Origin: Prolixibacter bellariivorans ATCC BAA-1284
GTDB taxonomy: Bacteria; Bacteroidota; Bacteroidia; Bacteroidales; Prolixibacteraceae
Reading direction: 5' to 3'
Assembly: GCF_000621705.1 (NCBI RefSeq)
Contig: NZ_JHXO01000013.1
Coordinates: 1-64,000 of the forward strand
DNA: 64,000 bases
Part shown: positions 1 through 64,000 of the stretch, piece by piece
How the letters are laid out: every line of letters starts with the position of its first letter
Position numbering within the stretch: position 1 is the first letter of the stretch
Position numbers and translations under genes: made by a program
Notes under the pieces: model-generated
Told to the model about the DNA's origin: nothing
Databases searched by the model: none
The model's input: the letters and a program-made list of their open reading frames with translations, nothing else

Positions 1-11
1 GGAAAGAATTT

Positions 12-33
12 CAGATTGTTTCCAGATTGTTTC
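12..33. repeat. 11-bp tandem direct repeat
   Basis: The unit CAGATTGTTTC occurs twice in direct succession, with a partial third copy (CAGATT) near 45-50. It lies about 100 bases before the first pectate lyase gene, where a regulator could bind, but nothing else supports a function. Confidence 0.4.
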
Positions 34-127
34 CCATTTTATTTCAGATTCGGGTAGTTTCTTTGGTTATAAGAAATTGATAAATGAAATAATTGAGAAT
101 AGGCATAATACTAAAATTTAGATTGCT

Positions 128-1543
128 ATGAGAAAAAAGATTCTTTCACTATTCGTATTTTTTTTATTATCCGTTACTGCTACATGGGCCCAGCAACTGG
201 CTTTCCCAACTGCTGAAGGCTATGGGAAATATACCGTTGGAGGACGCGGCGGTAAAGTATATGAAGTGACAAATTTGAATGATAACGGCCCCGGTAGCCT
301 TCGTGCGGCGGTTGAAGCGTCAGGTCCCAGAACTGTTGTGTTTAGGGTTTCAGGGACCATAATACTGAACAAGGCTTTACGGATTAGAAATCCCTACATT
401 ACCATTGCCGGACAAACAGCGCCTGGAGATGGTATTTGTTTGAGAAGATACCCGTTAATGATTAGTGCCGATCAGGTGATTATCAGGTACCTGCGAGTAA
501 GGCTTGGCGACGAATCGGGTCGTGCTGATGATGCAGTATCCAGTAGGTTTGTGAAACACCTTATCGTTGATCATGTATCGGCAAGCTGGAGTGAGGACGA
601 AGTCATGTCGATTTATCATTGTGATAGTATCACTGTTCAATGGTGTATTATTTCAGAAGCCCTATTCGACTCAAACCATCCTGACGACGCCAATACCAGT
701 GTAGATGCGCCTCACGGGTTTGGAGGTATATGGGGATCAAACTATGGTAGCTATCATCACAATCTTATTGCTGATAATGCGAGCCGTAATATCAGAATGG
801 CATCGGGTTCAGGTTACACCGATTACCGAAATAACGTGATATACAACTGGGGGTACAACACCTGCTATGGTGGGGAAAACCAGCAGGTAGGTGATTCCAG
901 ATTTTCATTTTCAAAGTTTAACATCGTAAATAACTATTACAAACCGGGTCCTGCAACTGAGCCTGGAGAGAGAGCCTATCGAATTATCAATCCTTCTTTT
1001 CGCAATAATACCTCTGATTTCGGGAAATGGTATGTTGCTGGTAACGTCATTGAAGGGAATAATAAAGTGACAACAGATAACTGGGATGGTGGCGTACAAC
1101 CTAAAGGAGGTAAAGCTAATCTCAATTTAGTTAAACTTGAAAAAGCATGGTCATCCATGCCGATTAATCAGCAATCGGCTAAGGGAACCTTTAATTTAGT
1201 GCTTCAAAATGCAGGTGCTACTTTACCCAAAAGAGACCCTGTTGATACTCGAATAGTCAATGATGCCAGAGGAGGGTATGCTACCTATGAAGGCAAAGCA
1301 TATATAAAGTTTAAAAGAGTAGCCGATAAATCAAAGAAGACCGGAATGATCGACTCTCAAAACGATGTGGGCGGTTGGCCATTACTTAAAAGTACTACCG
1401 CCCCAACAGATACCGACCATGATGGTATGCCTGATCAATGGGAGCTGAAACATGGCCTTAATCCCAATAATCCTGTAGATGGAAATAAAGTTGGGAAAGA
1501 TGGTTACACCATGCTGGAGAACTACTTGAACAGCATTCATTAA
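128..1543 (+). CDS. Pectate lyase, PL1-type, secreted
   Basis: A predicted 471-residue secreted parallel beta-helix pectate lyase, which would cleave de-esterified homogalacturonan by calcium-dependent beta-elimination. The first 21 residues form a signal peptide ending at TWAQ. The mature protein opens with the LAFPTAEGYGKYTVGGRGGKV block, then GSLRAAVEA, ITIAGQTAPGDGI and an Asp-rich calcium/substrate region (RADDAVSSR, VDHVSASWSEDE) typical of Bacteroidetes PL1 enzymes. The C-terminus (about 425-471) carries a DTDHDGMPDQWE calcium-binding TSP3-like motif followed by LNPNN, shared with the lyases at 30965 and 32380. It is very like the protein at 32380 over its whole length. No lipobox, so periplasmic or released. 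A good terminator follows at 1562. The family call is secure; exact substrate (pectate or a decorated galacturonan) is not. Confidence 0.9.
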   Translation: MRKKILSLFVFFLLSVTATWAQQLAFPTAEGYGKYTVGGRGGKVYEVTNLNDNGPGSLRAAVEASGPRTVVFRVSGTIILNKALRIRNPYITIAGQTAPGDGICLRRYPLMISADQVIIRYLRVRLGDESGRADDAVSSRFVKHLIVDHVSASWSEDEVMSIYHCDSITVQWCIISEALFDSNHPDDANTSVDAPHGFGGIWGSNYGSYHHNLIADNASRNIRMASGSGYTDYRNNVIYNWGYNTCYGGENQQVGDSRFSFSKFNIVNNYYKPGPATEPGERAYRIINPSFRNNTSDFGKWYVAGNVIEGNNKVTTDNWDGGVQPKGGKANLNLVKLEKAWSSMPINQQSAKGTFNLVLQNAGATLPKRDPVDTRIVNDARGGYATYEGKAYIKFKRVADKSKKTGMIDSQNDVGGWPLLKSTTAPTDTDHDGMPDQWELKHGLNPNNPVDGNKVGKDGYTMLENYLNSIH

Positions 1544-1561
1544 GAACTGAGGAAACGATTC

Positions 1562-1602
1562 AATGGAGACTTCCCCTTTTGGGGAATGTTTCCATTTTTA
1601 AT
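1562..1602 (+). terminator. Rho-independent terminator after the first pectate lyase
   Basis: A long hairpin pairs AATGGAGACTTCCCC with GGGGAATGTTTCCATT around a TTTT loop and is followed by a short T-rich tract. It starts 19 bases after the stop codon. Confidence 0.7.
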
Positions 1603-2162
1603 AAGTAATCAATGAGCGTCTTTAAAAGCTGGATTGAAAAGACTTTCATATTTGTACTTATACCGGGAGGACAATTCTAATCAAGGTAAAAGGAAATTCT
1701 GTTGGCAATAAAAAAAAGCTTCGTGTGGAACGAACGAATGTGACATGGCTTAAGCTGGTAAGTTTGAATGTAAAGGAATGACGGAATGGTCGATCTGGAG
1801 AAGTAATTGATTGCCGTTGAGATGTATATATGCTCTTCTATTTAGAAAAGCAGGGTGAAGGACAACCTAACGATTTTGATTGATATGAATGGGAATCCGT
1901 TATGAGAGACAAAATTTAAAATTATACTCATGCAAGTATTAGTCTTGGGTGTATTTCAGTTGACTCTGGCACAGATTCCCAATAACAGTTATTGACAGGA
2001 AGCAACCGTTTATTTTTAAGTAGTTGCCCTATATTCGTAAAAGAAAAGAATTTTTGTGCTTTCGTTTATTTGTTATATTCTTTCCTTATTTTTGTTATTC
2101 TATAACAAGAAAAAACTATTACGATCAATTTATGAATGTAAACCAACTAAAATCTGATAATA
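1603..2162. other. Gene-free stretch with decayed reading frames
   Basis: No intact gene is visible in these 560 bases. A short frame at 1930-1995 (MQVLVLGVFQLTLAQ...) resembles the hydrophobic part of a signal peptide and ends at once, and other frames are broken by stops, so this may be a decayed gene. A TATTTTTG box at 2087-2094 could be the -7 element of the lyase at 2163, but the nearest TTTG is only 14 bases upstream, shorter than the usual 19-21. Confidence 0.4.
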
Positions 2163-4274
2163 ATGAATTCAAACAAAATTAGTTTGATTTACCCCAGGGC
2201 TGGGAATGGCATCTTGAAACAAGGGGTCACTACCCTGATTTTTATACTATTTATTGGGGTATTCTCCGGGCAAGCTTCTAATCCGCTGAAAGGTACACCT
2301 GAGGCGCAGACGTTGTTGAAGGAATTCCCTTTCCTGGGAAAACTTTTGACGACAGAAAATCCCTGGGAAATGCAGCCGGAGGCGCTTGCAGGAAAAGTGT
2401 TCGACCGGATGCCGAAAATAGCACAAGGTGATGAAGCATACCCTCTTTTGTTTAGCGATCGTCGTGAGGAAAACGGATGGCCCGGCGAGAAAATATTCGG
2501 ACAATATGCTTATGAATCTGAATACTATACTTTTGATCGGGAATATCCCGTCATGAAGCTCCACGTTGGTCGTCCGCTCTTGTTTGGTGTGCAGCATGGA
2601 CGAGTGGAGGCCCTTGCAATGGAAAAAAAACTAACACCAACGTTTCCGTTTCTTGACCCAAAAGTGATACCTCCGTTTTTACAAAAATTGGACAGCATTG
2701 TCTACCTATTGGCTCCGTATGGCGCAAGACGGTTACCAAGTGATTTTTACCTCGCTTCGCGTTATTTGCTGCCCAATGACGTTCTAATGACAGTGACCAA
2801 TTTGACCGGTTCAACCAATGGAACCCCTTATGTCGAAATTGAATTGAGGCCTTGGGGTCCGGTTGAGAAATTTGCAGATAGTCAAACGCTTGCTTTCCCC
2901 GGAGCTGAGGGCGCTGGTCGTTATTCGAGGGGTGGACGAGGCGGTAAAGTCTTCGTGGTAACTTCATTGGATGATTATTTGCCAAATGGCCGTCCCGGTA
3001 GACCGGAAGGTACCTATGGACAGGCAAGTGAATATGCCACAACACTAGGCAAAGGAAAATGGATCCCTTATGTTGATGCTTTGGGAAATAAACATCCCGG
3101 GGAAGGGCGTCCACTATTGCCGGGATTCCCAGCACTACCGCCAGAAAAATTGATTCATGGCACGTTGCGTGAGGCTGTTGAAGCAAAAGGACCGCGCTAC
3201 ATTGTTTTTGCTGTTTCAGGAACCATCAGGTTAAAAGCACCACTTGACATTAAGAATCCTTATATTACCATAGCCGGGCAAACAGCTCCAGGTGATGGTA
3301 TTCAAATCAGAAATTTTGGAATTCGCGTAAATACACACGATGTTATTCTTAGATACCTCCGTATTCGCGTCGGTGATATTAAGGGGCCTGGTAATCTTAA
3401 ACGCCTATTAGGAGAACAAACCCATGCACTTGATTTAAACGGAATGAACATTATTGCGGACCATTGCGACATTGCTTATGCCTGCGACCAGGTTTTCAAC
3501 ACGTATGGCCAGCATAGGCGGGAAGCTACTACCCTCCAGTGGTCATATATCTATGGGGCACCAACAGCTTCAACCCATGAGAAAGGGAATCATTCCATGA
3601 TTTCCGTAGGCGTTGGCTGGGGTTGGGTTTCCTCGCATCATAATCTTTTGGCGCATGGACGTGTGCGCAATCCGCGCATAGACATGCTCACCTACGATTT
3701 CAGAAACAATGTCATCTACAATTTTGTGGGCACGGGCTATGGCTCATCAAACGATTATCTGCGTCTGAATTATGTTGGCAATACGCTTAAAAAAGGCCCC
3801 GATTCAAAAGGTAACCCGAAATATGCCTGGAGCGAAAACACGAAATATGCACAATGGTATGGCAGAGATAACAAGCTGCCGGCTGATTTTAAAAGCGTTT
3901 TCGGCAAATCGGATGTAGCGGTTATCAGTGCGCCTATTCCTTCGATTCCTGTGGTTACCCAACCTGCAGAAGAAGCATATCGATTGGTGCTTGAAAAAGG
4001 TGGCGCGACCAAGCCGGTCAGGGACACCATCACTTCGTATGTGGCACAGACGGTCAAAAATGGCACCGGGTTTATCCCTGGAACTCCAGCTGACTGGCCG
4101 GAAGGCGGTTTTGCAACGTACCCCAAAGTGAAAGCTCCGGTCGACACAAATAAAAATGGCATTCCCGACAAATGGGAAATCAGTCATGGACTAGACCTGA
4201 AAAAGACAAAAGCAACGGGGCACGATTTGGATCCGAAATATGATAACATTGAAGTTTATATGAATTCCATTTAA
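2163..4274 (+). CDS. Large two-domain PL1-type pectate lyase
   Basis: A 703-residue exported protein. After an N-terminal signal (hydrophobic VTTLIFILFIGVFSG, about 26-40) there is a unique region of about 190 residues that I do not recognise, then a PL1 beta-helix from about residue 240 (TLAFPGAEGAGRYSRGGRGGKVFVVTSL, GTLREAVEAKGPR, ITIAGQTAPGDGIQIRNFG). The helix has an insertion of about 45 residues between VTSLDD and the GTLREAV block, absent from the other three lyases here. The C-terminus ends in a DTNKNGIPDKWEISHGLD calcium-binding TSP3-like motif. The N-terminal region could be a carbohydrate-binding or specificity domain. It starts a run with the DUF5060 glycosidase (55-base gap) and GH43 gene. 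Confidence 0.85.
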   Translation: MNSNKISLIYPRAGNGILKQGVTTLIFILFIGVFSGQASNPLKGTPEAQTLLKEFPFLGKLLTTENPWEMQPEALAGKVFDRMPKIAQGDEAYPLLFSDRREENGWPGEKIFGQYAYESEYYTFDREYPVMKLHVGRPLLFGVQHGRVEALAMEKKLTPTFPFLDPKVIPPFLQKLDSIVYLLAPYGARRLPSDFYLASRYLLPNDVLMTVTNLTGSTNGTPYVEIELRPWGPVEKFADSQTLAFPGAEGAGRYSRGGRGGKVFVVTSLDDYLPNGRPGRPEGTYGQASEYATTLGKGKWIPYVDALGNKHPGEGRPLLPGFPALPPEKLIHGTLREAVEAKGPRYIVFAVSGTIRLKAPLDIKNPYITIAGQTAPGDGIQIRNFGIRVNTHDVILRYLRIRVGDIKGPGNLKRLLGEQTHALDLNGMNIIADHCDIAYACDQVFNTYGQHRREATTLQWSYIYGAPTASTHEKGNHSMISVGVGWGWVSSHHNLLAHGRVRNPRIDMLTYDFRNNVIYNFVGTGYGSSNDYLRLNYVGNTLKKGPDSKGNPKYAWSENTKYAQWYGRDNKLPADFKSVFGKSDVAVISAPIPSIPVVTQPAEEAYRLVLEKGGATKPVRDTITSYVAQTVKNGTGFIPGTPADWPEGGFATYPKVKAPVDTNKNGIPDKWEISHGLDLKKTKATGHDLDPKYDNIEVYMNSI

Positions 4275-4329
4275 ACTTTTCGAAAAAGAGACAAGAGAAA
4301 AGAACTCATTTTCGTCAAAAATAAAATCG

Positions 4330-5886
4330 ATGAAAAGAAAATTAGTAAGTATAATTTTATTGTTGATTCCAGTACTGGTATTTTCGCAATCGCCAAAGAA
4401 ATCCGTTGAAAAGTGGGGAGTTTACGAGGTGACATTGAAAGGTCCAAGTACCGGGAATCCATTTGTCGGCCTAGAACTTAGCGCCGTATTTACAAATGGT
4501 AAAGAGACTTTTGAACCCGATGGATTTTACGATGGTAACGGCATCTTTAAAATCCGGTTTATGCCAGATAAAGAAGGGACTTGGACATACGTAACGCATA
4601 GCAACAATGACAAACTCAATGGCATCAAAGGCTCTTTTTTCTGTACGCCGCCATCTGACAATGATCATGGCCCGGTAAAGGTATCGGATACCTATAATTT
4701 CTCGTATGCAGATGGAACTCGTTTCATTCCGTTTGGGACGACCATTTATGAATGGTGCTTCTCTCCGGATTCGATTAGAAAGGAGACCATTGCTACCATG
4801 AAACATTCTCCTTTTAATAAGGCCAGGATGTTGGTACTTCCTCCCTTCAATAAAAGATATTTAAAAGGTCCCTATAAGCTGGATATTTTTCCGTTTGAAG
4901 GTACACCTCCCAAAAACTGGAATTATGCACGGTTTAATCCTGCCTTTTTTCAGCGGATAGAAAATGGTATTAAGCAATTGAATGAGATTGGCGTACAGGC
5001 TGATGTCATCCTGTTGAATCCATATGATGGAGGATGGGGATTTGAAAATGTAGATTTAGCTACGGATAAACGATTGATCAAGTATTGTGTGGCGCGGTTT
5101 GCCGCTTATCGTAATGTCTGGTGGAGTCTGTCCAACGAAAACAGTTTTATTGAAAGTCTGACGGATAAAGACTGGGATCAATTGTTTAAGCTGGTTCAAC
5201 GTAAGGATCCCTATCATCATCTTCGTTCCATACATAATGGAGATAGGATTTATCATTACACGGAGCCGTGGGTTACACATGTGAGCCTTCAGAATTACAA
5301 TGCTTCAAAAGAACCTGGTGTGGTACCACTGCTAAGAGATATCTATAGAAAACCCATCATCTTAGACGAAATCAATTATGAAGGTAACATAAACAGTAGA
5401 TGGGGACAACTGACCGGTCAGCAGATGACGCATCGTTTTTGGACGACCTATGTAGGTGGAGGATATGCGACCCATGGCGAATCATATAAAACCAGCCGAT
5501 GGATTTCAAATGGTGGTGGACTAATTGGAACGAGTCCGGCCAGAATTGCTTTCCTGAAAAAGATTGTTGATGCAGCTCCTGCCCTAAACCCTATAGATCA
5601 GGCCTATATTCTCAATCTGGCAGGTGAGCCCGGAAACTATTATCTGAAATATTTCGGAAAACAGGCTCCAAAACAATGGAAGTTTGAATTACCTCATAAA
5701 AACCTGAAAGACGGTATGCGATTCAAAGTAGAAATTATTGATACCTGGAATATGACCATCACTCAGGTGAATAAAATATTTGAGGTTAAAAAATTAGACA
5801 ACTATTATTTCATCGATAAGGAGAACCGTTCGGTAAAATTACCGGGGAAACCATATATGGCGCTTCGGATTACACGAATTGAATAG
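4330..5886 (+). CDS. DUF5060/DUF4038 glycoside hydrolase-like protein
   Basis: 518 residues with a signal peptide cut after VLVFSQ. Residues about 25-105 form a DUF5060 beta-sandwich (EKWGVYEVTLKGPSTGNPF, GNGIFKIRFMPDKEGTWTYVT). A TIM barrel of the DUF4038/apiosidase-like type follows (RFIPFGTTIYEW, HSPFNKARMLVLPPF), with WWSLSNENSF (Asn-Glu, plausible acid/base) and PIILDEINYEG (Glu, plausible nucleophile). The C-terminal beta domain resembles DUF5605. Proteins of this build are common in pectin loci and related to GH140, but their substrate is usually unknown. The gene follows the large lyase by 55 bases and precedes the GH43 gene by 34 bases, so the three are probably co-transcribed. Confidence 0.8.
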   Translation: MKRKLVSIILLLIPVLVFSQSPKKSVEKWGVYEVTLKGPSTGNPFVGLELSAVFTNGKETFEPDGFYDGNGIFKIRFMPDKEGTWTYVTHSNNDKLNGIKGSFFCTPPSDNDHGPVKVSDTYNFSYADGTRFIPFGTTIYEWCFSPDSIRKETIATMKHSPFNKARMLVLPPFNKRYLKGPYKLDIFPFEGTPPKNWNYARFNPAFFQRIENGIKQLNEIGVQADVILLNPYDGGWGFENVDLATDKRLIKYCVARFAAYRNVWWSLSNENSFIESLTDKDWDQLFKLVQRKDPYHHLRSIHNGDRIYHYTEPWVTHVSLQNYNASKEPGVVPLLRDIYRKPIILDEINYEGNINSRWGQLTGQQMTHRFWTTYVGGGYATHGESYKTSRWISNGGGLIGTSPARIAFLKKIVDAAPALNPIDQAYILNLAGEPGNYYLKYFGKQAPKQWKFELPHKNLKDGMRFKVEIIDTWNMTITQVNKIFEVKKLDNYYFIDKENRSVKLPGKPYMALRITRIE

Positions 5887-5920
5887 CTGGAAATTGAAAT
5901 AACAATAGACCACAGTTTAA

Positions 5921-7582
5921 ATGTCAATCATGAAAAGAAGAAATAAAGTATATCTCCTGGGGTTGTTGCTCGTAGTCGGCACTATGGGCCATGCAGTTGC
6001 CCAGAAACTTACGGAAAGCCTTCCTGTATCAAAAGTGTGGGTAGCTGACAATGGCGATGGAACGTATAAAAACCCTGTTCTGCATGCCGATTATTCCGAT
6101 CCCGACGCCATCCGGGTAGGCAATGATTACTATATGACAGCTTCCTCGTTCAATTGTATTCCCGGTCTTCCCATTCTGCACTCAAAAGACCTGGTCAACT
6201 GGGATTTGATAGGCTATGCGCTACACAAACAACCTCCATTCGATGTGTACGACAAACCACAGCATGGCAATGGCGTTTGGGCTCCGTGTATTCGTTACCA
6301 CGATGGAGAATATTACATCTTTTATCCCGACCCAGATTATGGAATCTACATGGTCAAAGCTGAAAATCCGGAAGGTCCATGGTCGGATCCTTTGTTAGTA
6401 AAAGCTGGAAAAGGACTGATTGACCCGTCTCCCCTCTGGGACGACGATGGGAATGCTTACCTGGTTCATGCCTTCGCCGGAAGTCGGGCCGGAGTAAAAA
6501 GTTTACTAATGGTCAGTCGCATGAAGCCCGACGGCACCGGACTAATTGGGAATGATGTAGTGGTTTACGATGGTCATAAAGATGACCCGACAGTGGAAGG
6601 GCCCAAATTTTACAAGCGCCACGGTTATTACTACATATTTGCTCCGGCAGGTGGCGTATCAACTGGTTGGCAGATTGTATTGCGGTCAAAAAATGTATTT
6701 GGCCCCTATGAAAGAAAAGTGGTGATGAAACAAGGCTCAACAAATATAAACGGGCCGCATCAGGGGGCTTGGGTGGATACTCCTGGTGGTCAGAATTGGT
6801 TTCTTCATTTCCAGGAAAAAGAGGCCTATGGTCGTGATGTTTTGCTGGAACCAATGGCATGGAAAAATGATTGGCCTGTTATTGGTGTTGATAAAAATGG
6901 CAATGGAATCGGCGAACCGGTTCTGACCTGGAAAAAACCTGACGTTGGCCGCACGTATCCGATTGTAACGCCTCCTGAGAGTGACGAATTCAATGACCCA
7001 ACATTGGGTTTGCAATGGCAATGGCATGCCAATCCGAAAATTACCTGGGGTTTTCCTTCCGGAAGACTGGGCTTTTACCGATTAAACTGTATTCCTAAAC
7101 CGGATGGGTTTGTGAATCTCTGGTCGGTTCCCAATCTGCTACTTCAGAAATTTCCCGCTGAAGCATTTATGGTGACCGCCAAATTAACCTTCCATAACCA
7201 TTTCGATGGCGAAGAAGTTGGATTGGTGATCATGGGCGAAGATTATCAGTACATCAAACTCGAGCAAGAAAATAATCAACTGGTCGTAAAAACCTTAACC
7301 TGCCATAATGCCCCGAAAGGCAATCCGGAAAAAGAAATTTTCCAGCAGAAATTTAGCGGTAATACCATCTACTTCCGGGTCAAGGTACAGAAAGGAGCAA
7401 TTTGCAGCTTTAGCTACAGTGCCGACAATAAAAAATTCATCACGGCAGGCGAAAATTTCCATGCCGTTCCGGGACGTTGGATTGGCGCTAAAGTGGGTTT
7501 TTTCGCCTTGCGTAGCGGAAAAATAAACGATGCCGGAAACGCCGATATCGATTGGTTCCGGGTTGAGAAAATAGAAAAATAG
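5921..7582 (+). CDS. Glycoside hydrolase family 43 with C-terminal lectin-like domain
   Basis: A 553-residue secreted enzyme. The start at 5921 gives MSIMKRRNK; the ATG nine bases later would work equally well. A signal peptide ends at AVAQ. The five-blade propeller shows all GH43 landmarks: YSDPDAIR (general base Asp, about residue 60), LIDPSPLWDDDG (pKa-modulating Asp, about 168) and TVEGPKFY (acid Glu, about 226). From about residue 350 a concanavalin-like beta-sandwich of the xylosidase C-terminal type follows (SDEFNDPTLGLQWQWHANP). That build fits GH43 subfamilies with beta-xylosidase, arabinofuranosidase or galactosidase activity. In this setting it probably trims side-chain sugars from pectin. 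All three catalytic residues are present. Confidence 0.88.
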   Translation: MSIMKRRNKVYLLGLLLVVGTMGHAVAQKLTESLPVSKVWVADNGDGTYKNPVLHADYSDPDAIRVGNDYYMTASSFNCIPGLPILHSKDLVNWDLIGYALHKQPPFDVYDKPQHGNGVWAPCIRYHDGEYYIFYPDPDYGIYMVKAENPEGPWSDPLLVKAGKGLIDPSPLWDDDGNAYLVHAFAGSRAGVKSLLMVSRMKPDGTGLIGNDVVVYDGHKDDPTVEGPKFYKRHGYYYIFAPAGGVSTGWQIVLRSKNVFGPYERKVVMKQGSTNINGPHQGAWVDTPGGQNWFLHFQEKEAYGRDVLLEPMAWKNDWPVIGVDKNGNGIGEPVLTWKKPDVGRTYPIVTPPESDEFNDPTLGLQWQWHANPKITWGFPSGRLGFYRLNCIPKPDGFVNLWSVPNLLLQKFPAEAFMVTAKLTFHNHFDGEEVGLVIMGEDYQYIKLEQENNQLVVKTLTCHNAPKGNPEKEIFQQKFSGNTIYFRVKVQKGAICSFSYSADNKKFITAGENFHAVPGRWIGAKVGFFALRSGKINDAGNADIDWFRVEKIEK

Positions 7583-7626
7583 CATAGTGAACAGGAAAAG
7601 CACGGTTGAAATAAAGTAGTCATAAA

Positions 7627-7731
7627 ATGAATAAAATCAACGGGTTAAACGATGATGGGGATGCGTGCACTGTGGATGATTTAACCGATAATGTCAGTAA
7701 TCCCGGGGCGGCTCCCTGTTTTGGGGCATAA
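7627..7731 (+). CDS. Small ORF, probable remnant of an Asp-rich calcium-motif protein
   Basis: A 34-codon frame between the GH43 and DUF4350 genes. Its middle reads GLNDDGDACTVDDLTDN and its end GAAPCFG. This pattern resembles the DDGDxxTxND...C repeat found in secreted Bacteroidetes proteins. It has no signal peptide, so it is more likely a leftover of a larger protein than a functional peptide. No clear ribosome binding site is visible. Confidence 0.3.
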   Translation: MNKINGLNDDGDACTVDDLTDNVSNPGAAPCFGA

Positions 7732-7771
7732 ATACCAGGTATTATTTGAATAATAACTAATACATAATTCT

Positions 7772-8641
7772 ATGAATTTCAAAATCTTAGTTTTTCTAGT
7801 GACCATGGTTTTGATGGGGAATTCCGAGAAAAAGGATGTTACTCAACTTTATACCATTGGAGATTCGACGATGGCCACACAGGCTTCGAGTAAATTACCA
7901 ATAGGATTGGCCAAGCATGAGGATGCACAGCGTCCTGTTGTTGGTTTGGATAATTGGTTCAATCACGAACGTAATAAGGCAGGTCAGATTTATCATTACA
8001 CCTGGACCGATACGTTGAATAGTGGTTTCTCACAATTGGGAGATGTGTTCAAAGCAAAAGGCGCCATTCTTAAAACCATTGCACAGGCCCCGATACCGGC
8101 AGTATTGGGTGACTTAGATGTTTATATCATTGTCGATCCGGATACGACCAGTGAGAATCCACATCCGAATTACATTACCGGGCCTGATATTTCTTCCATT
8201 AAAAACTGGGTAAGTAAGGGGGGCGTTCTGCTCTTGCTGGCTAACGACGGCCCCAACTGCGAATTCACTCACTTAAATCAACTGGCCGGAACGTTTGGAT
8301 TCCACTTTGTGCCCATAACACTTAATCCGGTGACAAATCATCAATGGGAAATGGGTGCCGAAACCAACCTGCCGAATCACTCATTATTCAAAGGAGTCAA
8401 GAAAATTTATCTGAAAGAGGTGTCTCCAATTTTGCTAAGTAAAAATGCCAAACCCATTCTGAAAGACGGCAAGAATATATTGATGGCTGAAACTACTTAT
8501 GGAAAAGGCAAAGTACTGGCGATCGGCGATCCATGGTTGTATAACGAATACATCGGTAACAGTCGTTTACCAAAGTCATTCGAAAATATGAAAGCCGCAC
8601 ATAATCTGGTTGATTATTTGTTGAGTGAGACAAAACCGTAG
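7772..8641 (+). CDS. DUF4350-like protein, as fused to GH105 enzymes
   Basis: 289 residues with a short hydrophobic N-terminus (NFKILVFLVTMVLMG). From about residue 55 (VVGLDNWFNHE, YHYTWTDTLNSGFSQLGDVF, VYIIVDPDTTSENPHPNYI, GGVLLLLANDGPNCEFTH, NHSLFKGVKKIYLKEVS, GKGKVLAIGDPW) the protein matches the glutamine-amidotransferase-like DUF4350 domain usually found C-terminal to GH105 unsaturated rhamnogalacturonyl hydrolases. The GH105 catalytic barrel is absent. Residues about 27-40 (LYTIGDSTMATQ) look instead like block I of SGNH rhamnogalacturonan acetylesterases. So this may be a deletion fusion of two pectinase genes. The fold call is good; any activity is unknown. Confidence 0.7.
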   Translation: MNFKILVFLVTMVLMGNSEKKDVTQLYTIGDSTMATQASSKLPIGLAKHEDAQRPVVGLDNWFNHERNKAGQIYHYTWTDTLNSGFSQLGDVFKAKGAILKTIAQAPIPAVLGDLDVYIIVDPDTTSENPHPNYITGPDISSIKNWVSKGGVLLLLANDGPNCEFTHLNQLAGTFGFHFVPITLNPVTNHQWEMGAETNLPNHSLFKGVKKIYLKEVSPILLSKNAKPILKDGKNILMAETTYGKGKVLAIGDPWLYNEYIGNSRLPKSFENMKAAHNLVDYLLSETKP

Positions 8642-8755
8642 AATAAAGGCTGATTTATGGTATTTGGCTTTGCTAAAAGAAGAGCATCAGCCTGAAAATA
8701 TGAACAGAAGAAAATTGTAAAAAAAAGTACTATTCTAAAAACGGTACAAATGAAA

Positions 8756-8793
8756 AAGGGGCTGTCCAAAAAAATAAATGGACAGCCCCTTTT
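8756..8793. terminator. Bidirectional terminator between convergent genes
   Basis: AAGGGGCTGTCCA pairs perfectly with TGGACAGCCCCTT around an A-rich loop, with T runs on both strands. It separates the plus-strand DUF4350 gene from the minus-strand GH140 gene. Confidence 0.85.
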
Positions 8794-8794
8794 C

Positions 8795-8824
8795 AAGTCC
8801 ATCTTCTTTGATGGCGGACTTTTA
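8795..8824. terminator. Second hairpin next to the bidirectional terminator
   Basis: AAGTCC pairs with GGACTT, with an additional ATC/GAT pair inside, and TTTT follows on the plus strand. It probably backs up the stronger hairpin just upstream. Confidence 0.45.
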
Positions 8825-8928
8825 TTTTTCCATGTTCAGGATTGAAAACTGGATTACTAACTGAATCAGCTCCTGTTTATCATGTCCAAAGTGGTTTTTC
8901 TGAGTTTCCTGGCAACGTATTCAAAAAA

Positions 8929-10323
8929 TTACTTTACTGTGTCCAAAATCAGCACCCAGTCGTTTCCATCCCTCGCTTCACCCGGAGGATTGAATTCATG
9001 CACTCCTACATTGGGAAACTGACCAATCTTCGTAGTTTGTCCGTTCCGTGGGCTATACCAGCTTGCTATGACTTGCTTTCCTTCAATTTTGCCCATGTTC
9101 ACGGCAATGTTCCTGCCATTGTAAGTATAGATAAATGCATAATCCTTACCGCGGGTAGCAATTTGGTAATTGTATTTTTCACCTTGCGTACTGCTATTCA
9201 CCAGCGTTGTATCTGGAACACGTTCAAAATACGGACGCGATAGCATCAGTTTTTTCAGGTATTGTATTTGTCCGGCCCCCGGATCGTTAATGGCTTCGGT
9301 CCAGTATTCTTTTGCACCGTAGGCCGGTTCTTTGTCCTTGGGATTGTAAAACTGCATCACAGCATTGTCTCCATAAGTGTGTCCGCATGCTCCGGCAAAT
9401 ACAGCCCAGTAAGCATAGCGGCGGGCATCAGAGGCGTTCCAGTAAGGTTGGGTAGTGTCGTGCAGTCCCTGCGGAATTCCTTCATACGAAGGTTCTCCAT
9501 CAAGGGTGGGTTTGGTTGGTTTTAAGTTGAAATCAGTTTGAACATAGCGCCAGTTATCTTCGCCATAATCCAGTTTTGTATCGTCCTGATCGTACCTGCG
9601 ATGCCCCGACTGGAACATATTAAAGTCAAGCCATTTTTTGTTGTGAAACCACATCGAAGACTGTGTTCGCCCTCGTGGGTGAAATGTGATCAGATGGTTT
9701 GGATCATTCTGTTTTAAAGTCTCACCAATCGTATTCCACACAGCCAGGGAGTCGCTTCCTGGTATATCACCACCATTGACCCAGATCACATTGGGAACAT
9801 TTTTATACCGGTTTGCCAGAAACTCAGCGTAAGCTTTACCCTGTTTCACATCCACATATCCGGCTTTGACGTTCCCGCCCCAAATCGGTACCATCGCAAT
9901 GTAAATTCCTCGTTTACCGGCTTCATTGATTACATAATCCACATTATCCCAATAGTCATATTCATTGGGATTGTCGAAAGAGTTCCCTTTTGTTACCAGT
10001 GGGTGAGTCACATCACGATTCACCAGGGCTGAATCACCATACATGTTTTTAGCAGAAACACTGTGCAATACCATTACCTGGATAACATTGAAGCCTTTCT
10101 GTGCCCGGTTGTCCAGATAATGAAGGACTTCCTGCCTGTTTAATTTGGTGAACAACAACCAGCCGGTATCGCCCTGCCAGAAAAACGGATTTCCTTCAGA
10201 ATCCATCAAAAAGTGTCCATTCTTTGACACTTTTAACCAATCCTTCTTTTGAGGTTTGCTCTCCTTTTTTGTACAGGCAAAAAGTAAACATACTGAACAC
10301 AGGAGAATCAATAGCTTTTTCAT
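8929..10323 (-). CDS. GH140 apiosidase-like lipoprotein (DUF4038 family)
   Basis: 464 residues beginning with a lipoprotein signal (LLFAC, Cys17), so it is likely membrane-anchored in the cell envelope. The TIM barrel has the DUF4038 opening (GHFLMDSEGNPFFWQGDTGW) and a C-terminal putative collagen-binding-type beta domain. The catalytic pair expected for GH140 is visible: VIWVNGGDIPG (Asp186, acid/base) and TLDGEPSYEG (Glu277, nucleophile). Positions are close to those recalled for the B. thetaiotaomicron enzyme BT1012, which releases apiose from galacturonic acid in rhamnogalacturonan II. The gene points away from the first DeoR gene, with which it shares a 253-base divergent control region. 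Within this locus it would supply D-apiose for the kinase/isomerase/transketolase operon at 21262. DUF4038 relatives with other activities exist, so apiosidase is likely but not certain. Confidence 0.72.
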   Translation of the reverse strand: MKKLLILLCSVCLLFACTKKESKPQKKDWLKVSKNGHFLMDSEGNPFFWQGDTGWLLFTKLNRQEVLHYLDNRAQKGFNVIQVMVLHSVSAKNMYGDSALVNRDVTHPLVTKGNSFDNPNEYDYWDNVDYVINEAGKRGIYIAMVPIWGGNVKAGYVDVKQGKAYAEFLANRYKNVPNVIWVNGGDIPGSDSLAVWNTIGETLKQNDPNHLITFHPRGRTQSSMWFHNKKWLDFNMFQSGHRRYDQDDTKLDYGEDNWRYVQTDFNLKPTKPTLDGEPSYEGIPQGLHDTTQPYWNASDARRYAYWAVFAGACGHTYGDNAVMQFYNPKDKEPAYGAKEYWTEAINDPGAGQIQYLKKLMLSRPYFERVPDTTLVNSSTQGEKYNYQIATRGKDYAFIYTYNGRNIAVNMGKIEGKQVIASWYSPRNGQTTKIGQFPNVGVHEFNPPGEARDGNDWVLILDTVK

Positions 10324-10465
10324 AGGTCATTGATAATTAATAATGCGATAATGCTTAGGTGAAAGATTTCTTGCACATTTGCATCAATTTTTAAGGAGTA
10401 ATCAGTGTTTAAAGATATGTACATCTTTTTTAACCGATTCAATTTTGAATGATTTTATTTTTCGT

Positions 10466-10496
10466 TTTGCATCGAATTGGCCTTGTGTTATTTTTG
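10466..10496 (+). promoter_or_regulatory. Bacteroidetes-type promoter of the first DeoR gene
   Basis: TTTG at 10466-10469, a 19-base spacer and TATTTTTG at 10489-10496 match the primary sigma consensus of this phylum exactly. The predicted start of transcription (about 10503) coincides with the left edge of the leader that is shared with the second DeoR gene. An imperfect palindrome (AAAGAT...ATCTTT, 10411-10428) lies upstream and could be an operator. Confidence 0.7.
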
Positions 10497-10502
10497 TTTT
10501 TG

Positions 10503-11338
10503 GAAAATAAAGTAAGTCACAACAAGGGTATAGAAGTTAATTGTTTTAAAAGAATGTGTAACCGACACACAAAATAATGCTACCACAACAACGAAGGGGA
10601 AAAATCCTGGACCTAATCAGAGAAGACGGGCATGCCAAGGTCGTGCAGCTTAGTGAGATATTTAAAGTTACCGAAGTCACCATCCGACAGGATCTCGAGA
10701 AACTTGAGAAAGACGGTTTTGTAGAACGGGAGCATGGTGGGGCATACCTCAAAAATGTTGGATTGAATGTAAAGAACATTGCTTTACACAACCAGGAGCG
10801 TATTGCAGAAAAAGCGGCGATTGCCAGAAAGGCACTGGAACTGATTAACGATGGGGATACCATTATTCTGGATTCGGGTTCAACAACCACAGAAATCGCA
10901 AAGTTGATTACCGGCTTTAAGAGTTTGACGGTCATTACCGACTCCTTGAATATCGCCCTGATACTTGGAGGGATTCCTGAGATTAATCTGGTGGTAACCG
11001 GTGGTGAGTTTAAAGCACCGACTTTATCATTGACAGGGCAAAAAGCGGCAGATTCTTTCGACGGCCTGCATGTTGATAAGCTTTTCCTGGCCACTGCCGG
11101 AATCACATTGAAAGCAGGCCTCACCTATCCCAGTATCAGCGACCTTGTTGTGAAGCGTGCCATGATTGAGTCAGCCAATGAAGTTTACCTTGTTGCGGAC
11201 TCCAGTAAGATTGGGAAAAGCGCCTTTGCCAGCCTTGGTGCCCTTTCTTTAATTGATTTCCTGATTACTGATTCAAAGATCCGAGGGGCAGACAGTAAAA
11301 TGCTTCAAGACAATGAGGTTGAGATTATTGTTGCATAA
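10503..11338 (+). repeat. DeoR gene plus leader, copy 1 of a duplication
   Basis: This segment is repeated at 20086-20921. The 74-base leader and the coding sequence are both clearly homologous at DNA level; divergence rises over the last 60 bases of the gene. Sequence upstream of the leader is not shared. Confidence 0.85.
10577..11338 (+). CDS. DeoR-family transcriptional regulator, copy 1
   Basis: 253 residues, the usual DeoR length. Residues 1-57 form a winged helix-turn-helix (MLPQQRRGKILDLIREDG, EVTIRQDLEKLEKDGFVEREHGGAY). The rest is the DeoRC ligand domain of the phosphosugar-isomerase fold (DGDTIILDSGSTTTEIAKL, VITDSLNIA, VTGGEFKAPTLSLTG, DKLFLATAGI). Family members generally repress sugar catabolic genes and respond to sugar phosphates. 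It differs from the copy at 20160 at about 23 of 253 residues by eye, half of them in the last 23. It sits divergent from the GH140 gene and 1.5 kb before the SusC operon, both plausible targets. A weak hairpin (TTGGG/CCCAA, then TTTTTT) follows the gene at about 11342-11370. Confidence 0.9.
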   Translation: MLPQQRRGKILDLIREDGHAKVVQLSEIFKVTEVTIRQDLEKLEKDGFVEREHGGAYLKNVGLNVKNIALHNQERIAEKAAIARKALELINDGDTIILDSGSTTTEIAKLITGFKSLTVITDSLNIALILGGIPEINLVVTGGEFKAPTLSLTGQKAADSFDGLHVDKLFLATAGITLKAGLTYPSISDLVVKRAMIESANEVYLVADSSKIGKSAFASLGALSLIDFLITDSKIRGADSKMLQDNEVEIIVA

Positions 11339-11643
11339 TCTTTGGGAAGTGGCTGCCCAAAAGGTTTTTTCTTATTCTGGTGGGAATAACAAAAAATCTT
11401 TCGTCGAATATATTCACTATTTTTTTCATTTTCAATAGGTTCCTCTGTGATTTGTTCGTCTGGGAATGCGACTGTTTATAAACAGGGATGACAATAGAAT
11501 TGCTTCCGTAATTGTCAATTTAGTTTTCCTTTTACTTTTTAAAAGTCTGTATTCTAAAAGAATGAAAGATCAGGAAGGTTCCACCAATTTGGGCTCACTG
11601 AATCTGAAAATCGTGTTGGAGAATGTTGACATGATTGGTCCAC

Positions 11644-11696
11644 CAACCTGAGTCGGTTGAATGCCTCCAGTGGGAGGCGAAATGAGTCAATTGACT
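11644..11696. repeat. Cluster of three small hairpins
   Basis: Three inverted repeats follow each other closely: CAACC/GGTTG (11644-11659), GCCTCC/GGAGGC with a 4-base loop (11663-11678) and AGTCAA/TTGACT with no loop (11685-11696). No T run follows on either strand, so this is not a standard terminator. It lies just beyond the stop codon of the minus-strand DeoR fragment. Confidence 0.5.
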
Positions 11697-11709
11697 GATT
11701 TGTGTCAGG

Positions 11710-11844
11710 TTACTTCAAGCACAAAACAAGCTCCGGATTTATCGATAATACGGACAAAGAGGCAACTTTAGCTGAACCGTCTTCTCTCAAAAGTTCCAAT
11801 ATTTTTTCGCGCCGTTGATTTTGCAGTAAATTTTTAAGTTTCAT
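11710..11844 (-). pseudogene. N-terminal fragment of a third DeoR regulator
   Basis: Read on the minus strand from an ATG at 11844, 44 codons encode a start very like the two intact DeoR proteins: QNQRREKILELLREDGSAKVASLS corresponds to PQQRREKILDLIREDGQAKVMQLS at residues 3-26. After SVL the similarity ends abruptly (SINPELVLCLK, then stop), so the second half of the DNA-binding domain and the whole ligand domain are missing. It is oriented opposite to the intact copies. It is too short to act as a regulator and is best read as a truncated relic, showing that this locus once held another DeoR-controlled unit. Confidence 0.75.
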
Positions 11845-12372
11845 CCTCTTCCTTTTTTTTGTTGGTCGGAGTCATTTACCTGTTTTCATATGATTAAATT
11901 TTAAGTTCTCAAAGGCATCATGTGGAACTCGCACGATTACAGTTTGTTGCGTTTGAGTCAAAATGGTTGTCATGTTCGTTTCATTAGTTGATTGCTTAAC
12001 TTAAAAATTTTCGAAATAAAAATATTTTCCAGGGGTGATTGTTCATTAGGTCAGGTGATTACGAGTTTATTAGGTTAAGTGAGTTAACAGAACGCAAAAG
12101 TTAATATTCAAAAAAAAATATTTGCTTAAACGAAGCAGCAACTATTTGATGTTTTTTTATTTGTCTTACTGATATATTGACGTGTAACCTTTTTTTAAAA
12201 ATTCTACTACTGATGTCAATATGCAGATATAGAGCCAGTAAGGCTGTGTTTTGATAACCGATAATGCATGATGTTAATCAACTTGATGTGTGTTAAATCT
12301 ACATTAGATTTTGCACATCTACGAATAAAAACGAAAGCAATTAACGTTAAGGTAAAATAAAAATGATTTTTA

Positions 12373-12403
12373 TTTGTTAATGTCTGTTTCTTTTTTACAT
12401 TTG
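12373..12403 (+). promoter_or_regulatory. Strong promoter of the SusC/SusD operon
   Basis: TTTG at 12373-12376, a 19-base spacer and TACATTTG at 12396-12403 form a perfect Bacteroidetes promoter. Transcription would start near 12410, giving a leader of about 475 bases before susC. A 10-base palindrome (12341-12350) sits just upstream. Confidence 0.78.
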
Positions 12404-12651
12404 AAGCCGAAATGATTATCGAAAATCTTCGAAAAGGTTTTTATTAGTTTTGAAAATGATGAAATACTGAGAACTGATGAACATGAAGTATTGGAAAATA
12501 CTATTGCATTTAAAGATGTTTGAAATCGCATATGTCAAATATAGTTCAGTATTGCTTTTTGATTCTGGGTGCGCTTTTGCACTACAGCCATCGGCCATAG
12601 TATCAATATCTGTTTTCTGAAAAATTTAATGAACTAAACGAAACTAAAACT

Positions 12652-12759
12652 ATGAAGCGGACGAGGCAAAATCTGAAAAATTTAAATCGAATAATACTTC
12701 CGTCAATAGTTCTTCTGTTGGCAATTATGCTCTTCATACTTTTAAATATAATTCTTTAA
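12652..12759 (+). CDS. 35-residue membrane peptide in the SusC leader
   Basis: The frame starts MKRTRQNLKNLNR, rich in Lys and Arg, and continues with about 22 hydrophobic residues (IILPSIVLLLAIMLFILLNIIL). It has the shape of a single membrane helix or an uncleaved signal. It is preceded by GAAACTAAAACT, a leader sequence often seen directly before SusC starts in this phylum. It may be a translated leader peptide, or the relic of an earlier SusC signal peptide. It lies entirely between the predicted promoter and susC, 128 bases before the latter. Confidence 0.4.
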   Translation: MKRTRQNLKNLNRIILPSIVLLLAIMLFILLNIIL

Positions 12760-12887
12760 CATAAAAAATAGGGAGTAAAAAATGGAATAGCTGGAAAAAG
12801 TAAATACAATAAAGCCATTACAAAATAAAAACTAAAATGATGAATGTAACAGTTCAAAATTATTAATTCAAACTTAATCCAATAATT

Positions 12888-15800
12888 ATGATTCCATGTC
12901 TAAGCAAAACGTCTAAAATTCCCAATCGGATAATCTTGGTCTTACTAGTTGGAATTTTTACGCTATTTAGTGTGAAGGCATTTGCACAAAGTAAAACGAT
13001 TAAAGGTACAGTGACTGATGGGACAAGTGGAGAATCTTTACCAGGAGTCACAATTGTGGTTAAAGGAACCACAACCGGTACAATAACCGATTCAAAGGGG
13101 AATTTTACATTAAGTGTACCAAGTCCTGATGTTACATTGGTGTTCTCTTATATCGGTTATGCTAAGCAGACAATTCCTTTGAAAAACAGGTCAACTATTA
13201 ACGTTAAAATGCAGAAGGACGTTAGTCAGTTAGATGAGGTGAAGGTAGTTGCCGTTGGATATGGAACAGTTAAACGGGAAAATCTAACAGGTTCTGTTGC
13301 CTCGATATCGTCAAGGGCCTTAGCTAAGGTACCCGTTACAAACGTATCAGAAGCTTTAGCAGGTAGACTTCCTGGTGTAAGGGTTCAAACCATGGATGGT
13401 GCTCCGGGCTCTGATGTCATTATTCGTGTAAGGGGTGGAGGTTCTATTTCGCAAGACAATGCTCCTTTGTATGTGGTTGATGGTTTTCCTGTTGATAATT
13501 TGAATGATATTGCTCCGGCAGACATTCAGAGTATTGATGTTTTAAAAGATGCCGCTACTACTGCTATATATGGTTCTCGCGCATCAAATGGTGTTATACT
13601 GATTACAACTAAAAAAGCAAAAGCGGGTAAAACTACTGTTAGTTTTGATAGTCATATACAGTTAAATACGTTCCCGAAAGAAAGGAAATACAAGGTTTTA
13701 TCTCCATATGACTTTGTACAAATGCAATATGAAACAGCTGCAATGAATAATACGCTTGATCAATTCACCAAAGACTTTGGTGTTTATGATGATTTGGAGT
13801 TGTATAAAAATGTTGCGCCGTTAGACAAGCAGAACGATTTATTTGGGAATAACACTTATTCTAAGTATTATAATCTTAGCGTCACGGGTGGTACTGCTGT
13901 TACTAAAATGATGTTTAGTTACACGGGAAACAGAGACGATGGTCTTATGGTAGGTTCTGGCCTAAATAGAGATGCTTTTGTTTTTAAGTTAAATCATAAG
14001 CTTTCTGAGAAGATTAAGCTTGATTTAGGTGCCAGGGTAACCAATAGAGTGGTAAATGGCGCCGGAACCTCTGGTTCATCGCAATTAAGAGTGTCTCGTA
14101 TCGTTACCGCACAACCAACAAATGGTTTAGCTGACCAGATGATTATTGACCCAAATGCTGTTGATCAATCTTATTACAACCAGTTTTTATTGGATCAGTT
14201 AAATGCAGCTGAATATGCAAAACAAGATTACAGAAAAAGATCTGATATGAGCTATGTTTTTAATGGCGCGTTGACTTATAACATATTAGATAATTTAACT
14301 GCTAAATCAGCCTTTACAATAGAAAATAGAACTTACGAAAATAAAAGGTACTATGGGCCTTTAACAGGTGTTGCTCAAGTAAACGGAGGATTGCCAGTTG
14401 GTTTAAAACAGGATCAACAATCCCGTTCCTATAAACTTACAAATACTTTGTATTATAATTTTAAAAATCTTGGCGAACACCAATTAAATGTATTGTTGGG
14501 TCAGGAAGTAAGTTCTTATAGTAGCAAAGAACAGGATGTACAGGCTGGTGGTTTTAGATACTCTATGACTCCGGATGAGCTATTTGCAAATATGCAGTTA
14601 GGCCAAACTCAATATACATCACAGGGTACGAGTGAGGCTGCCAATTCAGATATGCTTTCCTTTTTTAGTAGGCTCAATTATACGTTCAAAGACAAATATT
14701 TATTTACGGCAACCTTACGTCGTGATGCATCTAGTAAATTTGCAAAAAATAACAGAGTAGGATATTTCCCGGCTTTTTCGGCTGGTTGGAAAATTTCCAG
14801 TGAACCTTTTTTAATGGGGTCGAAAGCTGTTAATGAGTTAAAATTAAGACTTAGCTACGGAACCACTGGTAATGATCGAATTCCATCAAATGCAACCAAT
14901 TTATTGTTTGCTCCAAATTCACCTACCGATACCAGGGGACCCGGTTTTAACAATAATCAATCCGCGTCCTATTATTTTATGTATTCGCCAGGCGGTGTGT
15001 TATATAATCCTGAATTAAAATGGGAAACAACCGTTGGTAAAAATATTGGATTAGATTTTGGATTCTTTAAAAATAGAATAAACGGTAGTTTAGATGTTTA
15101 TAGTAATCAAACGAAAGATCTGTTGATTAAAGCACAAATAGCGCCTATTTCAGGGTTTAACTATCAATGGAAAAATATTGGCAATACATCAAATAAAGGT
15201 GCTGAATTGGGTTTGAATTTCAGAGTTGTAGATAAAAAGGATTTTTCAATATCAATAAATGCAAATGTTGGAGTTAACCGGTTCAAGATTGATAAACTCG
15301 ATGGTACACAATCTCTGGCTACGGCCTCAAATTGGGCCAGTACAGATTTAAAAGAAAATTTGGATTACCTGGCCGAAGTTGGAAGCGAAATTGGACTAAT
15401 TGTAGGTTATGTGAGTGATGGATTTTATACTGTCGACGATTTTTCAAGCTATGATGCAGCAACTGGTCAATATATATTAAAACCTACAGATGCTAATGGC
15501 AATCCGCTTGTAGATGATACACCGCTGTTAAAAATTAGTCAGCTTAGGCCTGGTACTATAAAAATAAAAGACTTAAATGGCGACGGCGTAATCAATGCTG
15601 ATGACCGTCGGGTAATTGGACATGCTTTGCCAAAAGCTACCGGGGGTTTTGGTTTAACCGGTAATTATAAAAGATTTGATTTTTCAGCCTTTTTTAACTG
15701 GTCTTATGGTAATGATGAGTACAATACCGGTAAAATTGCATTTAATATGTTGTATAGCAGCAATGGCGGGCGTTATCAAAATATGCTGGCTACAATGGAT

Positions 15801-16217
15801 CCTTCAAAAAGATTTACATACGTTGATACAGAAGGCAAATATGGCCCTGCCGGTGCAGTGATTACCGATTTGGCTACGTTAGGAAAAATGAATGCAGGAA
15901 AAACAATTTGGAGTGGTAATATGTCATTTGCCGGAAGAACACCGGTACTTACTGACTGGGCTGTTGAAGATGGTTCTTATATTAGGTTTAGTAACCTAAA
16001 TATTGGATATACCGTGCCAGTGGAAAATTCTTTAATTTCAAGATTGCGCATTTATTTCAGTGCAAACAACTTATATCTTTGGACTAAATATTCTGGTTAT
16101 GATCCTGATGCAAATGGGTCCAGAAGTGATGGTTATAAAGCGTTAACGCCTGGTGTAGATTACTCTACTTATCCAAAAAGCAGAAGCTTTAATTGTGGAG
16201 TAAATGTAACTTTCTAA
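12888..16217 (+). CDS. SusC-like TonB-dependent outer membrane transporter
   Basis: A 1109-residue TonB-dependent receptor that would import oligosaccharides through the outer membrane together with its SusD partner. The signal peptide ends at VKAFAQ (about residue 34). A carboxypeptidase-regulatory-like beta-sandwich follows (KGTVTDGTSGESLPGVTI, about 38-115), then the plug (VGYGTVKRENLTGSVASIS, RVRGGGSISQDNAPLYVVDGFP, SIDVLKDAATTAIYGSRASNGVILITTKK) and a 22-strand-type barrel ending in NVTF. There is no N-terminal secretin/STN domain, so it is not wired to an anti-sigma factor. The gene and the two after it are more AT-rich than the neighbouring pectinases. It is the first gene of a three-gene operon (gaps of 39 and 18 bases). 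Confidence 0.93.
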   Translation: MIPCLSKTSKIPNRIILVLLVGIFTLFSVKAFAQSKTIKGTVTDGTSGESLPGVTIVVKGTTTGTITDSKGNFTLSVPSPDVTLVFSYIGYAKQTIPLKNRSTINVKMQKDVSQLDEVKVVAVGYGTVKRENLTGSVASISSRALAKVPVTNVSEALAGRLPGVRVQTMDGAPGSDVIIRVRGGGSISQDNAPLYVVDGFPVDNLNDIAPADIQSIDVLKDAATTAIYGSRASNGVILITTKKAKAGKTTVSFDSHIQLNTFPKERKYKVLSPYDFVQMQYETAAMNNTLDQFTKDFGVYDDLELYKNVAPLDKQNDLFGNNTYSKYYNLSVTGGTAVTKMMFSYTGNRDDGLMVGSGLNRDAFVFKLNHKLSEKIKLDLGARVTNRVVNGAGTSGSSQLRVSRIVTAQPTNGLADQMIIDPNAVDQSYYNQFLLDQLNAAEYAKQDYRKRSDMSYVFNGALTYNILDNLTAKSAFTIENRTYENKRYYGPLTGVAQVNGGLPVGLKQDQQSRSYKLTNTLYYNFKNLGEHQLNVLLGQEVSSYSSKEQDVQAGGFRYSMTPDELFANMQLGQTQYTSQGTSEAANSDMLSFFSRLNYTFKDKYLFTATLRRDASSKFAKNNRVGYFPAFSAGWKISSEPFLMGSKAVNELKLRLSYGTTGNDRIPSNATNLLFAPNSPTDTRGPGFNNNQSASYYFMYSPGGVLYNPELKWETTVGKNIGLDFGFFKNRINGSLDVYSNQTKDLLIKAQIAPISGFNYQWKNIGNTSNKGAELGLNFRVVDKKDFSISINANVGVNRFKIDKLDGTQSLATASNWASTDLKENLDYLAEVGSEIGLIVGYVSDGFYTVDDFSSYDAATGQYILKPTDANGNPLVDDTPLLKISQLRPGTIKIKDLNGDGVINADDRRVIGHALPKATGGFGLTGNYKRFDFSAFFNWSYGNDEYNTGKIAFNMLYSSNGGRYQNMLATMDPSKRFTYVDTEGKYGPAGAVITDLATLGKMNAGKTIWSGNMSFAGRTPVLTDWAVEDGSYIRFSNLNIGYTVPVENSLISRLRIYFSANNLYLWTKYSGYDPDANGSRSDGYKALTPGVDYSTYPKSRSFNCGVNVTF

Positions 16218-16256
16218 TTCAAAGAAGATATAAAATAAATTATAAAAATATTTATT

Positions 16257-18122
16257 ATGAAGCAAGTTATAAATCTTATAATCATAATAATAGCGGTAAT
16301 TTTTACTGGCTGTAAAAAGGATTTTCTAGATCCGGTTTCACTTTCAACATTTGATAAGACGCTGGTTTTTTCTAATATTGATGATGCCAGAAAAGCAACA
16401 AATAATGTTTATAGACAATTTGGTGAAGATGGATATAGAACCCGACTCTCTATAACCATGCAAGGTAACTCCGATATTAGTGTTGGAGGTGATAGAACCT
16501 CTTCGAAGGATAACTACCAAATTCTTGCATTAGATGCCGTAGCAGGTAACGGAGATTTAAAGAAAGCCTGGCAATCAGCTTATGCTGCAATAAAAGACTG
16601 TAATGTTGTAATTGACGGTATTTTGGCGAGTGATCTTTACAACTCAACAACTGATGAAGCCGCTAGTGCTGATATGCATCAATTTATAGGTGAAGCCTAT
16701 GCGATTAGAGCATTTTGGTATAGTAACCTGGTATATCAGTGGGGTGATGTTCCTTTTACAACAGCAGCGCCTAAAGCAGGTATGGATTTTAACCTTCCTA
16801 AAACGGATAGAAACCTGATTCTATCTTCTATGATCAAAGACTTAATCAAGGCAGAACCTACCATGAAATGGGCAGATGAGCTACCACACTCAGTACAACA
16901 AGTCAACAGAGAGTTTGTTATTGGTTTGATTGCCAGGCTGTCATTGCAACGTGCCGGATATTATTTAAAACCAGATATGACTAAAGCGCGTGGTGATTCT
17001 GTAACAGAGTATTATACAATTGCCAGAGATTATTGCGAAAAATTAATGACTTTAAAAGACAGGACTTTACCAAGAGATTTTGCACAAGTATTTAAAAATG
17101 AGTGTCAAAATATCTACCCAAGTAATAGTGATATGTTATTTGAAATTCCTTTCGCGCTTACGACAGGCGAAGTTGGGTATAATATTGGTATGAGACTTGA
17201 GTCAGGTGATAATAACCCCTATGGAAGAGGTGGTCACGATTTCAGCTTGACACCCAATTATTTCTATTCGTTTGATGCGAAAGATTTAAGGAGAGATGTT
17301 ACCTGTGGTATGTATGATCTGGATAAAAATTTAGTCCCTTCTGTTGTGCGTATTACTGATATTCCACAAGGGAAATGGAGTAAAGAATATTGTGACCCAT
17401 CGTTAGGTACAGCTTCTTTTAAAGGAACCGGCATCAACTGGGTTGTTATGAGATATGCAGATGTACTATTAATGTTTGCGGAAGCCGAAAATGAATTAAA
17501 CGGGCCCGACGAAGCGGCACAAAATGCTTTAAAAAGAGTACGGGAGAGAGCTTTTGATTCAGGTGATTGGGCTACCAAAGTGGATGATTATGTAAATTCA
17601 GTATCTGCTAGCAAAGAGTCTTTCTTTAATGCTATTGTTAATGAAAGAGCCTGGGAATTTGGTGGCGAATTATTACGAAAGTATGACCTAATTAGATGGG
17701 GATTATATTCGCAAAAAATGACACAGGCAGTTGATGAAATTAAAGCTTTAGCTGATGAATCTTTAACTGATAATCCATCAGCCAAACATGCATCTTATAT
17801 CTATTATCGGGTTGATAATAAGAAAATAACTATTTTTAAAGATGGTTTATACAATAATGGCGCAGTGCCTCCTGGTTATATCCCAAGTACTGGCGCAGAT
17901 TTAGATGGCAATACTTTGCCGCTCGTTAATGGGTGGGTTAGAGCCGATTGGACCAGTAGTTTGTGGGATAGTGGTACAAATGACTATAATGCTATCATAG
18001 ACAAGCGATTTGGACCTTATATTGAATCTTCACCTGTAAGGTATATTCAACCCATTCCAGCGATCGCTATCGATAATAGTGGTGGTGTTCTGGCAAACGA
18101 TGGTTACGGATTTCAAAATTAA
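16257..18122 (+). CDS. SusD/RagB-like surface glycan-binding lipoprotein
   Basis: 621 residues with a lipoprotein signal (FTGC, Cys19) followed by KKDFLD, the standard opening of SusD proteins. The TPR-rich body shows the usual N-terminal block (NVYRQFGEDGYRTR, NGDLKKAWQSAYAAIKDCN), FIGEAYAIRAFWYSNLVYQWGDVPF and the C-terminal RYADVLLMFAEAENEL and NERAWEFGGELLRKYDLIRWG blocks. It should form the lid over the SusC barrel and bind a pectic oligosaccharide. Charged positions after the Cys are KKD, not the strongly acidic surface-export pattern of some lipoproteins. It is directly downstream of susC. Confidence 0.93.
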   Translation: MKQVINLIIIIIAVIFTGCKKDFLDPVSLSTFDKTLVFSNIDDARKATNNVYRQFGEDGYRTRLSITMQGNSDISVGGDRTSSKDNYQILALDAVAGNGDLKKAWQSAYAAIKDCNVVIDGILASDLYNSTTDEAASADMHQFIGEAYAIRAFWYSNLVYQWGDVPFTTAAPKAGMDFNLPKTDRNLILSSMIKDLIKAEPTMKWADELPHSVQQVNREFVIGLIARLSLQRAGYYLKPDMTKARGDSVTEYYTIARDYCEKLMTLKDRTLPRDFAQVFKNECQNIYPSNSDMLFEIPFALTTGEVGYNIGMRLESGDNNPYGRGGHDFSLTPNYFYSFDAKDLRRDVTCGMYDLDKNLVPSVVRITDIPQGKWSKEYCDPSLGTASFKGTGINWVVMRYADVLLMFAEAENELNGPDEAAQNALKRVRERAFDSGDWATKVDDYVNSVSASKESFFNAIVNERAWEFGGELLRKYDLIRWGLYSQKMTQAVDEIKALADESLTDNPSAKHASYIYYRVDNKKITIFKDGLYNNGAVPPGYIPSTGADLDGNTLPLVNGWVRADWTSSLWDSGTNDYNAIIDKRFGPYIESSPVRYIQPIPAIAIDNSGGVLANDGYGFQN

Positions 18123-18140
18123 TCTCTAAAAATCAGACAA

Positions 18141-19826
18141 ATGAAGAAAAATATAATTCATACTATTAGCATTCAAACAATTTTGTTTTTATGTGTAGTA
18201 ACGGTGATGGTTTCTTCTTGTACAAAGGATGAACCGATATATGAACAAACCCGGTTATTCAGACCTGTTTTAAATCAACCATTGTCTGCTCAGGGTAATG
18301 CGATAGTCGTTAACATGGGTAATTTAAGTAAAGCCTCAAGTTATACGATAGAATTGAGTAGAGATACCTTCAATACTGTTGAGTATTCAGTTCAGGTAGA
18401 CTCAAATTATGTAGTACTTAATCAAGATGTCCTTGGCGATGAGCTCTTGTGGAATACGCTCTATCAGGTGAGAGCCAAAGCGGATGCGTCAGATTCTATA
18501 TATGATAGTAAATTTTCAGATTTAGGTTCTGTGCGAACAGAACGTTTCCCAACCATTTTAAAGGTTCCTAATTTAAATATAGATGTTACTGATGTTGAAG
18601 CAAGATTAAGATGGAGTGTTGAAGGGCTTCCGGTAACTGGCATCAAGGTTTTTGCGCCAGATGATATAAAGCTGACAAATCCATTATTGCCCGAATTTGC
18701 CGTTGCCGATAGCGGACAAACAAGTGGGGAATGGATTATTAATGGACTTCAACCTGCAACAACATACCAAATAGCTATTTATAGTGGAGCCACCCTTAGA
18801 GGTTGGGTTAAATATACAACGAAAGCAGCCGATGTTGATCCAAATGCTCCCGGAGTAATTGACCTTACTCAAAGTACGGACCCTGATGCGCTTGTAAATG
18901 CATATGCAACTGCCAGTGATGGTGACATTATTTTACTGAAATTTGGTGCTTCTTATAATCCAATTACCACTTTTGATAAGTCAGTAACCATTCAAGGCGA
19001 ATTAGGAATTGGCCAGGACAAAGCAAGGATTATCGTTAATAGTAGTGCAAACTGGCCGGAAGGTTCAAATATCGATCACATACGTTTTAAGAACTTATAC
19101 TTGTTATCAAATAATAATGGTGGTTATGTATTGTACCCAGGCAATAACAACACTACTGTAAATGAAATTACTTTTGATGATTGTTATATCTATAATCTTA
19201 GAGGTGTTTTAAAAAGCAAGGGGGATTATGATATCATCAATAATTTTAATATAAATAATTGTTATGTAGATTGGATTGGTGGTTATGGCGTTGCCTACAC
19301 TGATGGCAAAACCGGCCAGATGATAAAGAATATCAATTATACAAACAGTACGTTTAATCATTGTGAATTTCTATTTTATGTAAGAAATTCAGTTGAGAAT
19401 GTACTTGTTGACGGTTGTACCATTGTAAACCAAAATAATGGTATTTTTAGACTTAGGAATGATGGTGTTGATGTAACAAATAGCTGGACAATATCCAATT
19501 GTATTTTCGGCCATGCTAATAAAGGCGTAACTGAGGTAGATTTTCTTAATGGAACTTCAAATGCTGCAATAACGGCTACTAATAATTATATCGTAACTGA
19601 TTTCGTTTGGCATGATGATTCTGAAGTTCCTGCTGGTTTAGTTGTTGGAAACGCAGGTTGCACTCAAGCAGATTTATGGGCAAATCCTGATGCCGGTAAT
19701 GATTATGTAGAGCCTACAGATGCTGAACCTCTTGGAAATGGATTCCAAGGTGATTTTACGATTGTAAACACCGTTTTCCCTGGGAGATATGATACTGGAG
19801 ACCCGAGATGGCGTATGAAATTGTAA
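18141..19826 (+). CDS. DUF4957/DUF5123 surface lipoprotein
   Basis: 561 residues, lipoprotein signal with Cys27 (MVSSC). Two fibronectin-III-like beta domains (about 45-230) are followed by a DUF4957 segment (IDLTQSTDPDALVNAYATASDGDIILLKFG) and a right-handed beta-helix-like DUF5123 C-terminus rich in Asn and Asp repeats (ITFDDCYIYNLRGVL, NFNINNCYVDWIGG, ISNCIFGHANKG). Proteins of this build are regularly the third gene of pectin-responsive SusC/D operons and probably bind the polysaccharide at the cell surface; a lyase activity has not been shown for them as far as I know. It is 18 bases from susD and ends at a strong terminator. Confidence 0.85.
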   Translation: MKKNIIHTISIQTILFLCVVTVMVSSCTKDEPIYEQTRLFRPVLNQPLSAQGNAIVVNMGNLSKASSYTIELSRDTFNTVEYSVQVDSNYVVLNQDVLGDELLWNTLYQVRAKADASDSIYDSKFSDLGSVRTERFPTILKVPNLNIDVTDVEARLRWSVEGLPVTGIKVFAPDDIKLTNPLLPEFAVADSGQTSGEWIINGLQPATTYQIAIYSGATLRGWVKYTTKAADVDPNAPGVIDLTQSTDPDALVNAYATASDGDIILLKFGASYNPITTFDKSVTIQGELGIGQDKARIIVNSSANWPEGSNIDHIRFKNLYLLSNNNGGYVLYPGNNNTTVNEITFDDCYIYNLRGVLKSKGDYDIINNFNINNCYVDWIGGYGVAYTDGKTGQMIKNINYTNSTFNHCEFLFYVRNSVENVLVDGCTIVNQNNGIFRLRNDGVDVTNSWTISNCIFGHANKGVTEVDFLNGTSNAAITATNNYIVTDFVWHDDSEVPAGLVVGNAGCTQADLWANPDAGNDYVEPTDAEPLGNGFQGDFTIVNTVFPGRYDTGDPRWRMKL

Positions 19827-19871
19827 GCTATCCACATTGAGTTAGTTTATTGTTTTGTAATGCTAAAGAAT

Positions 19872-19914
19872 ACCTGAAGTCCGCCACTGAAATGGTGGTG
19901 GACTTCAGGTTTTA
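19872..19914 (+). terminator. Terminator of the SusC/D operon
   Basis: A 15-base stem pairs CCTGAAGTCCGCCAC with GTGGTGGACTTCAGG and is followed by TTTT. Confidence 0.85.
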
Positions 19915-19973
19915 ACGTTCAGATTTTGGAAGCCATCATTGATTCAGAAATTTTCTTTATCGAAAAATGGTAA

Positions 19974-20072
19974 CTACACAAGTACTGGTGGGAGTTTAAA
20001 CAGATGATCGAAAACAACCTGTTATGGTTCCGGGGTATTCAGGGAGAATCAATCTGGGGACTGGGTATGTAA
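19974..20072 (+). other. Short coding-like remnant
   Basis: An open stretch without a start upstream of the ATG at 20004 reads HKYWWEFKQMIENNLLWFR and ends GESIWGLGM before TAA. The Trp-rich, amphipathic sequence looks like the C-terminus of an enzyme, but I do not recognise the family. It lies just before the duplicated DeoR leader. Confidence 0.25.
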
Positions 20073-20085
20073 GCTGACACACAAT

Positions 20086-20921
20086 TAAAATAAAGTAAGT
20101 TACAATAGGGGTAAAGAAGTTAATTCTTTTAAAAGAGAGTGTAACCTATACACAAAATAATGCTACCACAACAACGACGGGAGAAGATACTGGATCTAAT
20201 CAGAGAAGACGGGCAAGCCAAGGTCATGCAGCTTAGTGAGATATTTAACGTCACTGAAGTCACCATTCGACAGGATCTCGAAAAACTGGAGAAAGACGGT
20301 TTTGTAGAGCGGGAGCATGGTGGGGCATACCTCAAAAATATTGGATTGAATGTAAAGAACATTGCTTTACACAAACAGGAGCGTATTGCAGAAAAAGCGG
20401 CGATTGCCAGAAAGGCACTGGAACTGATTAACGATGGGGATACCATTATTCTGGATTCTGGTTCAACAACCACCGAAATCGCAAAGTTGATTACCGGCTT
20501 TAAGAGTTTGACGGTTATTACCGACTCCCTGAACATCGCCCTGATACTCGGAGGTATTCCTGAGATTAATCTGGTGGTAACCGGTGGAGAGTTTAAAGCA
20601 CCTACGCTTTCAGTAACCGGTCAAAAAGCAGCCGATTTTTTTGTTGGACTTCATGTGGACAAGCTTTTCCTGGCCACTGCCGGAATCACATTGAAATCTG
20701 GTCTTACTTATCCCAGTATCAGCGACCTTGTTGTGAAGCGTGCCATGATTGAGTCAGCCAATGAAGTTTACCTGGTTGCGGACTCCAGTAAAGTGGGGAA
20801 AAGTGCATTTGCCAGCCTGGGAGCCCTTTCTTTAATTGATTTTTTGATAACTGACTCGAATATAAGTGAGGCAGACATTAATATTCTTAAGAGTAATGAT
20901 ATTAAGATTGTTGTTGCATGA
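20086..20921 (+). repeat. DeoR gene plus leader, copy 2 of a duplication
   Basis: Homologous to 10503-11338. The leader keeps AAAATAAAGTAAGT, GAAGTTAATT and ACACAAAATAATG in the same order, with about nine differences. The promoter present before copy 1 is not found here. Confidence 0.85.
20160..20921 (+). CDS. DeoR-family transcriptional regulator, copy 2
   Basis: 253 residues with the same winged helix and DeoRC domain as the copy at 10577. The recognition region is nearly unchanged (EVTIRQDLEKLEKDGFVEREHGGAY), so both probably read similar operators; differences in the ligand domain (ADFFVGL for ADSFDGL, SVTG for SLTG) and in the last 23 residues could alter effector response or partner choice. 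It lies upstream of the kinase/isomerase/transketolase operon, its most likely target, and 250 bases after the SusC/D terminator. I see no strong promoter of its own, because the consensus before copy 1 is not conserved. Palindromes at 21076-21114 downstream could be its binding sites. Confidence 0.9.
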   Translation: MLPQQRREKILDLIREDGQAKVMQLSEIFNVTEVTIRQDLEKLEKDGFVEREHGGAYLKNIGLNVKNIALHKQERIAEKAAIARKALELINDGDTIILDSGSTTTEIAKLITGFKSLTVITDSLNIALILGGIPEINLVVTGGEFKAPTLSVTGQKAADFFVGLHVDKLFLATAGITLKSGLTYPSISDLVVKRAMIESANEVYLVADSSKVGKSAFASLGALSLIDFLITDSNISEADINILKSNDIKIVVA

Positions 20922-21075
20922 CACACAACCACAGCGCGGGAACGAATTTTTGCGCTAGTCTTGTGTTCGTTGGCTTAGGAATTTGAAATGCTCCTTCCAC
21001 AATTTTCTTGATTGGACGCTAAATATTGATGTTTGTTTGCTGTTTGGCTGTAAAGGATTAACTATTTCTTGATTA

Positions 21076-21114
21076 TATCGTATTGAAAACGATACAAATA
21101 GTGGTCCACTATTT
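21076..21114. promoter_or_regulatory. Two adjacent palindromes, candidate operators
   Basis: TATCGT/ACGATA with a 7-base spacer (21076-21094) is followed two bases later by AAATAGTGG-T-CCACTATTT (21096-21114), a perfect 9-base inverted repeat. They end 26 bases before the -33 box of the predicted kinase promoter, the position of a regulator site. The second could also form a hairpin, and a T run follows a few bases later, so a terminator for the DeoR gene is an alternative. Confidence 0.5.
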
Positions 21115-21140
21115 ACTTCTTTTTTTTTGCGAGTCTTTTG

Positions 21141-21172
21141 TTTGATTTATTATTATTTTCTTTTTATATTTC
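21141..21172 (+). promoter_or_regulatory. Predicted promoter of the kinase-isomerase-transketolase operon
   Basis: TTTG at 21141-21144, a 20-base spacer and TATATTTC at 21165-21172, one mismatch from TAnnTTTG. The start would be near 21179, about 80 bases before the kinase ATG. Confidence 0.5.
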
Positions 21173-21261
21173 GAAATATTTCTTTTGCCTTATAGAAGAA
21201 AGATATGTTCTTGTATTACGGAAATAATCAATAATGGGAAAACTTAATTGATGTTATTAAA

Positions 21262-22758
21262 ATGAATGGTTCTCAGCAATATATTCTAGCAATCGACCAA
21301 AGTACATTTGCTACTAAGGCAATCGTTTTTAACAAAAAAGGAAAAGTAGGGTACAGAACTACGGTTGGTCATGAGCAATATTACCCTCAACCCGGTTTTG
21401 TGGAACATGATCCGGTTGAGATTTTCGAAAATACAATGATGGCCATGCATCATGTGCTTGAAGAAAAAAAGATCAGTATTGATGACATTGCTGCTATTTC
21501 CCTGACCAATCAGAGAGAAACGGTGATGGTATGGGACAAAAATACAGGGAAGCCGGTCTACAACGCCATGGTCTGGCAATGTCAGCGCGGTGCACCTTAT
21601 TGTCACGAACTGAAAAGTAAGGGATATGATGAATTAATAAAAAGCAAGACTGGATTGCTGATTGATCCCTATTTTTCAGCAAGTAGTTTGCATTGGTTGA
21701 TGCAAAATGTCGAGGGAGTAAAAGAACGAGCCGTAGCTGGTGATTTACTTCTGGGAACCATGGATACCTGGTTGCTTTGGAAGCTTACAGGGGGCAAGGT
21801 TCATGCGACTGACTATTCGAATGCATGCCGCACCATGCTGTTCAATATTCACACTTTGCAGTGGGATAGTGAATTAATCGACTTATTTGATCTTGAAAGA
21901 AATATGTTCCCGGAAGTTCGTTATAGTGATGAAATTTTTGGGTACAGTGATCCTGATGTGACTTTCGGAAAAGCATTACCGATTGCGGGACTGCTTGGGG
22001 ATTCTCATGGTGCGTTGTTCGGACAAAACTGTTTCAGTCCTGGGATGGCTAAAGCAACCTATGGGACGGGTTCTTCTATTATGCTGAATATTGGAAACGA
22101 GTCGTTGGATGCGCCTGAGGGCTTGGTTACGTCTATAGGGTATGGCATGAACAATCAAATTCACTACGTATTTGAGGGAAATATTCATTGTACGGGTGAT
22201 ACAATTAATTGGTTGAAGAATGAAGTTCAGTTAATTAGTGACCCATCTGAAACAGAAGGATTGGCGAAGTCTGTCAATGATAATAATGGCGTGTATCTGG
22301 TCCCGGCATTCGTTGGACTGGGAGCGCCCTATTGGGACAATGAAGCACGTGCCTGCTTGTCGGGGATGCCCAGAAACACGACCAAAGCACATATTGTACG
22401 GGCTGCATTGGAGAGCATCGCTTACCAGGTTAATGATTTGATTCGTCTGATGGAGGAGAGAGGCGGCATTCAGTTGCAGGAGTTGCGGGTCGATGGTGGT
22501 CCAACCCATAACAATTTTCTGATGCAGTTTCAGTCTGACATGCTCAATCATGAAGTTGTTCGTTCGGATATAGAAGAGGTTTCAGCTCTTGGTGCTACCT
22601 ATATGGCCGGGCTGGCAACCGGTTTTTGGAAGGACCTTCAGGAGATTGGATCTCTTCGTGATGTTGATCAGGTTTTTAGGCCTGCCATGATGGAAAAAGA
22701 AACTGAAAAACTCTATGCTGGCTGGCAAAAAGCTGTAGAGCGGGCTAGATTATCATAA
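21262..22758 (+). CDS. FGGY carbohydrate kinase, glycerol-kinase-like (candidate apulose kinase)
   Basis: 498 residues, full FGGY length. Sequence is of glycerol-kinase type: TNQRETVMVWDKNTGKPVYN and VWQCQRG (the Arg-Glu pair that binds glycerol hydroxyls in GlpK), DPYFSASSLHWLM (the conserved Tyr), LLGDSHGALFG (the catalytic-base Asp), YGTGSS and VDGGPTHNNFLMQFQSDML. Two sites depart from GlpK: the first phosphate loop reads AIDQSTFATKAI rather than DQGTTS, and the residue after the catalytic Asp is Ser rather than Gln. Neighbours are an aldose isomerase, a split transketolase and a permease, with no glycerol-3-phosphate dehydrogenase, so a ketose is a better substrate than glycerol. With GH140 nearby, apulose, which has a glycerol-like branched end, fits. 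Kinase family certain, substrate inferred. Confidence 0.85.
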   Translation: MNGSQQYILAIDQSTFATKAIVFNKKGKVGYRTTVGHEQYYPQPGFVEHDPVEIFENTMMAMHHVLEEKKISIDDIAAISLTNQRETVMVWDKNTGKPVYNAMVWQCQRGAPYCHELKSKGYDELIKSKTGLLIDPYFSASSLHWLMQNVEGVKERAVAGDLLLGTMDTWLLWKLTGGKVHATDYSNACRTMLFNIHTLQWDSELIDLFDLERNMFPEVRYSDEIFGYSDPDVTFGKALPIAGLLGDSHGALFGQNCFSPGMAKATYGTGSSIMLNIGNESLDAPEGLVTSIGYGMNNQIHYVFEGNIHCTGDTINWLKNEVQLISDPSETEGLAKSVNDNNGVYLVPAFVGLGAPYWDNEARACLSGMPRNTTKAHIVRAALESIAYQVNDLIRLMEERGGIQLQELRVDGGPTHNNFLMQFQSDMLNHEVVRSDIEEVSALGATYMAGLATGFWKDLQEIGSLRDVDQVFRPAMMEKETEKLYAGWQKAVERARLS

Positions 22759-22795
22759 GCAAATAAATTAGGTAAATCAATAAAAAGACAATACT

Positions 22796-24211
22796 ATGAA
22801 ACCGGGAAAGCAAACATTTGGCGTAATCATCGCCACACGAAACATTTTCAATTATAAATTAGCTGTTGAAGCTCGTAAGAAGGTATTAGCCAAGCTTGAT
22901 AGTATGGGATTCGGTTATGTAATCCTGCCTGAGGATGAAACACCGACCGGTAACATTGAAGGGTATGCTGATGCCGTTAAGTGTGGTGCCTTTTTTAAGA
23001 AAAACAGTGACCTGATTGAAGGAATCATCGTGGTGTTACCTAACTTTGGAGATGAATTGGGAGTAGTCAACACAATCAAGCTATCTGGTTTGAATGTGCC
23101 TGTTTTGGTACAGGCCGTTGATGATGATAATGACAAAGTTGACGTAAAAAGCCGCCGTGACGCTTTCTGCGGAAAGCTTTCGGTGTGTAACAACTTCTAT
23201 CAGTATGGCATCAAATTCACCGACACTACTTACCACACTTATAGTTTGGACAGTGCAGAGTTTACCAAAGATCTGATAAAATTTGCAAGTATCTGCCGCG
23301 TAGTGAAAGGACTGAGCAACTTAAGGGTTGGTGCTATTGGTACTCGTCCGATTGGGTTTCAGACTATGCGCTATAGTGAAAAATTGCTGCAGAAATACGG
23401 CATTACCATTGTTCCGGTTGATATGTCGGAAATTATCGCTGCTGCAGAGAAAATTGATAAAGACGATCCTGCCGTTCTTGAAAAAGCTGAATCCATACAA
23501 TTGTATGGCGCTTGTGGAATAGCTTCGAAGGGTAAGGTAGCTCATCAGGCACGATTCGGATTGGCTGTTGAAAACTGGATTAATGAAAACAACATTGATA
23601 TATCGGCCCTGCAATGTTGGGAATCCATTGAGAAGAATTTCGGTTGTGCTGCCTGTGTTACTATGAGTATGATGGGAGAGAAGCTTATGCCATCAGCTTG
23701 CGAAGTGGACGTGGCGGGCACCATTTCTATGTATGCTTTGGCACTGGCAGCTCAAACACCTTCAGCTATTCTTGACTGGAACAACAATTTTGCAGAGGAT
23801 CGTGACAAAGTAGTAGCTACCCACTGTAGCAATTATCCGAAATCGTTCTTCCAGAGTGAGATTGAAATTGGAAGTCTTGATGTTCTGGGAACTGTTCTGG
23901 GGAGTGAAGATACTTTCGGCGCAGTGAAGGGGAAAGTTGCTGCTGGTGACATGACTTATTTCCGAATTTCCACCGATGATAACAAGGGAATCATCAAAAC
24001 TTACCTTGGAGAAGGTAAAATGACTGACGATCCTTATGGAATGGACGGTGGTATCGCTGTTTGCGAAATCCCGAACCTGCAAAATCTGATGAAGTTTATG
24101 TGCAAAAATGGTTTTGAACACCATGTCGCTATGGTTCGCGGCCATGTGAGCGAAGTATTGGAAGAAGCTATTGGCAATTATTTAGGGTGGGATCTTTATA
24201 AACACGAGTAA
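22796..24211 (+). CDS. L-fucose/L-arabinose isomerase-fold protein (candidate apiose isomerase)
   Basis: 471 residues of the FucI/AraA superfamily, metal-dependent aldose-ketose isomerases. The N-terminal Rossmann-like part has EGIIVVLPNFGDELGV; the C-terminal catalytic part shows the metal-site positions: LQCWESIE (Glu), SACEVDVAG (Asp, like CESD in FucI) and HHVAMVRGH (His). It is shorter than FucI (about 590) and belongs to the sequence class usually annotated only as fucose isomerase family. It follows the kinase by 37 bases. In an apiose pathway it would convert D-apiose to D-apulose; the characterised apiose isomerase I recall has a xylose-isomerase-type barrel, so this would be a different enzyme family for that step. 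Alternatives are D-arabinose, L-fucose or another aldose. Confidence 0.8.
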   Translation: MKPGKQTFGVIIATRNIFNYKLAVEARKKVLAKLDSMGFGYVILPEDETPTGNIEGYADAVKCGAFFKKNSDLIEGIIVVLPNFGDELGVVNTIKLSGLNVPVLVQAVDDDNDKVDVKSRRDAFCGKLSVCNNFYQYGIKFTDTTYHTYSLDSAEFTKDLIKFASICRVVKGLSNLRVGAIGTRPIGFQTMRYSEKLLQKYGITIVPVDMSEIIAAAEKIDKDDPAVLEKAESIQLYGACGIASKGKVAHQARFGLAVENWINENNIDISALQCWESIEKNFGCAACVTMSMMGEKLMPSACEVDVAGTISMYALALAAQTPSAILDWNNNFAEDRDKVVATHCSNYPKSFFQSEIEIGSLDVLGTVLGSEDTFGAVKGKVAAGDMTYFRISTDDNKGIIKTYLGEGKMTDDPYGMDGGIAVCEIPNLQNLMKFMCKNGFEHHVAMVRGHVSEVLEEAIGNYLGWDLYKHE

Positions 24212-24352
24212 AGAATTCAGATTATCATATAGTCAACCTTGTCCTTACCTGAGTCACTAGTGCTTTTAACCTGGATTGGCTCTTAATGGTATAAGTAATC
24301 AGTGATTTTTCATCAGGTATAATATCAGGGGAGAAGTCATTGGAAGCATTCT

Positions 24353-24375
24353 ATATGTCCCTGTATGGGACATAT
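24353..24375 (+). promoter_or_regulatory. Perfect 9-bp hairpin between isomerase and transketolase genes
   Basis: ATATGTCCC and GGGACATAT pair around TGTAT. No T run follows. It lies in a 243-base gap inside the operon, 79 bases before the chosen transketolase start. An operator, an RNA processing site or a partial terminator are possible. Confidence 0.5.
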
Positions 24376-24454
24376 AAATTTGTAAAACAATTTGAAAATG
24401 TATCGAGGAGAAACGATCCTGAGTGGAGGAATAAGAAAAGAAAATTCATTAGCT

Positions 24455-25309
24455 ATGAGTCAATATACAGATTTGGAACTCCAGTTAAAATCGGTTAAAT
24501 ACCGAAAGGCTTTGCTTAAGTATATAAAGCTGGCAAACGCAGGGCATACTGGTGGAGATTTGTCTTGTACTGATATTCTTAATGTTCTTTACAACGATGT
24601 CTTGGGGGTTACTCCGGAAAATTTTGCAATAAGGCATCGTAATCGTTTTGTGCAGAGCAAAGGACATTCGGTAGAAGCTTTATATGTGGTGCTTGCTGAT
24701 AAGGGGTTTTTCCCGGAAAGCGATTTGGAGACTATGTGTCAATATCAGTCCAAATATGTTGGTCATCCAACTCGTAAAGTGAAAGGGATTGAATTTAATA
24801 CCGGTGCTTTGGGGCATGGATTATCGATTGCCGCAGGAATTGCATTGGCTGCAAAAATGGACAAAACAGAAAACTATGTTTTCACTTTACTGGGGGATGG
24901 TGAGCTAGCCGAAGGTTCTAATTATGAAGCTGCGATGATGGCCGCTCATTACAAACTGGATAACCTGGTGGCCATCCTTGATCATAATACCCTGCAAATC
25001 ACTGGTAGAAATCGTGAAGTTTGTAGCCCTTATCCGATTGATGAAAAGTTCAAAGCTTTTGGTTGGGAGGTTGTTTCTGTTGACGGAAATAGTATTCCTG
25101 AGCTCAGAAAAGTATTTCATGAGTTGCCAGCAGAAAAATCGAAACCTACTCTGATCATTGCCAATACAGTAAAAGGAAAAGGTGTCAGCTATATGGAAGA
25201 TGAAAAAAAATGGCATCACGGCGTTCCGTCTGATGAACAGTACAAGCAAGCGATGGATGAATTAGATGCACTAGAAAAAAAGCTTGTAAAACATTCAATT
25301 GTAAACTAA
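24455..25309 (+). CDS. Transketolase N-terminal subunit
   Basis: 284 residues from the ATG at 24455. A TTG 63 bases upstream and ATG at 24398 are in frame, but the protein from 24455 (MSQYTDLELQLKSVKYRKALLKYI) aligns naturally with family starts. It carries the ThDP pyrophosphate-binding half of transketolase: AGHTGGDLSCTDILNVLY, SKGHSVEALY, GALGHGLSIAAGIALA and the GDGELAEG...LDHN motif that binds the metal and ThDP. It forms the enzyme with the next gene product, just two bases downstream. Split transketolases are common; this one sits with a ketose kinase and isomerase, as in the apulose-4-phosphate transketolase pathway (subunits AptA/AptB as I recall), where a two-carbon-type transfer yields central-pathway sugar phosphates. 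Confidence 0.9.
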   Translation: MSQYTDLELQLKSVKYRKALLKYIKLANAGHTGGDLSCTDILNVLYNDVLGVTPENFAIRHRNRFVQSKGHSVEALYVVLADKGFFPESDLETMCQYQSKYVGHPTRKVKGIEFNTGALGHGLSIAAGIALAAKMDKTENYVFTLLGDGELAEGSNYEAAMMAAHYKLDNLVAILDHNTLQITGRNREVCSPYPIDEKFKAFGWEVVSVDGNSIPELRKVFHELPAEKSKPTLIIANTVKGKGVSYMEDEKKWHHGVPSDEQYKQAMDELDALEKKLVKHSIVN

Positions 25310-25311
25310 AC

Positions 25312-26259
25312 ATGACGATCAAAACACTGACAATGGGAAAGGCAAATCTGGAAGTGTTTGCTGCAACGCTAATGGAACTAGCGGATAAAGATTCCAATAT
25401 TTTGGCAGCAACGAGCGATTCGCGTGGATCGGGCAAATTGGGTCCTTTTGGAGAGAAATTTCCAGAGCAAATTGTTGAAGTAGGTATTGCTGAACAAAAT
25501 CTGGTAGGTGTTTCTGCAGGATTAGCTTCTGCCGGGAAAAACGTGTTTGCTGTATCGCCCGCTTGTTTTTTGAGTGCCAGGGCATTGGAGCAGGTTAAGA
25601 ATGATGTGGCCTACTCCAATCAACCCGTAACACTGGTTGGAATTAGTGCCGGCGTGAGTTACGGAGCGTTGGGCACGACCCATCATTCGACACATGATGT
25701 TGCGGTATTTCGAGCTATACATAACATACAAGTCGTGGTTCCGGCTGATAATTATGAAGCTCGTGAGGCAGTTATTGCCGCTTCGAAATCGAAGGTACCT
25801 ATTTTTCTGAAGTTCGGGAAAAAACCGATGCCTAACCTTCCGCGGTTGGAAAACACATTTGAGATAGGCAAGGCATCAACGATTTGTGAAGGTGGGGATG
25901 TTGCTTTTATTGCCTGTGGGGAAACTGTCGCCCTGGCTTATGAAGCGGCTCTGCTTTTGGAAAAAGAAGGAATACAAGCTGAAGTGATAAGTATGCATAC
26001 CGTAAGTCCGCTTGACTCGGAAAAAGTTGTCGAAACTGCAAAAAAGTGTCGTGCAATTATTACCGTAGAGGAGCATAGTGTAAACGGGGGCTTAGGTGAA
26101 GCGTGTGCATCTATCTTAATGCAAGAGAAACTTTATGTTCCTTTTAAAATCGTAGGAATTCCCGACGAAGATACAGTTACAGGTTCGCAAACTGAAATAC
26201 TGAATCACTATGGTATATCTGGAGACGGTTTATATCGTACTGCAAAGGGCCTTTTATAG
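25312..26259 (+). CDS. Transketolase C-terminal subunit
   Basis: 315 residues containing the pyrimidine-binding domain, with the catalytic Glu in VEVGIAEQNLVGVSAGLA, then THHSTHDVAVFRAIHNIQVVVPADN and the transketolase C-terminal domain (ITVEEHSVNGGLGEA, GIPDEDTVTGS). It starts two bases after the partner subunit, so translation is coupled. Together they equal a complete transketolase in domain order. Nothing is missing. The product is cytoplasmic and joins the kinase product to the pentose phosphate pool. Confidence 0.9.
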   Translation: MTIKTLTMGKANLEVFAATLMELADKDSNILAATSDSRGSGKLGPFGEKFPEQIVEVGIAEQNLVGVSAGLASAGKNVFAVSPACFLSARALEQVKNDVAYSNQPVTLVGISAGVSYGALGTTHHSTHDVAVFRAIHNIQVVVPADNYEAREAVIAASKSKVPIFLKFGKKPMPNLPRLENTFEIGKASTICEGGDVAFIACGETVALAYEAALLLEKEGIQAEVISMHTVSPLDSEKVVETAKKCRAIITVEEHSVNGGLGEACASILMQEKLYVPFKIVGIPDEDTVTGSQTEILNHYGISGDGLYRTAKGLL

Positions 26260-26457
26260 GTGAGTTTGTTTTTAATTAGCTTTTGGTCAGCAGCTTGCTT
26301 TTTGTTGTAAAGAACCGGGCAAGAGCATATTTTCCACAGAGCAATCCAGAAAATGATGTCAAAATAGGTATATCATCATAATTCGTGACTAAATCAATAG
26401 GGATTTTAACAAAAAGAATAATTTGCTAGTAACCAAATCTATGGAAAGGAAAAATCG

Positions 26458-27483
26458 ATGGTCTTAATTGGTAATTATTGGCTGGCCGTTTGCGCTTTTG
26501 TCTTCTGCATGACGATGTGGGGCTCATGGTCAAATACTCAGAAGTTAGCCGCTAAAACATGGCGTTTTGAATTGTTCTATTGGGACTTTGTATTGGGTCT
26601 TGTACTTACCGCACTTCTGTGGGGTTTTACATTTGGTACCCTTGGCGAACATGGCAGAACGTTTTGGGCAGACTTACAGCAAGCAGATACGCAAAGTATT
26701 ATGTATGCGATGTTGGGTGGCTTAGTATGGAATATCGGTAACTTGTTACTGGTTGCCGCTATTGCTGTTGCAGGTATGTCAGTTGCATTTCCGATCGGCG
26801 GTGGTATTGCCTGGTTGGGGGGCATCATCTTTAATTTTATACTGGAGGTATATGGTGGTGCTAAAATAGAAGCCATACCAACCTCTATGTTGTTTATTGG
26901 AGTGGGTATCATTTTTGTTGCCATTGTTTTAACGATGGTTGCCTACAAAAGATTGGCATCACAGCAGAAAAAGCCTTCAGCAAAAGGCATTACTTTGTCC
27001 GTTTTCGCCGGATTATTTATTGCTTTCTTTTATGGGTTAGTCGTCAAGTCAATGGATCATCAATTTGTAACCGGAGGGACCGGGAATCTTGGCCCTTACA
27101 GCGGTGTGTTCTTCTTTACACTTGGTGCTTTCCTGACCACTTTTGTCTTCAATCCATTTTTTATGAGAAAGCCGGTTGAAGGTTCTCCTGTTAAAATGAG
27201 ACAATACTTTGCAGGAAGCTTGAAAACTCATTCAATCGGAGTTTTAGGTGGTTTTCTTTGGGCATCCGGAATGGTGGTTAGTTTTATGGCAGTGGGCGCT
27301 GGTGATCCAGCAGTTTCATATGCTCTTAGCAATGCTGCTCCGGTTGTAGCTATCCTTTGGGGAGTGTTTGTTTGGAAAGAATTTAAAGGTGCACCAAGCG
27401 GGACCAATCGAATCTTACTAATTATGTTTATTTTATTTCTGATTGGGCTTGGTATTATTACCGCATCAAAAGTTATTGGTTAG
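26458..27483 (+). CDS. GRP/RhaT-like sugar permease, 10 membrane helices
   Basis: 341 residues of a drug/metabolite-transporter-fold permease resembling the glucose/ribose porter and RhaT families. About ten hydrophobic segments are visible, starting with YWLAVCAFVFCMTMWGSW and including VWNIGNLLLVAAIAVAGMSVAFPIGGGIAW, whose glycine-rich motif is typical of the group; a basic loop (KRLASQQKKPSAKG) divides the two halves. It would bring a monosaccharide through the inner membrane. It is 198 bases after the transketolase and ends at a strong terminator, closing the operon. Its substrate would be that of the pathway, apiose in the proposed model. Confidence 0.82.
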   Translation: MVLIGNYWLAVCAFVFCMTMWGSWSNTQKLAAKTWRFELFYWDFVLGLVLTALLWGFTFGTLGEHGRTFWADLQQADTQSIMYAMLGGLVWNIGNLLLVAAIAVAGMSVAFPIGGGIAWLGGIIFNFILEVYGGAKIEAIPTSMLFIGVGIIFVAIVLTMVAYKRLASQQKKPSAKGITLSVFAGLFIAFFYGLVVKSMDHQFVTGGTGNLGPYSGVFFFTLGAFLTTFVFNPFFMRKPVEGSPVKMRQYFAGSLKTHSIGVLGGFLWASGMVVSFMAVGAGDPAVSYALSNAAPVVAILWGVFVWKEFKGAPSGTNRILLIMFILFLIGLGIITASKVIG

Positions 27484-27500
27484 TAAATTAGTTTTTTAAA

Positions 27501-27547
27501 ATAACTGCCGGTATTTGTTAGTAGTACTGGCAGTTATGTTTTTTTTA
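27501..27547 (+). terminator. Terminator of the kinase-to-permease operon
   Basis: ATAACTGCCGGTA pairs with TACTGGCAGTTAT, followed by G and a run of eight T residues. It begins 18 bases after the permease stop. Confidence 0.9.
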
Positions 27548-27606
27548 AGGTTAATTCCGGTAGTTGATACAACCAGACTTAGTAGTAGGAGAAAAAAATC
27601 TTCACG

Positions 27607-29061
27607 ATGCACAAATCAAAACCTGTAAGCTTAAAGACAGTAAGAAAGCTTTTCGTGCTTTTCGCGATCATTACGATTGCCTGCACCTCGACCTCTGCCC
27701 ATGAAAAACCGCGGGTTTTTGTACTGACTGATATCGAGAATGAGCCGGACGATGCCATGTCGATGGTTCGATTCTTAGTTTATGCCAATCAATTTGACAT
27801 CGAGGGATTGGCAGCGACCACTTCCATTCATCAAAAAAATCATGTCGCCCCCGGACGAATTCGGGAGATTGTAGATGCCTATAGTAAGGTAAGAGACAAT
27901 CTTGAAAAAAATGACCCCGGGTTTCCTACCGGTGATTATTTACGTTCGAAAATTACAGAAGGACTTCCGGAATATGGTATGAAGGCTATTGGAGAAGGTA
28001 AGGATTCGCCTGCTTCCGAGCTATTAATCCAGGCAGTTGACAAAGCTGATCCAAGACCTCTTTGGGTCTGTGTGTGGGGAGGTCCAAATGTATTGGCGCA
28101 AGCCCTGTGGAAAGTCAGGAAAATACGTTCAAAAAAAGAGTTGAAAGCGTTTGTGTCCAGGTTACGAGTTTATGCCATATCAGACCAGGATGATACCGGT
28201 CCATGGCTTAGAAAAGAGTTTCCGAATTTGTTTTACATCGTCAGTCCCGGATTTAATGCTGGCGGTGCTTATCATTATGCGACCTGGAGCGGTATTAGCG
28301 GCGATTTCTTTCACGGCCGCTTTGCTGGTGCAGATTTTTCGGAAGTAACAAATGAATGGTTGGATCGAAACATTCGAAAAAAGGGTCCCCTTGGCGCAGA
28401 GTATCCTCGTTGGAAATATTTGATGGAGGGAGATACACCTTCATTCCTGAATTTGATCAATAATGGGTTGAGCTATCCCGAACATCCCAATTGGGGTGGC
28501 TGGGGTGGTCGCTATGAGTTATATACACCCAGAATGCATAGATGGTATTTATATCCTGAAACTCGTCCCATCTGGACCGATGCTATCGACGAAGTTTTTG
28601 GGTATGATGGAAGATGGCATTCGGGTAATCATGCAACGATATGGAGATGGCGTGACGCTTTCCAGAATGATTTTGCCGCCAGAATGGACTGGACGATTCT
28701 TCCTTATGATAAAGCCAACCATCCCCCTGTACCGAAAATTGACGGTGAAAAACATCTGACTGCCAAGCCCGGAGAGCGCGTCAATCTCAGTGCTGTCGGT
28801 TCCAGTGATCCTGATGGGGACGCACTTTCCTATAACTGGTTCTGTTATAAGGAAGCTGGTACTTTCCCTGTTTCAAGCGCGCGAAGCGGGCAGCCGATCG
28901 AGATTAAAGATTTTGACCAGCCCAGGGCTTGGTTTATAGTGCCAACTAAACGTGTTATGCCTCCAGGCACCGGGACAATCCATATTATTCTGGCAGTGAC
29001 AGACCATGGAACGCCTCGATTGACCCGTTACCAGCGTGTAATTGTTACCGTTACCAAGTGA
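27607..29061 (+). CDS. Sde182-like nucleoside-hydrolase-fold protein (DUF1593), copy A
   Basis: 484 residues, exported; the N-terminus has both a lipobox-like TIAC (Cys26) and a possible cut at TSA-H. The N-terminal domain is the Sde182 nucleoside-hydrolase-like fold: [25 protein letters not shown], where DxxxExDD replaces the DxDxxxDD of true nucleoside hydrolases, then [17 protein letters not shown] and AISDQDDTG. The C-terminal beta domain ends [10 protein letters not shown]..., [21 protein letters not shown]..., [11 protein letters not shown]. Such proteins are widespread in polysaccharide loci; Sde182 itself was described as cellulose-associated, and the reaction is not known. A close paralogue follows 144 bases downstream, and a third, broken copy lies at 38901. 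Confidence 0.82.
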
Positions 29062-29205
29062 TTTATAATTCATTATTTCATCGCTTGCTAAGTGGAATAT
29101 TAACAAGATTTTAAATCCAAGCAATCATGATGAGCGGAACAAGGGAACGAATGATGGTTGCATAATGTCAAGGATATGCATAAACAATAATAGGGGGAAA
29201 CTGCT

Positions 29206-30645
29206 ATGAAAAAAATTCTTATTTTATCACTTCTTTTTTCGGTTGCTATTGGTAAAGTAACCGCGCAGTATAAAAATACAAAGCCACGTGTCGTTGTTTT
29301 GACAGATGCCGAGATTGATGACCAGTGTTCGATGGTTCGATTCCTGCTTTATGCTGATGTTTTCAATGTCGAGGGTATCATCACTACAAGTTCGCAATAC
29401 CATTCGCACGGACACAATTGGACTGGGGATGATTGGATGAACCCCTATCTGGATGCTTACTCCCAGGTCTATTCAAATCTGAAGAAGAACGATCCGGATT
29501 ATCCTACTCCGGCATATTTGAGGAAGCGGACGGTTTTGGGAAACGTATCAAAAGAGGGGGCCATGGATAAGAACACTCCGGGTTCCGAACTCATCGTCAA
29601 ACTCCTTCTGAATGAAAAGGATAACCGGCCGATTTGGTTTCTGGCCTGGGGCGGAACGAATACACTTGCCAGGGCTTTGAAAACTATCCAGGAAAAATAC
29701 CCGGATAAAATGGCTTATGTGGCAAAAAAGTTACGGTTCTTTTTTATTTGGGAACAGGATGATACTTATCAATCGTATATTCGACCCAACTGGGGAAAAT
29801 ATAATATTCTGACCATCATCTGCGATCAGTTTTGGGCCATCGCTTACCAATGGGACAAAATATTACCGGCAGATAAACAAAAATACTTTAAAGCCGACTG
29901 GATGAAATCACATATCCTGGAAGGTCACGGGCCACTCTGTTCGCTCTACCAGGCACATAAGGATGGAGATAAGGGAGGATTTAAGGCGGGTGATTTTAGA
30001 TCGGAAGGCGATTCTCCATCATTCATTTATGCCATTATTAACGGATTAAGAGATGGCAACATGGATCATCCCGATTGGGGAAGTTGGGGTGGCCACTACA
30101 CCAAAGTCAGAGCGAATACCTGGCTTGATCCTGTTCCAGAAACCGGCTACACTTATCCAAAAGGAAGATGGTATACAGAAACAGCATGGGGGCGGCAATA
30201 CATGAAACACGAATACCCCAAAAACCTGGATTTGATGAAGGAGTATTTCAAGCCAATTACCCGTTGGACAGATGCTCTTCAGAATGATTTTGCGGCTAGA
30301 GCAGATTGGTGTGTCAAATCCTACTCAGATTGTAACCATGCTCCGGTTGTTAAGCTGAAGAACGATTTGAACATAACGGCAAAACCGGGCACTAAAGTTC
30401 AACTTAGCGCAAAGGGAAGCTACGATCCGGATGGTAATGAACTGGTTTATAAGTGGTGGCAGTATAAGGAGGCTGAGACGTATAAAGGAGATGTTGAAAT
30501 CCAAAATGCCAATGAACCGGAAGCTTCATTCATTGTTCCGGAAAATGCCTCGAAAGGACAGACTATTCATATCGTTTGCTCGGTTAAGGATAATGGTTCA
30601 CCGAAACTTACACGTTACCAGCGGGTAATTGTAACAATAAATTAA
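29206..30645 (+). CDS. Sde182-like nucleoside-hydrolase-fold protein (DUF1593), copy B
   Basis: 479 residues with a cleavable signal (KVTAQ) and the same two-domain build as copy A. The metal-site motif reads RVVVLTDAEIDDQCSMVRFLLYA, so the acidic positions are arranged differently (DAEIDD) from copy A. PIWFLAWGGTNTLARAL, FIWEQDDTY and the C-terminal SYDPDGNELVYKWWQYKEAET...[11 protein letters not shown] are all present. It is preceded by a good Shine-Dalgarno-like GGGGGAAA five to ten bases before the ATG, which is unusual here. The two copies differ over most of the central region and are likely specialised for different substrates. Confidence 0.82.
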   Translation: MKKILILSLLFSVAIGKVTAQYKNTKPRVVVLTDAEIDDQCSMVRFLLYADVFNVEGIITTSSQYHSHGHNWTGDDWMNPYLDAYSQVYSNLKKNDPDYPTPAYLRKRTVLGNVSKEGAMDKNTPGSELIVKLLLNEKDNRPIWFLAWGGTNTLARALKTIQEKYPDKMAYVAKKLRFFFIWEQDDTYQSYIRPNWGKYNILTIICDQFWAIAYQWDKILPADKQKYFKADWMKSHILEGHGPLCSLYQAHKDGDKGGFKAGDFRSEGDSPSFIYAIINGLRDGNMDHPDWGSWGGHYTKVRANTWLDPVPETGYTYPKGRWYTETAWGRQYMKHEYPKNLDLMKEYFKPITRWTDALQNDFAARADWCVKSYSDCNHAPVVKLKNDLNITAKPGTKVQLSAKGSYDPDGNELVYKWWQYKEAETYKGDVEIQNANEPEASFIVPENASKGQTIHIVCSVKDNGSPKLTRYQRVIVTIN

Positions 30646-30964
30646 GAATACCCCGTTGTGTGAAATTCAATGATGTGAAGATTTTTCAGCCTTTTTAACC
30701 TTGCCCTGACCGGGTTCAGAGTAAATAAGTTTGATTTTTCTTGAATTCAAACAGTTTCACACAACGAGTTAGATTACTGTTTTCTTAATAGTTCTCAATG
30801 GACTCAAGTCTTTATAAGCATATTTATTGTATTCCAGGAACAGGAATGGTAAATCACATTTGACGGTAACACACCATGGCATGGTACTCCATGATTAGCA
30901 CTGTGTCAACGTGGTTATAGCAGTAATCCAACAATCTTAAATTCTGCTCCAATAAAACTATAGA
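30646..30964. other. Gene-free stretch holding an inverted-repeat element
   Basis: No gene in these 319 bases. The first part holds the element at 30654-30766. The remainder up to the lyase start has no clear promoter. Confidence 0.5.
30654..30766. repeat. 113-bp element with 12-bp inverted ends
   Basis: CGTTGTGTGAAA (30654-30665) is repeated perfectly inverted as TTTCACACAACG (30755-30766). Just inside each end is a related AAATTCAA / TTGAATTCAA motif. The ends resemble a miniature inverted-repeat transposable element, though no target-site duplication is obvious. It could also fold as a long RNA stem downstream of the Sde182-like gene. Confidence 0.45.
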
Positions 30965-32308
30965 ATGAGAAAAGTAATCACTTTATTTATGCTAATTGTT
31001 CTTAGCGGAACGGTGCTTAATGCTCAACAATTAGCCTTCCCCGGGGCTGAAGGATTCGGTGCATACTCCAAAGGAGGACGCGGAGGAAAAGTCCTTTATG
31101 TTACCAATCTTAATGATAGTGGTCCTGGTAGTTTGCGTTGGGCAGTGGAGCAGAAGGGGGCACGTACAATCGTGTTTGGTGTATCGGGAACAATTGATCT
31201 CAAGGACCGATTGAGAATAAAAAACCCGGATATAACAATTGCCGGACAAACTGCGCCGGGTGACGGAATTTGCCTGAAAGGCGGAACACTACAGATCTTA
31301 ACGCATGATGTCATTATTCGCTACATCCGTGTGCGTTTGGGTGACGGAACATATGGCATAGGTAGTAAGCAGGGTAAAGATGCTATTGGTGTTTCCGCTG
31401 GTAAGGATATTATCATCGATCATTGTTCTGCCAGCTGGAGCCTGGATGAAGACTTGTCAGTCGCAACCCACAAACCCAATTTAACAAATGTGACGGTGCA
31501 ATGGTGCTTTATCACAGAAGGCTTGAATCCGGACAATCATGGTTTCGGATCCTTAATTCGGGGAACCGGAGGTGCAAAATACAGTTACCTTCATAACCTC
31601 TATGCAAATAATCGTGGCCGCAACCCACGCCCCGGAAACTATAATAGTCATCCATACTATAAAGATCCCAAAGGTTTGTTGCTCGATTTCAGGAACAATG
31701 TGATCTACAACTGGGGTGGAGGACATGCCGGGTATAATGCGGATTCTATCAGTGTCACTCGTCTCAACTTCGTGGATAATTTTCTAATTCCGGGAGTAAA
31801 CTCAGAGTTGAACGGGATAGCTTATTCTACGGGGTCGCCTTATAACAGAGCATATTTTGCAGGAAATTATTACAACGGTAAACTTCCCGAGAATCAATGG
31901 AGCCTGGTGAAGTTTCGTAAAAGCTGGGCTGACAAGGAAATCAGGGCTTACAAGCAGGACAAACCGTTCGAAACCGGCCTTGTGAAAAAAGAAGATGCAG
32001 AAACAGCATACCGGCGAGTACTCAAAACCGGTGGGGCCATTTTGCCAAAACGCGATTTGGTCGATCGTCGCATCGTGAATGATGTCAGGAACCGTACAGG
32101 TAAAATTATCAAAAGCCAGAATGACGTTGGGGGCTGGCCAAAGCTGCTCTCTGCAACTGCTCCGGTTGACACCGACCAGGATGGTATGCCTGATAAATGG
32201 GAACTGAAACATGGCCTTAATCCCAATAATACTGCTGATGGAAATAAAGTTGGGAAAGATGGATATACGATGCTGGAAAAATATTTGAATAACATCACCG
32301 GAAAGTAA
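30965..32308 (+). CDS. Pectate lyase, PL1-type, secreted
   Basis: 447 residues with a signal peptide ending at LNAQ, then QLAFPGAEGFGAYSKGGRGGKVLYVTNLND, GSLRWAVEQKGAR, ITIAGQTAPGDGICLKGG and IIDHCSASWSLDED, all PL1 beta-helix landmarks, and an Arg-rich NNRGRNPR segment in the catalytic region. The C-terminus repeats the DTDQDGMPDKWELKHGLNPNN calcium motif. It differs from the lyases at 128 and 32380 in the active-site loop (GIGSKQGKDAIG instead of ADDAVSSR type), which may change substrate preference. It starts a run of pectinase genes up to 37819. Confidence 0.9.
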   Translation: MRKVITLFMLIVLSGTVLNAQQLAFPGAEGFGAYSKGGRGGKVLYVTNLNDSGPGSLRWAVEQKGARTIVFGVSGTIDLKDRLRIKNPDITIAGQTAPGDGICLKGGTLQILTHDVIIRYIRVRLGDGTYGIGSKQGKDAIGVSAGKDIIIDHCSASWSLDEDLSVATHKPNLTNVTVQWCFITEGLNPDNHGFGSLIRGTGGAKYSYLHNLYANNRGRNPRPGNYNSHPYYKDPKGLLLDFRNNVIYNWGGGHAGYNADSISVTRLNFVDNFLIPGVNSELNGIAYSTGSPYNRAYFAGNYYNGKLPENQWSLVKFRKSWADKEIRAYKQDKPFETGLVKKEDAETAYRRVLKTGGAILPKRDLVDRRIVNDVRNRTGKIIKSQNDVGGWPKLLSATAPVDTDQDGMPDKWELKHGLNPNNTADGNKVGKDGYTMLEKYLNNITGK

Positions 32309-32379
32309 GTATGCACTCACATATTTAACATAGAAAAAATAGATTAAAAGTTAAAAAACAAGCCATTAAATCCATAGAT

Positions 32380-33870
32380 ATGAAAACAAAATATGTAGTT
32401 CTGTTTGTAAGTGCATTAATGTTTTTAGTGTCCAGATGCACGAAAGACGAGGTAACGAATCCTGTAGACAATAATACGGGAAATAACCAGGACAGCACTG
32501 TTGTTTACAAGGTAACCAACCTGGCTTTTCCGACAGCTGAAGGGTATGGTAAATTTACAACTGGAGGACGCGGTGGTAAAGTATATGAAGTGACAAATTT
32601 GAATGATGCCGGTTCAGGAAGTCTTCGAGCCGCAGTTGAAGCATCCGGAGCAAGAACGGTTGTGTTTAGGGTCTCAGGTACAATATACCTGAAAAGTAGT
32701 TTGACTATCCGCCATTCCAATATTACCATTGCAGGGCAAACTGCACCTGGTGATGGTATTTGTATCGCCAATTATCCATTAGAAATTGGTGCAGATCAGG
32801 TCATCATTCGTTATATCAGAACACGATTAGGCGATCTTGCAGGAGATGTCAATGATGCAATAGGTAGCAGGTTTACCAAGAATGTTATTATTGACCATGT
32901 TTCGGCAAGTTGGAGCGTAGATGAAACAATGTCTGTTTACCATTGTGACAGCATTACCGTTCAATGGTGTATAATTTCAGAAAGTTTATTTAATGCAAAT
33001 CACCCTAACGATGCTGACCCAAGTCAGATTGCTCCTCACGGGTTTGGAGCTATATGGGGCTCTAACTATAGTACGTACCATCATAATCTTATAGCAGATA
33101 ATTCCAGTCGTAATCCTCGTTTTGCCTCTGGTTCCGGATACACCGACTTCAGAAATAATGTAGTATACAATTGGGGGTACAATAGTAGCTACGGAGGTGA
33201 AAAACAACAAGTCGGAGATTCGGACCCGAACCACTCCTTTACGGAGATCAATATGGTGGCCAATTACTATAAGCCGGGCCCTGCTACGCGCCCGGGTAAT
33301 ATATCCTATCGAATTGTTAATCCAAGCTATCGTGACGTAAAAACGGATTATGGCAAATGGTATGTCGCAGATAATACTATGGTGGGAAATAATCAAGTGA
33401 CGGCCAATAACTGGGATGGTGGCGTACAACCTTCAGGAGGCAGTGGAGATTACTCGATTATAAAGCTCACTAGTGCTTGGCCATCAATGCCTATTAACCA
33501 ACAAACGGCAGAGGAAGCTTATAACTCCGTTCTTGAGCAGGCCGGTTGTTCACTCCCCAAACGGGATGCTGTTGATGAACGAATTATTCATGATGTTCAA
33601 ACTGGTACCGCAACGTATGAAGGGGTGTACAAGCAATATAAAGAGGTGCCCGATACCACAAAAATTTGCGGCATAATTGATTCACAAAACGACGTTGGCG
33701 GTTTTCCGACACTTAATAGTACTACACCTCCAACCGATACCGACCACGATGGTATGCCCGATGCATGGGAACAAAAGAATGGCCTTGATCCAAATAATCC
33801 CGATGATCGAAATAAAATTGCAAAAGATGGATACACCATGTTGGAGGAATACATTAACAGCATTAAATAA
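32380..33870 (+). CDS. Pectate lyase, PL1-type, probable lipoprotein
   Basis: 496 residues. The N-terminus (MFLVSRC, Cys20, then TKDE) reads as a lipoprotein signal, though Arg just before the Cys is unusual. After a 25-residue polar linker the PL1 helix begins (NLAFPTAEGYGKFTTGGRGGKVYEVTNLND) and closely follows the protein at 128: ITIAGQTAPGDGICIANYPLEIGADQVIIRYIR, DAIGSRF, IIDHVSASWSVDETMSVYHCDSITVQWCIISE. It ends with DTDHDGMPDAWE and LDPNNPDDRNK. So the locus keeps a soluble and a membrane-anchored version of one lyase. The next gene begins inside its last 44 bases. Confidence 0.9.
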   Translation: MKTKYVVLFVSALMFLVSRCTKDEVTNPVDNNTGNNQDSTVVYKVTNLAFPTAEGYGKFTTGGRGGKVYEVTNLNDAGSGSLRAAVEASGARTVVFRVSGTIYLKSSLTIRHSNITIAGQTAPGDGICIANYPLEIGADQVIIRYIRTRLGDLAGDVNDAIGSRFTKNVIIDHVSASWSVDETMSVYHCDSITVQWCIISESLFNANHPNDADPSQIAPHGFGAIWGSNYSTYHHNLIADNSSRNPRFASGSGYTDFRNNVVYNWGYNSSYGGEKQQVGDSDPNHSFTEINMVANYYKPGPATRPGNISYRIVNPSYRDVKTDYGKWYVADNTMVGNNQVTANNWDGGVQPSGGSGDYSIIKLTSAWPSMPINQQTAEEAYNSVLEQAGCSLPKRDAVDERIIHDVQTGTATYEGVYKQYKEVPDTTKICGIIDSQNDVGGFPTLNSTTPPTDTDHDGMPDAWEQKNGLDPNNPDDRNKIAKDGYTMLEEYINSIK

Positions 33871-36049
33871 AGCGAAAATCTTTATTGTTGTTTTGATAGG
33901 GCTTCTTTCCATTGTCCCTACAGAAGTGGTACATGCTCAACAGGCTACCTGGATATGGTATCCGGGCGATTATTCTATTTGGTTAGGAAATAAGGTACAG
34001 AACCGTCGTACCGAGCGAGGGACCTTTTTTCCACCGTTCTGGAAAATGGACAGTCATTATGTGTTGGTAGAATTCTCGCATAAATACAAACTTTCGGCTC
34101 CCGATACCATAGATATTAAGGTGGAGGGAAAATATAATGTGAAGCTTGATGGAAAGCTGCTTTTCGGTTCCCCCGAGAAGATTGTCATACCGGCAGGGCT
34201 GCATTCGCTAAATATTAAAGTGTACAACCAGGCTAGTGTGCCCGCACTTTTTGTTCAGGGTAAAGCCATTCAATCCGACGATTCGTGGAAAGTAACCTAT
34301 GAGGACAAAGAGTGGATCGATTCCTCGGGTAAGGCTTCCGACACTTCTTCGGGAACGGTATATGTTCATGCCGCTTCCTGGAACTTTAACTCACCCGACA
34401 ACCTTCCGTCGAAATTCAAACTGCCCACCCAACCGATGCCTGTTGTTTCTGTAATACATAAGAATAACGGCATTTTATACGATTTTGGAAAAGAGACTTT
34501 TGGCTATGTGAAATTTCACGGGTTAAAAGGGAAGGGAACATTAAACGTTTACTATGGCGAATCGGCTGACGAAGCGTTGTCGGTTGATCATTGTGAAACA
34601 CTGGATCGTTTTCATGTGAAAAATGCGATAGCCAAGGATTTCACCGCACCCGACTCGAAAGCTTTTCGATATGTTTATGTTGAGAAAGGCAATTCGCTTT
34701 CGTATGATTCGGTTTCAATGCAGTATGAGTATCTGCCGCTTGAATACAAAGGTAGTTTCCGTTGCAATGATGATCAGATCAATAAAATATGGGATGTGGC
34801 GGCCTACACGCTGCATCTGACGACCCGGGAGTTTTTCCTCGATGGCATTAAGCGTGATCGGTGGATGTGGAGCGGCGATGCTTATCAGAGCTATCTGATG
34901 AATTATTACCTGTTTTTCAACTCCCCTGCGGTTCGTCGTACCACGTTTGCCCTAAGGGGGAAGGACCCTGTGACGAGTCATATTAATACCATCATGGACT
35001 ATACCTTTTACTGGTTTATGGGTATCTATGATTATTATCAATACACAGGTGACAAAAAGCTGATTGTGCAGTTATATCCACGCATGAAAAGCCTGATGGA
35101 CTTCTGTCTCTCGCGTCGTGACAGTGCAGGTATGATGCAGGGATTGGCCGGCGACTGGGTATTTATTGATTGGGCCGACTTTAAAATGAGCAAAGCCGGT
35201 GAGGTTAGTTTCGAACAGTTACTTTTCTGTCGGAGCCTCGAAACCATGGCGACGTGCGCAAAATTGATGGACGATTCAGGTAGCGAAAAGTTATACACAA
35301 AGCTGGCTGCTGATTTGAAAACAAAACTTTTTACCGTTTTCTGGTCCGATAAGCAGAATGCGTTCGTCCACAACCGGGTGAAAGGAGTAGTAAGTACCCA
35401 GGTCACACCGTATACTAATATTTTCGCGGTATTGTTTAACTACCTAAACCCCGAAAAAAGAGAGGCAGTGAAAGAAAACGTACTGCTTAATCCTGATGCA
35501 TTGAAAATTACAACACCTTATATGCAGTTTTACAATTTGTCAGCGCTTTGTTCTCTGGGAGAACAAAAGTATGTGTTGAACCAAATCCGTGACTACTGGG
35601 GGGGAATGTTAAAACTTGGTGCAACTTCATTCTGGGAAAAATACAATCCGAAGGAAAAATATCCTCAGTTGTTGAGTATGTATGGGCGTCCTTTTGGGAA
35701 AAGCCTATGCCATGCATGGGGAGCAAGTCCAATATATTTATTGGGAAGATATTTTCTGGGGGTTAAACCGGTTAAGCCGGGATATCAATCCTATACTGTG
35801 GAGCCTAGTTTGGGCGGTTTACAGTGGATGGAAGGCGATGTTCCGACTCCTAATGGCAAAATTCATGTGTATTGTTCAACAAAAGAGATTAAGGTAAAAT
35901 CAGATACAGGAACGGGTACCTTACGTTTCAGGAGTCTGTCGACACCTGTTTGTAAAACTGCTACGATAAAAAAGATTGCCGGTAATCAATACGAACTAGC
36001 CATCAACAAAGACCAGGAAGTGGTAGTGAAATATAAGAGTGTAAAATGA
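33827..36049 (+). CDS. GH78-type alpha-L-rhamnosidase
   Basis: 740 residues from the ATG at 33827, overlapping the lyase by 44 bases. The open frame extends further upstream, but only this start gives a sensible signal peptide (MDTPCWRNTLTALNKAKIFIVVLIGL, cut after VVHA). Two beta domains (WIWYPGDYSIWLGNKVQNRR; YDFGKETFGYVKF) precede an alpha/alpha six-hairpin barrel: FFLDGIKRDRWMWSGDAYQSYLMNYY, LAGDWVFIDWAD, SFWEKYNP, SLCHAWGASPIYLLGRYFLG. These match bacterial GH78 rhamnosidases, with acidic residues in DGIKRDR and the WEKYNP Glu as plausible catalytic groups. It would remove rhamnose from rhamnogalacturonan oligosaccharides. The overlap suggests translational coupling to the lyase. Confidence 0.85.
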   Translation: MDTPCWRNTLTALNKAKIFIVVLIGLLSIVPTEVVHAQQATWIWYPGDYSIWLGNKVQNRRTERGTFFPPFWKMDSHYVLVEFSHKYKLSAPDTIDIKVEGKYNVKLDGKLLFGSPEKIVIPAGLHSLNIKVYNQASVPALFVQGKAIQSDDSWKVTYEDKEWIDSSGKASDTSSGTVYVHAASWNFNSPDNLPSKFKLPTQPMPVVSVIHKNNGILYDFGKETFGYVKFHGLKGKGTLNVYYGESADEALSVDHCETLDRFHVKNAIAKDFTAPDSKAFRYVYVEKGNSLSYDSVSMQYEYLPLEYKGSFRCNDDQINKIWDVAAYTLHLTTREFFLDGIKRDRWMWSGDAYQSYLMNYYLFFNSPAVRRTTFALRGKDPVTSHINTIMDYTFYWFMGIYDYYQYTGDKKLIVQLYPRMKSLMDFCLSRRDSAGMMQGLAGDWVFIDWADFKMSKAGEVSFEQLLFCRSLETMATCAKLMDDSGSEKLYTKLAADLKTKLFTVFWSDKQNAFVHNRVKGVVSTQVTPYTNIFAVLFNYLNPEKREAVKENVLLNPDALKITTPYMQFYNLSALCSLGEQKYVLNQIRDYWGGMLKLGATSFWEKYNPKEKYPQLLSMYGRPFGKSLCHAWGASPIYLLGRYFLGVKPVKPGYQSYTVEPSLGGLQWMEGDVPTPNGKIHVYCSTKEIKVKSDTGTGTLRFRSLSTPVCKTATIKKIAGNQYELAINKDQEVVVKYKSVK

Positions 36050-36112
36050 TTTGGGATAACAATCTTCTGGGTAGGTATAACAACAAGTTTTAAATCATAT
36101 AAAAAAGATTAG

Positions 36113-37819
36113 ATGAGCACAATCAGTCATTTCATACAGAAACATTTTTATCTGTTTCTTTTGGTGTTAGTTGGATGTAGTCCAAAGAACAGTGCCAGTG
36201 CCATTCATAATAATGATTCGATATATCAAGGGCTGGAGTTTGATATGCCTAAAATAGTGGAACCAGTATTTCCTGATTTTTCGGTATTGATTACAAAATA
36301 TGGCGCTGTTGGTGATGGTCAAACCTTGAATACCAAGGCGATTGCAAAGGCTATCAATGTCGTATCGGAGCATGGTGGTGGCACGGTAAACATACCCCGT
36401 GGAATATGGTTGACGGGTCCGATTATTCTGAAAAGCAATGTCAATATCCATACAGCAGAGGGTGCGCTGGTACTCTTTAGTACCGATAAAGATTTGTATC
36501 CATTGATTGATATCAACATAAAAGGCGTTAAAAGTGTCCATCGTTTATCTCCGATTTACGGGAAAGATTTGGAAAACGTTGCCTTTACCGGTCATGGGAT
36601 TTTTGATGGTTCGGGTGATGCCTGGCGACCTGTCAAAAAGGCAAAATTAACGGGCAGTCAATGGAAAGAACTAGTAGCTTCAGGCGGAGTGGTAGATGAG
36701 AAAGGTGACGTCTGGTATCCTTCGGAACAGTATCTGACGGCTGCTAAGCTGACCGACAATGATATTTCGGAGAATTTTAAAACGCTGAAGGATTACCAGA
36801 AAATCAAAGATCGGCTGCGGCCCGTTTTGGTATATCTGATCAACTGCAATAAGGTGCTACTCGATGGACCGGTCTTCCAAAATTCACCAGACTGGTGTTT
36901 GCATCCGCTAATGTGTCAAAATCTGACCATTCGAAATGTTGATGTTCGTAATCCCTGGTATGCGCAAAATGGAGATGGGATTGACATTGAATCCTGCAAA
37001 AACAGTGCGCTTACTAATTGTACTTTCGATGTGGGAGACGATGCCATCTGTGTGAAATCAGGTAAAGACAAAGCCGGGCGTGATAGAGGCATGCCAACCG
37101 AAAACCTGATTGTAAAGAATTGTACGGTTTATCATGGGCACGGTGGTTTTACTGTCGGAAGTGAGATGTCGGGTGGTGTAAAAAACCTGCATGTTTCAGA
37201 TTGTACGTTCATTGGAACCAATATCGGTTTGCGTTTCAAAAGTACCCGGGGACGTGGTGGCGTGGTTCAGAAGGTTTATATTTCCAATATCGATATGATT
37301 CATGTTCCGGATGTTGCCATTTCCTTTAACCTTTACTATAACCCTTCAGCTGCCAAAAAATTGAAAAAGACGGATGGCTCTTTGGATGAGGAAAGTATTC
37401 CTCTGGTGAATGAAGGAACGCCCCAATTTAAAGATATCAGCATTAAAAACATTACCTGTAAAGGAGCCCGTCAGGCCATTTACCTACAGGGACTGCCTGA
37501 GATGAACCTGCAGAATGTGAACCTTGAGAATTTAAATATGGAAGCCACTAAGGGCATGGTTTGCATGGATGCTGACAGTGTGACGATTCGGAATCTACAT
37601 CTTCAAACGACAAAATTTCCTGCCATCACGCTTGATAATTCAAAGAATGTATCAATGAATGATTTGTATCTGAGTGATTCAATGGAGCCTCTGATCTCGG
37701 TTAAGGGGGAAAAGTCGAAGCAAGTCAAAATCAACTTAATGTCCAAAGTAGAGAATCGTAAATTTTATGAATTGGGACAAACAGTTAACCAAAGTTCAAT
37801 TGAGATTGAAAAACGATAA
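36113..37819 (+). CDS. GH28 polygalacturonase-family lipoprotein
   Basis: 568 residues, lipoprotein signal with Cys22 (LVGC). The right-handed beta-helix has all GH28 signatures in order: NGDGIDIESCKN (Asp), FDVGDDAICVKSG (Asp-Asp), VYHGHGGFTVGSEMSGG (His) and LRFKSTRGRGG (the RIK-type motif). The N-terminal part (ITKYGAVGDGQTLNTKAIAKAI, GGTVNIPRGIWLTGPI) is also typical. An insertion of about 90 residues (HGIFDGSGDAWRPV...RLRPVLVYL) is common in Bacteroidetes exo-acting members. It hydrolyses galacturonan, perhaps exo-wise, or a rhamnogalacturonan. It lies 63 bases after the rhamnosidase. Confidence 0.9.
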   Translation: MSTISHFIQKHFYLFLLVLVGCSPKNSASAIHNNDSIYQGLEFDMPKIVEPVFPDFSVLITKYGAVGDGQTLNTKAIAKAINVVSEHGGGTVNIPRGIWLTGPIILKSNVNIHTAEGALVLFSTDKDLYPLIDINIKGVKSVHRLSPIYGKDLENVAFTGHGIFDGSGDAWRPVKKAKLTGSQWKELVASGGVVDEKGDVWYPSEQYLTAAKLTDNDISENFKTLKDYQKIKDRLRPVLVYLINCNKVLLDGPVFQNSPDWCLHPLMCQNLTIRNVDVRNPWYAQNGDGIDIESCKNSALTNCTFDVGDDAICVKSGKDKAGRDRGMPTENLIVKNCTVYHGHGGFTVGSEMSGGVKNLHVSDCTFIGTNIGLRFKSTRGRGGVVQKVYISNIDMIHVPDVAISFNLYYNPSAAKKLKKTDGSLDEESIPLVNEGTPQFKDISIKNITCKGARQAIYLQGLPEMNLQNVNLENLNMEATKGMVCMDADSVTIRNLHLQTTKFPAITLDNSKNVSMNDLYLSDSMEPLISVKGEKSKQVKINLMSKVENRKFYELGQTVNQSSIEIEKR

Positions 37820-37968
37820 GAAGAGATATCACAAATGAATAATGAAATTTAAAATTGAAGAAGCCTATGGAGGACAAAAAAGGAAAGAGGAACTAAAAGC
37901 GTTCTCCTTTCATGAATTAAACCTCTTAACGGCAATGAGGGGCGTAATCGTTTAAAAAAAATAATACA
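37820..37968. other. Spacer between GH28 and the riboswitch
   Basis: A 149-base stretch without a gene. No hairpin terminator for the GH28 operon is evident, so transcription may continue towards ribB. Confidence 0.4.
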
Positions 37969-37976
37969 TAAATTTG
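37969..37976 (+). promoter_or_regulatory. -7 element upstream of the FMN riboswitch
   Basis: TAAATTTG fits TAnnTTTG exactly. Transcription would begin near 37983, just ahead of the riboswitch. No good TTTG is found at the correct distance upstream, only TTTA 14 bases away. Confidence 0.45.
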
Positions 37977-37987
37977 AACCGATTTTC

Positions 37988-38100
37988 TTCGGGGCAGGGC
38001 GAAATTCCCTACCGGCGGTTAAAGTCCGCGACTCCTTGAAAAAGGACTGATTTGGTGAAATTCCAAAACCGACAGTTAAAGTCTGGATGAGAGAAGAAAA
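37988..38100 (+). promoter_or_regulatory. FMN riboswitch (RFN element)
   Basis: The conserved core is present in order: GGGGCAGGGCGAAATTCCC, ACCGGCGGTTAAAGTCCGCG, GATTTGGTGAAATTCC, AAAACCGACAGTTAAAGTC and GGATGAGAGAAGA. These correspond to the P1-P6 joining regions of the RFN family. It lies 91 bases before ribB and should shut down expression when FMN is plentiful, by masking the start or by attenuation. Confidence 0.95.
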
Positions 38101-38190
38101 ATATCGGGTAATATGCAATTGTGATTGAACAGTTGTATGTTGATATGTTCTTTGCTCCGAAAGCTTAGTATTAATAATTAAATAGGAGTA

Positions 38191-38835
38191 ATGGTTACAT
38201 TGGATTCATTTGGAAAAAACAGCAAAGAAAGAGTAGAAAATGCTGTCAAAAAGTTGCAACAAGGGTATGGAATATTACTTGTTGATGATGAGAACAGAGA
38301 AAACGAGGGAGACATAATTTTCTCTGCGGAAAAGATGACGGAGAAAGATATGGCTTTGATGATTCGTGAGTGCAGTGGAATCGTTTGCCTGTGCTTAACT
38401 GCTGAAAAGTGCAAAAGCCTTGGATTAAGGCAGATGGTTGAGAACAATACAAGTAAGAATCAAACAGCATTTACTATTTCAATTGAAGCAAAAGAGGGAA
38501 TAACAACAGGTGTCTCAGCCAAGGACCGATTAACAACCATAAAAACAGCGATTGCCGAAAATGCAACTTCGGAAGATTTATCGAATCCAGGTCATGTGTT
38601 TCCTTTACTAGCGAGGGATAATGGCGTTTTCGAAAGAGGAGGACATACGGAAGGTAGTATTGATTTGATGAAATTATCAGGTTTGGGAGAATTCGCTGTT
38701 TTGTGTGAACTGACAAATGCAGATGGAACAATGGCGAAACTGCCTGAGATTACAGACTTTGCTGTGAATAATAACATGACTGTTGTAACGATCGAAGACA
38801 TTGCTCAATATCGGAAAGTGACAGAAAAAAATTGA
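38191..38835 (+). CDS. ribB: 3,4-dihydroxy-2-butanone-4-phosphate synthase
   Basis: 214 residues, the length of stand-alone RibB. It converts ribulose 5-phosphate to dihydroxybutanone phosphate and formate for riboflavin synthesis. The metal and substrate motifs are intact: [15 protein letters not shown] (about 30-44), [52 protein letters not shown], and [15 protein letters not shown]. No GTP cyclohydrolase II domain follows. The riboswitch upstream confirms the role. Its place in the middle of a pectin locus is unusual; it may be a second, mobile copy supplied for extra flavin. Confidence 0.95.
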
Positions 38836-38900
38836 TACAGTTATGTTTAGATGGGTGAATATGATTTGTGGATAGACCCACCAATATTTTGTTAACTTAA

Positions 38901-39140
38901 ACATCCCGCGATCCACAGGACGGTGATCGTTCCGGTTTTGAGTGGTTTAGTTACCCCAAAGCCGGGACCTATAAGAAATTAATAAGGATTGAAGGAGCGG
39001 CGAACACTCATGGAGTTTATATTGTCGCTCCAAAAGTTGACAAAGAAGAAACGGCTCACATCATTTTAAAAGTTACCGATAGAGGAAAGCCACGGTTATC
39101 GCAATATAAACGCATAATCTTAAACATTAGGCCAAAATAA
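38901..39140 (+). pseudogene. C-terminal fragment of a Sde182-like (DUF1593) gene
   Basis: An open stretch of 79 codons between TAA at 38898 and TAA at 39138 has no start near its beginning. It reads DPQDGDRSGFEWFSYPKAGTYK, then HIILKVTDRGKPRLSQYKRIILNI, matching the last domain of the two intact proteins ([19 protein letters not shown] and [11 protein letters not shown] in copy A). The nucleoside-hydrolase-like domain and start are missing. The riboswitch-ribB unit lies where the missing part would be, which suggests that its arrival or a deletion broke the gene. Confidence 0.85.
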
Positions 39141-39198
39141 GAAAGATGCGTCTGGAGAATTAATCAATTCAAAAACATTTACTTTAAAGAAAGAAATT

Positions 39199-39846
39199 AT
39201 GGAAAAAATATTCTCGAAAAGAGTGTCATTAATCCTCGTTTTTGTTTTTGTATCCTTTCCTCTTTTTTCCCAGGTTAAAGTTGCCTGCGTAGGGAATAGT
39301 ATTACGGAAGGTTGGAATGGGCACCCTTCCTATGTGCCAATGCTCCAAAGACTGCTCGGTTCAGAATATATTGTACAGAATGACGGCAAGAGTGGGGCAA
39401 CAATGTTAAAAAACGGGAACTATAGTTATTGGGGCACAGGAGTCATTGCAAAGGTGTTGGCTTTCCATCCTGATATTGTTACCATTATGCTTGGAACGAA
39501 TGACACCAAGCCTCAAAACTGGGATAAACATGGTTCAGAATTTAAAGCGGATTATGAATCATTAATAGACACACTGAGCTCCTCTTCATTAAAACCGAAA
39601 ATATTTCTAGTGCTTCCGTCGCCTGTCTGGGACAACCCTTACCGAATACGAAATGAGATTATTGAGTTAGAGATACCCCTCATAAAGGAAATAGCCAAAG
39701 AAAGAGACTTGCCCGTTGTGGATGCAAACACCCCATTACTTTCGTTCCGTAAATACTTTAATGATGGCGTCCATCCTGATATTGCCGGTGCAGATACTCT
39801 CGCCAGTGTGATTTCCCGGAGTATTCTTTCGCGAATGCGTAATTAG
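39199..39846 (+). CDS. SGNH/GDSL hydrolase, secreted esterase
   Basis: 215 residues with a signal peptide ending at LFSQ. The SGNH blocks are clear: VGNSITEG (nucleophile Ser34), SGATM, the GTND oxyanion Asn near residue 100 and DGVHPD with the Asp-His pair near 190. Proteins of this type in pectin loci remove acetyl groups from galacturonan or xylan. It follows the Sde182 fragment by 58 bases and is the last gene of the polysaccharide region. The substrate is not evident from the sequence. Confidence 0.85.
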   Translation: MEKIFSKRVSLILVFVFVSFPLFSQVKVACVGNSITEGWNGHPSYVPMLQRLLGSEYIVQNDGKSGATMLKNGNYSYWGTGVIAKVLAFHPDIVTIMLGTNDTKPQNWDKHGSEFKADYESLIDTLSSSSLKPKIFLVLPSPVWDNPYRIRNEIIELEIPLIKEIAKERDLPVVDANTPLLSFRKYFNDGVHPDIAGADTLASVISRSILSRMRN

Positions 39847-40211
39847 GCATTCCGATTCCGGATAAGAAAAACATTTTCTCGTCGTTTTTATATTCCTTTT
39901 AAGAGAGGCTTAAAGTCCCCTTCTTTTTTTTTGGTAGAAATAAAAACTTACTTTGGACTTATCCATTTGATATTTGTGGAATTGTTTCCCAGAGTTTTAG
40001 TAGGCTCTTTTTTATCAATCACGATTTCAACAGAATGTTAGGATTGATGACGGGCAGGATGAATTTTTCGAAAACCGTATTTTGCATCCGCGACATGTCT
40101 CGTGGGGGGTGGAATAGGTTCTGGAAGCAATTGGCTTAGCCCATAAAGAGGCAAACAGACTACCCCTGCCACCACATAGTCGGGGTAGCGATGGCAGGGA
40201 GTTGTAGTAGG
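39847..40211. other. Intergenic region with coding-like debris and alternative hairpins
   Basis: No intact gene. An open stretch at about 40031-40119 reads IDDGQDEFFENRILHPRHVSWGVE then stop, and the same frame continues VLEAIGLAHKEANRLP, like a decayed enzyme that I cannot place. At 40160-40199 two mutually exclusive stems are possible: CTACCCC/GGGGTAG and CCCTGCCA/TGGCAGGG. This is where the minus-strand operon would terminate. Confidence 0.4.
40175..40186. repeat. Candidate left attachment site
   Basis: CATAGTCGGGGT matches the sequence at the tRNA-Pro 3' end at 11 of 12 positions. It overlaps the hairpin region downstream of the ATPase gene. Confidence 0.4.
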
Positions 40212-40904
40212 CTAACGCCGTTTGTCTTTGGTGTTGGCCTCAAAAGAGATAAGGTTGAACATGGCCCTCATCCGGCTTCTGACCCGGGAGCCATAGAATT
40301 CTTCTATTTCGCCGGCCGTTAGATTGGTTGTCAGATGGGTGAGCATGCCATCGGATACGAACTGGTCGTAACGGCTGAGCAGTATTTCGCCCATTACATT
40401 CACTTCATTGCCAAAATATTTCAGGTTTTGTTCGGTTCCCAGGTCATCAAAACAATAAGCCCGGGGTTTTTTCCCACCTGTGGGCCGATCATAAGCCAGA
40501 ACACTGTATTTCCTGATTACTTCGTAGCCGTTCCTGTGAAATTCGAAACTGACTTCCCGGCAGGATTTCATGCTGTGACGAATGTCCGGAGGAATGAAAA
40601 AGCGGATTAACGTCATTAAGCTGGTTTTTCCGCTTCCAATTGGCCCGGTCAGCATAATTCCTTTGTCGAGGTTGAGGCTTAACCGTTGTGCATTTTCCTG
40701 GTCGCGTATGGCCCAGATGAGCAGTTTGAAAATGATGGGCCTGTCTTCTCCATAGATTCGGAATCCATCGCCGAATAATTCCCGGCCTTTTTGTTCCATG
40801 AATTCCAGACAGCTTGAAAAGCTGTAGTTGACGGTTCCTTTCCCAAAAGAGATGACTCCCGGCGCGGTGAAAAGTTCAGAGTGGTTCGGCATAGTTTTTC
40901 CCAT
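40212..40904 (-). CDS. DnaC/IstB-like P-loop ATPase
   Basis: 230 residues. A Walker A motif (MLTGPIGSGKTSLM, about residue 85-97) and Walker B (AYCFDDLGTEQN) are followed by a sensor region (HLTTNLTAGEIEEFYGSRVRSRM) of the DnaC helicase-loader type. It overlaps the end of the upstream gene by 29 bases, so the two are translated together and probably act together in starting element replication. It is the last gene of the element's operon. Confidence 0.75.
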   Translation of the reverse strand: MGKTMPNHSELFTAPGVISFGKGTVNYSFSSCLEFMEQKGRELFGDGFRIYGEDRPIIFKLLIWAIRDQENAQRLSLNLDKGIMLTGPIGSGKTSLMTLIRFFIPPDIRHSMKSCREVSFEFHRNGYEVIRKYSVLAYDRPTGGKKPRAYCFDDLGTEQNLKYFGNEVNVMGEILLSRYDQFVSDGMLTHLTTNLTAGEIEEFYGSRVRSRMRAMFNLISFEANTKDKRR

Positions 40905-41628
40905 TATCAGATTTGTATTCGGTTGATTTGTCCCGGGGGCTCAATGGTTGTCGTGGACCGTACTTCCGGGCGTTGAGCATCCAGTTCCGGGCTGCCGCTT
41001 TCCAGTCTTTCATCCGGGTGCGGCCACCCACTTTCCAGCCTACCGATTCGTAGTAGTTGAAAAATCGTTCAGCTTCCACTTCAGGGAACTCCTTCTCCAG
41101 GAAGTAGATTTTGACATGTTCCTCCGGAGGCGGGATTTTACTTTTTGCCGATGTACCGGAGGAATTTTCCGGCTGGGGTTTCTTCTCTTGCATGGCAGCG
41201 CTTTCGGGCTGTTTCCCATACCTGGTTTCCTGTTCCATTTTTTTTGATTGAGATTGGATTGGTTCATTGTATTCTATAGTTTCTTGTTTAATCTGTTTAC
41301 TAATGTTTATTAAAGGGATCACTACTTGTTCACTAGTTGTATCAAAAATGAACATGTTCACCCGGCTACCTTTAAGGGGGTTGTGCGACGGGTGATAGCT
41401 GATGTATTTCCACTGGTGGAGCTGTTTCAGACACCGTGAATAGGTATTGACCGAACCGATTTTGGACATTCGCAGCATCTCTGCCCGGTTGATGGAGACG
41501 GGGTTTTGAAACCGGTTGAGGTTCCACCGTTGGAAAAGGGCGAGGTAAAGGCTGATATGGTGCGGTGTAAGGCGATCGTCTTGTTCCACACACCAGAAGA
41601 ATGCCGCCAGGTGCCGGATGTAGTTCAT
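40876..41628 (-). CDS. Replication-organiser-like DNA-binding protein
   Basis: 250 residues. The N-terminal 95 residues look like a winged helix (HHISLYLALFQRWN, SINRAEMLRMSKIGSVNTYSRCLKQLHQWKYI). A polar, Gln/Glu/Lys-rich linker follows. The C-terminus (FPEVEAERFFNYYESVGWKVGGRTRMKDWKAAARNWMLN) is a motif seen in DnaD-like phage and element replication proteins. With the DnaC-like partner overlapping it, an initiator or helicase-recruitment role is likely. Confidence 0.6.
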   Translation of the reverse strand: MNYIRHLAAFFWCVEQDDRLTPHHISLYLALFQRWNLNRFQNPVSINRAEMLRMSKIGSVNTYSRCLKQLHQWKYISYHPSHNPLKGSRVNMFIFDTTSEQVVIPLINISKQIKQETIEYNEPIQSQSKKMEQETRYGKQPESAAMQEKKPQPENSSGTSAKSKIPPPEEHVKIYFLEKEFPEVEAERFFNYYESVGWKVGGRTRMKDWKAAARNWMLNARKYGPRQPLSPRDKSTEYKSDNGKNYAEPL

Positions 41629-41700
41629 TATACTTCACGATTAACCTATTTTCGAAAGGTTTGAATGGTAAGTCAGATGGGCTTAACGGACAAACCCGGT

Positions 41701-42024
41701 TTATACAAAGTGTCCTTTTGTCTTCCGGGACTCGAGCATTTGCTGAATGTCGCTTTGTTCGTAGTAGATGACTCCTCCAATTTTTGTGTACGGCAGGGTA
41801 CCGTTTATCCGGAGATTTTGGAGTGTACCCGGTGAGATGTTGAGCAATTTGCGGACTTCGTAAGATTTCAGCCATTTTTTAACCGGCTGGTGATTCTGTT
41901 CTTTTAAGAGCTTCCGGAAGTCAGAGAGGAGTTCTTCTTTTAAGTTCTGAAGGTCGTGTGTGGTGACCAGCTGTTCGCGATAGATACCCCGGTTTTCCGG
42001 GTGCTGATTTCTTTCGTTTGGCAT
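41701..42024 (-). CDS. Helix-turn-helix protein, excisionase-like
   Basis: 107 residues from the ATG at 42024. A start 48 bases upstream is possible but adds a residue string (MVSFVALLANHFKSTV) unlike family members. The C-terminal half is an HTH_17/MerR-type domain (WLKSYEVRKLLNISPGTLQNLRINGTLPYTKIGGVIYYEQSDIQQML), as in many Bacteroidetes element proteins. The N-terminal half is coiled-coil-like (LQNLKEELLSDFRKLLKE). It probably regulates excision or replication of the element. Confidence 0.75.
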   Translation of the reverse strand: MPNERNQHPENRGIYREQLVTTHDLQNLKEELLSDFRKLLKEQNHQPVKKWLKSYEVRKLLNISPGTLQNLRINGTLPYTKIGGVIYYEQSDIQQMLESRKTKGHFV

Positions 42025-42204
42025 AACAGTTGATTTAAAATGGTTTGCTAACAAAGCAACGAAAGAAACCAATGCTGATCCAGTTACAAGGGGGTTACAG
42101 GACCCCCTTAAGGCACTGTTTGTCAGCGAGTAATTCAGCCTAAATTTCTTTAGGGGTTACAACCCGGTTCATTAAAAATATGCAGATTTGAAGCCGGTGC
42201 CTGG

Positions 42205-43398
42205 TTACACATTGTCGAGATAATCCAGTTGTCGGCGGAGCAGTTCTTTCACCCGCTCACAAGTGGCATGCTCTAAATTGTAGAATTTGATTCGTAAACT
42301 GTCCTCCGAGATATTGCGGCTATTGTCGGTCCGGACCAGTTTGACAAATGAGCGGATGACCTCTGAGATGCTTTCATTTTTAATGGCATTTGTTTCCATG
42401 TAGATTTTCAGTACACATGCGAGCTGGGCCACAGAAAGGTGGGTGTGCAGTTTTTTAATTTCAGTGTCTGTTAGGGGTGTTTCAAGCGAAATATTCTGGT
42501 TCAGGTCGAGCTTGGTTTGCAGAAAAGTAATTTCCTGGGAAATCCATTGTTTCAATTGCTTTTGCAGGGAAGGGCGTTCGGGTCTGAATGCCAGTTTAGG
42601 CGCCGGCACGACCTGCGTTATTATTTTCCGAATCAGGTGGAGGTAATGCAACTGCTGTTTTGTGGATTCGTGTTCGTAGCAAGTCTTAGCAATTAAACGT
42701 GAGCAAGCGACAAAGAGGTTGGTCGCATTGTAATTCATGTAAATGATCGTCATAAAGAGTTCCATCCTGAGCTCCGAATCTGTCAGCTTCTTGTCTACCA
42801 GCTGTTGGAGTTGTTCCAACAGGGTATTGAGGTATTTTATTTTACGATAGGTGTATTTACGGATGCTGATATGGATGAATTCCCGGTAGGGTTTAAAAAT
42901 CAGTGACGCCAACATCGGATTATTGAGATGTTCTTCCAGGTACGCCTGAACCGGTACAATTTGCCGACTGAAAATTTCAGCCATTCTTTGGTGGAAAAAA
43001 GCGGAACAATACCGGTCAAAGTTGAAGAGCTCCGGGTGGTCTTCAGCCAGAAAGCCCAGAAAGTCTTCCAGCTTATAGGCTAACTGCTGGCCCATCCGGA
43101 GTAACGTAAACTGGGATTTGTTTGGAACCAGTCTGGCGGCTGAAGAGAACAGTGCGTAAAGATGGTTCAGGATTCGGACCATGGCAGCCTGATTAGCGGA
43201 GATGTATTTCAACAGCTGCTTATTGTTTTCCTGATGGAAGATCTGGTACCTGATGGCATCTTCCATTTTCTTCATTTCTTCCAGACAGATTTTGTCCCAG
43301 GCTTGAAGCTCTTCCGGGGAGAAAGACCGGCAAAAGAAAGAGGTGACGGATAATTTTCCAATCACGGATTTCTCCAGGGTACGAAATTCATTCTTCAT
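42205..43398 (-). CDS. Helical protein of the integrative element, possibly RteC-like
   Basis: 397 residues, soluble and nearly all alpha-helical, with no signal or membrane segment. I do not recognise the N-terminal 270 residues. The last 100 (LTDTEIKKLHTHLSVAQLACVLKIYMET, SEVIRSFVKLVRTDNSRNISEDSLRIKFYNLE) resemble the C-terminus of RteC, the excision regulator of CTnDOT-type elements, but this is from memory and weak. It lies next to the integrase in the usual place of such regulators. Confidence 0.5.
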   Translation of the reverse strand: MKNEFRTLEKSVIGKLSVTSFFCRSFSPEELQAWDKICLEEMKKMEDAIRYQIFHQENNKQLLKYISANQAAMVRILNHLYALFSSAARLVPNKSQFTLLRMGQQLAYKLEDFLGFLAEDHPELFNFDRYCSAFFHQRMAEIFSRQIVPVQAYLEEHLNNPMLASLIFKPYREFIHISIRKYTYRKIKYLNTLLEQLQQLVDKKLTDSELRMELFMTIIYMNYNATNLFVACSRLIAKTCYEHESTKQQLHYLHLIRKIITQVVPAPKLAFRPERPSLQKQLKQWISQEITFLQTKLDLNQNISLETPLTDTEIKKLHTHLSVAQLACVLKIYMETNAIKNESISEVIRSFVKLVRTDNSRNISEDSLRIKFYNLEHATCERVKELLRRQLDYLDNV

Positions 43399-43591
43399 TG
43401 AGATTTAGGTTTGAACATCAACGGGAAATCCGCTATCATCCTACTTAAACCGGCATATCAATGCATAATCCCTACTTCAATGATGACGAAAAAAGACAGA
43501 CTCTATCAGGCAAGAAAGCAAAGTTTTCCCGGCTAAAGAGCCTATAGATTTTAACGTCAATTCAGATTTCCTGTCTGGTTACTTAATTGGT

Positions 43592-44860
43592 TTACCCCAA
43601 TTTACTACTTTTTTTGTTAAGCATAAAATTTGTACTTGTTTGATTGAGATTCTCTCTCAGTTTCTCCATGTCGTGACTAATTTTGGTTTCAATTACCCGT
43701 GCATAGATTTGGGTGGTGGCAATTTTGGTATGGCCCAGCATTTTGCTCACCGTCTCAATGGGCACGTTATTGCTGAGGGTTACCGTGGTAGCAAAAGTGT
43801 GACGGGCCAGGTGGAAGGTCAGGTTTTTATCGATACCGGTCAGGTCGGCAATTTCTTTAAGGTAACTATTCAAACGTTGATTCGTCAGGACCGGAAAGAG
43901 CGTTCCGCGATGCAATGCCCGCGGATGGTTTTTGTACTTCCAAATGATTTCCATGGCTTTGGGAAGTACTGGCATTGCGACGGATTGTTCTGTCTTTTTA
44001 CGTTTGTAGAAAAGCCATTTCTGAGCATCGATGCCCAGCCTTAAATTGTCAGGAGTAAGCCTGGATATATCGACATAAGCAACACCGGTATAACAGGCAA
44101 AAATGAACAGGTCACGAACCAGCTGCATGCGTTCGATGGTGAATGTCTTTTGTTCAAGCTTCTCAAGTTCCAAAACAGTCAGGTAACCCCTGTCAACATG
44201 TTTGAAATGGAACTGGTAAGACTCAAAGGGATTGCGCTCCAACCATTCCAGGCGTTTGGCCAGATGAAGCAATTTGCGGAAGCGCTCCATGTGTTTCATC
44301 ACGCCATTATTCTGCAAAGGTCGTTGGTGGTCTATCGGTTGATGACTTCGCAGGAAATATTCGAACTCGGTAATGAACTGGTAGTTGATTTCCGAAAGGT
44401 ATATGTCTGATGTTTTATACCGTTTCCGGATGAATTCATAGAGGTATTTCTGTGTGGTGAAATAGTTTTTCAGCGTTCCCGGCGCCAGGGTTCCGGAAGC
44501 AGTTGTTTCATGGTATTCGATCAATTTGGAGAGGGTGAACTGTTCGACCTCAACGCCGAGGTAAAGATTCTTGATTTTATCAGCTGTGATGAGCTTGTGC
44601 TGCATGCGCAAATCCTGGTAACATTGCATCAGCTCCGACTTGATTTGAACCAACCGGATATTCAGGGAACGTGATTCAGGCCGGTTTCCGCGGGCTTTGC
44701 CGATTTCATTGTCCCATTCGTCCGGGTCGATGGTTTCTTTGATGGCCAGCTCTTTCCGGACTCCATCAACGGAAATGCGTGCATAGATGGGTGCCCGATG
44801 ATTTCGGAACTTGTTCATTCTGAGGATGAACTTGATGGTGAAGGTGTGTGTGTTTCTCAT
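43592..44860 (-). CDS. Tyrosine recombinase (integrase)
   Basis: 422 residues. An N-terminal arm-binding segment (IYARISVDGVRKELAIKETIDPDEWD), a SAM-like core-binding domain (ATASGTLAPGTLKNYFTTQKYL) and a catalytic domain are present. The second half of the active site is intact: HLARHTFATT (His-x-x-Arg), MLGHTKIATTQIYARV (His and the nucleophile Tyr). The place of the first catalytic Arg reads CYTGVAYVDISRL, so that Arg is missing, as is known for IntDOT-type enzymes. It lies 294 bases from the 3' end of tRNA-Pro, the expected target arrangement. Confidence 0.9.
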   Translation of the reverse strand: MRNTHTFTIKFILRMNKFRNHRAPIYARISVDGVRKELAIKETIDPDEWDNEIGKARGNRPESRSLNIRLVQIKSELMQCYQDLRMQHKLITADKIKNLYLGVEVEQFTLSKLIEYHETTASGTLAPGTLKNYFTTQKYLYEFIRKRYKTSDIYLSEINYQFITEFEYFLRSHQPIDHQRPLQNNGVMKHMERFRKLLHLAKRLEWLERNPFESYQFHFKHVDRGYLTVLELEKLEQKTFTIERMQLVRDLFIFACYTGVAYVDISRLTPDNLRLGIDAQKWLFYKRKKTEQSVAMPVLPKAMEIIWKYKNHPRALHRGTLFPVLTNQRLNSYLKEIADLTGIDKNLTFHLARHTFATTVTLSNNVPIETVSKMLGHTKIATTQIYARVIETKISHDMEKLRENLNQTSTNFMLNKKSSKLG

Positions 44861-44896
44861 AACAATTTCATTTTTCTGATGGATTTTGGCCTAAAA

Positions 44897-45040
44897 AGGT
44901 CACCGGAACGGGCCTTGAAAGGGCATCAAAAACCATCAATTTTGAACATAACTGATGTATGTATGAAATTGCAATGAACTCCCCGACAGAACATTACATT
45001 GTTTCTGGTGACCTAAAGATACATAATAAAAGAGGTCACC
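44897..45040. repeat. Three AGGTCACC motifs between integrase and tRNA
   Basis: AGGTCACC occurs at 44897-44904 and 45033-45040, and inverted as GGTGACCT at 45007-45014. The last two form an inverted repeat 18 bases apart. The placement suits arm-type recombinase or excisionase binding sites. Confidence 0.5.
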
Positions 45041-45098
45041 GCGTGGTTCTCATTTAAACTGAAATATTCTGCTTTGAATTGATATGACAAAAAACAAG

Positions 45099-45130
45099 AA
45101 AGCCTGATAATCATACGATTAACAGGCTTT
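45099..45130 (-). terminator. Terminator downstream of tRNA-Pro
   Basis: On the minus strand AAAGCCTG pairs with CAGGCTTT, followed by CTTGTTTTTTG. It begins 24 bases beyond the tRNA 3' end. Confidence 0.75.
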
Positions 45131-45149
45131 TGATGTTGTTTGAATCTTG

Positions 45150-45161
45150 CATTGTCGGGGT
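45150..45161. repeat. Candidate right attachment site at the tRNA 3' end
   Basis: CATTGTCGGGGT covers the last eight bases of the tRNA gene and four bases beyond. It is the partner of 40175-40186. Confidence 0.4.
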
Positions 45162-45230
45162 GACAAGATTTGAACTTGCGACCCCTCGCCCCCCAGACGA
45201 GTACTCTAACCAAGCTGAGCTACACCCCGA
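45154..45230 (-). tRNA. tRNA-Pro (anticodon GGG)
   Basis: A 77-base cloverleaf on the minus strand. The acceptor pairs TCGGGGT with ACCCCGA, with discriminator C. The D arm is GCTC...GAGT-like, the anticodon stem CTCGT/GCGAG encloses CTGGGGG, giving GGG at positions 34-36, and the T arm contains GTTCAAATC. The CCA end is not encoded. It is the likely insertion target of the neighbouring integrative element. Confidence 0.95.
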
Positions 45231-45420
45231 TTTGTTTATGCGGATGCAAATGTAGGCTCCTTTTTCAATTTTACAAAATTTTCAACTCAAAAAAACCCGT
45301 CTATTGTAGTGTTTTCGCCTATAGTGCTGGTTCTCACCCGAACGGAATTTTGCCAAATGAATAAGCATGATACCCTCATAGGTTTTGTTTATGTTTAGAT
45401 AACAAGAATCAATTGATATT

Positions 45421-45453
45421 TTTCGGAACAAAACGCTTTGATGCGTAACTTTG
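45421..45453 (+). promoter_or_regulatory. Predicted promoter of trxB
   Basis: TAACTTTG at 45446-45453 is a perfect -7 element. TTTC at 45421-45424, 21 bases upstream, is a near-match to the -33 box. The leader would be about 35 bases. Confidence 0.55.
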
Positions 45454-45494
45454 TCACCAAATAAAAAAGAATTAAAAACGAAAAAATTATAGAG

Positions 45495-46493
45495 ATGTTT
45501 AAATCCATGAATTTAGGGGATAGTCAATCGCAAAAGACTGAACCTGCAGGAGAAGTTGAAAAAGTAAAATGTCTGATCATAGGCTCAGGACCTGCCGGAT
45601 ACACAGCAGCCATTTATGCTGCCCGTGCGAATCTGAGCCCGGTAATGTACGAAGGCTTGCAGCCTGGAGGACAGCTGACGACCACCACCGAAGTGGAGAA
45701 CTTTCCTGGTTACCCGGAAGGTATTACCGGCCCGGTGATGATGGAAGACCTGAAAGCACAGGCCAAACGTTTTGGAACCGATGTTCGTTGGGGCCTGGCA
45801 ACGAAAGCTGAATTGGATGGTCCTCCTCACCGAATCACCATTGACAATAAGAAGGTAATTGAGGCCGACACAGTAATTATTGCTACGGGAGCAGAGGCCA
45901 AGTACCTTGGTCTGGAAGATGAGAAGAAATATGCTGGTTCGGGTGTTTCTGCCTGTGCTACCTGCGATGGTTTCTTCTACCGTGGTAAAGATGTCGCAGT
46001 TGTTGGAGGTGGAGATACCGCCGCTGAAGAGGCGCTTTATCTGTCAGGATTGTGTAACAAAGTTTACTTGATTGTTCGTCGCGATGAGCTGCGTGCTTCG
46101 AAAGTGATGCAGGAGCGAGTATTCAACACCAAGAACATTGAGATTTTGTGGAAACACCAAACCAAAGGTTTGTTTGGTGATGGGGTAGTAGAAGGAGCTA
46201 CGCTTTGGAAGAACAAAGGAGAAGCCAATGAGGAGGAAGTTAAGATTAAAATCGACGGATTCTTCCTGGCCATCGGTCACAAACCGAATTCTGACATTTT
46301 CAAAGATTACGTGAAAACCGACGATGTAGGTTACATTCATACCATCGATAATAGTTCCAAGACCGATGCTGAAGGTGTATTTGCCTGTGGCGATGTGATG
46401 GATAGCACCTATCGACAGGCGGTTACTGCAGCCGGTTCGGGTTGTAAAGCAGCTATCGACGCTGAACGCTACCTGTCGGAGAAGAATAGCTAA
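45495..46493 (+). CDS. trxB: Thioredoxin-disulfide reductase
   Basis: 332 residues, a low-molecular-weight TrxR flavoprotein passing electrons from NADPH to thioredoxin in the cytoplasm. The FAD site (IIGSGPAGYTAAIYAARAN), redox pair CATC (about 154-157, in SACATCDGFFYRG), NADPH site (VVGGGDTAAEEALYL) and C-terminal GVFACGDVMDSTYRQAVTAAGSGC are all intact. The first 20 residues are a short polar extension before the Rossmann fold. It has its own promoter and terminator. Confidence 0.95.
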   Translation: MFKSMNLGDSQSQKTEPAGEVEKVKCLIIGSGPAGYTAAIYAARANLSPVMYEGLQPGGQLTTTTEVENFPGYPEGITGPVMMEDLKAQAKRFGTDVRWGLATKAELDGPPHRITIDNKKVIEADTVIIATGAEAKYLGLEDEKKYAGSGVSACATCDGFFYRGKDVAVVGGGDTAAEEALYLSGLCNKVYLIVRRDELRASKVMQERVFNTKNIEILWKHQTKGLFGDGVVEGATLWKNKGEANEEEVKIKIDGFFLAIGHKPNSDIFKDYVKTDDVGYIHTIDNSSKTDAEGVFACGDVMDSTYRQAVTAAGSGCKAAIDAERYLSEKNS

Positions 46494-46522
46494 TATTGAC
46501 TGCCCATCGATTTTGACAAATA

Positions 46523-46555
46523 AAAAAAGCCTTCCAAACGGAAGGCTTTTCTTTT
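46523..46555. terminator. Bidirectional terminator between trxB and the oxoamine synthase
   Basis: AAAGCCTTCC pairs with GGAAGGCTTT around AAAC; A and T runs flank it, serving both convergent genes. Confidence 0.9.
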
Positions 46556-46573
46556 GAATGCTTTATTATATCG

Positions 46574-47818
46574 TTATGATATTTGAGCCATTTTGGTTGT
46601 TGAGTATTTTCCGGATTCCAGTTTTTTCCGTACTTCCGAAAATGCTTTAATGGTGTACTCAACATCCTCGAGGGTATGACTGGCGGTCGGAATCAAACGC
46701 AGCAGCAACTGACCTTTCGGGATAACCGGATACACAACGATGGAGCAGAAAATGTTGTAATTTTCACGCAGGTCCATTACCACATTGGTACCTTCGGCAA
46801 CACTTCCCGACAGGTAAACAGGAGTAACCGGTGAGTTGGTCACACCCAGATCGAAGTTTTCCTCTTTCAAGCCGCTCTGTAATGCATTAACAATAGTCCA
46901 GAGTTTTTCACGAAGCTCCGGCTGTGTGCGCAGCAGTTCGAGACGTTTCAGTGCTCCAATCACCATCGGCATAGGCAGCGATTTAGCAAAGGTTTGCGAA
47001 CGCATATTGTAGCGTAGGTAGTCGCAAACTTCTTCGGTACAGGCGATAAAGGCACCAATTCCGGCCATCGATTTCGCGAAAGTTCCGAAATACAGGTCAA
47101 TTTCGTCCTGAACACCAAGCTCTTCTCCTGTTCCGGCACCGGTTTTACCCATGGTTCCGAATCCGTGAGCGTCATCGACCAGCAGGCGGAAACTGTATTC
47201 TTTCTTCAGCGCAACGATATCATCTAGACGTCCCATGTCACCCGACATTCCGAAAACACCTTCGGTGATAACGAGGATACCTCCACCCGTTTTTTGTGCC
47301 AGGCTGGTAGCGTGATCCAGCTGCTTACGCAAACTGTCCATATCGTTATGCAGGTAAACAAAACGTTTACCCATATGGAGACGAACTCCGTCCAGAATAC
47401 AGGCATGTGACTCAGCGTCATAAACAACAACGTCATTTCTTCCGACCATGGCATCGATAGTGGAAACCATTCCCTGGTAGCCATAGTTCAAAAGAAATGC
47501 ATCGGGCTTACCAACAAAGTCCGCCAGTCCTTTCTCTAGTTCTTCGTGTTTGCTGGTCTGTCCGGACATCATACGTGCACCCATCGGGTACGCCATACCA
47601 TATTGGGCAGCAGCTTCAGCATCAGCCTTACGTACTTCCGGATGGTTAGCCAAACCGATGTAGTTATTAAGGCTCCAGGTCAGTACCTCTTTTCCGCGAA
47701 ATTTCATTCTCGGACTAATGTCTCCTTCGAGTTTCGGAAAAGAAAAATAGCCATGAGCTTCTTTCTTGTACTGGCCGATATTTCCTTTGTTTGTCTTTAT
47801 TTTCTCAAAAATATCCAC
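46574..47818 (-). CDS. Alpha-oxoamine synthase family PLP enzyme
   Basis: 414 residues of the group that includes serine palmitoyltransferase, glycine C-acetyltransferase and BioF, which condense an amino acid with an acyl-CoA. Visible motifs are WSLNNYIGLANHPEV, GARMMSGQTSKHEELE, YDAESHACILDG, LVDDAHGFGTMG (PLP-Asp) and GTFAKSMAGIG (PLP-Lys). The C-terminus (PVIPKGQLLLRLIPTASHT) is typical. Bacteroidetes make sphingolipids, so serine palmitoyltransferase is an attractive guess, but the sequence differs clearly from the B. thetaiotaomicron enzyme as I recall it. No neighbour settles the question. Confidence 0.8.
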   Translation of the reverse strand: MDIFEKIKTNKGNIGQYKKEAHGYFSFPKLEGDISPRMKFRGKEVLTWSLNNYIGLANHPEVRKADAEAAAQYGMAYPMGARMMSGQTSKHEELEKGLADFVGKPDAFLLNYGYQGMVSTIDAMVGRNDVVVYDAESHACILDGVRLHMGKRFVYLHNDMDSLRKQLDHATSLAQKTGGGILVITEGVFGMSGDMGRLDDIVALKKEYSFRLLVDDAHGFGTMGKTGAGTGEELGVQDEIDLYFGTFAKSMAGIGAFIACTEEVCDYLRYNMRSQTFAKSLPMPMVIGALKRLELLRTQPELREKLWTIVNALQSGLKEENFDLGVTNSPVTPVYLSGSVAEGTNVVMDLRENYNIFCSIVVYPVIPKGQLLLRLIPTASHTLEDVEYTIKAFSEVRKKLESGKYSTTKMAQIS

Positions 47819-48105
47819 GATTCATGCGGTTTTGATTAAAACAATGCAAAAGTAAACTTTTTTGATTTTATACCAAACACCCCCTACCTGCTGAACATGA
47901 AGAATAAAGAGCGATAGAGCAACATCGGAAAGGTGCGAAATTGCAGCTGCAAGCATCAACTTTTCAGGACTTTTTGCAACCTTTGTGCCCCGTTTTTTAT
48001 CTATCTTAAATTAGGTTGTAAAACAGGTTAAAGTTTAAGAAGGATGGTTTGAAGCTACCTCCTTTTAATTCTGAGATTTTGATGTTTTGATTTGTTGAAA
48101 AAAAT
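47819..48105. other. Divergent intergenic region
   Basis: Some 290 bases between the oxoamine synthase (minus) and bamD (plus). AT-rich, with no hairpin or small gene that I can support; it must contain both promoters. Confidence 0.4.
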
Positions 48106-48113
48106 TATCTTTG
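48106..48113 (+). promoter_or_regulatory. -7 element directly before bamD
   Basis: TATCTTTG, a perfect TAnnTTTG, ends four bases before the bamD ATG at 48118. Transcription would start at or next to the ATG, implying a leaderless mRNA. No TTTG lies at 19-21 bases upstream (the candidates give 16 or 24). Confidence 0.5.
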
Positions 48114-48117
48114 CAAA

Positions 48118-48945
48118 ATGATTCGCAAACTGAGGTTTATTTTCCTGTTCGCCTTATTGGCAACTGTTGCTGCATCGTGTAGCGACTATCAGAAGATTCT
48201 TAAAAGTACCGATTACGAATTTAAATATAAGAAGGCCAAAGAGTATTATGACAATAGTGACTTTAACCGCGCCACAACCCTTTACCAGGAGTTGGTAAAT
48301 ATATACAGGGGGACAAGCCGGGCGGATCAGGTTTATTACTATTTGGCCAAGAGTTATTTCGGTCAGAAGGATTATTTGCTTTCCGGGCACTATTTCAGGC
48401 AATTGCTTAAAGAGTTTCCCCGGAGTGATTATTCTGAGGAAGCACAGTATATGATCGGTTATTGTTATTACAAGAATTCACCGAATCCACGGCTCGATCA
48501 GGAAATAACAAAAAAGGGAATCGATGCGTTACAGCTTTACATTAATTTGTATCCGAATGGAAAAGATGTAAAGGAAGCGACCAAGTTGATTGATGAACTT
48601 CGCGAGAAGCTGGTTTACAAATCATATTTGAGTGGTCGTTTATACTACGATTTGGGCGACTACCGGGCAGCAGTTGTATCACTGTCAAACAGTCTGAAGG
48701 ATTTTCCGGATTCCCAATATCGGGAAGAATTGATGTTTTTGTTGCTGAAATCGAAGTATCTGCTGGCCGAAAACAGTGTTCCTGAGAAAAAAGAAGATCG
48801 CTTGAATGCGGCTCTCGATGAATATTATACCTTTATTGATGATTACCCAAATAGTGATCATCGGAAAGAAGTTGACAAATTCTTCAACAATACGAAGAAG
48901 ATGCTGAATATTACGGATGAAGATTTAAAAATCGATAGTAAATAA
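48118..48945 (+). CDS. bamD: Outer membrane assembly lipoprotein BamD
   Basis: 275 residues with a lipoprotein signal (VAASC, Cys21). Five TPR-like helical repeats follow, e.g. AKEYYDNSDFNRATTLYQELVNIY, DQVYYYLAKSYFGQKDYLLSGHYFRQLLKEFP, and YFIDDYPNS-type ends. It is the periplasm-facing TPR subunit of the BAM complex that inserts beta-barrels such as SusC. It begins the housekeeping run bamD-omega-coaBC-porD-recN, and the next start is one base past its stop. Confidence 0.92.
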   Translation: MIRKLRFIFLFALLATVAASCSDYQKILKSTDYEFKYKKAKEYYDNSDFNRATTLYQELVNIYRGTSRADQVYYYLAKSYFGQKDYLLSGHYFRQLLKEFPRSDYSEEAQYMIGYCYYKNSPNPRLDQEITKKGIDALQLYINLYPNGKDVKEATKLIDELREKLVYKSYLSGRLYYDLGDYRAAVVSLSNSLKDFPDSQYREELMFLLLKSKYLLAENSVPEKKEDRLNAALDEYYTFIDDYPNSDHRKEVDKFFNNTKKMLNITDEDLKIDSK

Positions 48946-48946
48946 T

Positions 48947-49273
48947 ATGGATTACAAGAAGACCAAAGCCCCTAGCACAACGGTTCCGCGCGATTTGCAG
49001 GAACTGGAAAAAGGCACAGGAAACATCTATGAGTCGATCATGGTCCTGTCCAAGCGCGCCAACCAGATTAGCGCTGAGTTGAAAGAGGAGCTTAATCAGA
49101 AATTGCAGGAATTTGCTTCGTACACCGATAATTTAGAAGAGGTTTTTGAAAACCGTGAGCAGATTGAAATCTCACGTTTCTACGAGCGTCTGCCCAAACC
49201 GACTCTTATCGCTTACGAAGAGATGAGAGACGATCAGATTTATTTCCGCAATCCTTCTAAAGAACGGAAGTAA
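48947..49273 (+). CDS. rpoZ: RNA polymerase omega subunit, Rpb6-like
   Basis: 108 residues. Bacteroidetes omega proteins are longer than in E. coli and follow bamD in many genomes. The conserved helix region reads GNIYESIMVLSKRANQISAELKEELNQKL, matching the omega/Rpb6 fold (SKRANQI corresponds to ARRARQL). The C-terminal part (ISRFYERLPKPTLIAYEEMRDDQIYF) is lineage-specific. It helps polymerase assembly. It overlaps nothing and sits one base after bamD. Confidence 0.85.
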   Translation: MDYKKTKAPSTTVPRDLQELEKGTGNIYESIMVLSKRANQISAELKEELNQKLQEFASYTDNLEEVFENREQIEISRFYERLPKPTLIAYEEMRDDQIYFRNPSKERK

Positions 49274-49327
49274 GCTTATTGCCGATGCTCGCCGACTGGT
49301 TGGTTTGCGGCAACAAATTAGGAATAG

Positions 49328-50535
49328 ATGAAACTCCAGGGAAAAAAAATTATACTTGGCGTAACCGGAAGCATAGCAGCCTACAAGGCTGCTTATCTTT
49401 TAAGGGGGCTGGTGAAAGAAGGAGCCGAAGTGCAGGTGGTGATGACCCCTTCGGCGAAGGAGTTTATTACTCCGTTGACTCTTTCGGCTCTGAGCGGAAA
49501 GCCAGTGGTAAGTGAATTTTTTTCCAGTGAAGACGGAACGTGGCACAGTCATGTTGATATGGGGATATGGGCCGACCTGATGTTGGTTGCCCCGGCAACC
49601 GCTTCAACGATGGGAAAGATGGCCCATGGAATAGCCGACACCTTGCTGGTGACTACCTACATGTCGGCCAAGTGTCCGGTAATGGTCGCTCCGGCGATGG
49701 ACCTGGACATGTTCCAACATCCGTCGAATCAACAAAGCATCGGGATTCTCAAATCTTTCGGTAATATCATTATCGATCCGGGGTCCGGCGAACTAGCCAG
49801 TGGTTTGGTTGGCAAGGGCCGGATGGAAGAACCGGAAGTCATTGTTGAAAAGGTTATTTCCTTCTTCAACGAAAAAAAAAACTGCTGAATAAAACCTTCC
49901 TCGTTACAGCAGGTCCCACACACGAAAAAATTGATCCGGTCCGGTTTATTGGAAATTATTCTTCCGGTAAAATGGGTTATGCCATTGCTACTTGTCTGGC
50001 TGATAATGGGGCCGAAGTCATTCTGGTTTCAGGCCCGACTGCACTGAGTATATCTCATCCTAACATTCGGAAAATTGATGTGACATCGGCTGATGAGATG
50101 TATCAGGCATCACTGTCTGCATTTCCTGCTTGCGACGGTGCAGTTATGTCTGCTGCGGTTGCCGATTATGCGCCGGTGAAAACGGAACAGCAGAAAGTAA
50201 AACGTGCGAAAGACAACTACACCATCGAGTTGAAGCCCAACCCGGATATTGCTGCCAGTTTGGGCGAAATAAAGAAAGAAGGTCAACTGTTGGTTGGGTT
50301 TGCGCTGGAGACGCACGATGAGGAGGATAATGCACGAAGAAAACTGGAAAAGAAGAATCTCGACTTCATTGTATTAAATTCCCTTCAGGATAAAGGGGCA
50401 GGCTTTCAGCACGACACCAACCGAATTACCATTATTGAACGCAACGGAACAAAGCACCGCTTTGGATTGAAGCCGAAAACAGAAGTGGCTGCCGATATTG
50501 TGAATGTGATGTTGGATATGCTGAAAAGGAAGTAG
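49328..50535 (+). CDS. coaBC: CoaBC, split by a -1 frame change
   Basis: A bifunctional enzyme of coenzyme A synthesis: phosphopantothenate-cysteine ligase and decarboxylase. The first frame (49328-49888, 186 codons) holds the flavoprotein decarboxylase half: KIILGVTGSIAAYKAAYLLRGL, WHSHVDMGIWADLMLVAPATA (His), CPVMVAPAMDLDMF. It stops after FNEKKNC. The ligase half is in the -1 frame from the A run at 49872-49881: NKTFLVTAGPTHEKIDPVRFIGNYSSGKMGYAIA. Its first ATG (49972) lies after the AGPT nucleotide motif, so it cannot be made whole as an independent protein. A -1 slip on ten A residues joins the halves exactly (FNEKKKLLNKTF). Either a homopolymer sequencing error or true slippage; for an essential gene, error is the simpler reading. 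Confidence 0.88.
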
Positions 50536-50583
50536 GCCTTCTGTTCCTTTTTGCTAAATTTAGGAAGACAAACGGATAAAGGT

Positions 50584-51489
50584 ATGCAGAGAACAATCCT
50601 CGTTATTTTATTGGTTTTCTTTTCGGTTGCTGGATTTGGACAAGAGTTGCGGTGTAATGTGAGTGTGTCCAGTTCGCGGATTGAAGGGACCAATAAGCAG
50701 ATTTTCCAGTCGATGCAAAAGGACATTTATGAGTTCATGAATAACCGCAAATGGACCGACAATGTGTTTTCGCAGGACGAACGGATTGAATGCAATATTT
50801 TTATTCAGATAACCCAGCAGGTGGCAGCCGACGAATTTAAAGGAACCATCCAGATACAGTCGAGACGGCCGGTTTTCAACTCGTCATACGAATCAACAGT
50901 TCTGAATATTAAGGATAATGATTTTCACGTAAGGTATGTGGAGTTTCAACCCTTGGAGTTTGACGAAACTTCCAATACCGATGCATTAACAAACATTCTG
51001 GCGTATTACGCATACATGATCATTGGTTTTGACTACGATACCTTTTCACCGCAAGGTGGAACGCCCTATTTCCAAAAAGCGCAGGACATTGTGAATCGTT
51101 CGCAGAATGCGAGGGAGAAAGGCTGGAAAGCCTACGAGAGCGACTACAATCGCTATTGGTTAGCCGAGAATCTGCTGAACCGCTCATACTCTTCTTTTCA
51201 CGATTTGATGTACCGTTATTACCGGAAGGGATTGGATGTCATGGCCGATAAACCTGATGAAGGCCGGGCCGAAATTGCTGATGCATTGTCAGACATGCAG
51301 CGCATTTACCGGACCAAACCGGATACTTATATCAACCGTATTTTCTTCGATGCCAAATCCGATGAGTTGGTCAATATTTTTGAGAAGGGAACGCCGGATG
51401 AAAAGCGACGGGTAATGATAGTACTTTCCGAGTGTGATCCGTCAAACTCGGGGAAGTATGAAAAGATTCAAAAATCAGACGGACTTTAA
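50584..51489 (+). CDS. porD: DUF4835 / PorD-family protein
   Basis: 301 residues from the ATG at 50584; the frame is open from a TTG 33 bases before, but this ATG gives a clean signal peptide (RTILVILLVFFSVAGFGQ). The body (LRCNVSVSSSRIEGTNKQIFQSMQKDIYEFMNNRKWT, GFDYDTFSPQGGTPYFQKAQDIVN, MYRYYRKGLDVMADKPDEGRAEI) matches DUF4835, annotated as type IX secretion protein PorD. Its biochemical role is poorly known. It lies 48 bases after coaBC and 21 before recN, in an order common in this phylum. Confidence 0.85.
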   Translation: MQRTILVILLVFFSVAGFGQELRCNVSVSSSRIEGTNKQIFQSMQKDIYEFMNNRKWTDNVFSQDERIECNIFIQITQQVAADEFKGTIQIQSRRPVFNSSYESTVLNIKDNDFHVRYVEFQPLEFDETSNTDALTNILAYYAYMIIGFDYDTFSPQGGTPYFQKAQDIVNRSQNAREKGWKAYESDYNRYWLAENLLNRSYSSFHDLMYRYYRKGLDVMADKPDEGRAEIADALSDMQRIYRTKPDTYINRIFFDAKSDELVNIFEKGTPDEKRRVMIVLSECDPSNSGKYEKIQKSDGL

Positions 51490-51510
51490 ACGCCACGAAC
51501 AAAGATTACT

Positions 51511-53163
51511 ATGTTAAAACGGCTAAAGATTCGCAATTATGCATTGATTCGGGAACTCGATGTGGAATTCCATCCCGGTTTTACCATTATTACTGGTGAA
51601 ACCGGTGCTGGAAAATCGATTCTTTTGGGAGCCTTATCTCTGATTCTGGGACAACGTGCCGATACGACAGCATTGAAAGATACTGATAAAAAATGCGTGG
51701 TAGAAGGCGTTTTTAACGTCAGTGCTTATGGATTAAAAGAGTTGTTCGAGCAATATGATCTCGACTATGATGATCAAGCCATTTTCCGGCGGGAAATCAG
51801 CCCATCTGGAAAATCGAGAGCCTTTGTCAACGATACACCGGTGAATCTGAAAGCTATGCGTGATTTGGGATTACGCCTGGTGGATATTCATTCACAACAC
51901 CAGAATCTCGAACTTAATAATCAGCATTTTCAGCTCACCGTAGTTGATCTGTATGCCGGTCACAACGATTTACTGGAAACCTACCGGGAAAAATTCCGGA
52001 TTTACCGGAAAACGGTTCAGTCACTAAATGCTTTGATCGATAAAGCCGGGCAGTCAAAAGCCGATTTGGACTATTTCCGTTTTCAATTTGAGCAGCTCGA
52101 AAGTGCTTCACTGGTCGATGGCGAGCAGGCGGAGATGGAGAAGGAGCTGGAAACCCTCAATCATGCCGAGGAAATTAAAGGAAACCTGACACAACTCTTC
52201 GAACTGTTGAATGGCGACGGACCTTCGGTTGTTCGTGGTAGCAAGGACGGCATAAGTTTACTAAGCAACGTGGCCGGTTTTTTCCCGGAAGGAGAGGATT
52301 TACACCAACGCCTTGAGAGTGCTTACCTCGAATTGAAAGATATTGCGGACGAAGCGGAACGGGCAGCCGAAAGTATCGATTACGACCCGGGACGTATTGA
52401 GCTTTTGAATGAGCGATTGGACCTGATATATACCCTTCAGCAAAAGCACCGGGTAGAAACGGTGGCTGAATTAATAGCCATTCGTGAGTCGCTGGATGCG
52501 AAAATTTCCGATATCGATTCGTATGATTTGGAAATTGAAAAACTGGAAAAACAAAGAGATGTTGCCGAAGCGGAAGTGAAAAAACTGGCTGAGCAGTTAT
52601 CAGAACAACGAAAAGAAGTGTTACCGGCCATCGAAGAACGTGTAAACACGCTGCTGCTGCAACTGGGCATGCCCAATTCACGTTTCCGGGTCGATTTGAA
52701 CGCTAACGGAACTCCATCGGGGACCGGAATCGACGAGGTCAGTTTTATGTTTTCGGCCAATAAAAACGCCGAATTATGCGAAATATCTAAAGTGGCCTCC
52801 GGAGGAGAAATGTCTCGTTTAATGCTTTCGCTGAAATCGCTGATTTCGAAGTCGAAGGCTTTGCCTACCATCATATTTGACGAAATTGACTCCGGTATTT
52901 CCGGAGAAATAGCCGGAAAAATGGGTAGCATCCTAAAAGACATGTCTGCCGGGATGCAAGTCCTCAACATCACTCATCTTCCGCAGGTCGCAGCAAAGGG
53001 CGATTACCACTTCTGGGTATATAAAAAGGATACTGAACACGAGACGGTTACTCATCTGAAGCTTCTTTCGGAGAAAGAGCGTGTGGAAGAGCTGGCCAAG
53101 ATGTTGAGTGGTGAAAACATTTCCGATGCGGCATTACAGAATGCACAGGAACTGCTCCGGTAA
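51511..53163 (+). CDS. recN: DNA repair protein RecN
   Basis: 550 residues of the SMC-like family acting in double-strand break repair. The Walker A is ITGETGAGKSILLGAL (about 28-43), a long coiled coil spans about 150-370, and the C-terminal ATPase half has the signature VASGGEMSRLMLSLKSL and Walker B TIIFDEIDSGISGEIAGKM, then NITHLPQVAAKGDYHFWV. Full length, intact, cytoplasmic. It probably shares a transcript with porD. Confidence 0.95.
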   Translation: MLKRLKIRNYALIRELDVEFHPGFTIITGETGAGKSILLGALSLILGQRADTTALKDTDKKCVVEGVFNVSAYGLKELFEQYDLDYDDQAIFRREISPSGKSRAFVNDTPVNLKAMRDLGLRLVDIHSQHQNLELNNQHFQLTVVDLYAGHNDLLETYREKFRIYRKTVQSLNALIDKAGQSKADLDYFRFQFEQLESASLVDGEQAEMEKELETLNHAEEIKGNLTQLFELLNGDGPSVVRGSKDGISLLSNVAGFFPEGEDLHQRLESAYLELKDIADEAERAAESIDYDPGRIELLNERLDLIYTLQQKHRVETVAELIAIRESLDAKISDIDSYDLEIEKLEKQRDVAEAEVKKLAEQLSEQRKEVLPAIEERVNTLLLQLGMPNSRFRVDLNANGTPSGTGIDEVSFMFSANKNAELCEISKVASGGEMSRLMLSLKSLISKSKALPTIIFDEIDSGISGEIAGKMGSILKDMSAGMQVLNITHLPQVAAKGDYHFWVYKKDTEHETVTHLKLLSEKERVEELAKMLSGENISDAALQNAQELLR

Positions 53164-53310
53164 CGGAGCTTTTTTTTGCTTCGCTGTGAACATTTTTAAG
53201 CATTATGGGTTGGAAAGGTGTTATTTAATAATCTGGTGAAAAAGGTTTGTTATAACTTTTATATTTTTGCCGCCTTTGGAAAAGAGATCAAGTTTTAAAT
53301 ATCTAAGATT

Positions 53311-54162
53311 ATGGCTTATAATTTATTGAAAGGTAAGCGGGGTATTATTTTCGGTGCATTGGACAGCAATTCTATTGCCTGGAAAGTGGCCGAAAGAGCA
53401 TACGAAGAAGGAGCTACCTTTACATTGACCAACGTACCGGTTGCACTCCGGATGGGGGAGACGCAGAAGTTGGCTGAAAAATGCAACACGGAAGTGATTC
53501 CTGCTGATGCAACAAATGTTGAGGATCTGGAAAAACTAATTGTCCGGTCGATGGAAGTTTTGGGTGGAAAGCTTGACTTTATCTTGCATTCCATTGGAAT
53601 GTCACCCAATATCCGTAAAGGAAAACATTACAGTGACCTGGATTATGGTTTTCTTGACAAAACATTGGATGTGTCGGCACTCTCTTTTCACAAAGTGATG
53701 CAGACTGCCAAAAAGCTGGACGCCATTAATGAATGGGGCTCGGTTCTCGCGTTGTCTTATGTGGCAGCACAGCGCACGTTCTACGGATACAACGACATGG
53801 CTGATGCCAAATCGTTGCTCGAATCCATTGCCCGTAGCTTTGGTTACATCTACGGACGTGAAAAGAATGTGAGGGTTAATACCATTTCACAGTCGCCCAC
53901 GCCCACAACCGCAGGAAGCGGTGTAAAAGGTTTTGACCGGTTGCTCGATTTCTCCGAGCGGATGTCACCGCTGGGGAATGCGTCAGCTGATGAGTGTGCC
54001 GATTACTGTATTGTGATGTTCTCCGATTTGACCAAAAAGGTCACCATGCAAAATCTGTTCAACGATGGAGGTTTCTCTTCGATGGGTATGAGCTTGCAGG
54101 CGATGGAGCAATACAATAAGGGCTTCCAATTGAGTGATGATCCCAAGCACAAATACGATTGA
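53311..54162 (+). CDS. fabI: Enoyl-ACP reductase (NADH), FabI type
   Basis: 283 residues of the SDR-fold FabI family, the last step of fatty acid elongation. The cofactor site (GKRGIIFGALDSNSIAWKVAERAYEEGA) has the FabI-type GxxxxxSIAW pattern. FILHSIGMSPNIRKGKHYSDL and the catalytic Tyr/Lys region (FYGYNDMADAKSLLESIARSFG) are present, as is the substrate loop (RVNTISQSPTPTTAGSGVKG). A TATTTTTG box at 53262-53269 is a candidate -7 element without a good -33. A terminator follows at 54190. Confidence 0.92.
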   Translation: MAYNLLKGKRGIIFGALDSNSIAWKVAERAYEEGATFTLTNVPVALRMGETQKLAEKCNTEVIPADATNVEDLEKLIVRSMEVLGGKLDFILHSIGMSPNIRKGKHYSDLDYGFLDKTLDVSALSFHKVMQTAKKLDAINEWGSVLALSYVAAQRTFYGYNDMADAKSLLESIARSFGYIYGREKNVRVNTISQSPTPTTAGSGVKGFDRLLDFSERMSPLGNASADECADYCIVMFSDLTKKVTMQNLFNDGGFSSMGMSLQAMEQYNKGFQLSDDPKHKYD

Positions 54163-54189
54163 TAAATAGGGTTTTGAAATTACAAGCAT

Positions 54190-54222
54190 AAAAAAAGCGT
54201 CCGGTTTCCGGGCGCTTTTTCT
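54190..54222. terminator. Bidirectional terminator between fabI and cysH
   Basis: AAAAAGCGTCCGG pairs with CCGGGCGCTTTTT around TTT, with A and T runs on the two sides. Confidence 0.9.
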
Positions 54223-54271
54223 TTTTCCATTTAAATAAAGGGACCTGGTCCCATTTCCCAATTCAAATATT

Positions 54272-54973
54272 TTATCGTTTGTGAAGGCCGCACTCCTTGG
54301 TATCGGGGTTTTCCCACCACCAGCGTCCTGCACGTACATCTTCTCCTTTCATAATCGCCCGGGTACAAGGCTGACAGCCAATACTCGGATAACCTTTGTC
54401 ATGCAACGGATTATACGGAATCTTGTTTTCGTTGATATAATCCCAAACATCTTTTTCAGTCCACTCGATAAGCGGATTGAGTTTAATCAAACCGTTAGCC
54501 TCATCCCATTCCACCAACTTCATATCGTGACGGGTAACCGACTGATCGCGACGCAAACCACAAATCCACACATCCAATCCTTTAAAAGCCCGTTTTAACG
54601 GCTCGATTTTCCGGATATGGCAACATAGTTTTCGGTTTTCGATACTTTCATAGAAAAGGTTAATCCCTTTTTCACCAACCATTTCTTCAACCCGTGAAGC
54701 TTCCGGAAAGAAAACCTTGATTTTAATACCGTACCTGGTATTGGTGCGGTGAATTAAGTCATAAGTTTCAGGAAAAAGCCGGCCAGTATCTAATGTGAAA
54801 ACAGTCGCCTCTTTATCAATCCCGGTAACCATTTCGGTAAGCACTTGATCCTCTGCTCCAAGGCTGCTGGATAAAGCTATCTTTCCCTTGAATTCGTTTA
54901 AAAACCAGGAAAGTACTTCGCCAACAGTTGCCTCCTGAAATTTTTCGTTCAGGTCATTAATTCTTTCTTTCAT
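54272..54973 (-). CDS. cysH: Assimilatory adenylyl-sulfate reductase
   Basis: 233 residues of the PAPS/APS reductase family. The PP-loop-like start (KIALSSSLGAEDQVLTEMV), LDTGRLFPETY and GLRRDQSVTRHD bind the nucleotide. The pairs ENRKLCCHIRKIEPL and SIGCQPCTR are the four cysteines of a 4Fe-4S cluster, so the substrate should be APS rather than PAPS; ECGLH at the end holds the catalytic Cys. It yields sulfite. It is divergent from cysD, with 222 bases between them. Confidence 0.93.
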   Translation of the reverse strand: MKERINDLNEKFQEATVGEVLSWFLNEFKGKIALSSSLGAEDQVLTEMVTGIDKEATVFTLDTGRLFPETYDLIHRTNTRYGIKIKVFFPEASRVEEMVGEKGINLFYESIENRKLCCHIRKIEPLKRAFKGLDVWICGLRRDQSVTRHDMKLVEWDEANGLIKLNPLIEWTEKDVWDYINENKIPYNPLHDKGYPSIGCQPCTRAIMKGEDVRAGRWWWENPDTKECGLHKR

Positions 54974-55195
54974 GCCCGATATGTTTGGGATTCATTCAAT
55001 ACGTGAATGCAAAAATAACGGTATTTTTCAAATCCGAAAGAGTGAATACGGATTGAGTTGATTAATTGTTTGCTTAACAGGGCAGTTTTTTTTGTAGAAT
55101 ATATATTTTTGTGCCCTGTTCGGGTACTTGTCTTTCAACAGAAAAAAATTAGGTGACACCCGCATAAGGATCAGATTCAGGAAAATCAAACGTCT

Positions 55196-56101
55196 ATGGA
55201 AAAATATACCATAAATCATTTACGGGAACTGGAAGCAGAATCAGTCTTCATTCTACGTGAAGTGGCTGCACAATTCGAAAATCCCGTTATGCTCTTCTCA
55301 GGTGGAAAAGATTCCATCGTCATGTTTCACCTGGCGCGGAAGGCCTTTTTCCCGGCCAGGGTGCCATTCCCGTTGATGCACATCGATACCGGGCACAACT
55401 TCGACGAAACCATCAAGTTTCGTGATGAGTTGGCTGAATCGACCGGCACACGGTTGATTGTTAAGTATGTCCAGGATTCAATCAATAACGGACGTGCTGT
55501 GGAAGAGAAAGGACCGAATGCCAGTCGTAATATGCTTCAGACAGTGACACTTCTTGACGCTATCGAAGATGAAAAATTTGATTGCGCAATGGGCGGCGGA
55601 CGTCGCGATGAAGAAAAGGCCCGTGCCAAGGAACGTTTCTTTTCTCACCGCGATGAATTCGGTCAGTGGGATCCGAAGAATCAGCGTCCGGAACTTTGGA
55701 ACCTGTTCAATGGAAAAAAGAATGTAGGCGAGCATTTCAGGGTATTTCCCATCAGTAACTGGACGGAGATGGATGTATGGCAATACATTCTTCTCGAGAA
55801 TATTGAAATGCCAAACCTCTATTATACGCACGAGCGCGAAGTATTCCAGCGCGATGGCGTATGGTTGGCGAAAGCACCTTTCATGGAATTGAAACCGGGT
55901 GAAAAAATTGAGAAGCGGAAAGTGCGTTGCCGGACTATTGGTGACATTACCTGTACCGGTTTAACACTGTCAACGGCTAATTCACTCGAAGATATCATCC
56001 AGGAAGTCGCCATCAGCCGCGTCACCGAAAGGGGAGGACGGGCCGATGACAAGCGCTCTGAAGCGGCCATGGAAGATCGGAAAAAGGAAGGTTACTTCTA
56101 A
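55196..56101 (+). CDS. cysD: Sulfate adenylyltransferase subunit 2
   Basis: 301 residues. The PP-loop SGGKDSIVMFHLA near residue 35 binds ATP; HIDTGHNFDETIKFRDELA, GGGRRDEEKARAKERFFSHRDEFG and FPISNWTEMDVWQYI are family hallmarks, as is RCRTIGDITCTG. With CysN it makes APS from sulfate and ATP. It is followed by cysN after 83 bases. No APS kinase gene is present, consistent with an APS-type reductase. Confidence 0.95.
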   Translation: MEKYTINHLRELEAESVFILREVAAQFENPVMLFSGGKDSIVMFHLARKAFFPARVPFPLMHIDTGHNFDETIKFRDELAESTGTRLIVKYVQDSINNGRAVEEKGPNASRNMLQTVTLLDAIEDEKFDCAMGGGRRDEEKARAKERFFSHRDEFGQWDPKNQRPELWNLFNGKKNVGEHFRVFPISNWTEMDVWQYILLENIEMPNLYYTHEREVFQRDGVWLAKAPFMELKPGEKIEKRKVRCRTIGDITCTGLTLSTANSLEDIIQEVAISRVTERGGRADDKRSEAAMEDRKKEGYF

Positions 56102-56184
56102 CAGTGAACCGGCTTAACTCTTAATGATAACCTCACGGGAACTCCTTTCGATTACGGTTCCTGTATTTTAATTAAAACAGCGAT

Positions 56185-57456
56185 ATGTCTGGAAAAGAAA
56201 GCGGATATCTTGATATGGAGCTTTTGCGTTTTACCACCGCAGGAAGCGTGGATGATGGAAAAAGTACCCTTATCGGACGATTATTATATGACAGCAAAGC
56301 CATTTTCGAGGATCAAATGGAGGCCATTGAAAGGGCCAGTGTGGGTAAAGGTGGCGAAGAAGTTAACCTTGCCTTGCTGACTGACGGTCTACGAGCCGAG
56401 CGCGAGCAGGGAATTACCATCGATGTGGCGTACCGTTACTTTGCAACGCCCAAGCGCAAATTCATTATAGCCGATACTCCCGGGCACGTTCAATATACCC
56501 GGAACATGGTAACCGGAGCTTCAACAGCCAACGCTGCCGTTATTCTGGTTGATGCCCGCAATGGAGTCATCGAGCAGACCAGGCGACATGCTTATATTGC
56601 CGCGCTGCTGCAGATTCCGCACGTAATTGTATGTGTGAATAAGATGGACCTTGTCGATTTCAGCCAGGAACGCTTCGAAGAAATCAAGGCCGATTTTATG
56701 CAGGTTGCCGATCGGTTGGGAAACAAGGACGTACATTACCTACCCATTAGTGCCAAGTTGGGTGACAATGTGGTGGATGAGTCAAAGAATATGTCATGGT
56801 ACACTGGCCGGACTTTCATCGGATTACTCGAGAATATTCCGATTGAACACGATGAAGATTTATCGGACCTGCGTTTCCCGGTACAGTACGTTATTCGCCC
56901 GCAGGCAGACGAGTACCACGATTATCGCGGTTATGCAGGCCGTGTTGCTGGTGGTGTTTTTAAAGTGGGCCAGGAAGTGGCCGTTTTCCCTTCCGGGATG
57001 AAATCGAAAATTGCTGCTATCGACTTTGGTGGTGAGGAAAAGCAGGAAGCATTCCCTCCGCAAAGTGTTACCATTAGGCTGGAAGACGATATTGACATCA
57101 GCCGTGGTTCCATGATTTCCGATGCGGAAAATCAACCTCAGCAAGGTCAGGAAATAGAATTAATGGTTAGCTGGCTGAGCGAAACGCCCATGGCACTTCG
57201 AAAAAAATACACACTGCTGCATACCTCAAACGAAGCACGCTGTATGGTAACCGAGGTGCTCCACAAGGTAAATATCAATACCCTGGAAGAGGTGACGGAT
57301 GACAAAACTGTTGGATTGAATGATATCGCGCGCATTCGCATTAAAACGACCAAGCCGCTTTTCTTCGATTCGTATAAGCGGAACCGGAATACAGGAAGCC
57401 TTATCCTGATTGATGAAGCGACCAATAACACCGTAGGTGCCGGTATGATCCTCTGA
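56185..57456 (+). CDS. cysN: Sulfate adenylyltransferase subunit 1 (GTPase)
   Basis: 423 residues of the EF-Tu-like GTPase family that drives sulfate activation. G1 is TAGSVDDGKSTLIGRL (about 15-31), G3 ADTPGHVQYTRNMVTGAS, G4 CVNKMDLVDFS; EREQGITIDVAYRYF is the effector loop. Two beta-barrel domains follow. No CysC kinase domain is fused at the C-terminus. It ends at a strong terminator. Confidence 0.95.
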   Translation: MSGKESGYLDMELLRFTTAGSVDDGKSTLIGRLLYDSKAIFEDQMEAIERASVGKGGEEVNLALLTDGLRAEREQGITIDVAYRYFATPKRKFIIADTPGHVQYTRNMVTGASTANAAVILVDARNGVIEQTRRHAYIAALLQIPHVIVCVNKMDLVDFSQERFEEIKADFMQVADRLGNKDVHYLPISAKLGDNVVDESKNMSWYTGRTFIGLLENIPIEHDEDLSDLRFPVQYVIRPQADEYHDYRGYAGRVAGGVFKVGQEVAVFPSGMKSKIAAIDFGGEEKQEAFPPQSVTIRLEDDIDISRGSMISDAENQPQQGQEIELMVSWLSETPMALRKKYTLLHTSNEARCMVTEVLHKVNINTLEEVTDDKTVGLNDIARIRIKTTKPLFFDSYKRNRNTGSLILIDEATNNTVGAGMIL

Positions 57457-57494
57457 TATTTCGACGAAGAATAAATCGCATTTTCATACAAAAT

Positions 57495-57531
57495 AAAAAT
57501 CCCTGTCTCAGTTGAGGCAGGGATTTCTTTT
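57495..57531. terminator. Bidirectional terminator after cysN
   Basis: AAATCCCTG pairs with CAGGGATTT, with an inner CTCA/TGAG stem, and T-rich flanks on both strands. Confidence 0.9.
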
Positions 57532-57591
57532 AATCGTAAGTCGTAAAAGAGGAGGCATTGATTGCCTCCTCTTGCATTATAAATTGGTTGG

Positions 57592-59118
57592 TTAGAAGCG
57601 AAATGCCATGGTAAACATTACGTCGTGTACCAAGCTGTGGTATTTAATGGGTTCTACTTGAACACCGTTTACCTGGAACGGATAATTGTAACGGGTCAGA
57701 TCCGTTAGACCATAGGCAATATCGAGGCTGGTGTTGCCAAAACGGAAACCAAGACCGCCGTTATAGGTCACGTGCTGGTAATTCGAATTCGGTTGCGAAA
57801 CACCACTTACCGTCGATTTATATGGACTTCCGTAATACTCGTAACCACCACGCAAACTGACGGCAGGAGTCACCCGGTATTCACCACCTACCCGGATATT
57901 ACCGATAGATTGGTAGTAATTGCTGATATCCTGGTTTTCGGAATAGAAATCATAACCATCGCTACCGTGGCGCAGTTTGATGTTGTTGTAGTTCACATAC
58001 TCATAGTCGACCGAAAGCAAGCCTTTCTTTCCAAACTGGTAGGCAACGCTACCGATAGCACGGAAAGGCGTCTCCAAATCGTATTTGTAATCACCATGAG
58101 GCGTTTCTTCACGATGACTGCCAGCTCCGGCACCTACACTTGCGTCAAGATTAGAAGACATCCAGGAATGGTAATTCTCCTTCAGATTGAAGAATGTTGG
58201 GGTGTGTACCGCAGCTCCCAATCGTAACTGGGGAATCGGCCGGAAAATCATACCCACTTTGAAGTTGAATCCAAGCCCGGTTGTTCTGAGGTAATTGTAG
58301 TAATCGAAGTTACCGAACCCACCGTCTTCACCGTAGGTTGATGTTTCGAGATAATACAAGTCGTCGATTCCTACCGTTGCTCCGATGTAGAATTTATCAC
58401 TGAAGTTGGCTCCCAGTGCCAGTACATACTCATTAATGTAACCTTCGCGCTGGATAGCGTAGCGCTGATTAACGGTTTCGTTCTGGTACAGAATCGAATT
58501 GTACTTATCATCTCCTGCACCGGGATTGGCCACATCGATCAGATAGTTTTCCCAGGCCATTTTACTTTCCCACGGAATTCCGTTGTAATAGGGATCGTAA
58601 CTGTCGGTTGTTACCAGGTCGTTGTAGTTAATGCCATTGGTATTCTGGGCGAAAGCATCCATCCGTGAATAAGGTGAATTCATGGCTTCTGAAAGCGAAT
58701 TCTGATGGAAGTTGCGCAATCGGTTAAAGCCAAGTCCAAAGTTGACTGATACCAAACCGCTTTCCGTATCACCGGGACGATAAGTTCCTACATATCCTGC
58801 GTTCTGAAAGCTGAAATTGTATTTGGAATCATCGGCCGTATATCCCTGGTTGGTTGCCTGGGTTTTATCGAGTCGGAAGACGTTGGGAGTGAATGTCATT
58901 TCCGAGCTGCGATAAACTGCTATTCCCGCGGGATTGATGCTGAGTGATGAAAAGTCACCTCCCAGTGCGCCAAAGGCGCTACCCATTGCTTTCGCCCGGG
59001 CTGTAACTCCATAGCTCTGTTGAGACAGCGTTAATGCCTGGTCAACATATTGAGCTGAAGCATATAGTGTCAGTGCCAATAGCGCACCGATGGTCATGAT
59101 TATCTTTTTCATTGTCAA
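57592..59118 (-). CDS. OmpP1/FadL-family outer membrane porin
   Basis: 508 residues with a signal peptide cut after YASAQ (the Met at residue 3 is an equal start candidate). Early blocks are typical of the family: SYGVTARAKAMGSAFGALGGDFSSLSINPAGIAVY (the NPAG motif). A barrel of alternating strands fills the rest and ends in TMAFRF with a terminal Phe. Members carry hydrophobic substrates across the outer membrane or, as PorV, act in type IX secretion; which applies here is unknown. It lies 50 bases downstream of the lipoprotein gene, likely in one transcript. Confidence 0.85.
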   Translation of the reverse strand: MTMKKIIMTIGALLALTLYASAQYVDQALTLSQQSYGVTARAKAMGSAFGALGGDFSSLSINPAGIAVYRSSEMTFTPNVFRLDKTQATNQGYTADDSKYNFSFQNAGYVGTYRPGDTESGLVSVNFGLGFNRLRNFHQNSLSEAMNSPYSRMDAFAQNTNGINYNDLVTTDSYDPYYNGIPWESKMAWENYLIDVANPGAGDDKYNSILYQNETVNQRYAIQREGYINEYVLALGANFSDKFYIGATVGIDDLYYLETSTYGEDGGFGNFDYYNYLRTTGLGFNFKVGMIFRPIPQLRLGAAVHTPTFFNLKENYHSWMSSNLDASVGAGAGSHREETPHGDYKYDLETPFRAIGSVAYQFGKKGLLSVDYEYVNYNNIKLRHGSDGYDFYSENQDISNYYQSIGNIRVGGEYRVTPAVSLRGGYEYYGSPYKSTVSGVSQPNSNYQHVTYNGGLGFRFGNTSLDIAYGLTDLTRYNYPFQVNGVQVEPIKYHSLVHDVMFTMAFRF

Positions 59119-59168
59119 AAGGAATTAAAGTTCTTCATCATTCTTTTGTTGGAACTCGTCACAACAAA

Positions 59169-60710
59169 TTACCTTCTTCTACCGGAATAACTTCCGCCGC
59201 TACTGCCGCTGGAACTACGGCTTCCTCCACTTGATGAAGGTGCGCTGTATGATCTTCCACTGCTTGAACTACCGGATGAACGGTAACTGCTACCGGATGA
59301 GCGATAACTTCTGGTCGAACTGCCGGAACGGTAGTTCGATGAACTGCTCGAACCACGACGGTATGAACTGCTTGAACGAACTGCAGAACTACGTGTGCCC
59401 GAAGTACTGCTCGGTTTGCTGTATCTACTGTAACTCGATGACGTACTACTGGGCCGTGTATATTGTCTGGTCGTTGATCTGTTATAAGTTGCCCGAGTAT
59501 TCATTCTCGGTTTCGAGTAGCTCGGCGTATACCTCCTGGTTGTCGTTGTTGTTTGAACTGCAGAACGACTTCGGGTAGTTGTTTGAGTCTGAACCCTGGG
59601 ACGGCTCATGACCGTTCCTGAGCTTGAACGAACTGATGAAGAAGTTCCCCTACGGAGACTCGTCTGTACCTGACTATTCCTTCTCGGCGCGCCGGAATAC
59701 GTTCCGGATTGACGAGTTGATGTGGCCGCACGCGTTGTTGTCGTAGTACCACGATTAATCGTACCTGCTTTGGTTGATGATGTGCCCGGGCGGGTTCCCT
59801 GCAAACGGGTTCCGGTAGCACCGGCACCACCAATCGTTCTTCTTCCTGATGATGTAGATGAAGAAGCATCTTTTACCACTCCGGAAGCAGATGACCGGGA
59901 AGAACCAACCGGAATGGACCGGCCTAAAGCCTGCCCACGATTGATGCTACTTCCACCGTAATTGATGGCATTGGAACCACCCTGGCGGCCAGTATAATTT
60001 CTTCTTCCGTGATAACGATCGACAGGATTTACAACAACTGGATATCCCCCGCCATAATATGGGTAACCTCCCCAACCACCATAGTAGGAATTGTACGGGT
60101 ACCCCCAACCACCATAATACCAGGGACTGTAATACCCACTCCAACCGTAGTAGGAGTAAGGAGATCCCCAACCATAATACCAGGGATTATTCCAACGGCT
60201 GCCCCATCCGAAACCCCAGCTAATGCTCCATGATGGTCCGTAGTAGTACGGATCCCACATATAACTATCCCAGTAGGGGTCGTAGAAATAAGGGTCATGA
60301 AAACGGCGGATACGTGAGCTGTAGCTCATGTTATCGCTAGGTTCGTAGTAATTGTTGATTACATATTTAACCGAGTCATCATCATTGTAATAGGTGGTGT
60401 CGGCATAATCGGGCTGGTCGTTATAGTAGTATTCATCGATATTTCCATACGAATTTGAACTACCATCCTTCAGTACGTAGTTGTCAACGGTTTTTCCATT
60501 GGCCGATTCCTTAATATTGGAAACAACCTGTTCCCGTTGAGGAGTGGTTTGTTTGGGTTGTGAAACACTGGTATGTGCCACAACTGGGGGCGGGGTATCG
60601 CCAGGCGAGTAATAAATGTCGTCGACATACCCGCTCGTTACCATTGAACCGGTGGAACATCCACCCAGGAAAAGCGCAATGGCAGTAAGCAGTTTTAGTC
60701 TTGATTTCAT
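59169..60710 (-). CDS. Low-complexity lipoprotein, Tyr/Trp/Gly-rich then Ser/Thr/Arg-rich
   Basis: 513 residues from the ATG at 60710; the frame extends 30 codons upstream, but this start gives the lipoprotein signal (LFLGGC, Cys18). About residues 110-140 are acidic. About 150-235 is extraordinarily rich in Tyr, Trp, Gly and Pro (for example WGSPYSYYGWSGYYSPWYYG). The remaining 270 residues are Ser, Thr, Arg and Gly repeats (SSSYRRGSSSSSNYRSGS) and end in GRRR. No enzymatic domain is visible. Such proteins occur in other Bacteroidetes without known function; a cell-surface or cell-wall-binding structural role is a guess. Paired with the OmpP1-like gene. Confidence 0.75.
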   Translation of the reverse strand: MKSRLKLLTAIALFLGGCSTGSMVTSGYVDDIYYSPGDTPPPVVAHTSVSQPKQTTPQREQVVSNIKESANGKTVDNYVLKDGSSNSYGNIDEYYYNDQPDYADTTYYNDDDSVKYVINNYYEPSDNMSYSSRIRRFHDPYFYDPYWDSYMWDPYYYGPSWSISWGFGWGSRWNNPWYYGWGSPYSYYGWSGYYSPWYYGGWGYPYNSYYGGWGGYPYYGGGYPVVVNPVDRYHGRRNYTGRQGGSNAINYGGSSINRGQALGRSIPVGSSRSSASGVVKDASSSTSSGRRTIGGAGATGTRLQGTRPGTSSTKAGTINRGTTTTTRAATSTRQSGTYSGAPRRNSQVQTSLRRGTSSSVRSSSGTVMSRPRVQTQTTTRSRSAVQTTTTTRRYTPSYSKPRMNTRATYNRSTTRQYTRPSSTSSSYSRYSKPSSTSGTRSSAVRSSSSYRRGSSSSSNYRSGSSTRSYRSSGSSYRSSGSSSSGRSYSAPSSSGGSRSSSGSSGGSYSGRRR

Positions 60711-60815
60711 GATTATGTCCTCCCAAAAGTATTTAATATTCTTAGAGAATTTCTTTACTTTGTAAGCTTGAAAATTCACTGCAAATAAAGCAAATTCCAT
60801 ACCAAAAGATAGAAG

Positions 60816-62291
60816 ATGGCGAAGGAACTAACATCAAAAGAAGAAAATTATTCACAATGGTACAATGATCTGGTTGTGAAGGCCGATTTAGCGGAGAACT
60901 CAGCTGTTCGTGGTTGCATGGTAATCAAGCCATACGGTTACGCTATCTGGGAAAAAATGCAGGCTGAACTGGATCGAATGTTTAAGGAAACCGGACACGA
61001 AAATGCCTATTTCCCGTTGTTCATTCCTAAATCATTCTTCTCGAAAGAGGCCGATCACGTTGAAGGATTCGCCAAAGAGTGTGCCGTAGTAACTCATTAC
61101 CGGTTAAAAAATGACCCGGATGGTAATGGGGTAGTGGTCGACCCTGACGCGAAACTGGAGGAAGAGCTGATTGTACGACCGACTTCGGAGACCATTATCT
61201 GGAATACCTATAAAAACTGGATTCAATCATACCGCGACCTTCCACTATTGATAAACCAATGGGCAAACGTTGTGCGTTGGGAAATGCGTACCCGCATGTT
61301 CCTTCGTACCTCTGAATTCCTTTGGCAGGAAGGCCATACAGCTCATGCTACGAGGCAGGAGGCAATGGAAGAAACGGAACGTATGATTAATGTGTATGCA
61401 GATTTTGCCGAAAACTATATGGCGGTTCCGGTCATCAAGGGAGCAAAATCGGCTAATGAACGTTTTGCCGGAGCGTTGGAAACTTACACCATCGAAGCAT
61501 TGATGCAGGATGGAAAAGCACTTCAATCCGGAACGTCGCACTTCCTGGGGCAGAATTTTGCCAAGGCATTCGATGTGCAGTTCACCAATAAAGAAGGGAA
61601 ACTTGATCATGTGTGGGCTACTTCCTGGGGCGTTTCTACTCGCTTGGTAGGTGCACTGATTATGGCTCATTCCGATAATAATGGTTTGGTGCTGCCTCCG
61701 CGTCTGGCACCCTACGAAGTGGTGATTGTTCCGATTTATAAAAAGGCGGAACAACTGGCGGAAGTATCAGCCAAAGTGAAGGAAATCATGGCCAGGCTTC
61801 GGAAAAGAGGCATTACGGTTCGATATGACGATCGTGACTCACAGCGCCCTGGGTGGAAATTTGCCGAGTATGAAATGAAAGGCGTTCCTGTCCGTCTGGC
61901 TATAGGACCACGTGACCTGGAAAACGGAACCGTTGAGGTTGCTCGTCGTGACACGCTGGAGAAATCGGTTCAGTCACTCGAAAATATTGATCAGTATGTG
62001 GAAGATCTGCTGACTGAAATTCAGAATAACATCTACCAAAAGGCATGGAATTTCCGCAAGGAAAATACCGTGAAGGTGGACACTTATGATGAGTTTAAAG
62101 AAGTGCTGAATACTAAAGGCGGATTTATTCTGGCCCACTGGGACGGTACTCCCGAAACAGAAACCCGTATCAAGGAGGAAACCAAAGCTACCATCCGCTG
62201 TATCCCGTTCGAAGGGGAAGAAGAGGAAGGCAAATGCATAGTCACCGGCAAACCTTCAAAAAGAAGAGTCTTGTTTGCACTGGCTTATTAA
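60816..62291 (+). CDS. proS: Prolyl-tRNA synthetase, ProS type 3
   Basis: 491 residues of the short, archaeal/eukaryal-like class without the editing insertion. Class II motifs: [64 protein letters not shown] (motif 2), [16 protein letters not shown]. The anticodon-binding domain ([34 protein letters not shown]) and the type-specific zinc-like C-terminus ([15 protein letters not shown]) ending in ALAY are present. It is divergent from the lipoprotein gene. Confidence 0.96.
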
Positions 62292-62315
62292 GTTGGTTGC
62301 ATCACCATATTTGAG

Positions 62316-62346
62316 AAAGGAGTTGTTTCGGCAACTCCTTTTTTCG
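62316..62346 (+). terminator. Terminator of proS
   Basis: AAAGGAGTTG pairs with CAACTCCTTT around TTTCGG, followed by six T residues. Confidence 0.9.
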
Positions 62347-62470
62347 TTAATGATTTCCCCATTAGATTGAGAAATAATGAGATTCGTCAGTTTCACCACT
62401 TTACAGCGATTTTTTGTACTTCTCTCTCGTCGAAATTAGCTATATTCGGACTCTTAAATCTGCAAATTTG

Positions 62471-63715
62471 ATGATAAAAATGGAAAACCAGGTTGTCGAC
62501 CGTTTTGTCGGTTATGTAAAGATAAACACCCAGTCCGACTCCAAAACCGGACTTACGCCCAGCACACCGGGTCAGATTACTTTTGCACAAAAACTTGCCG
62601 AAGAGTTGAAGCGCATCGGACTCGAAGATGTGGAGCTGGATGATAATGGTTATGTGATGGCGACGCTCCCTTCGAATATTGACAAGGAAGTTCCCACGGT
62701 TGGATTTATCGCTCACATGGATACCAGTCCCGATTTCTCGGGTAAGAACGTGAATCCGCAGTTCGTTGAGAATTATGACGGAGGTGATATTGTCCTGAAC
62801 CAGGAAGAGGGAATTGTATTATCCCCGAAAAAATTTCCTGATATAAAGAAATATACCGGTCAGCGATTAATCGTGACAAACGGTATGACTTTGCTTGGCG
62901 CTGATGATAAAGCCGGATTGGCTGAAATTGTGACTTCGATGGAGTACCTGGCCAGTCATCCCGAGATCAAACACGGTAAGGTACGTGTTGGATTTACGCC
63001 TGATGAAGAGATTGGTCAGGGAGCCGATTATTTCAATGTGGGAAAATTTGGAGCTGACTTTGCTTATACCATGGATGGCGGCGAAATAGGTGAATTGCAG
63101 TACGAGAACTTTAATGCGGCTTTTGCACGGGTAATTGTACATGGAATTAGTGTACACCCTGGGTCTGCCAAGCATAAAATGAAGAACTCGATGCGTATTG
63201 CCAGCCAGTTTATCAGCATGCTTCCACGCCACGAAACGCCTGAGCATACCGAAGGCTATGAAGGGTTCTATCACTTGTTGTCGATTAACGGAAACGTTGA
63301 GCGTACCGAACTGGAATATATCATTCGTGATTTCAAGAAGGACCGCTTTGAAGATCGTAAAACGGAAATGGAACATATCGTACGCAAAGTTAATGCTGAA
63401 TTTGGCGAAGGTACAGTGGAACTGGAAATGAAAGATCAGTATTATAATATGCGTGAAAAAGTGGAGCCGGTTCTCTACATTATTGACATGGCTGAAGCGG
63501 CTATGAAAGAAGTTGGTGTTGAGCCGAAGATTGAACCGATTCGCGGTGGAACCGATGGAGCACGTCTTTCATTTATGGGATTACCTTGCCCTAACATCTT
63601 TGGAGGCGGACATAATTTTCACGGTAAGTTTGAATTCATTCCGACCAAATCGATGGAAAAGGCATGTCATGTGATTCTCAAGATCGTCGAGAAAGTTTCA
63701 GCGATGGAAAAGTAA
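62471..63715 (+). CDS. pepT: Peptidase T (tripeptidase)
   Basis: 414 residues from the ATG at 62471 (the frame is open 19 codons further, but [23 protein letters not shown] matches family starts). A cytoplasmic zinc aminotripeptidase of family M20B. Metal ligands and catalytic residues: [13 protein letters not shown] (His, Asp), [15 protein letters not shown] (bridging Asp), [14 protein letters not shown] (catalytic Glu), [10 protein letters not shown] (Asp), and C-terminal [27 protein letters not shown] (His). All intact. Confidence 0.95.
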
Positions 63716-63739
63716 AGCAACGTTGCGAATAAAATATAT

Positions 63740-63772
63740 AGGCAGCCTATGAACGGGCTGCTTTCTTTTTTG
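63740..63772 (+). terminator. Terminator of pepT
   Basis: GCAGCC pairs with GGCTGC around an 8-base loop, followed by TTTCTTTTTTG. Confidence 0.75.
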
Positions 63773-63809
63773 TTAGTATGATAGAGAGAATAAAGAAAGG
63801 AACATTGAA

Positions 63810-64000
63810 ATGACAGATACAACATTCAGAGCTTATCGTGTATTTGAAGAGAACGGAGCGTTTGTCCGCAAATTAGTAAACCGTTCGGTGAATGAGTTAC
63901 CCGAAGGCGAAGTACTTATTCGGGTAAAATATGCCGGACTTAATTATAAGGATGCACTTTCGGCTTCGGGCAACCGGGGCGTGACTAGAAATTATCCGCA
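63810..64000 (+). CDS. YhdH/AcuI-family zinc-independent MDR oxidoreductase, 5' part
   Basis: The first 63 codons of a gene cut by the window end. FRAYRVFEENGAFVRKLVNRS, then LPEGEVLIRVKYAGLNYKDALSASGNRGVTRNYP match the N-terminus of the YhdH/AcuI group (NADPH-dependent acryloyl-CoA reductase-like quinone oxidoreductases). The start follows AAAGGAACATTGAA. The cofactor-binding half is not in the window, so activity cannot be judged. Confidence 0.85.
   Translation, partial: MTDTTFRAYRVFEENGAFVRKLVNRSVNELPEGEVLIRVKYAGLNYKDALSASGNRGVTRNYP

What the first reader, a model, noticed from the sequence alone, without database searches (positions are those of the whole stretch)
8929..27483. Candidate locus for release, import and catabolism of D-apiose
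A GH140 apiosidase homologue with both catalytic acids visible shares a locus with a FucI-fold isomerase, a glycerol-kinase-like FGGY kinase, a split transketolase and an inner-membrane sugar permease, all under DeoR-type regulators and next to a SusC/D system. The known non-oxidative apiose route (apiose to apulose, apulose 4-phosphate, then transketolase) needs exactly these activities. With four pectate lyases the substrate could be apiogalacturonan (duckweed, seagrass) or rhamnogalacturonan II. Few or no rhamnogalacturonan II-specific enzymes are visible, which favours apiogalacturonan. The substrate assignment is inference.
Basis: partly seen in the sequence, partly recalled or inferred. 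Interest (0 to 1): 0.87.

Follow-up and report, generated by a model that had tools for sequence, protein, structure and literature searches.

The report
Apiose-eating gene cluster in Bacteroidota
A bacterial DNA stretch carries the enzymes expected to clip the rare plant sugar apiose from pectin, import it and burn it, and comparisons with other genomes point to two poorly understood protein families as helpers in that job.

Summary
The isomerase (22796-24211) is 46-47% identical to the FucI-family isomerase of enterobacterial operons of the published apiose type, and kinase and split transketolase stand beside it in most of 80 related loci. The kinase passes NCBIfam's glycerol-kinase cut-off, but it and 69 other linked kinases, enterobacterial AplK included, have Ser/Ser/Lys where 8 of 8 glycerol kinases have Gln246/Phe270/Arg17. 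Sde182_NH-like genes are in 6 of 6 isomerase-positive and 21 of 389 other genomes, and still track GH140 and the isomerase among GH28-positive genomes. I propose that they act on apiofuranosides. The permease seems to replace an ABC importer used elsewhere (no locus of 80 has both permease and ABC ATPase). Apiogalacturonan versus rhamnogalacturonan II stays undecided. The core is a Bacteroidota variant of a known pathway; the accessory families are the new, testable part.

The parts
128..1543 (+). PL1-type pectate lyase, related to PfPL1 (9buj)
   Evidence: phmmer 193.7 bits to 9buj; PfPL1 reported active on apiogalacturonan (PMC11229556, passages read)
2163..4274 (+). PL1-like lyase, longer and divergent
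   Evidence: phmmer 112 bits to 9buj; 32-38% to the other three lyases
4330..5886 (+).
   Evidence: Pfam; 46% over 506 aa to the DUF5060 protein of the Monoglobus isomerase-transketolase-kinase operon; 4n0r 406 bits
5921..7582 (+). GH43 with GH43_C2 domain
   Evidence: Pfam 247.5 bits
7772..8641 (+). possible SGNH-type esterase (GDST motif; only a sub-threshold DUF4350 match)
   Evidence: assignment recalled
8929..10323 (-). GH140 apiosidase homologue, lipoprotein-like N-terminus
   Evidence: Pfam 390 bits; 3kzs/5msy 455 bits; D186 and E277 present
10577..11338 (+). DeoR-family regulator 1, divergent from GH140
   Evidence: Pfam/NCBIfam; DeoR opens the module in four relatives
12888..16217 (+). 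SusC-like TonB-dependent receptor
   Evidence: Pfam
16257..18122 (+). SusD-like glycan-binding lipoprotein
   Evidence: Pfam
18141..19826 (+). surface protein with DUF4957/DUF5123 domains
   Evidence: Pfam
20160..20921 (+). DeoR-family regulator 2, paralogue of regulator 1 with a partly duplicated upstream region
   Evidence: 230/253 identical; shared upstream words
21262..22758 (+). apulose-kinase candidate (FGGY, glycerol-kinase-like)
   Evidence: Ser/Ser/Lys residues; tree
22796..24211 (+). D-apiose isomerase candidate (AraA/FucI fold)
   Evidence: 46-47% to the enterobacterial isomerase; AF2 model pLDDT 88, AraA TM about 0.8; invariant E303, D327, H343, H443
24392..25309 (+). split transketolase, TPP half (start probably 24455)
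   Evidence: Pfam; 46% to E. coli SE15 AptA, 55% to the Listeria operon's; GDG...N motif
25312..26259 (+). split transketolase, second half
   Evidence: Pfam; 36% to E. coli SE15 AptB, 46% to the Listeria operon's
26458..27483 (+). RhaT/ureide-permease-like inner-membrane permease, candidate apiose importer
   Evidence: Pfam; next to the isomerase in relatives and in no locus with the ABC ATPase
27607..29061 (+). Sde182_NH-like secreted protein 1 (nucleoside-hydrolase fold), candidate apiofuranoside-acting protein
   Evidence: Pfam 382 bits; 2yhg 38% id; invariant D42, D48, D49, D276; co-occurrence
29206..30645 (+). Sde182_NH-like secreted protein 2
   Evidence: Pfam 241 bits
30965..32308 (+). 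PL1-like pectate lyase
   Evidence: 46% to the 128-1543 lyase
32380..33870 (+). PL1-like pectate lyase
   Evidence: 70% to the 128-1543 lyase
33677..36049 (+). GH78-like alpha-L-rhamnosidase-type protein (true start probably internal)
   Evidence: Pfam; overlap and internal ATGs
36113..37819 (+). GH28 polygalacturonase family
   Evidence: Pfam
39199..39846 (+). GDSL-type esterase
   Evidence: Pfam

Best explanation
A pectin-associated locus for apiose in a Bacteroidota host. Outside the cell PL1 and GH28 enzymes open the galacturonan backbone and SusC/D imports fragments (inferred from families). The GH140 protein, with the DUF5060 protein and the two Sde182_NH-like proteins as proposed partners, releases D-apiose. 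The permease carries it in (inferred). In the cytoplasm the FucI-family isomerase makes D-apulose, the kinase makes apulose 4-phosphate, and the split transketolase moves two carbons to glyceraldehyde 3-phosphate, giving xylulose 5-phosphate and dihydroxyacetone phosphate. DeoR proteins regulate it (inferred). Shown here: gene content, family membership, conserved residues, conserved linkage. Inferred: every reaction.
For: Isomerase: 46-47% to the isomerase of Sodalis, Klebsiella and Rahnella operons with the gene set of the apiose cluster; their kinases are 70-72% to E. coli SE15 AplK, and strains with that cluster grew on apiose (PMC13001218, passages). Two further loci (L093, L107) pair a 59-60% isomerase with a solute-binding protein 63-64% to Rahnella's; L093's best solved match is 5ibq, 431 bits (that 5ibq holds apiose is recalled). 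Kinase residues and tree; no MIP channel found in the genome. A second, full-length transketolase lies elsewhere. Listeria (isomerase-TK-TK-kinase-PTS-DUF4038) and Monoglobus (isomerase-TK-TK-kinase-DUF5060) operons. GH140 (90 bits or more) in 4 of 6 isomerase-positive and 22 of 389 other genomes, Fisher p 2e-4.
Against: No activity was measured. By overall identity the kinase is nearest glycerol kinases (49%) and exceeds TIGR01311 (629 against 590 bits); its clade is not joined to AplK with support, the backbone being unresolved. GH140 is far from the module in G110, on other contigs in G065 and the fragmented G366, absent in G321 and only a weak match in G001; 6 of 14 isomerase-negative genomes of the same order carry it. 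Only 5 of 80 loci have GH140 in reach, and 23 of 80 have any of GH140, DUF5060 or Sde182. The Listeria DUF4038 protein is only 21% to the window GH140 and that operon's isomerase 26% to the window's; no sugar is proven for the Listeria or Monoglobus operon. The G110 solute-binding protein is nearer ribose-binding 2fn8 (357 bits) than 5ibq (209). The association tests ignore phylogeny.
Confidence: 0.87

Rival explanations
1. The kinase is an ordinary glycerol kinase, and the cluster handles glycerol, dihydroxyacetone or another ketose.
For: Over the GlpK cut-offs of NF000756 and TIGR01311; 49% to E. coli GlpK; the only gene of the genome over the GlpK cut-off.
Against: Positions Q246, F270 and R17 of E. 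coli GlpK are Ser, Ser, Lys in the window kinase and the 69 other linked kinases examined, but Gln, Phe, Arg in 8 of 8 GlpK-type proteins; GlpKs form one clade (100/100) without it; no MIP channel found; a Parabacteroides GlpK sits with a glycerol-3-phosphate dehydrogenase and a MIP gene instead.
Confidence: 0.04
2. A pathway for another sugar (D-arabinose, L-fucose, sulfoquinovose) using a FucI-type isomerase, with GH140 a coincidental neighbour.
For: Fucose_iso_C domain; weak SftI match (111 bits); AraA/FucI fold; GH140 beside the module in few loci.
Against: SftI cut-off is 700 bits, not met; none of these pathways explains the kinase plus split transketolase as well (from recall of the pathways); the set matches the enterobacterial apiose-type operons and stands with DUF4038/DUF5060 genes in Bacillota.
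Confidence: 0.08
3. Polymer target is rhamnogalacturonan II (or apiosyl flavonoids) rather than apiogalacturonan.
For: GH140's closest solved relatives include 5msy, which I recall as BT1012 of the rhamnogalacturonan II system; GH78-like, GH43 and GH28 genes are present.
Against: PL1-type lyases related to an apiogalacturonan-active enzyme, and GH28, GH88, DUF5060 and Sde182 genes at the start of contig C2. Apart from GH140 no Pfam name among the proteins scanned pointed to rhamnogalacturonan II, but there was no genome-wide search for such enzymes.
Confidence: 0.35
4. Sde182_NH-like proteins are general pectin or carbohydrate-binding proteins, not apiose-specific.
For: Sde_0182 is named cellulose-binding, was inactive on nucleosides and is thought to be a furanose-interacting module (PMC8910321, passages read); 21 of 27 Sde-positive genomes have GH28.
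Against: Within the 84 GH28-positive genomes Sde still tracks GH140 (12 of 21 against 9 of 63, p 2.4e-4) and the isomerase (6 of 6 against 15 of 78, p 1.3e-4); 12 of 15 module loci with Sde have no PL1 hit and none has a GH28 hit.
Confidence: 0.5

Closest known systems
Non-oxidative D-apiose pathway (apsI, aplK, aptA, aptB; Pectobacterium/Escherichia type; Carter et al. 2018 as cited in PMC13001218)
   Same: Isomerase of one family (46-47%), FGGY kinase with the same substrate-site residues, split transketolase, linked genes
   Different: DeoR instead of the sugar-binding regulator of the enterobacterial operons, permease instead of ABC importer, SusC/D, GH140, DUF5060 and Sde182_NH-like genes alongside; kinase only 38% to AplK
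Listeria / Monoglobus isomerase-transketolase-kinase operons (records name a glycerol kinase and transketolase; no sugar assigned)
   Same: Same four activities, same kinase residues, nearby DUF4038 or DUF5060 gene; the 4330-5886 protein is 46% to the Monoglobus one
   Different: Isomerase only 26% identical; PTS or ABC-type transporter genes and LacI regulators
GH140 apiosidase (3kzs/5msy)
   Same: Near full-length match, both acids
   Different: Different host and gene neighbourhood; specificity untested
Sde_0182 (2yhg), nucleoside-hydrolase-like protein of Saccharophagus degradans
   Same: 38% identity, same fold, same C-terminal domain, conserved aspartates
   Different: Here within an apiose locus and near apiose modules elsewhere

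Membership tests
Non-oxidative D-apiose pathway | Isomerase of the family found in apiose operons | tested here: met
   46-47% over 470 aa to Sodalis/Klebsiella/Rahnella genes; ApsI of Pectobacterium itself was not available
Non-oxidative D-apiose pathway | Apulose kinase with AplK substrate-site residues | tested here: met
   S/S/K at GlpK positions 246/270/17 as in 4 of 4 enterobacterial AplK-type kinases; not shown to lie in AplK's clade
Non-oxidative D-apiose pathway | Split transketolase linked to isomerase and kinase | tested here: met
Non-oxidative D-apiose pathway | Activity on apiose, apulose and apulose 4-phosphate | not testable with these tools
   needs biochemistry
Glycerol kinase GlpK | Score over the NCBIfam cut-off | tested here: met
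   629 against 590 bits
Glycerol kinase GlpK | Substrate-site residues Q246 and F270, and R17 | tested here: not met
   S, S, K; the roles of these residues are recalled
Glycerol kinase GlpK | Inside the GlpK clade | tested here: not met
   8 GlpK-type rows on one side of a 100/100 branch; window kinase in a 21-row isomerase-linked set, 99/98
GH140 | Apiosidase domain, catalytic acids, relation to a solved member | tested here: met
GH140 | Hydrolysis of apiosyl linkages | not testable with these tools
   needs biochemistry
Sulfoquinovose isomerase SftI | Score over the equivalog cut-off | tested here: not met
   111 against 700 bits
Nucleoside hydrolase (Sde182_NH-like) | Nucleoside-hydrolase-like fold with conserved carboxylates | tested here: met
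   model matches 2yhg (TM 0.77/0.90); D42, D48, D49, D276 invariant in 23 rows; their equivalence to the calcium site is recalled, not mapped
Nucleoside hydrolase (Sde182_NH-like) | Nucleoside hydrolysis | not tested
   reported absent for Sde_0182 (PMC8910321, passages)

The most novel reading that the evidence does not exclude
The Sde182_NH-like family (PF07632), without an assigned function since the 2yhg structure, is a family of apiofuranosidases: O-glycosidases built on the nucleoside-hydrolase fold that use its furanose-binding aspartates on apiose. DUF5060/DUF5605 proteins are a second new apiosidase-type family, and the two complement GH140 on apiosyl-apiose or differently linked apiose.
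Probability: 0.38. Interest if true: 0.8.

Novelty: new variant of a known kind. Interest (0 to 1): 0.6.

Why it matters
Apiose is a furanose sugar of pectin, and of apiogalacturonan in duckweed and seagrass. It offers a residue rule separating apulose-type kinases from glycerol kinases, which public annotation confuses, and a concrete, cheap test of function for PF07632 and DUF5060 proteins.

Tried and rejected
DeoR operator: shared words and inverted repeats upstream of DeoR and module genes. TTTCGTTT was in 11 of 39 upstreams against at most 7 for any word in one shuffle, but its positions are inconsistent; dropped. DeoR1 and DeoR2 merely share a duplicated upstream segment.

Glycerol kinase and SftI readings: rejected on residues, tree and cut-off.

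DHBP synthase as part of the pathway: the window copy (38191-38835) is 38-44% to the copies at other loci, and those are 57-64% to the genome's own RibBA, so the window copy is not their orthologue; left as an observation.

Solute-binding protein as proof for the Bacteroidota ABC versions: weakened because G110's is nearer a ribose-binding protein.

Carter et al. 2018 could not be read, and the word apulose is in no paper of the library. None of the 25 papers found holds both apiose and nucleoside hydrolase, and none of the 21 holds DUF1593.

Rows dropped before counts: 4 short members of the 62-member kinase family, and a second, distant FGGY family at 4 loci, were not examined for residues; apiosidase matches under 90 bits were not counted as GH140; 33 of the 79 kinase rows were left out of the tree (every third isomerase-linked row plus chosen ones kept).


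Full report
CHECK OF THE OBSERVATION. The window is bases 1-64000 of contig C11 of a 5.15 Mb, 21-contig genome. The GH140 protein is a clear member (Pfam Apiosidase 390 bits; 455 bits to 3kzs/5msy) with both acids in place (D186, E277; their catalytic role in BT1012 is recalled). The four pectate lyases are real but lie outside the range, at 128-1543, 2163-4274, 30965-32308 and 32380-33870.

ISOMERASE. It has a Fucose_iso_C domain and no PDB sequence match up to E 0.1. A predicted structure (mean pLDDT 88.3, 20-row alignment) matches L-arabinose isomerases (TM about 0.8, 10-14% identity) and then D-arabinose and L-fucose isomerases. E303, D327, H343 and H443 are invariant in 24 aligned rows; their spacing is like that of the metal ligands of AraA (ligand numbers recalled). 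Among plasmid-collection records the best matches, 46-47%, are Sodalis, Klebsiella and Rahnella genes. Each lies in the order solute-binding protein, DUF2291, ATPase, permease, regulator, transketolase N, transketolase C, isomerase, FGGY kinase (Sodalis has a small hypothetical gene and Klebsiella a nuclease gene between permease and regulator). This is the gene set of the apiose cluster of E. coli SE15 without its two oxidoreductases and with an isomerase added. PMC13001218 (passages read) states that the Escherichia cluster lacks apsI whereas Pectobacterium's has it, and that the cluster-positive strains tested grew on D-apiose. That the added gene is ApsI is therefore an inference from gene content; the Pectobacterium sequence and Carter et al. 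2018 were not available.

KINASE. It passes NCBIfam's glycerol kinase cut-offs, its best PDB matches are glycerol kinases, and it is 49% to E. coli GlpK but 38% to E. coli SE15 AplK. At E. coli GlpK positions 246, 270 and 17 (crystal numbering and roles recalled) the window kinase has Ser, Ser, Lys. So do all 70 linked kinases examined: 59 isomerase-linked (window included), 4 from ABC-type operons of class relatives, Listeria, Monoglobus, 4 AplK-type and one transketolase-linked Deinococcus kinase. All 8 GlpK-type proteins (5 annotated as glycerol kinase, 3 in unannotated records) have Gln, Phe, Arg. Not examined were 4 short kinases and a distant FGGY family at 4 loci. In a 46-row tree the 8 GlpKs form one clade (100/100); the window kinase lies in a 21-row isomerase-linked set (99/98); AplK and the ABC-type kinases are separate and the backbone is unresolved. 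The genome has no other gene over the GlpK cut-off (next best 122 bits) and no MIP channel was found. So the name glycerol kinase, also used in the Listeria and Monoglobus records, is probably wrong for this group.

TRANSKETOLASE, PERMEASE, REGULATORS. The halves are 46% and 36% to E. coli SE15 AptA and AptB and 55% and 46% to the Listeria operon's; a separate full-length transketolase lies on contig C9. The permease is distantly RhaT-like (32 bits against a 320-bit cut-off; Ureide_permease 90 bits). In 17 of 80 isomerase loci a homologue occurs; in 15 of these its match starts 13-105 bases after the isomerase match (the others: 688 bases, and opposite strand). None of the 17 is among the 12 loci with the ABC ATPase (Fisher p 0.044), although 5 of the 17 have a weak solute-binding-protein match of 23-27%. 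In four class relatives (G110, G321, G065, G001) the order is DeoR, isomerase, transketolase halves, ABC importer genes, kinase, with transporter proteins 39-44% (ATPase and permease) and 33-43% (binding protein) identical to enterobacterial ones. The DUF2291-like gene was recognised by Pfam in L033 and only by place and size in these relatives. G110's binding protein is however nearer ribose-binding 2fn8 than 5ibq, whereas that of L093 is near 5ibq (431 bits).

WIDER DISTRIBUTION. By tblastn the kinase is found in 69 of 80 (3 at 21-23%), transketolase halves in 56 and 57, DeoR in 25, the permease in 17, Sde182_NH-like in 15, PL1 types in 9, GH28 in 10, GH140 in 5, DUF5060 in 5. Many loci are cut by contig ends; of 47 with 8 kb on both sides 46 have the kinase, 41 the transketolase N half and 17 a GH140, DUF5060 or Sde182 gene. 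The isomerase is rare in the class sample: 6 of 395 genomes.

RELEASE ENZYMES. GH140 (90 bits or more) occurs in 4 of 6 isomerase-positive and 22 of 389 other genomes (p 2e-4). It is far from the module in G110, on other contigs in G065 and the fragmented G366, and 2 of the 6 lack a strong match; 6 of 14 isomerase-negative genomes of the own order have it. Listeria's operon ends in a DUF4038 gene (21% to the window GH140) and Monoglobus's is followed by a DUF5060 gene. DUF5060 genes lie inside or beside the module in L039, L041, L048, L057 and L108.

SDE182_NH-LIKE PROTEINS. Two (27607-30645) follow the permease. In the class sample the family is in 6 of 6 isomerase-positive and 21 of 389 other genomes (p 6e-8). 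It also tracks GH140: 15 of 26 against 12 of 369 (p 2e-13), and among isomerase-negative genomes 11 of 22 against 10 of 367 (p 3e-10). To ask whether this is only a pectin signal I used GH28 (84 of 395 genomes): Sde tracks GH28 too (21 of 84 against 6 of 311), but within GH28-positive genomes the link persists with GH140 (12 of 21 against 9 of 63, p 2.4e-4) and the isomerase (6 of 6 against 15 of 78, p 1.3e-4). None of these tests corrects for phylogeny. The 80 loci hold 24 Sde-family genes at 15 loci, where the density in the six positive genomes predicts 0.7 (a low estimate, because at most six matches per genome were scored). Several lie inside or at the end of the operon (L041, L075, L036, L039), and 12 of 15 such loci have no PL1 hit. 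In the own genome all four apiosidase-type matches (one under the Pfam cut-off) lie within 23 kb of an Sde gene, on C11, C2 and C15; C2 and C11 begin there and C15 is 7 kb long, so these may be pieces of one larger locus (inference). A predicted structure of the 27607-29061 protein (mean pLDDT 83.4) matches 2yhg. D42, D48, D49 and D276 are invariant in 23 rows; I take them as the furanose-site carboxylates by recall of the nucleoside hydrolase motif. PMC8910321 (passages read) reports Sde_0182 as inactive on nucleosides and a possible furanose-interacting module. Apiose occurs as a furanose, so an apiofuranosidase or apiose-binding role is the natural hypothesis. It is not shown.

SUBSTRATE POLYMER. 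PL1 enzymes related to PfPL1, which is reported active on apiogalacturonan (PMC11229556, passages read), plus GH28 genes in the window and on C2 and GH88 genes on C2 fit a galacturonan backbone with apiose. I did not search the genome for rhamnogalacturonan II-specific enzymes, so this stays open.

VERDICT. The locus is very probably for D-apiose. The catabolic core is a Bacteroidota variant of the known non-oxidative pathway; PMC13001218 says that Bacteroides and Clostridia were already reported to degrade apiose. The new content is the kinase residue rule, the transporter swap, and the association of Sde182_NH-like and DUF5060 families with apiose.

Noticed in passing
window 38191-38835; L033, L034, L037, L038, L040, L042, L051, L054, L059, L060, L063, L076: A stand-alone DHBP synthase (RibB-type) gene recurs at 12 of 80 isomerase loci, in 11 of them next to DeoR. 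All 11 of these 12 genomes that could be searched have exactly two copies (a long RibBA-type one plus this one), while 7 of 8 comparison genomes have one and the eighth has four matches. DHBP synthase chemistry runs through a branched intermediate (recalled), so a role on apiose-derived branched phosphates is imaginable. The window copy is of a different lineage.
   Followed up: partly
L008 5296-13086 (Listeria monocytogenes record NZ_LR134403.1): An operon annotated as L-fucose/L-arabinose isomerase family, transketolase halves, glycerol kinase, PTS and DUF4038 looks like an apiose operon; its kinase has the Ser/Ser/Lys residues. Genes lmo1031-lmo1035, probably the same operon (recalled), carry generic names in PMC2996996 (passages).
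   Followed up: partly
L115/L116 (G000:C2:1-36000) and L117 (G000:C15): A second pectin/apiose-type region with DUF5060, Sde182, PL1, GH28, GH88, a two-component system and DeoR paralogues 69-90% identical to the window's; a PL1 gene on C15 is 96% identical to window 128-1543, so repeats may have broken the assembly.
   Followed up: partly
window 43592-44860 and 45154-45229: A phage-type integrase (minus strand) lies next to a tRNA-Pro gene, with ORFs without a Pfam match at 40212-43398, as in an integrated element.
   Followed up: no
G001 (L030, joined-region positions 36722-39499): A 925-residue open frame matches both the window's PL1 lyase 128-1543 (65%) and Sde182 protein 2 (60%), an apparent lyase-Sde182 fusion.
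   Followed up: no
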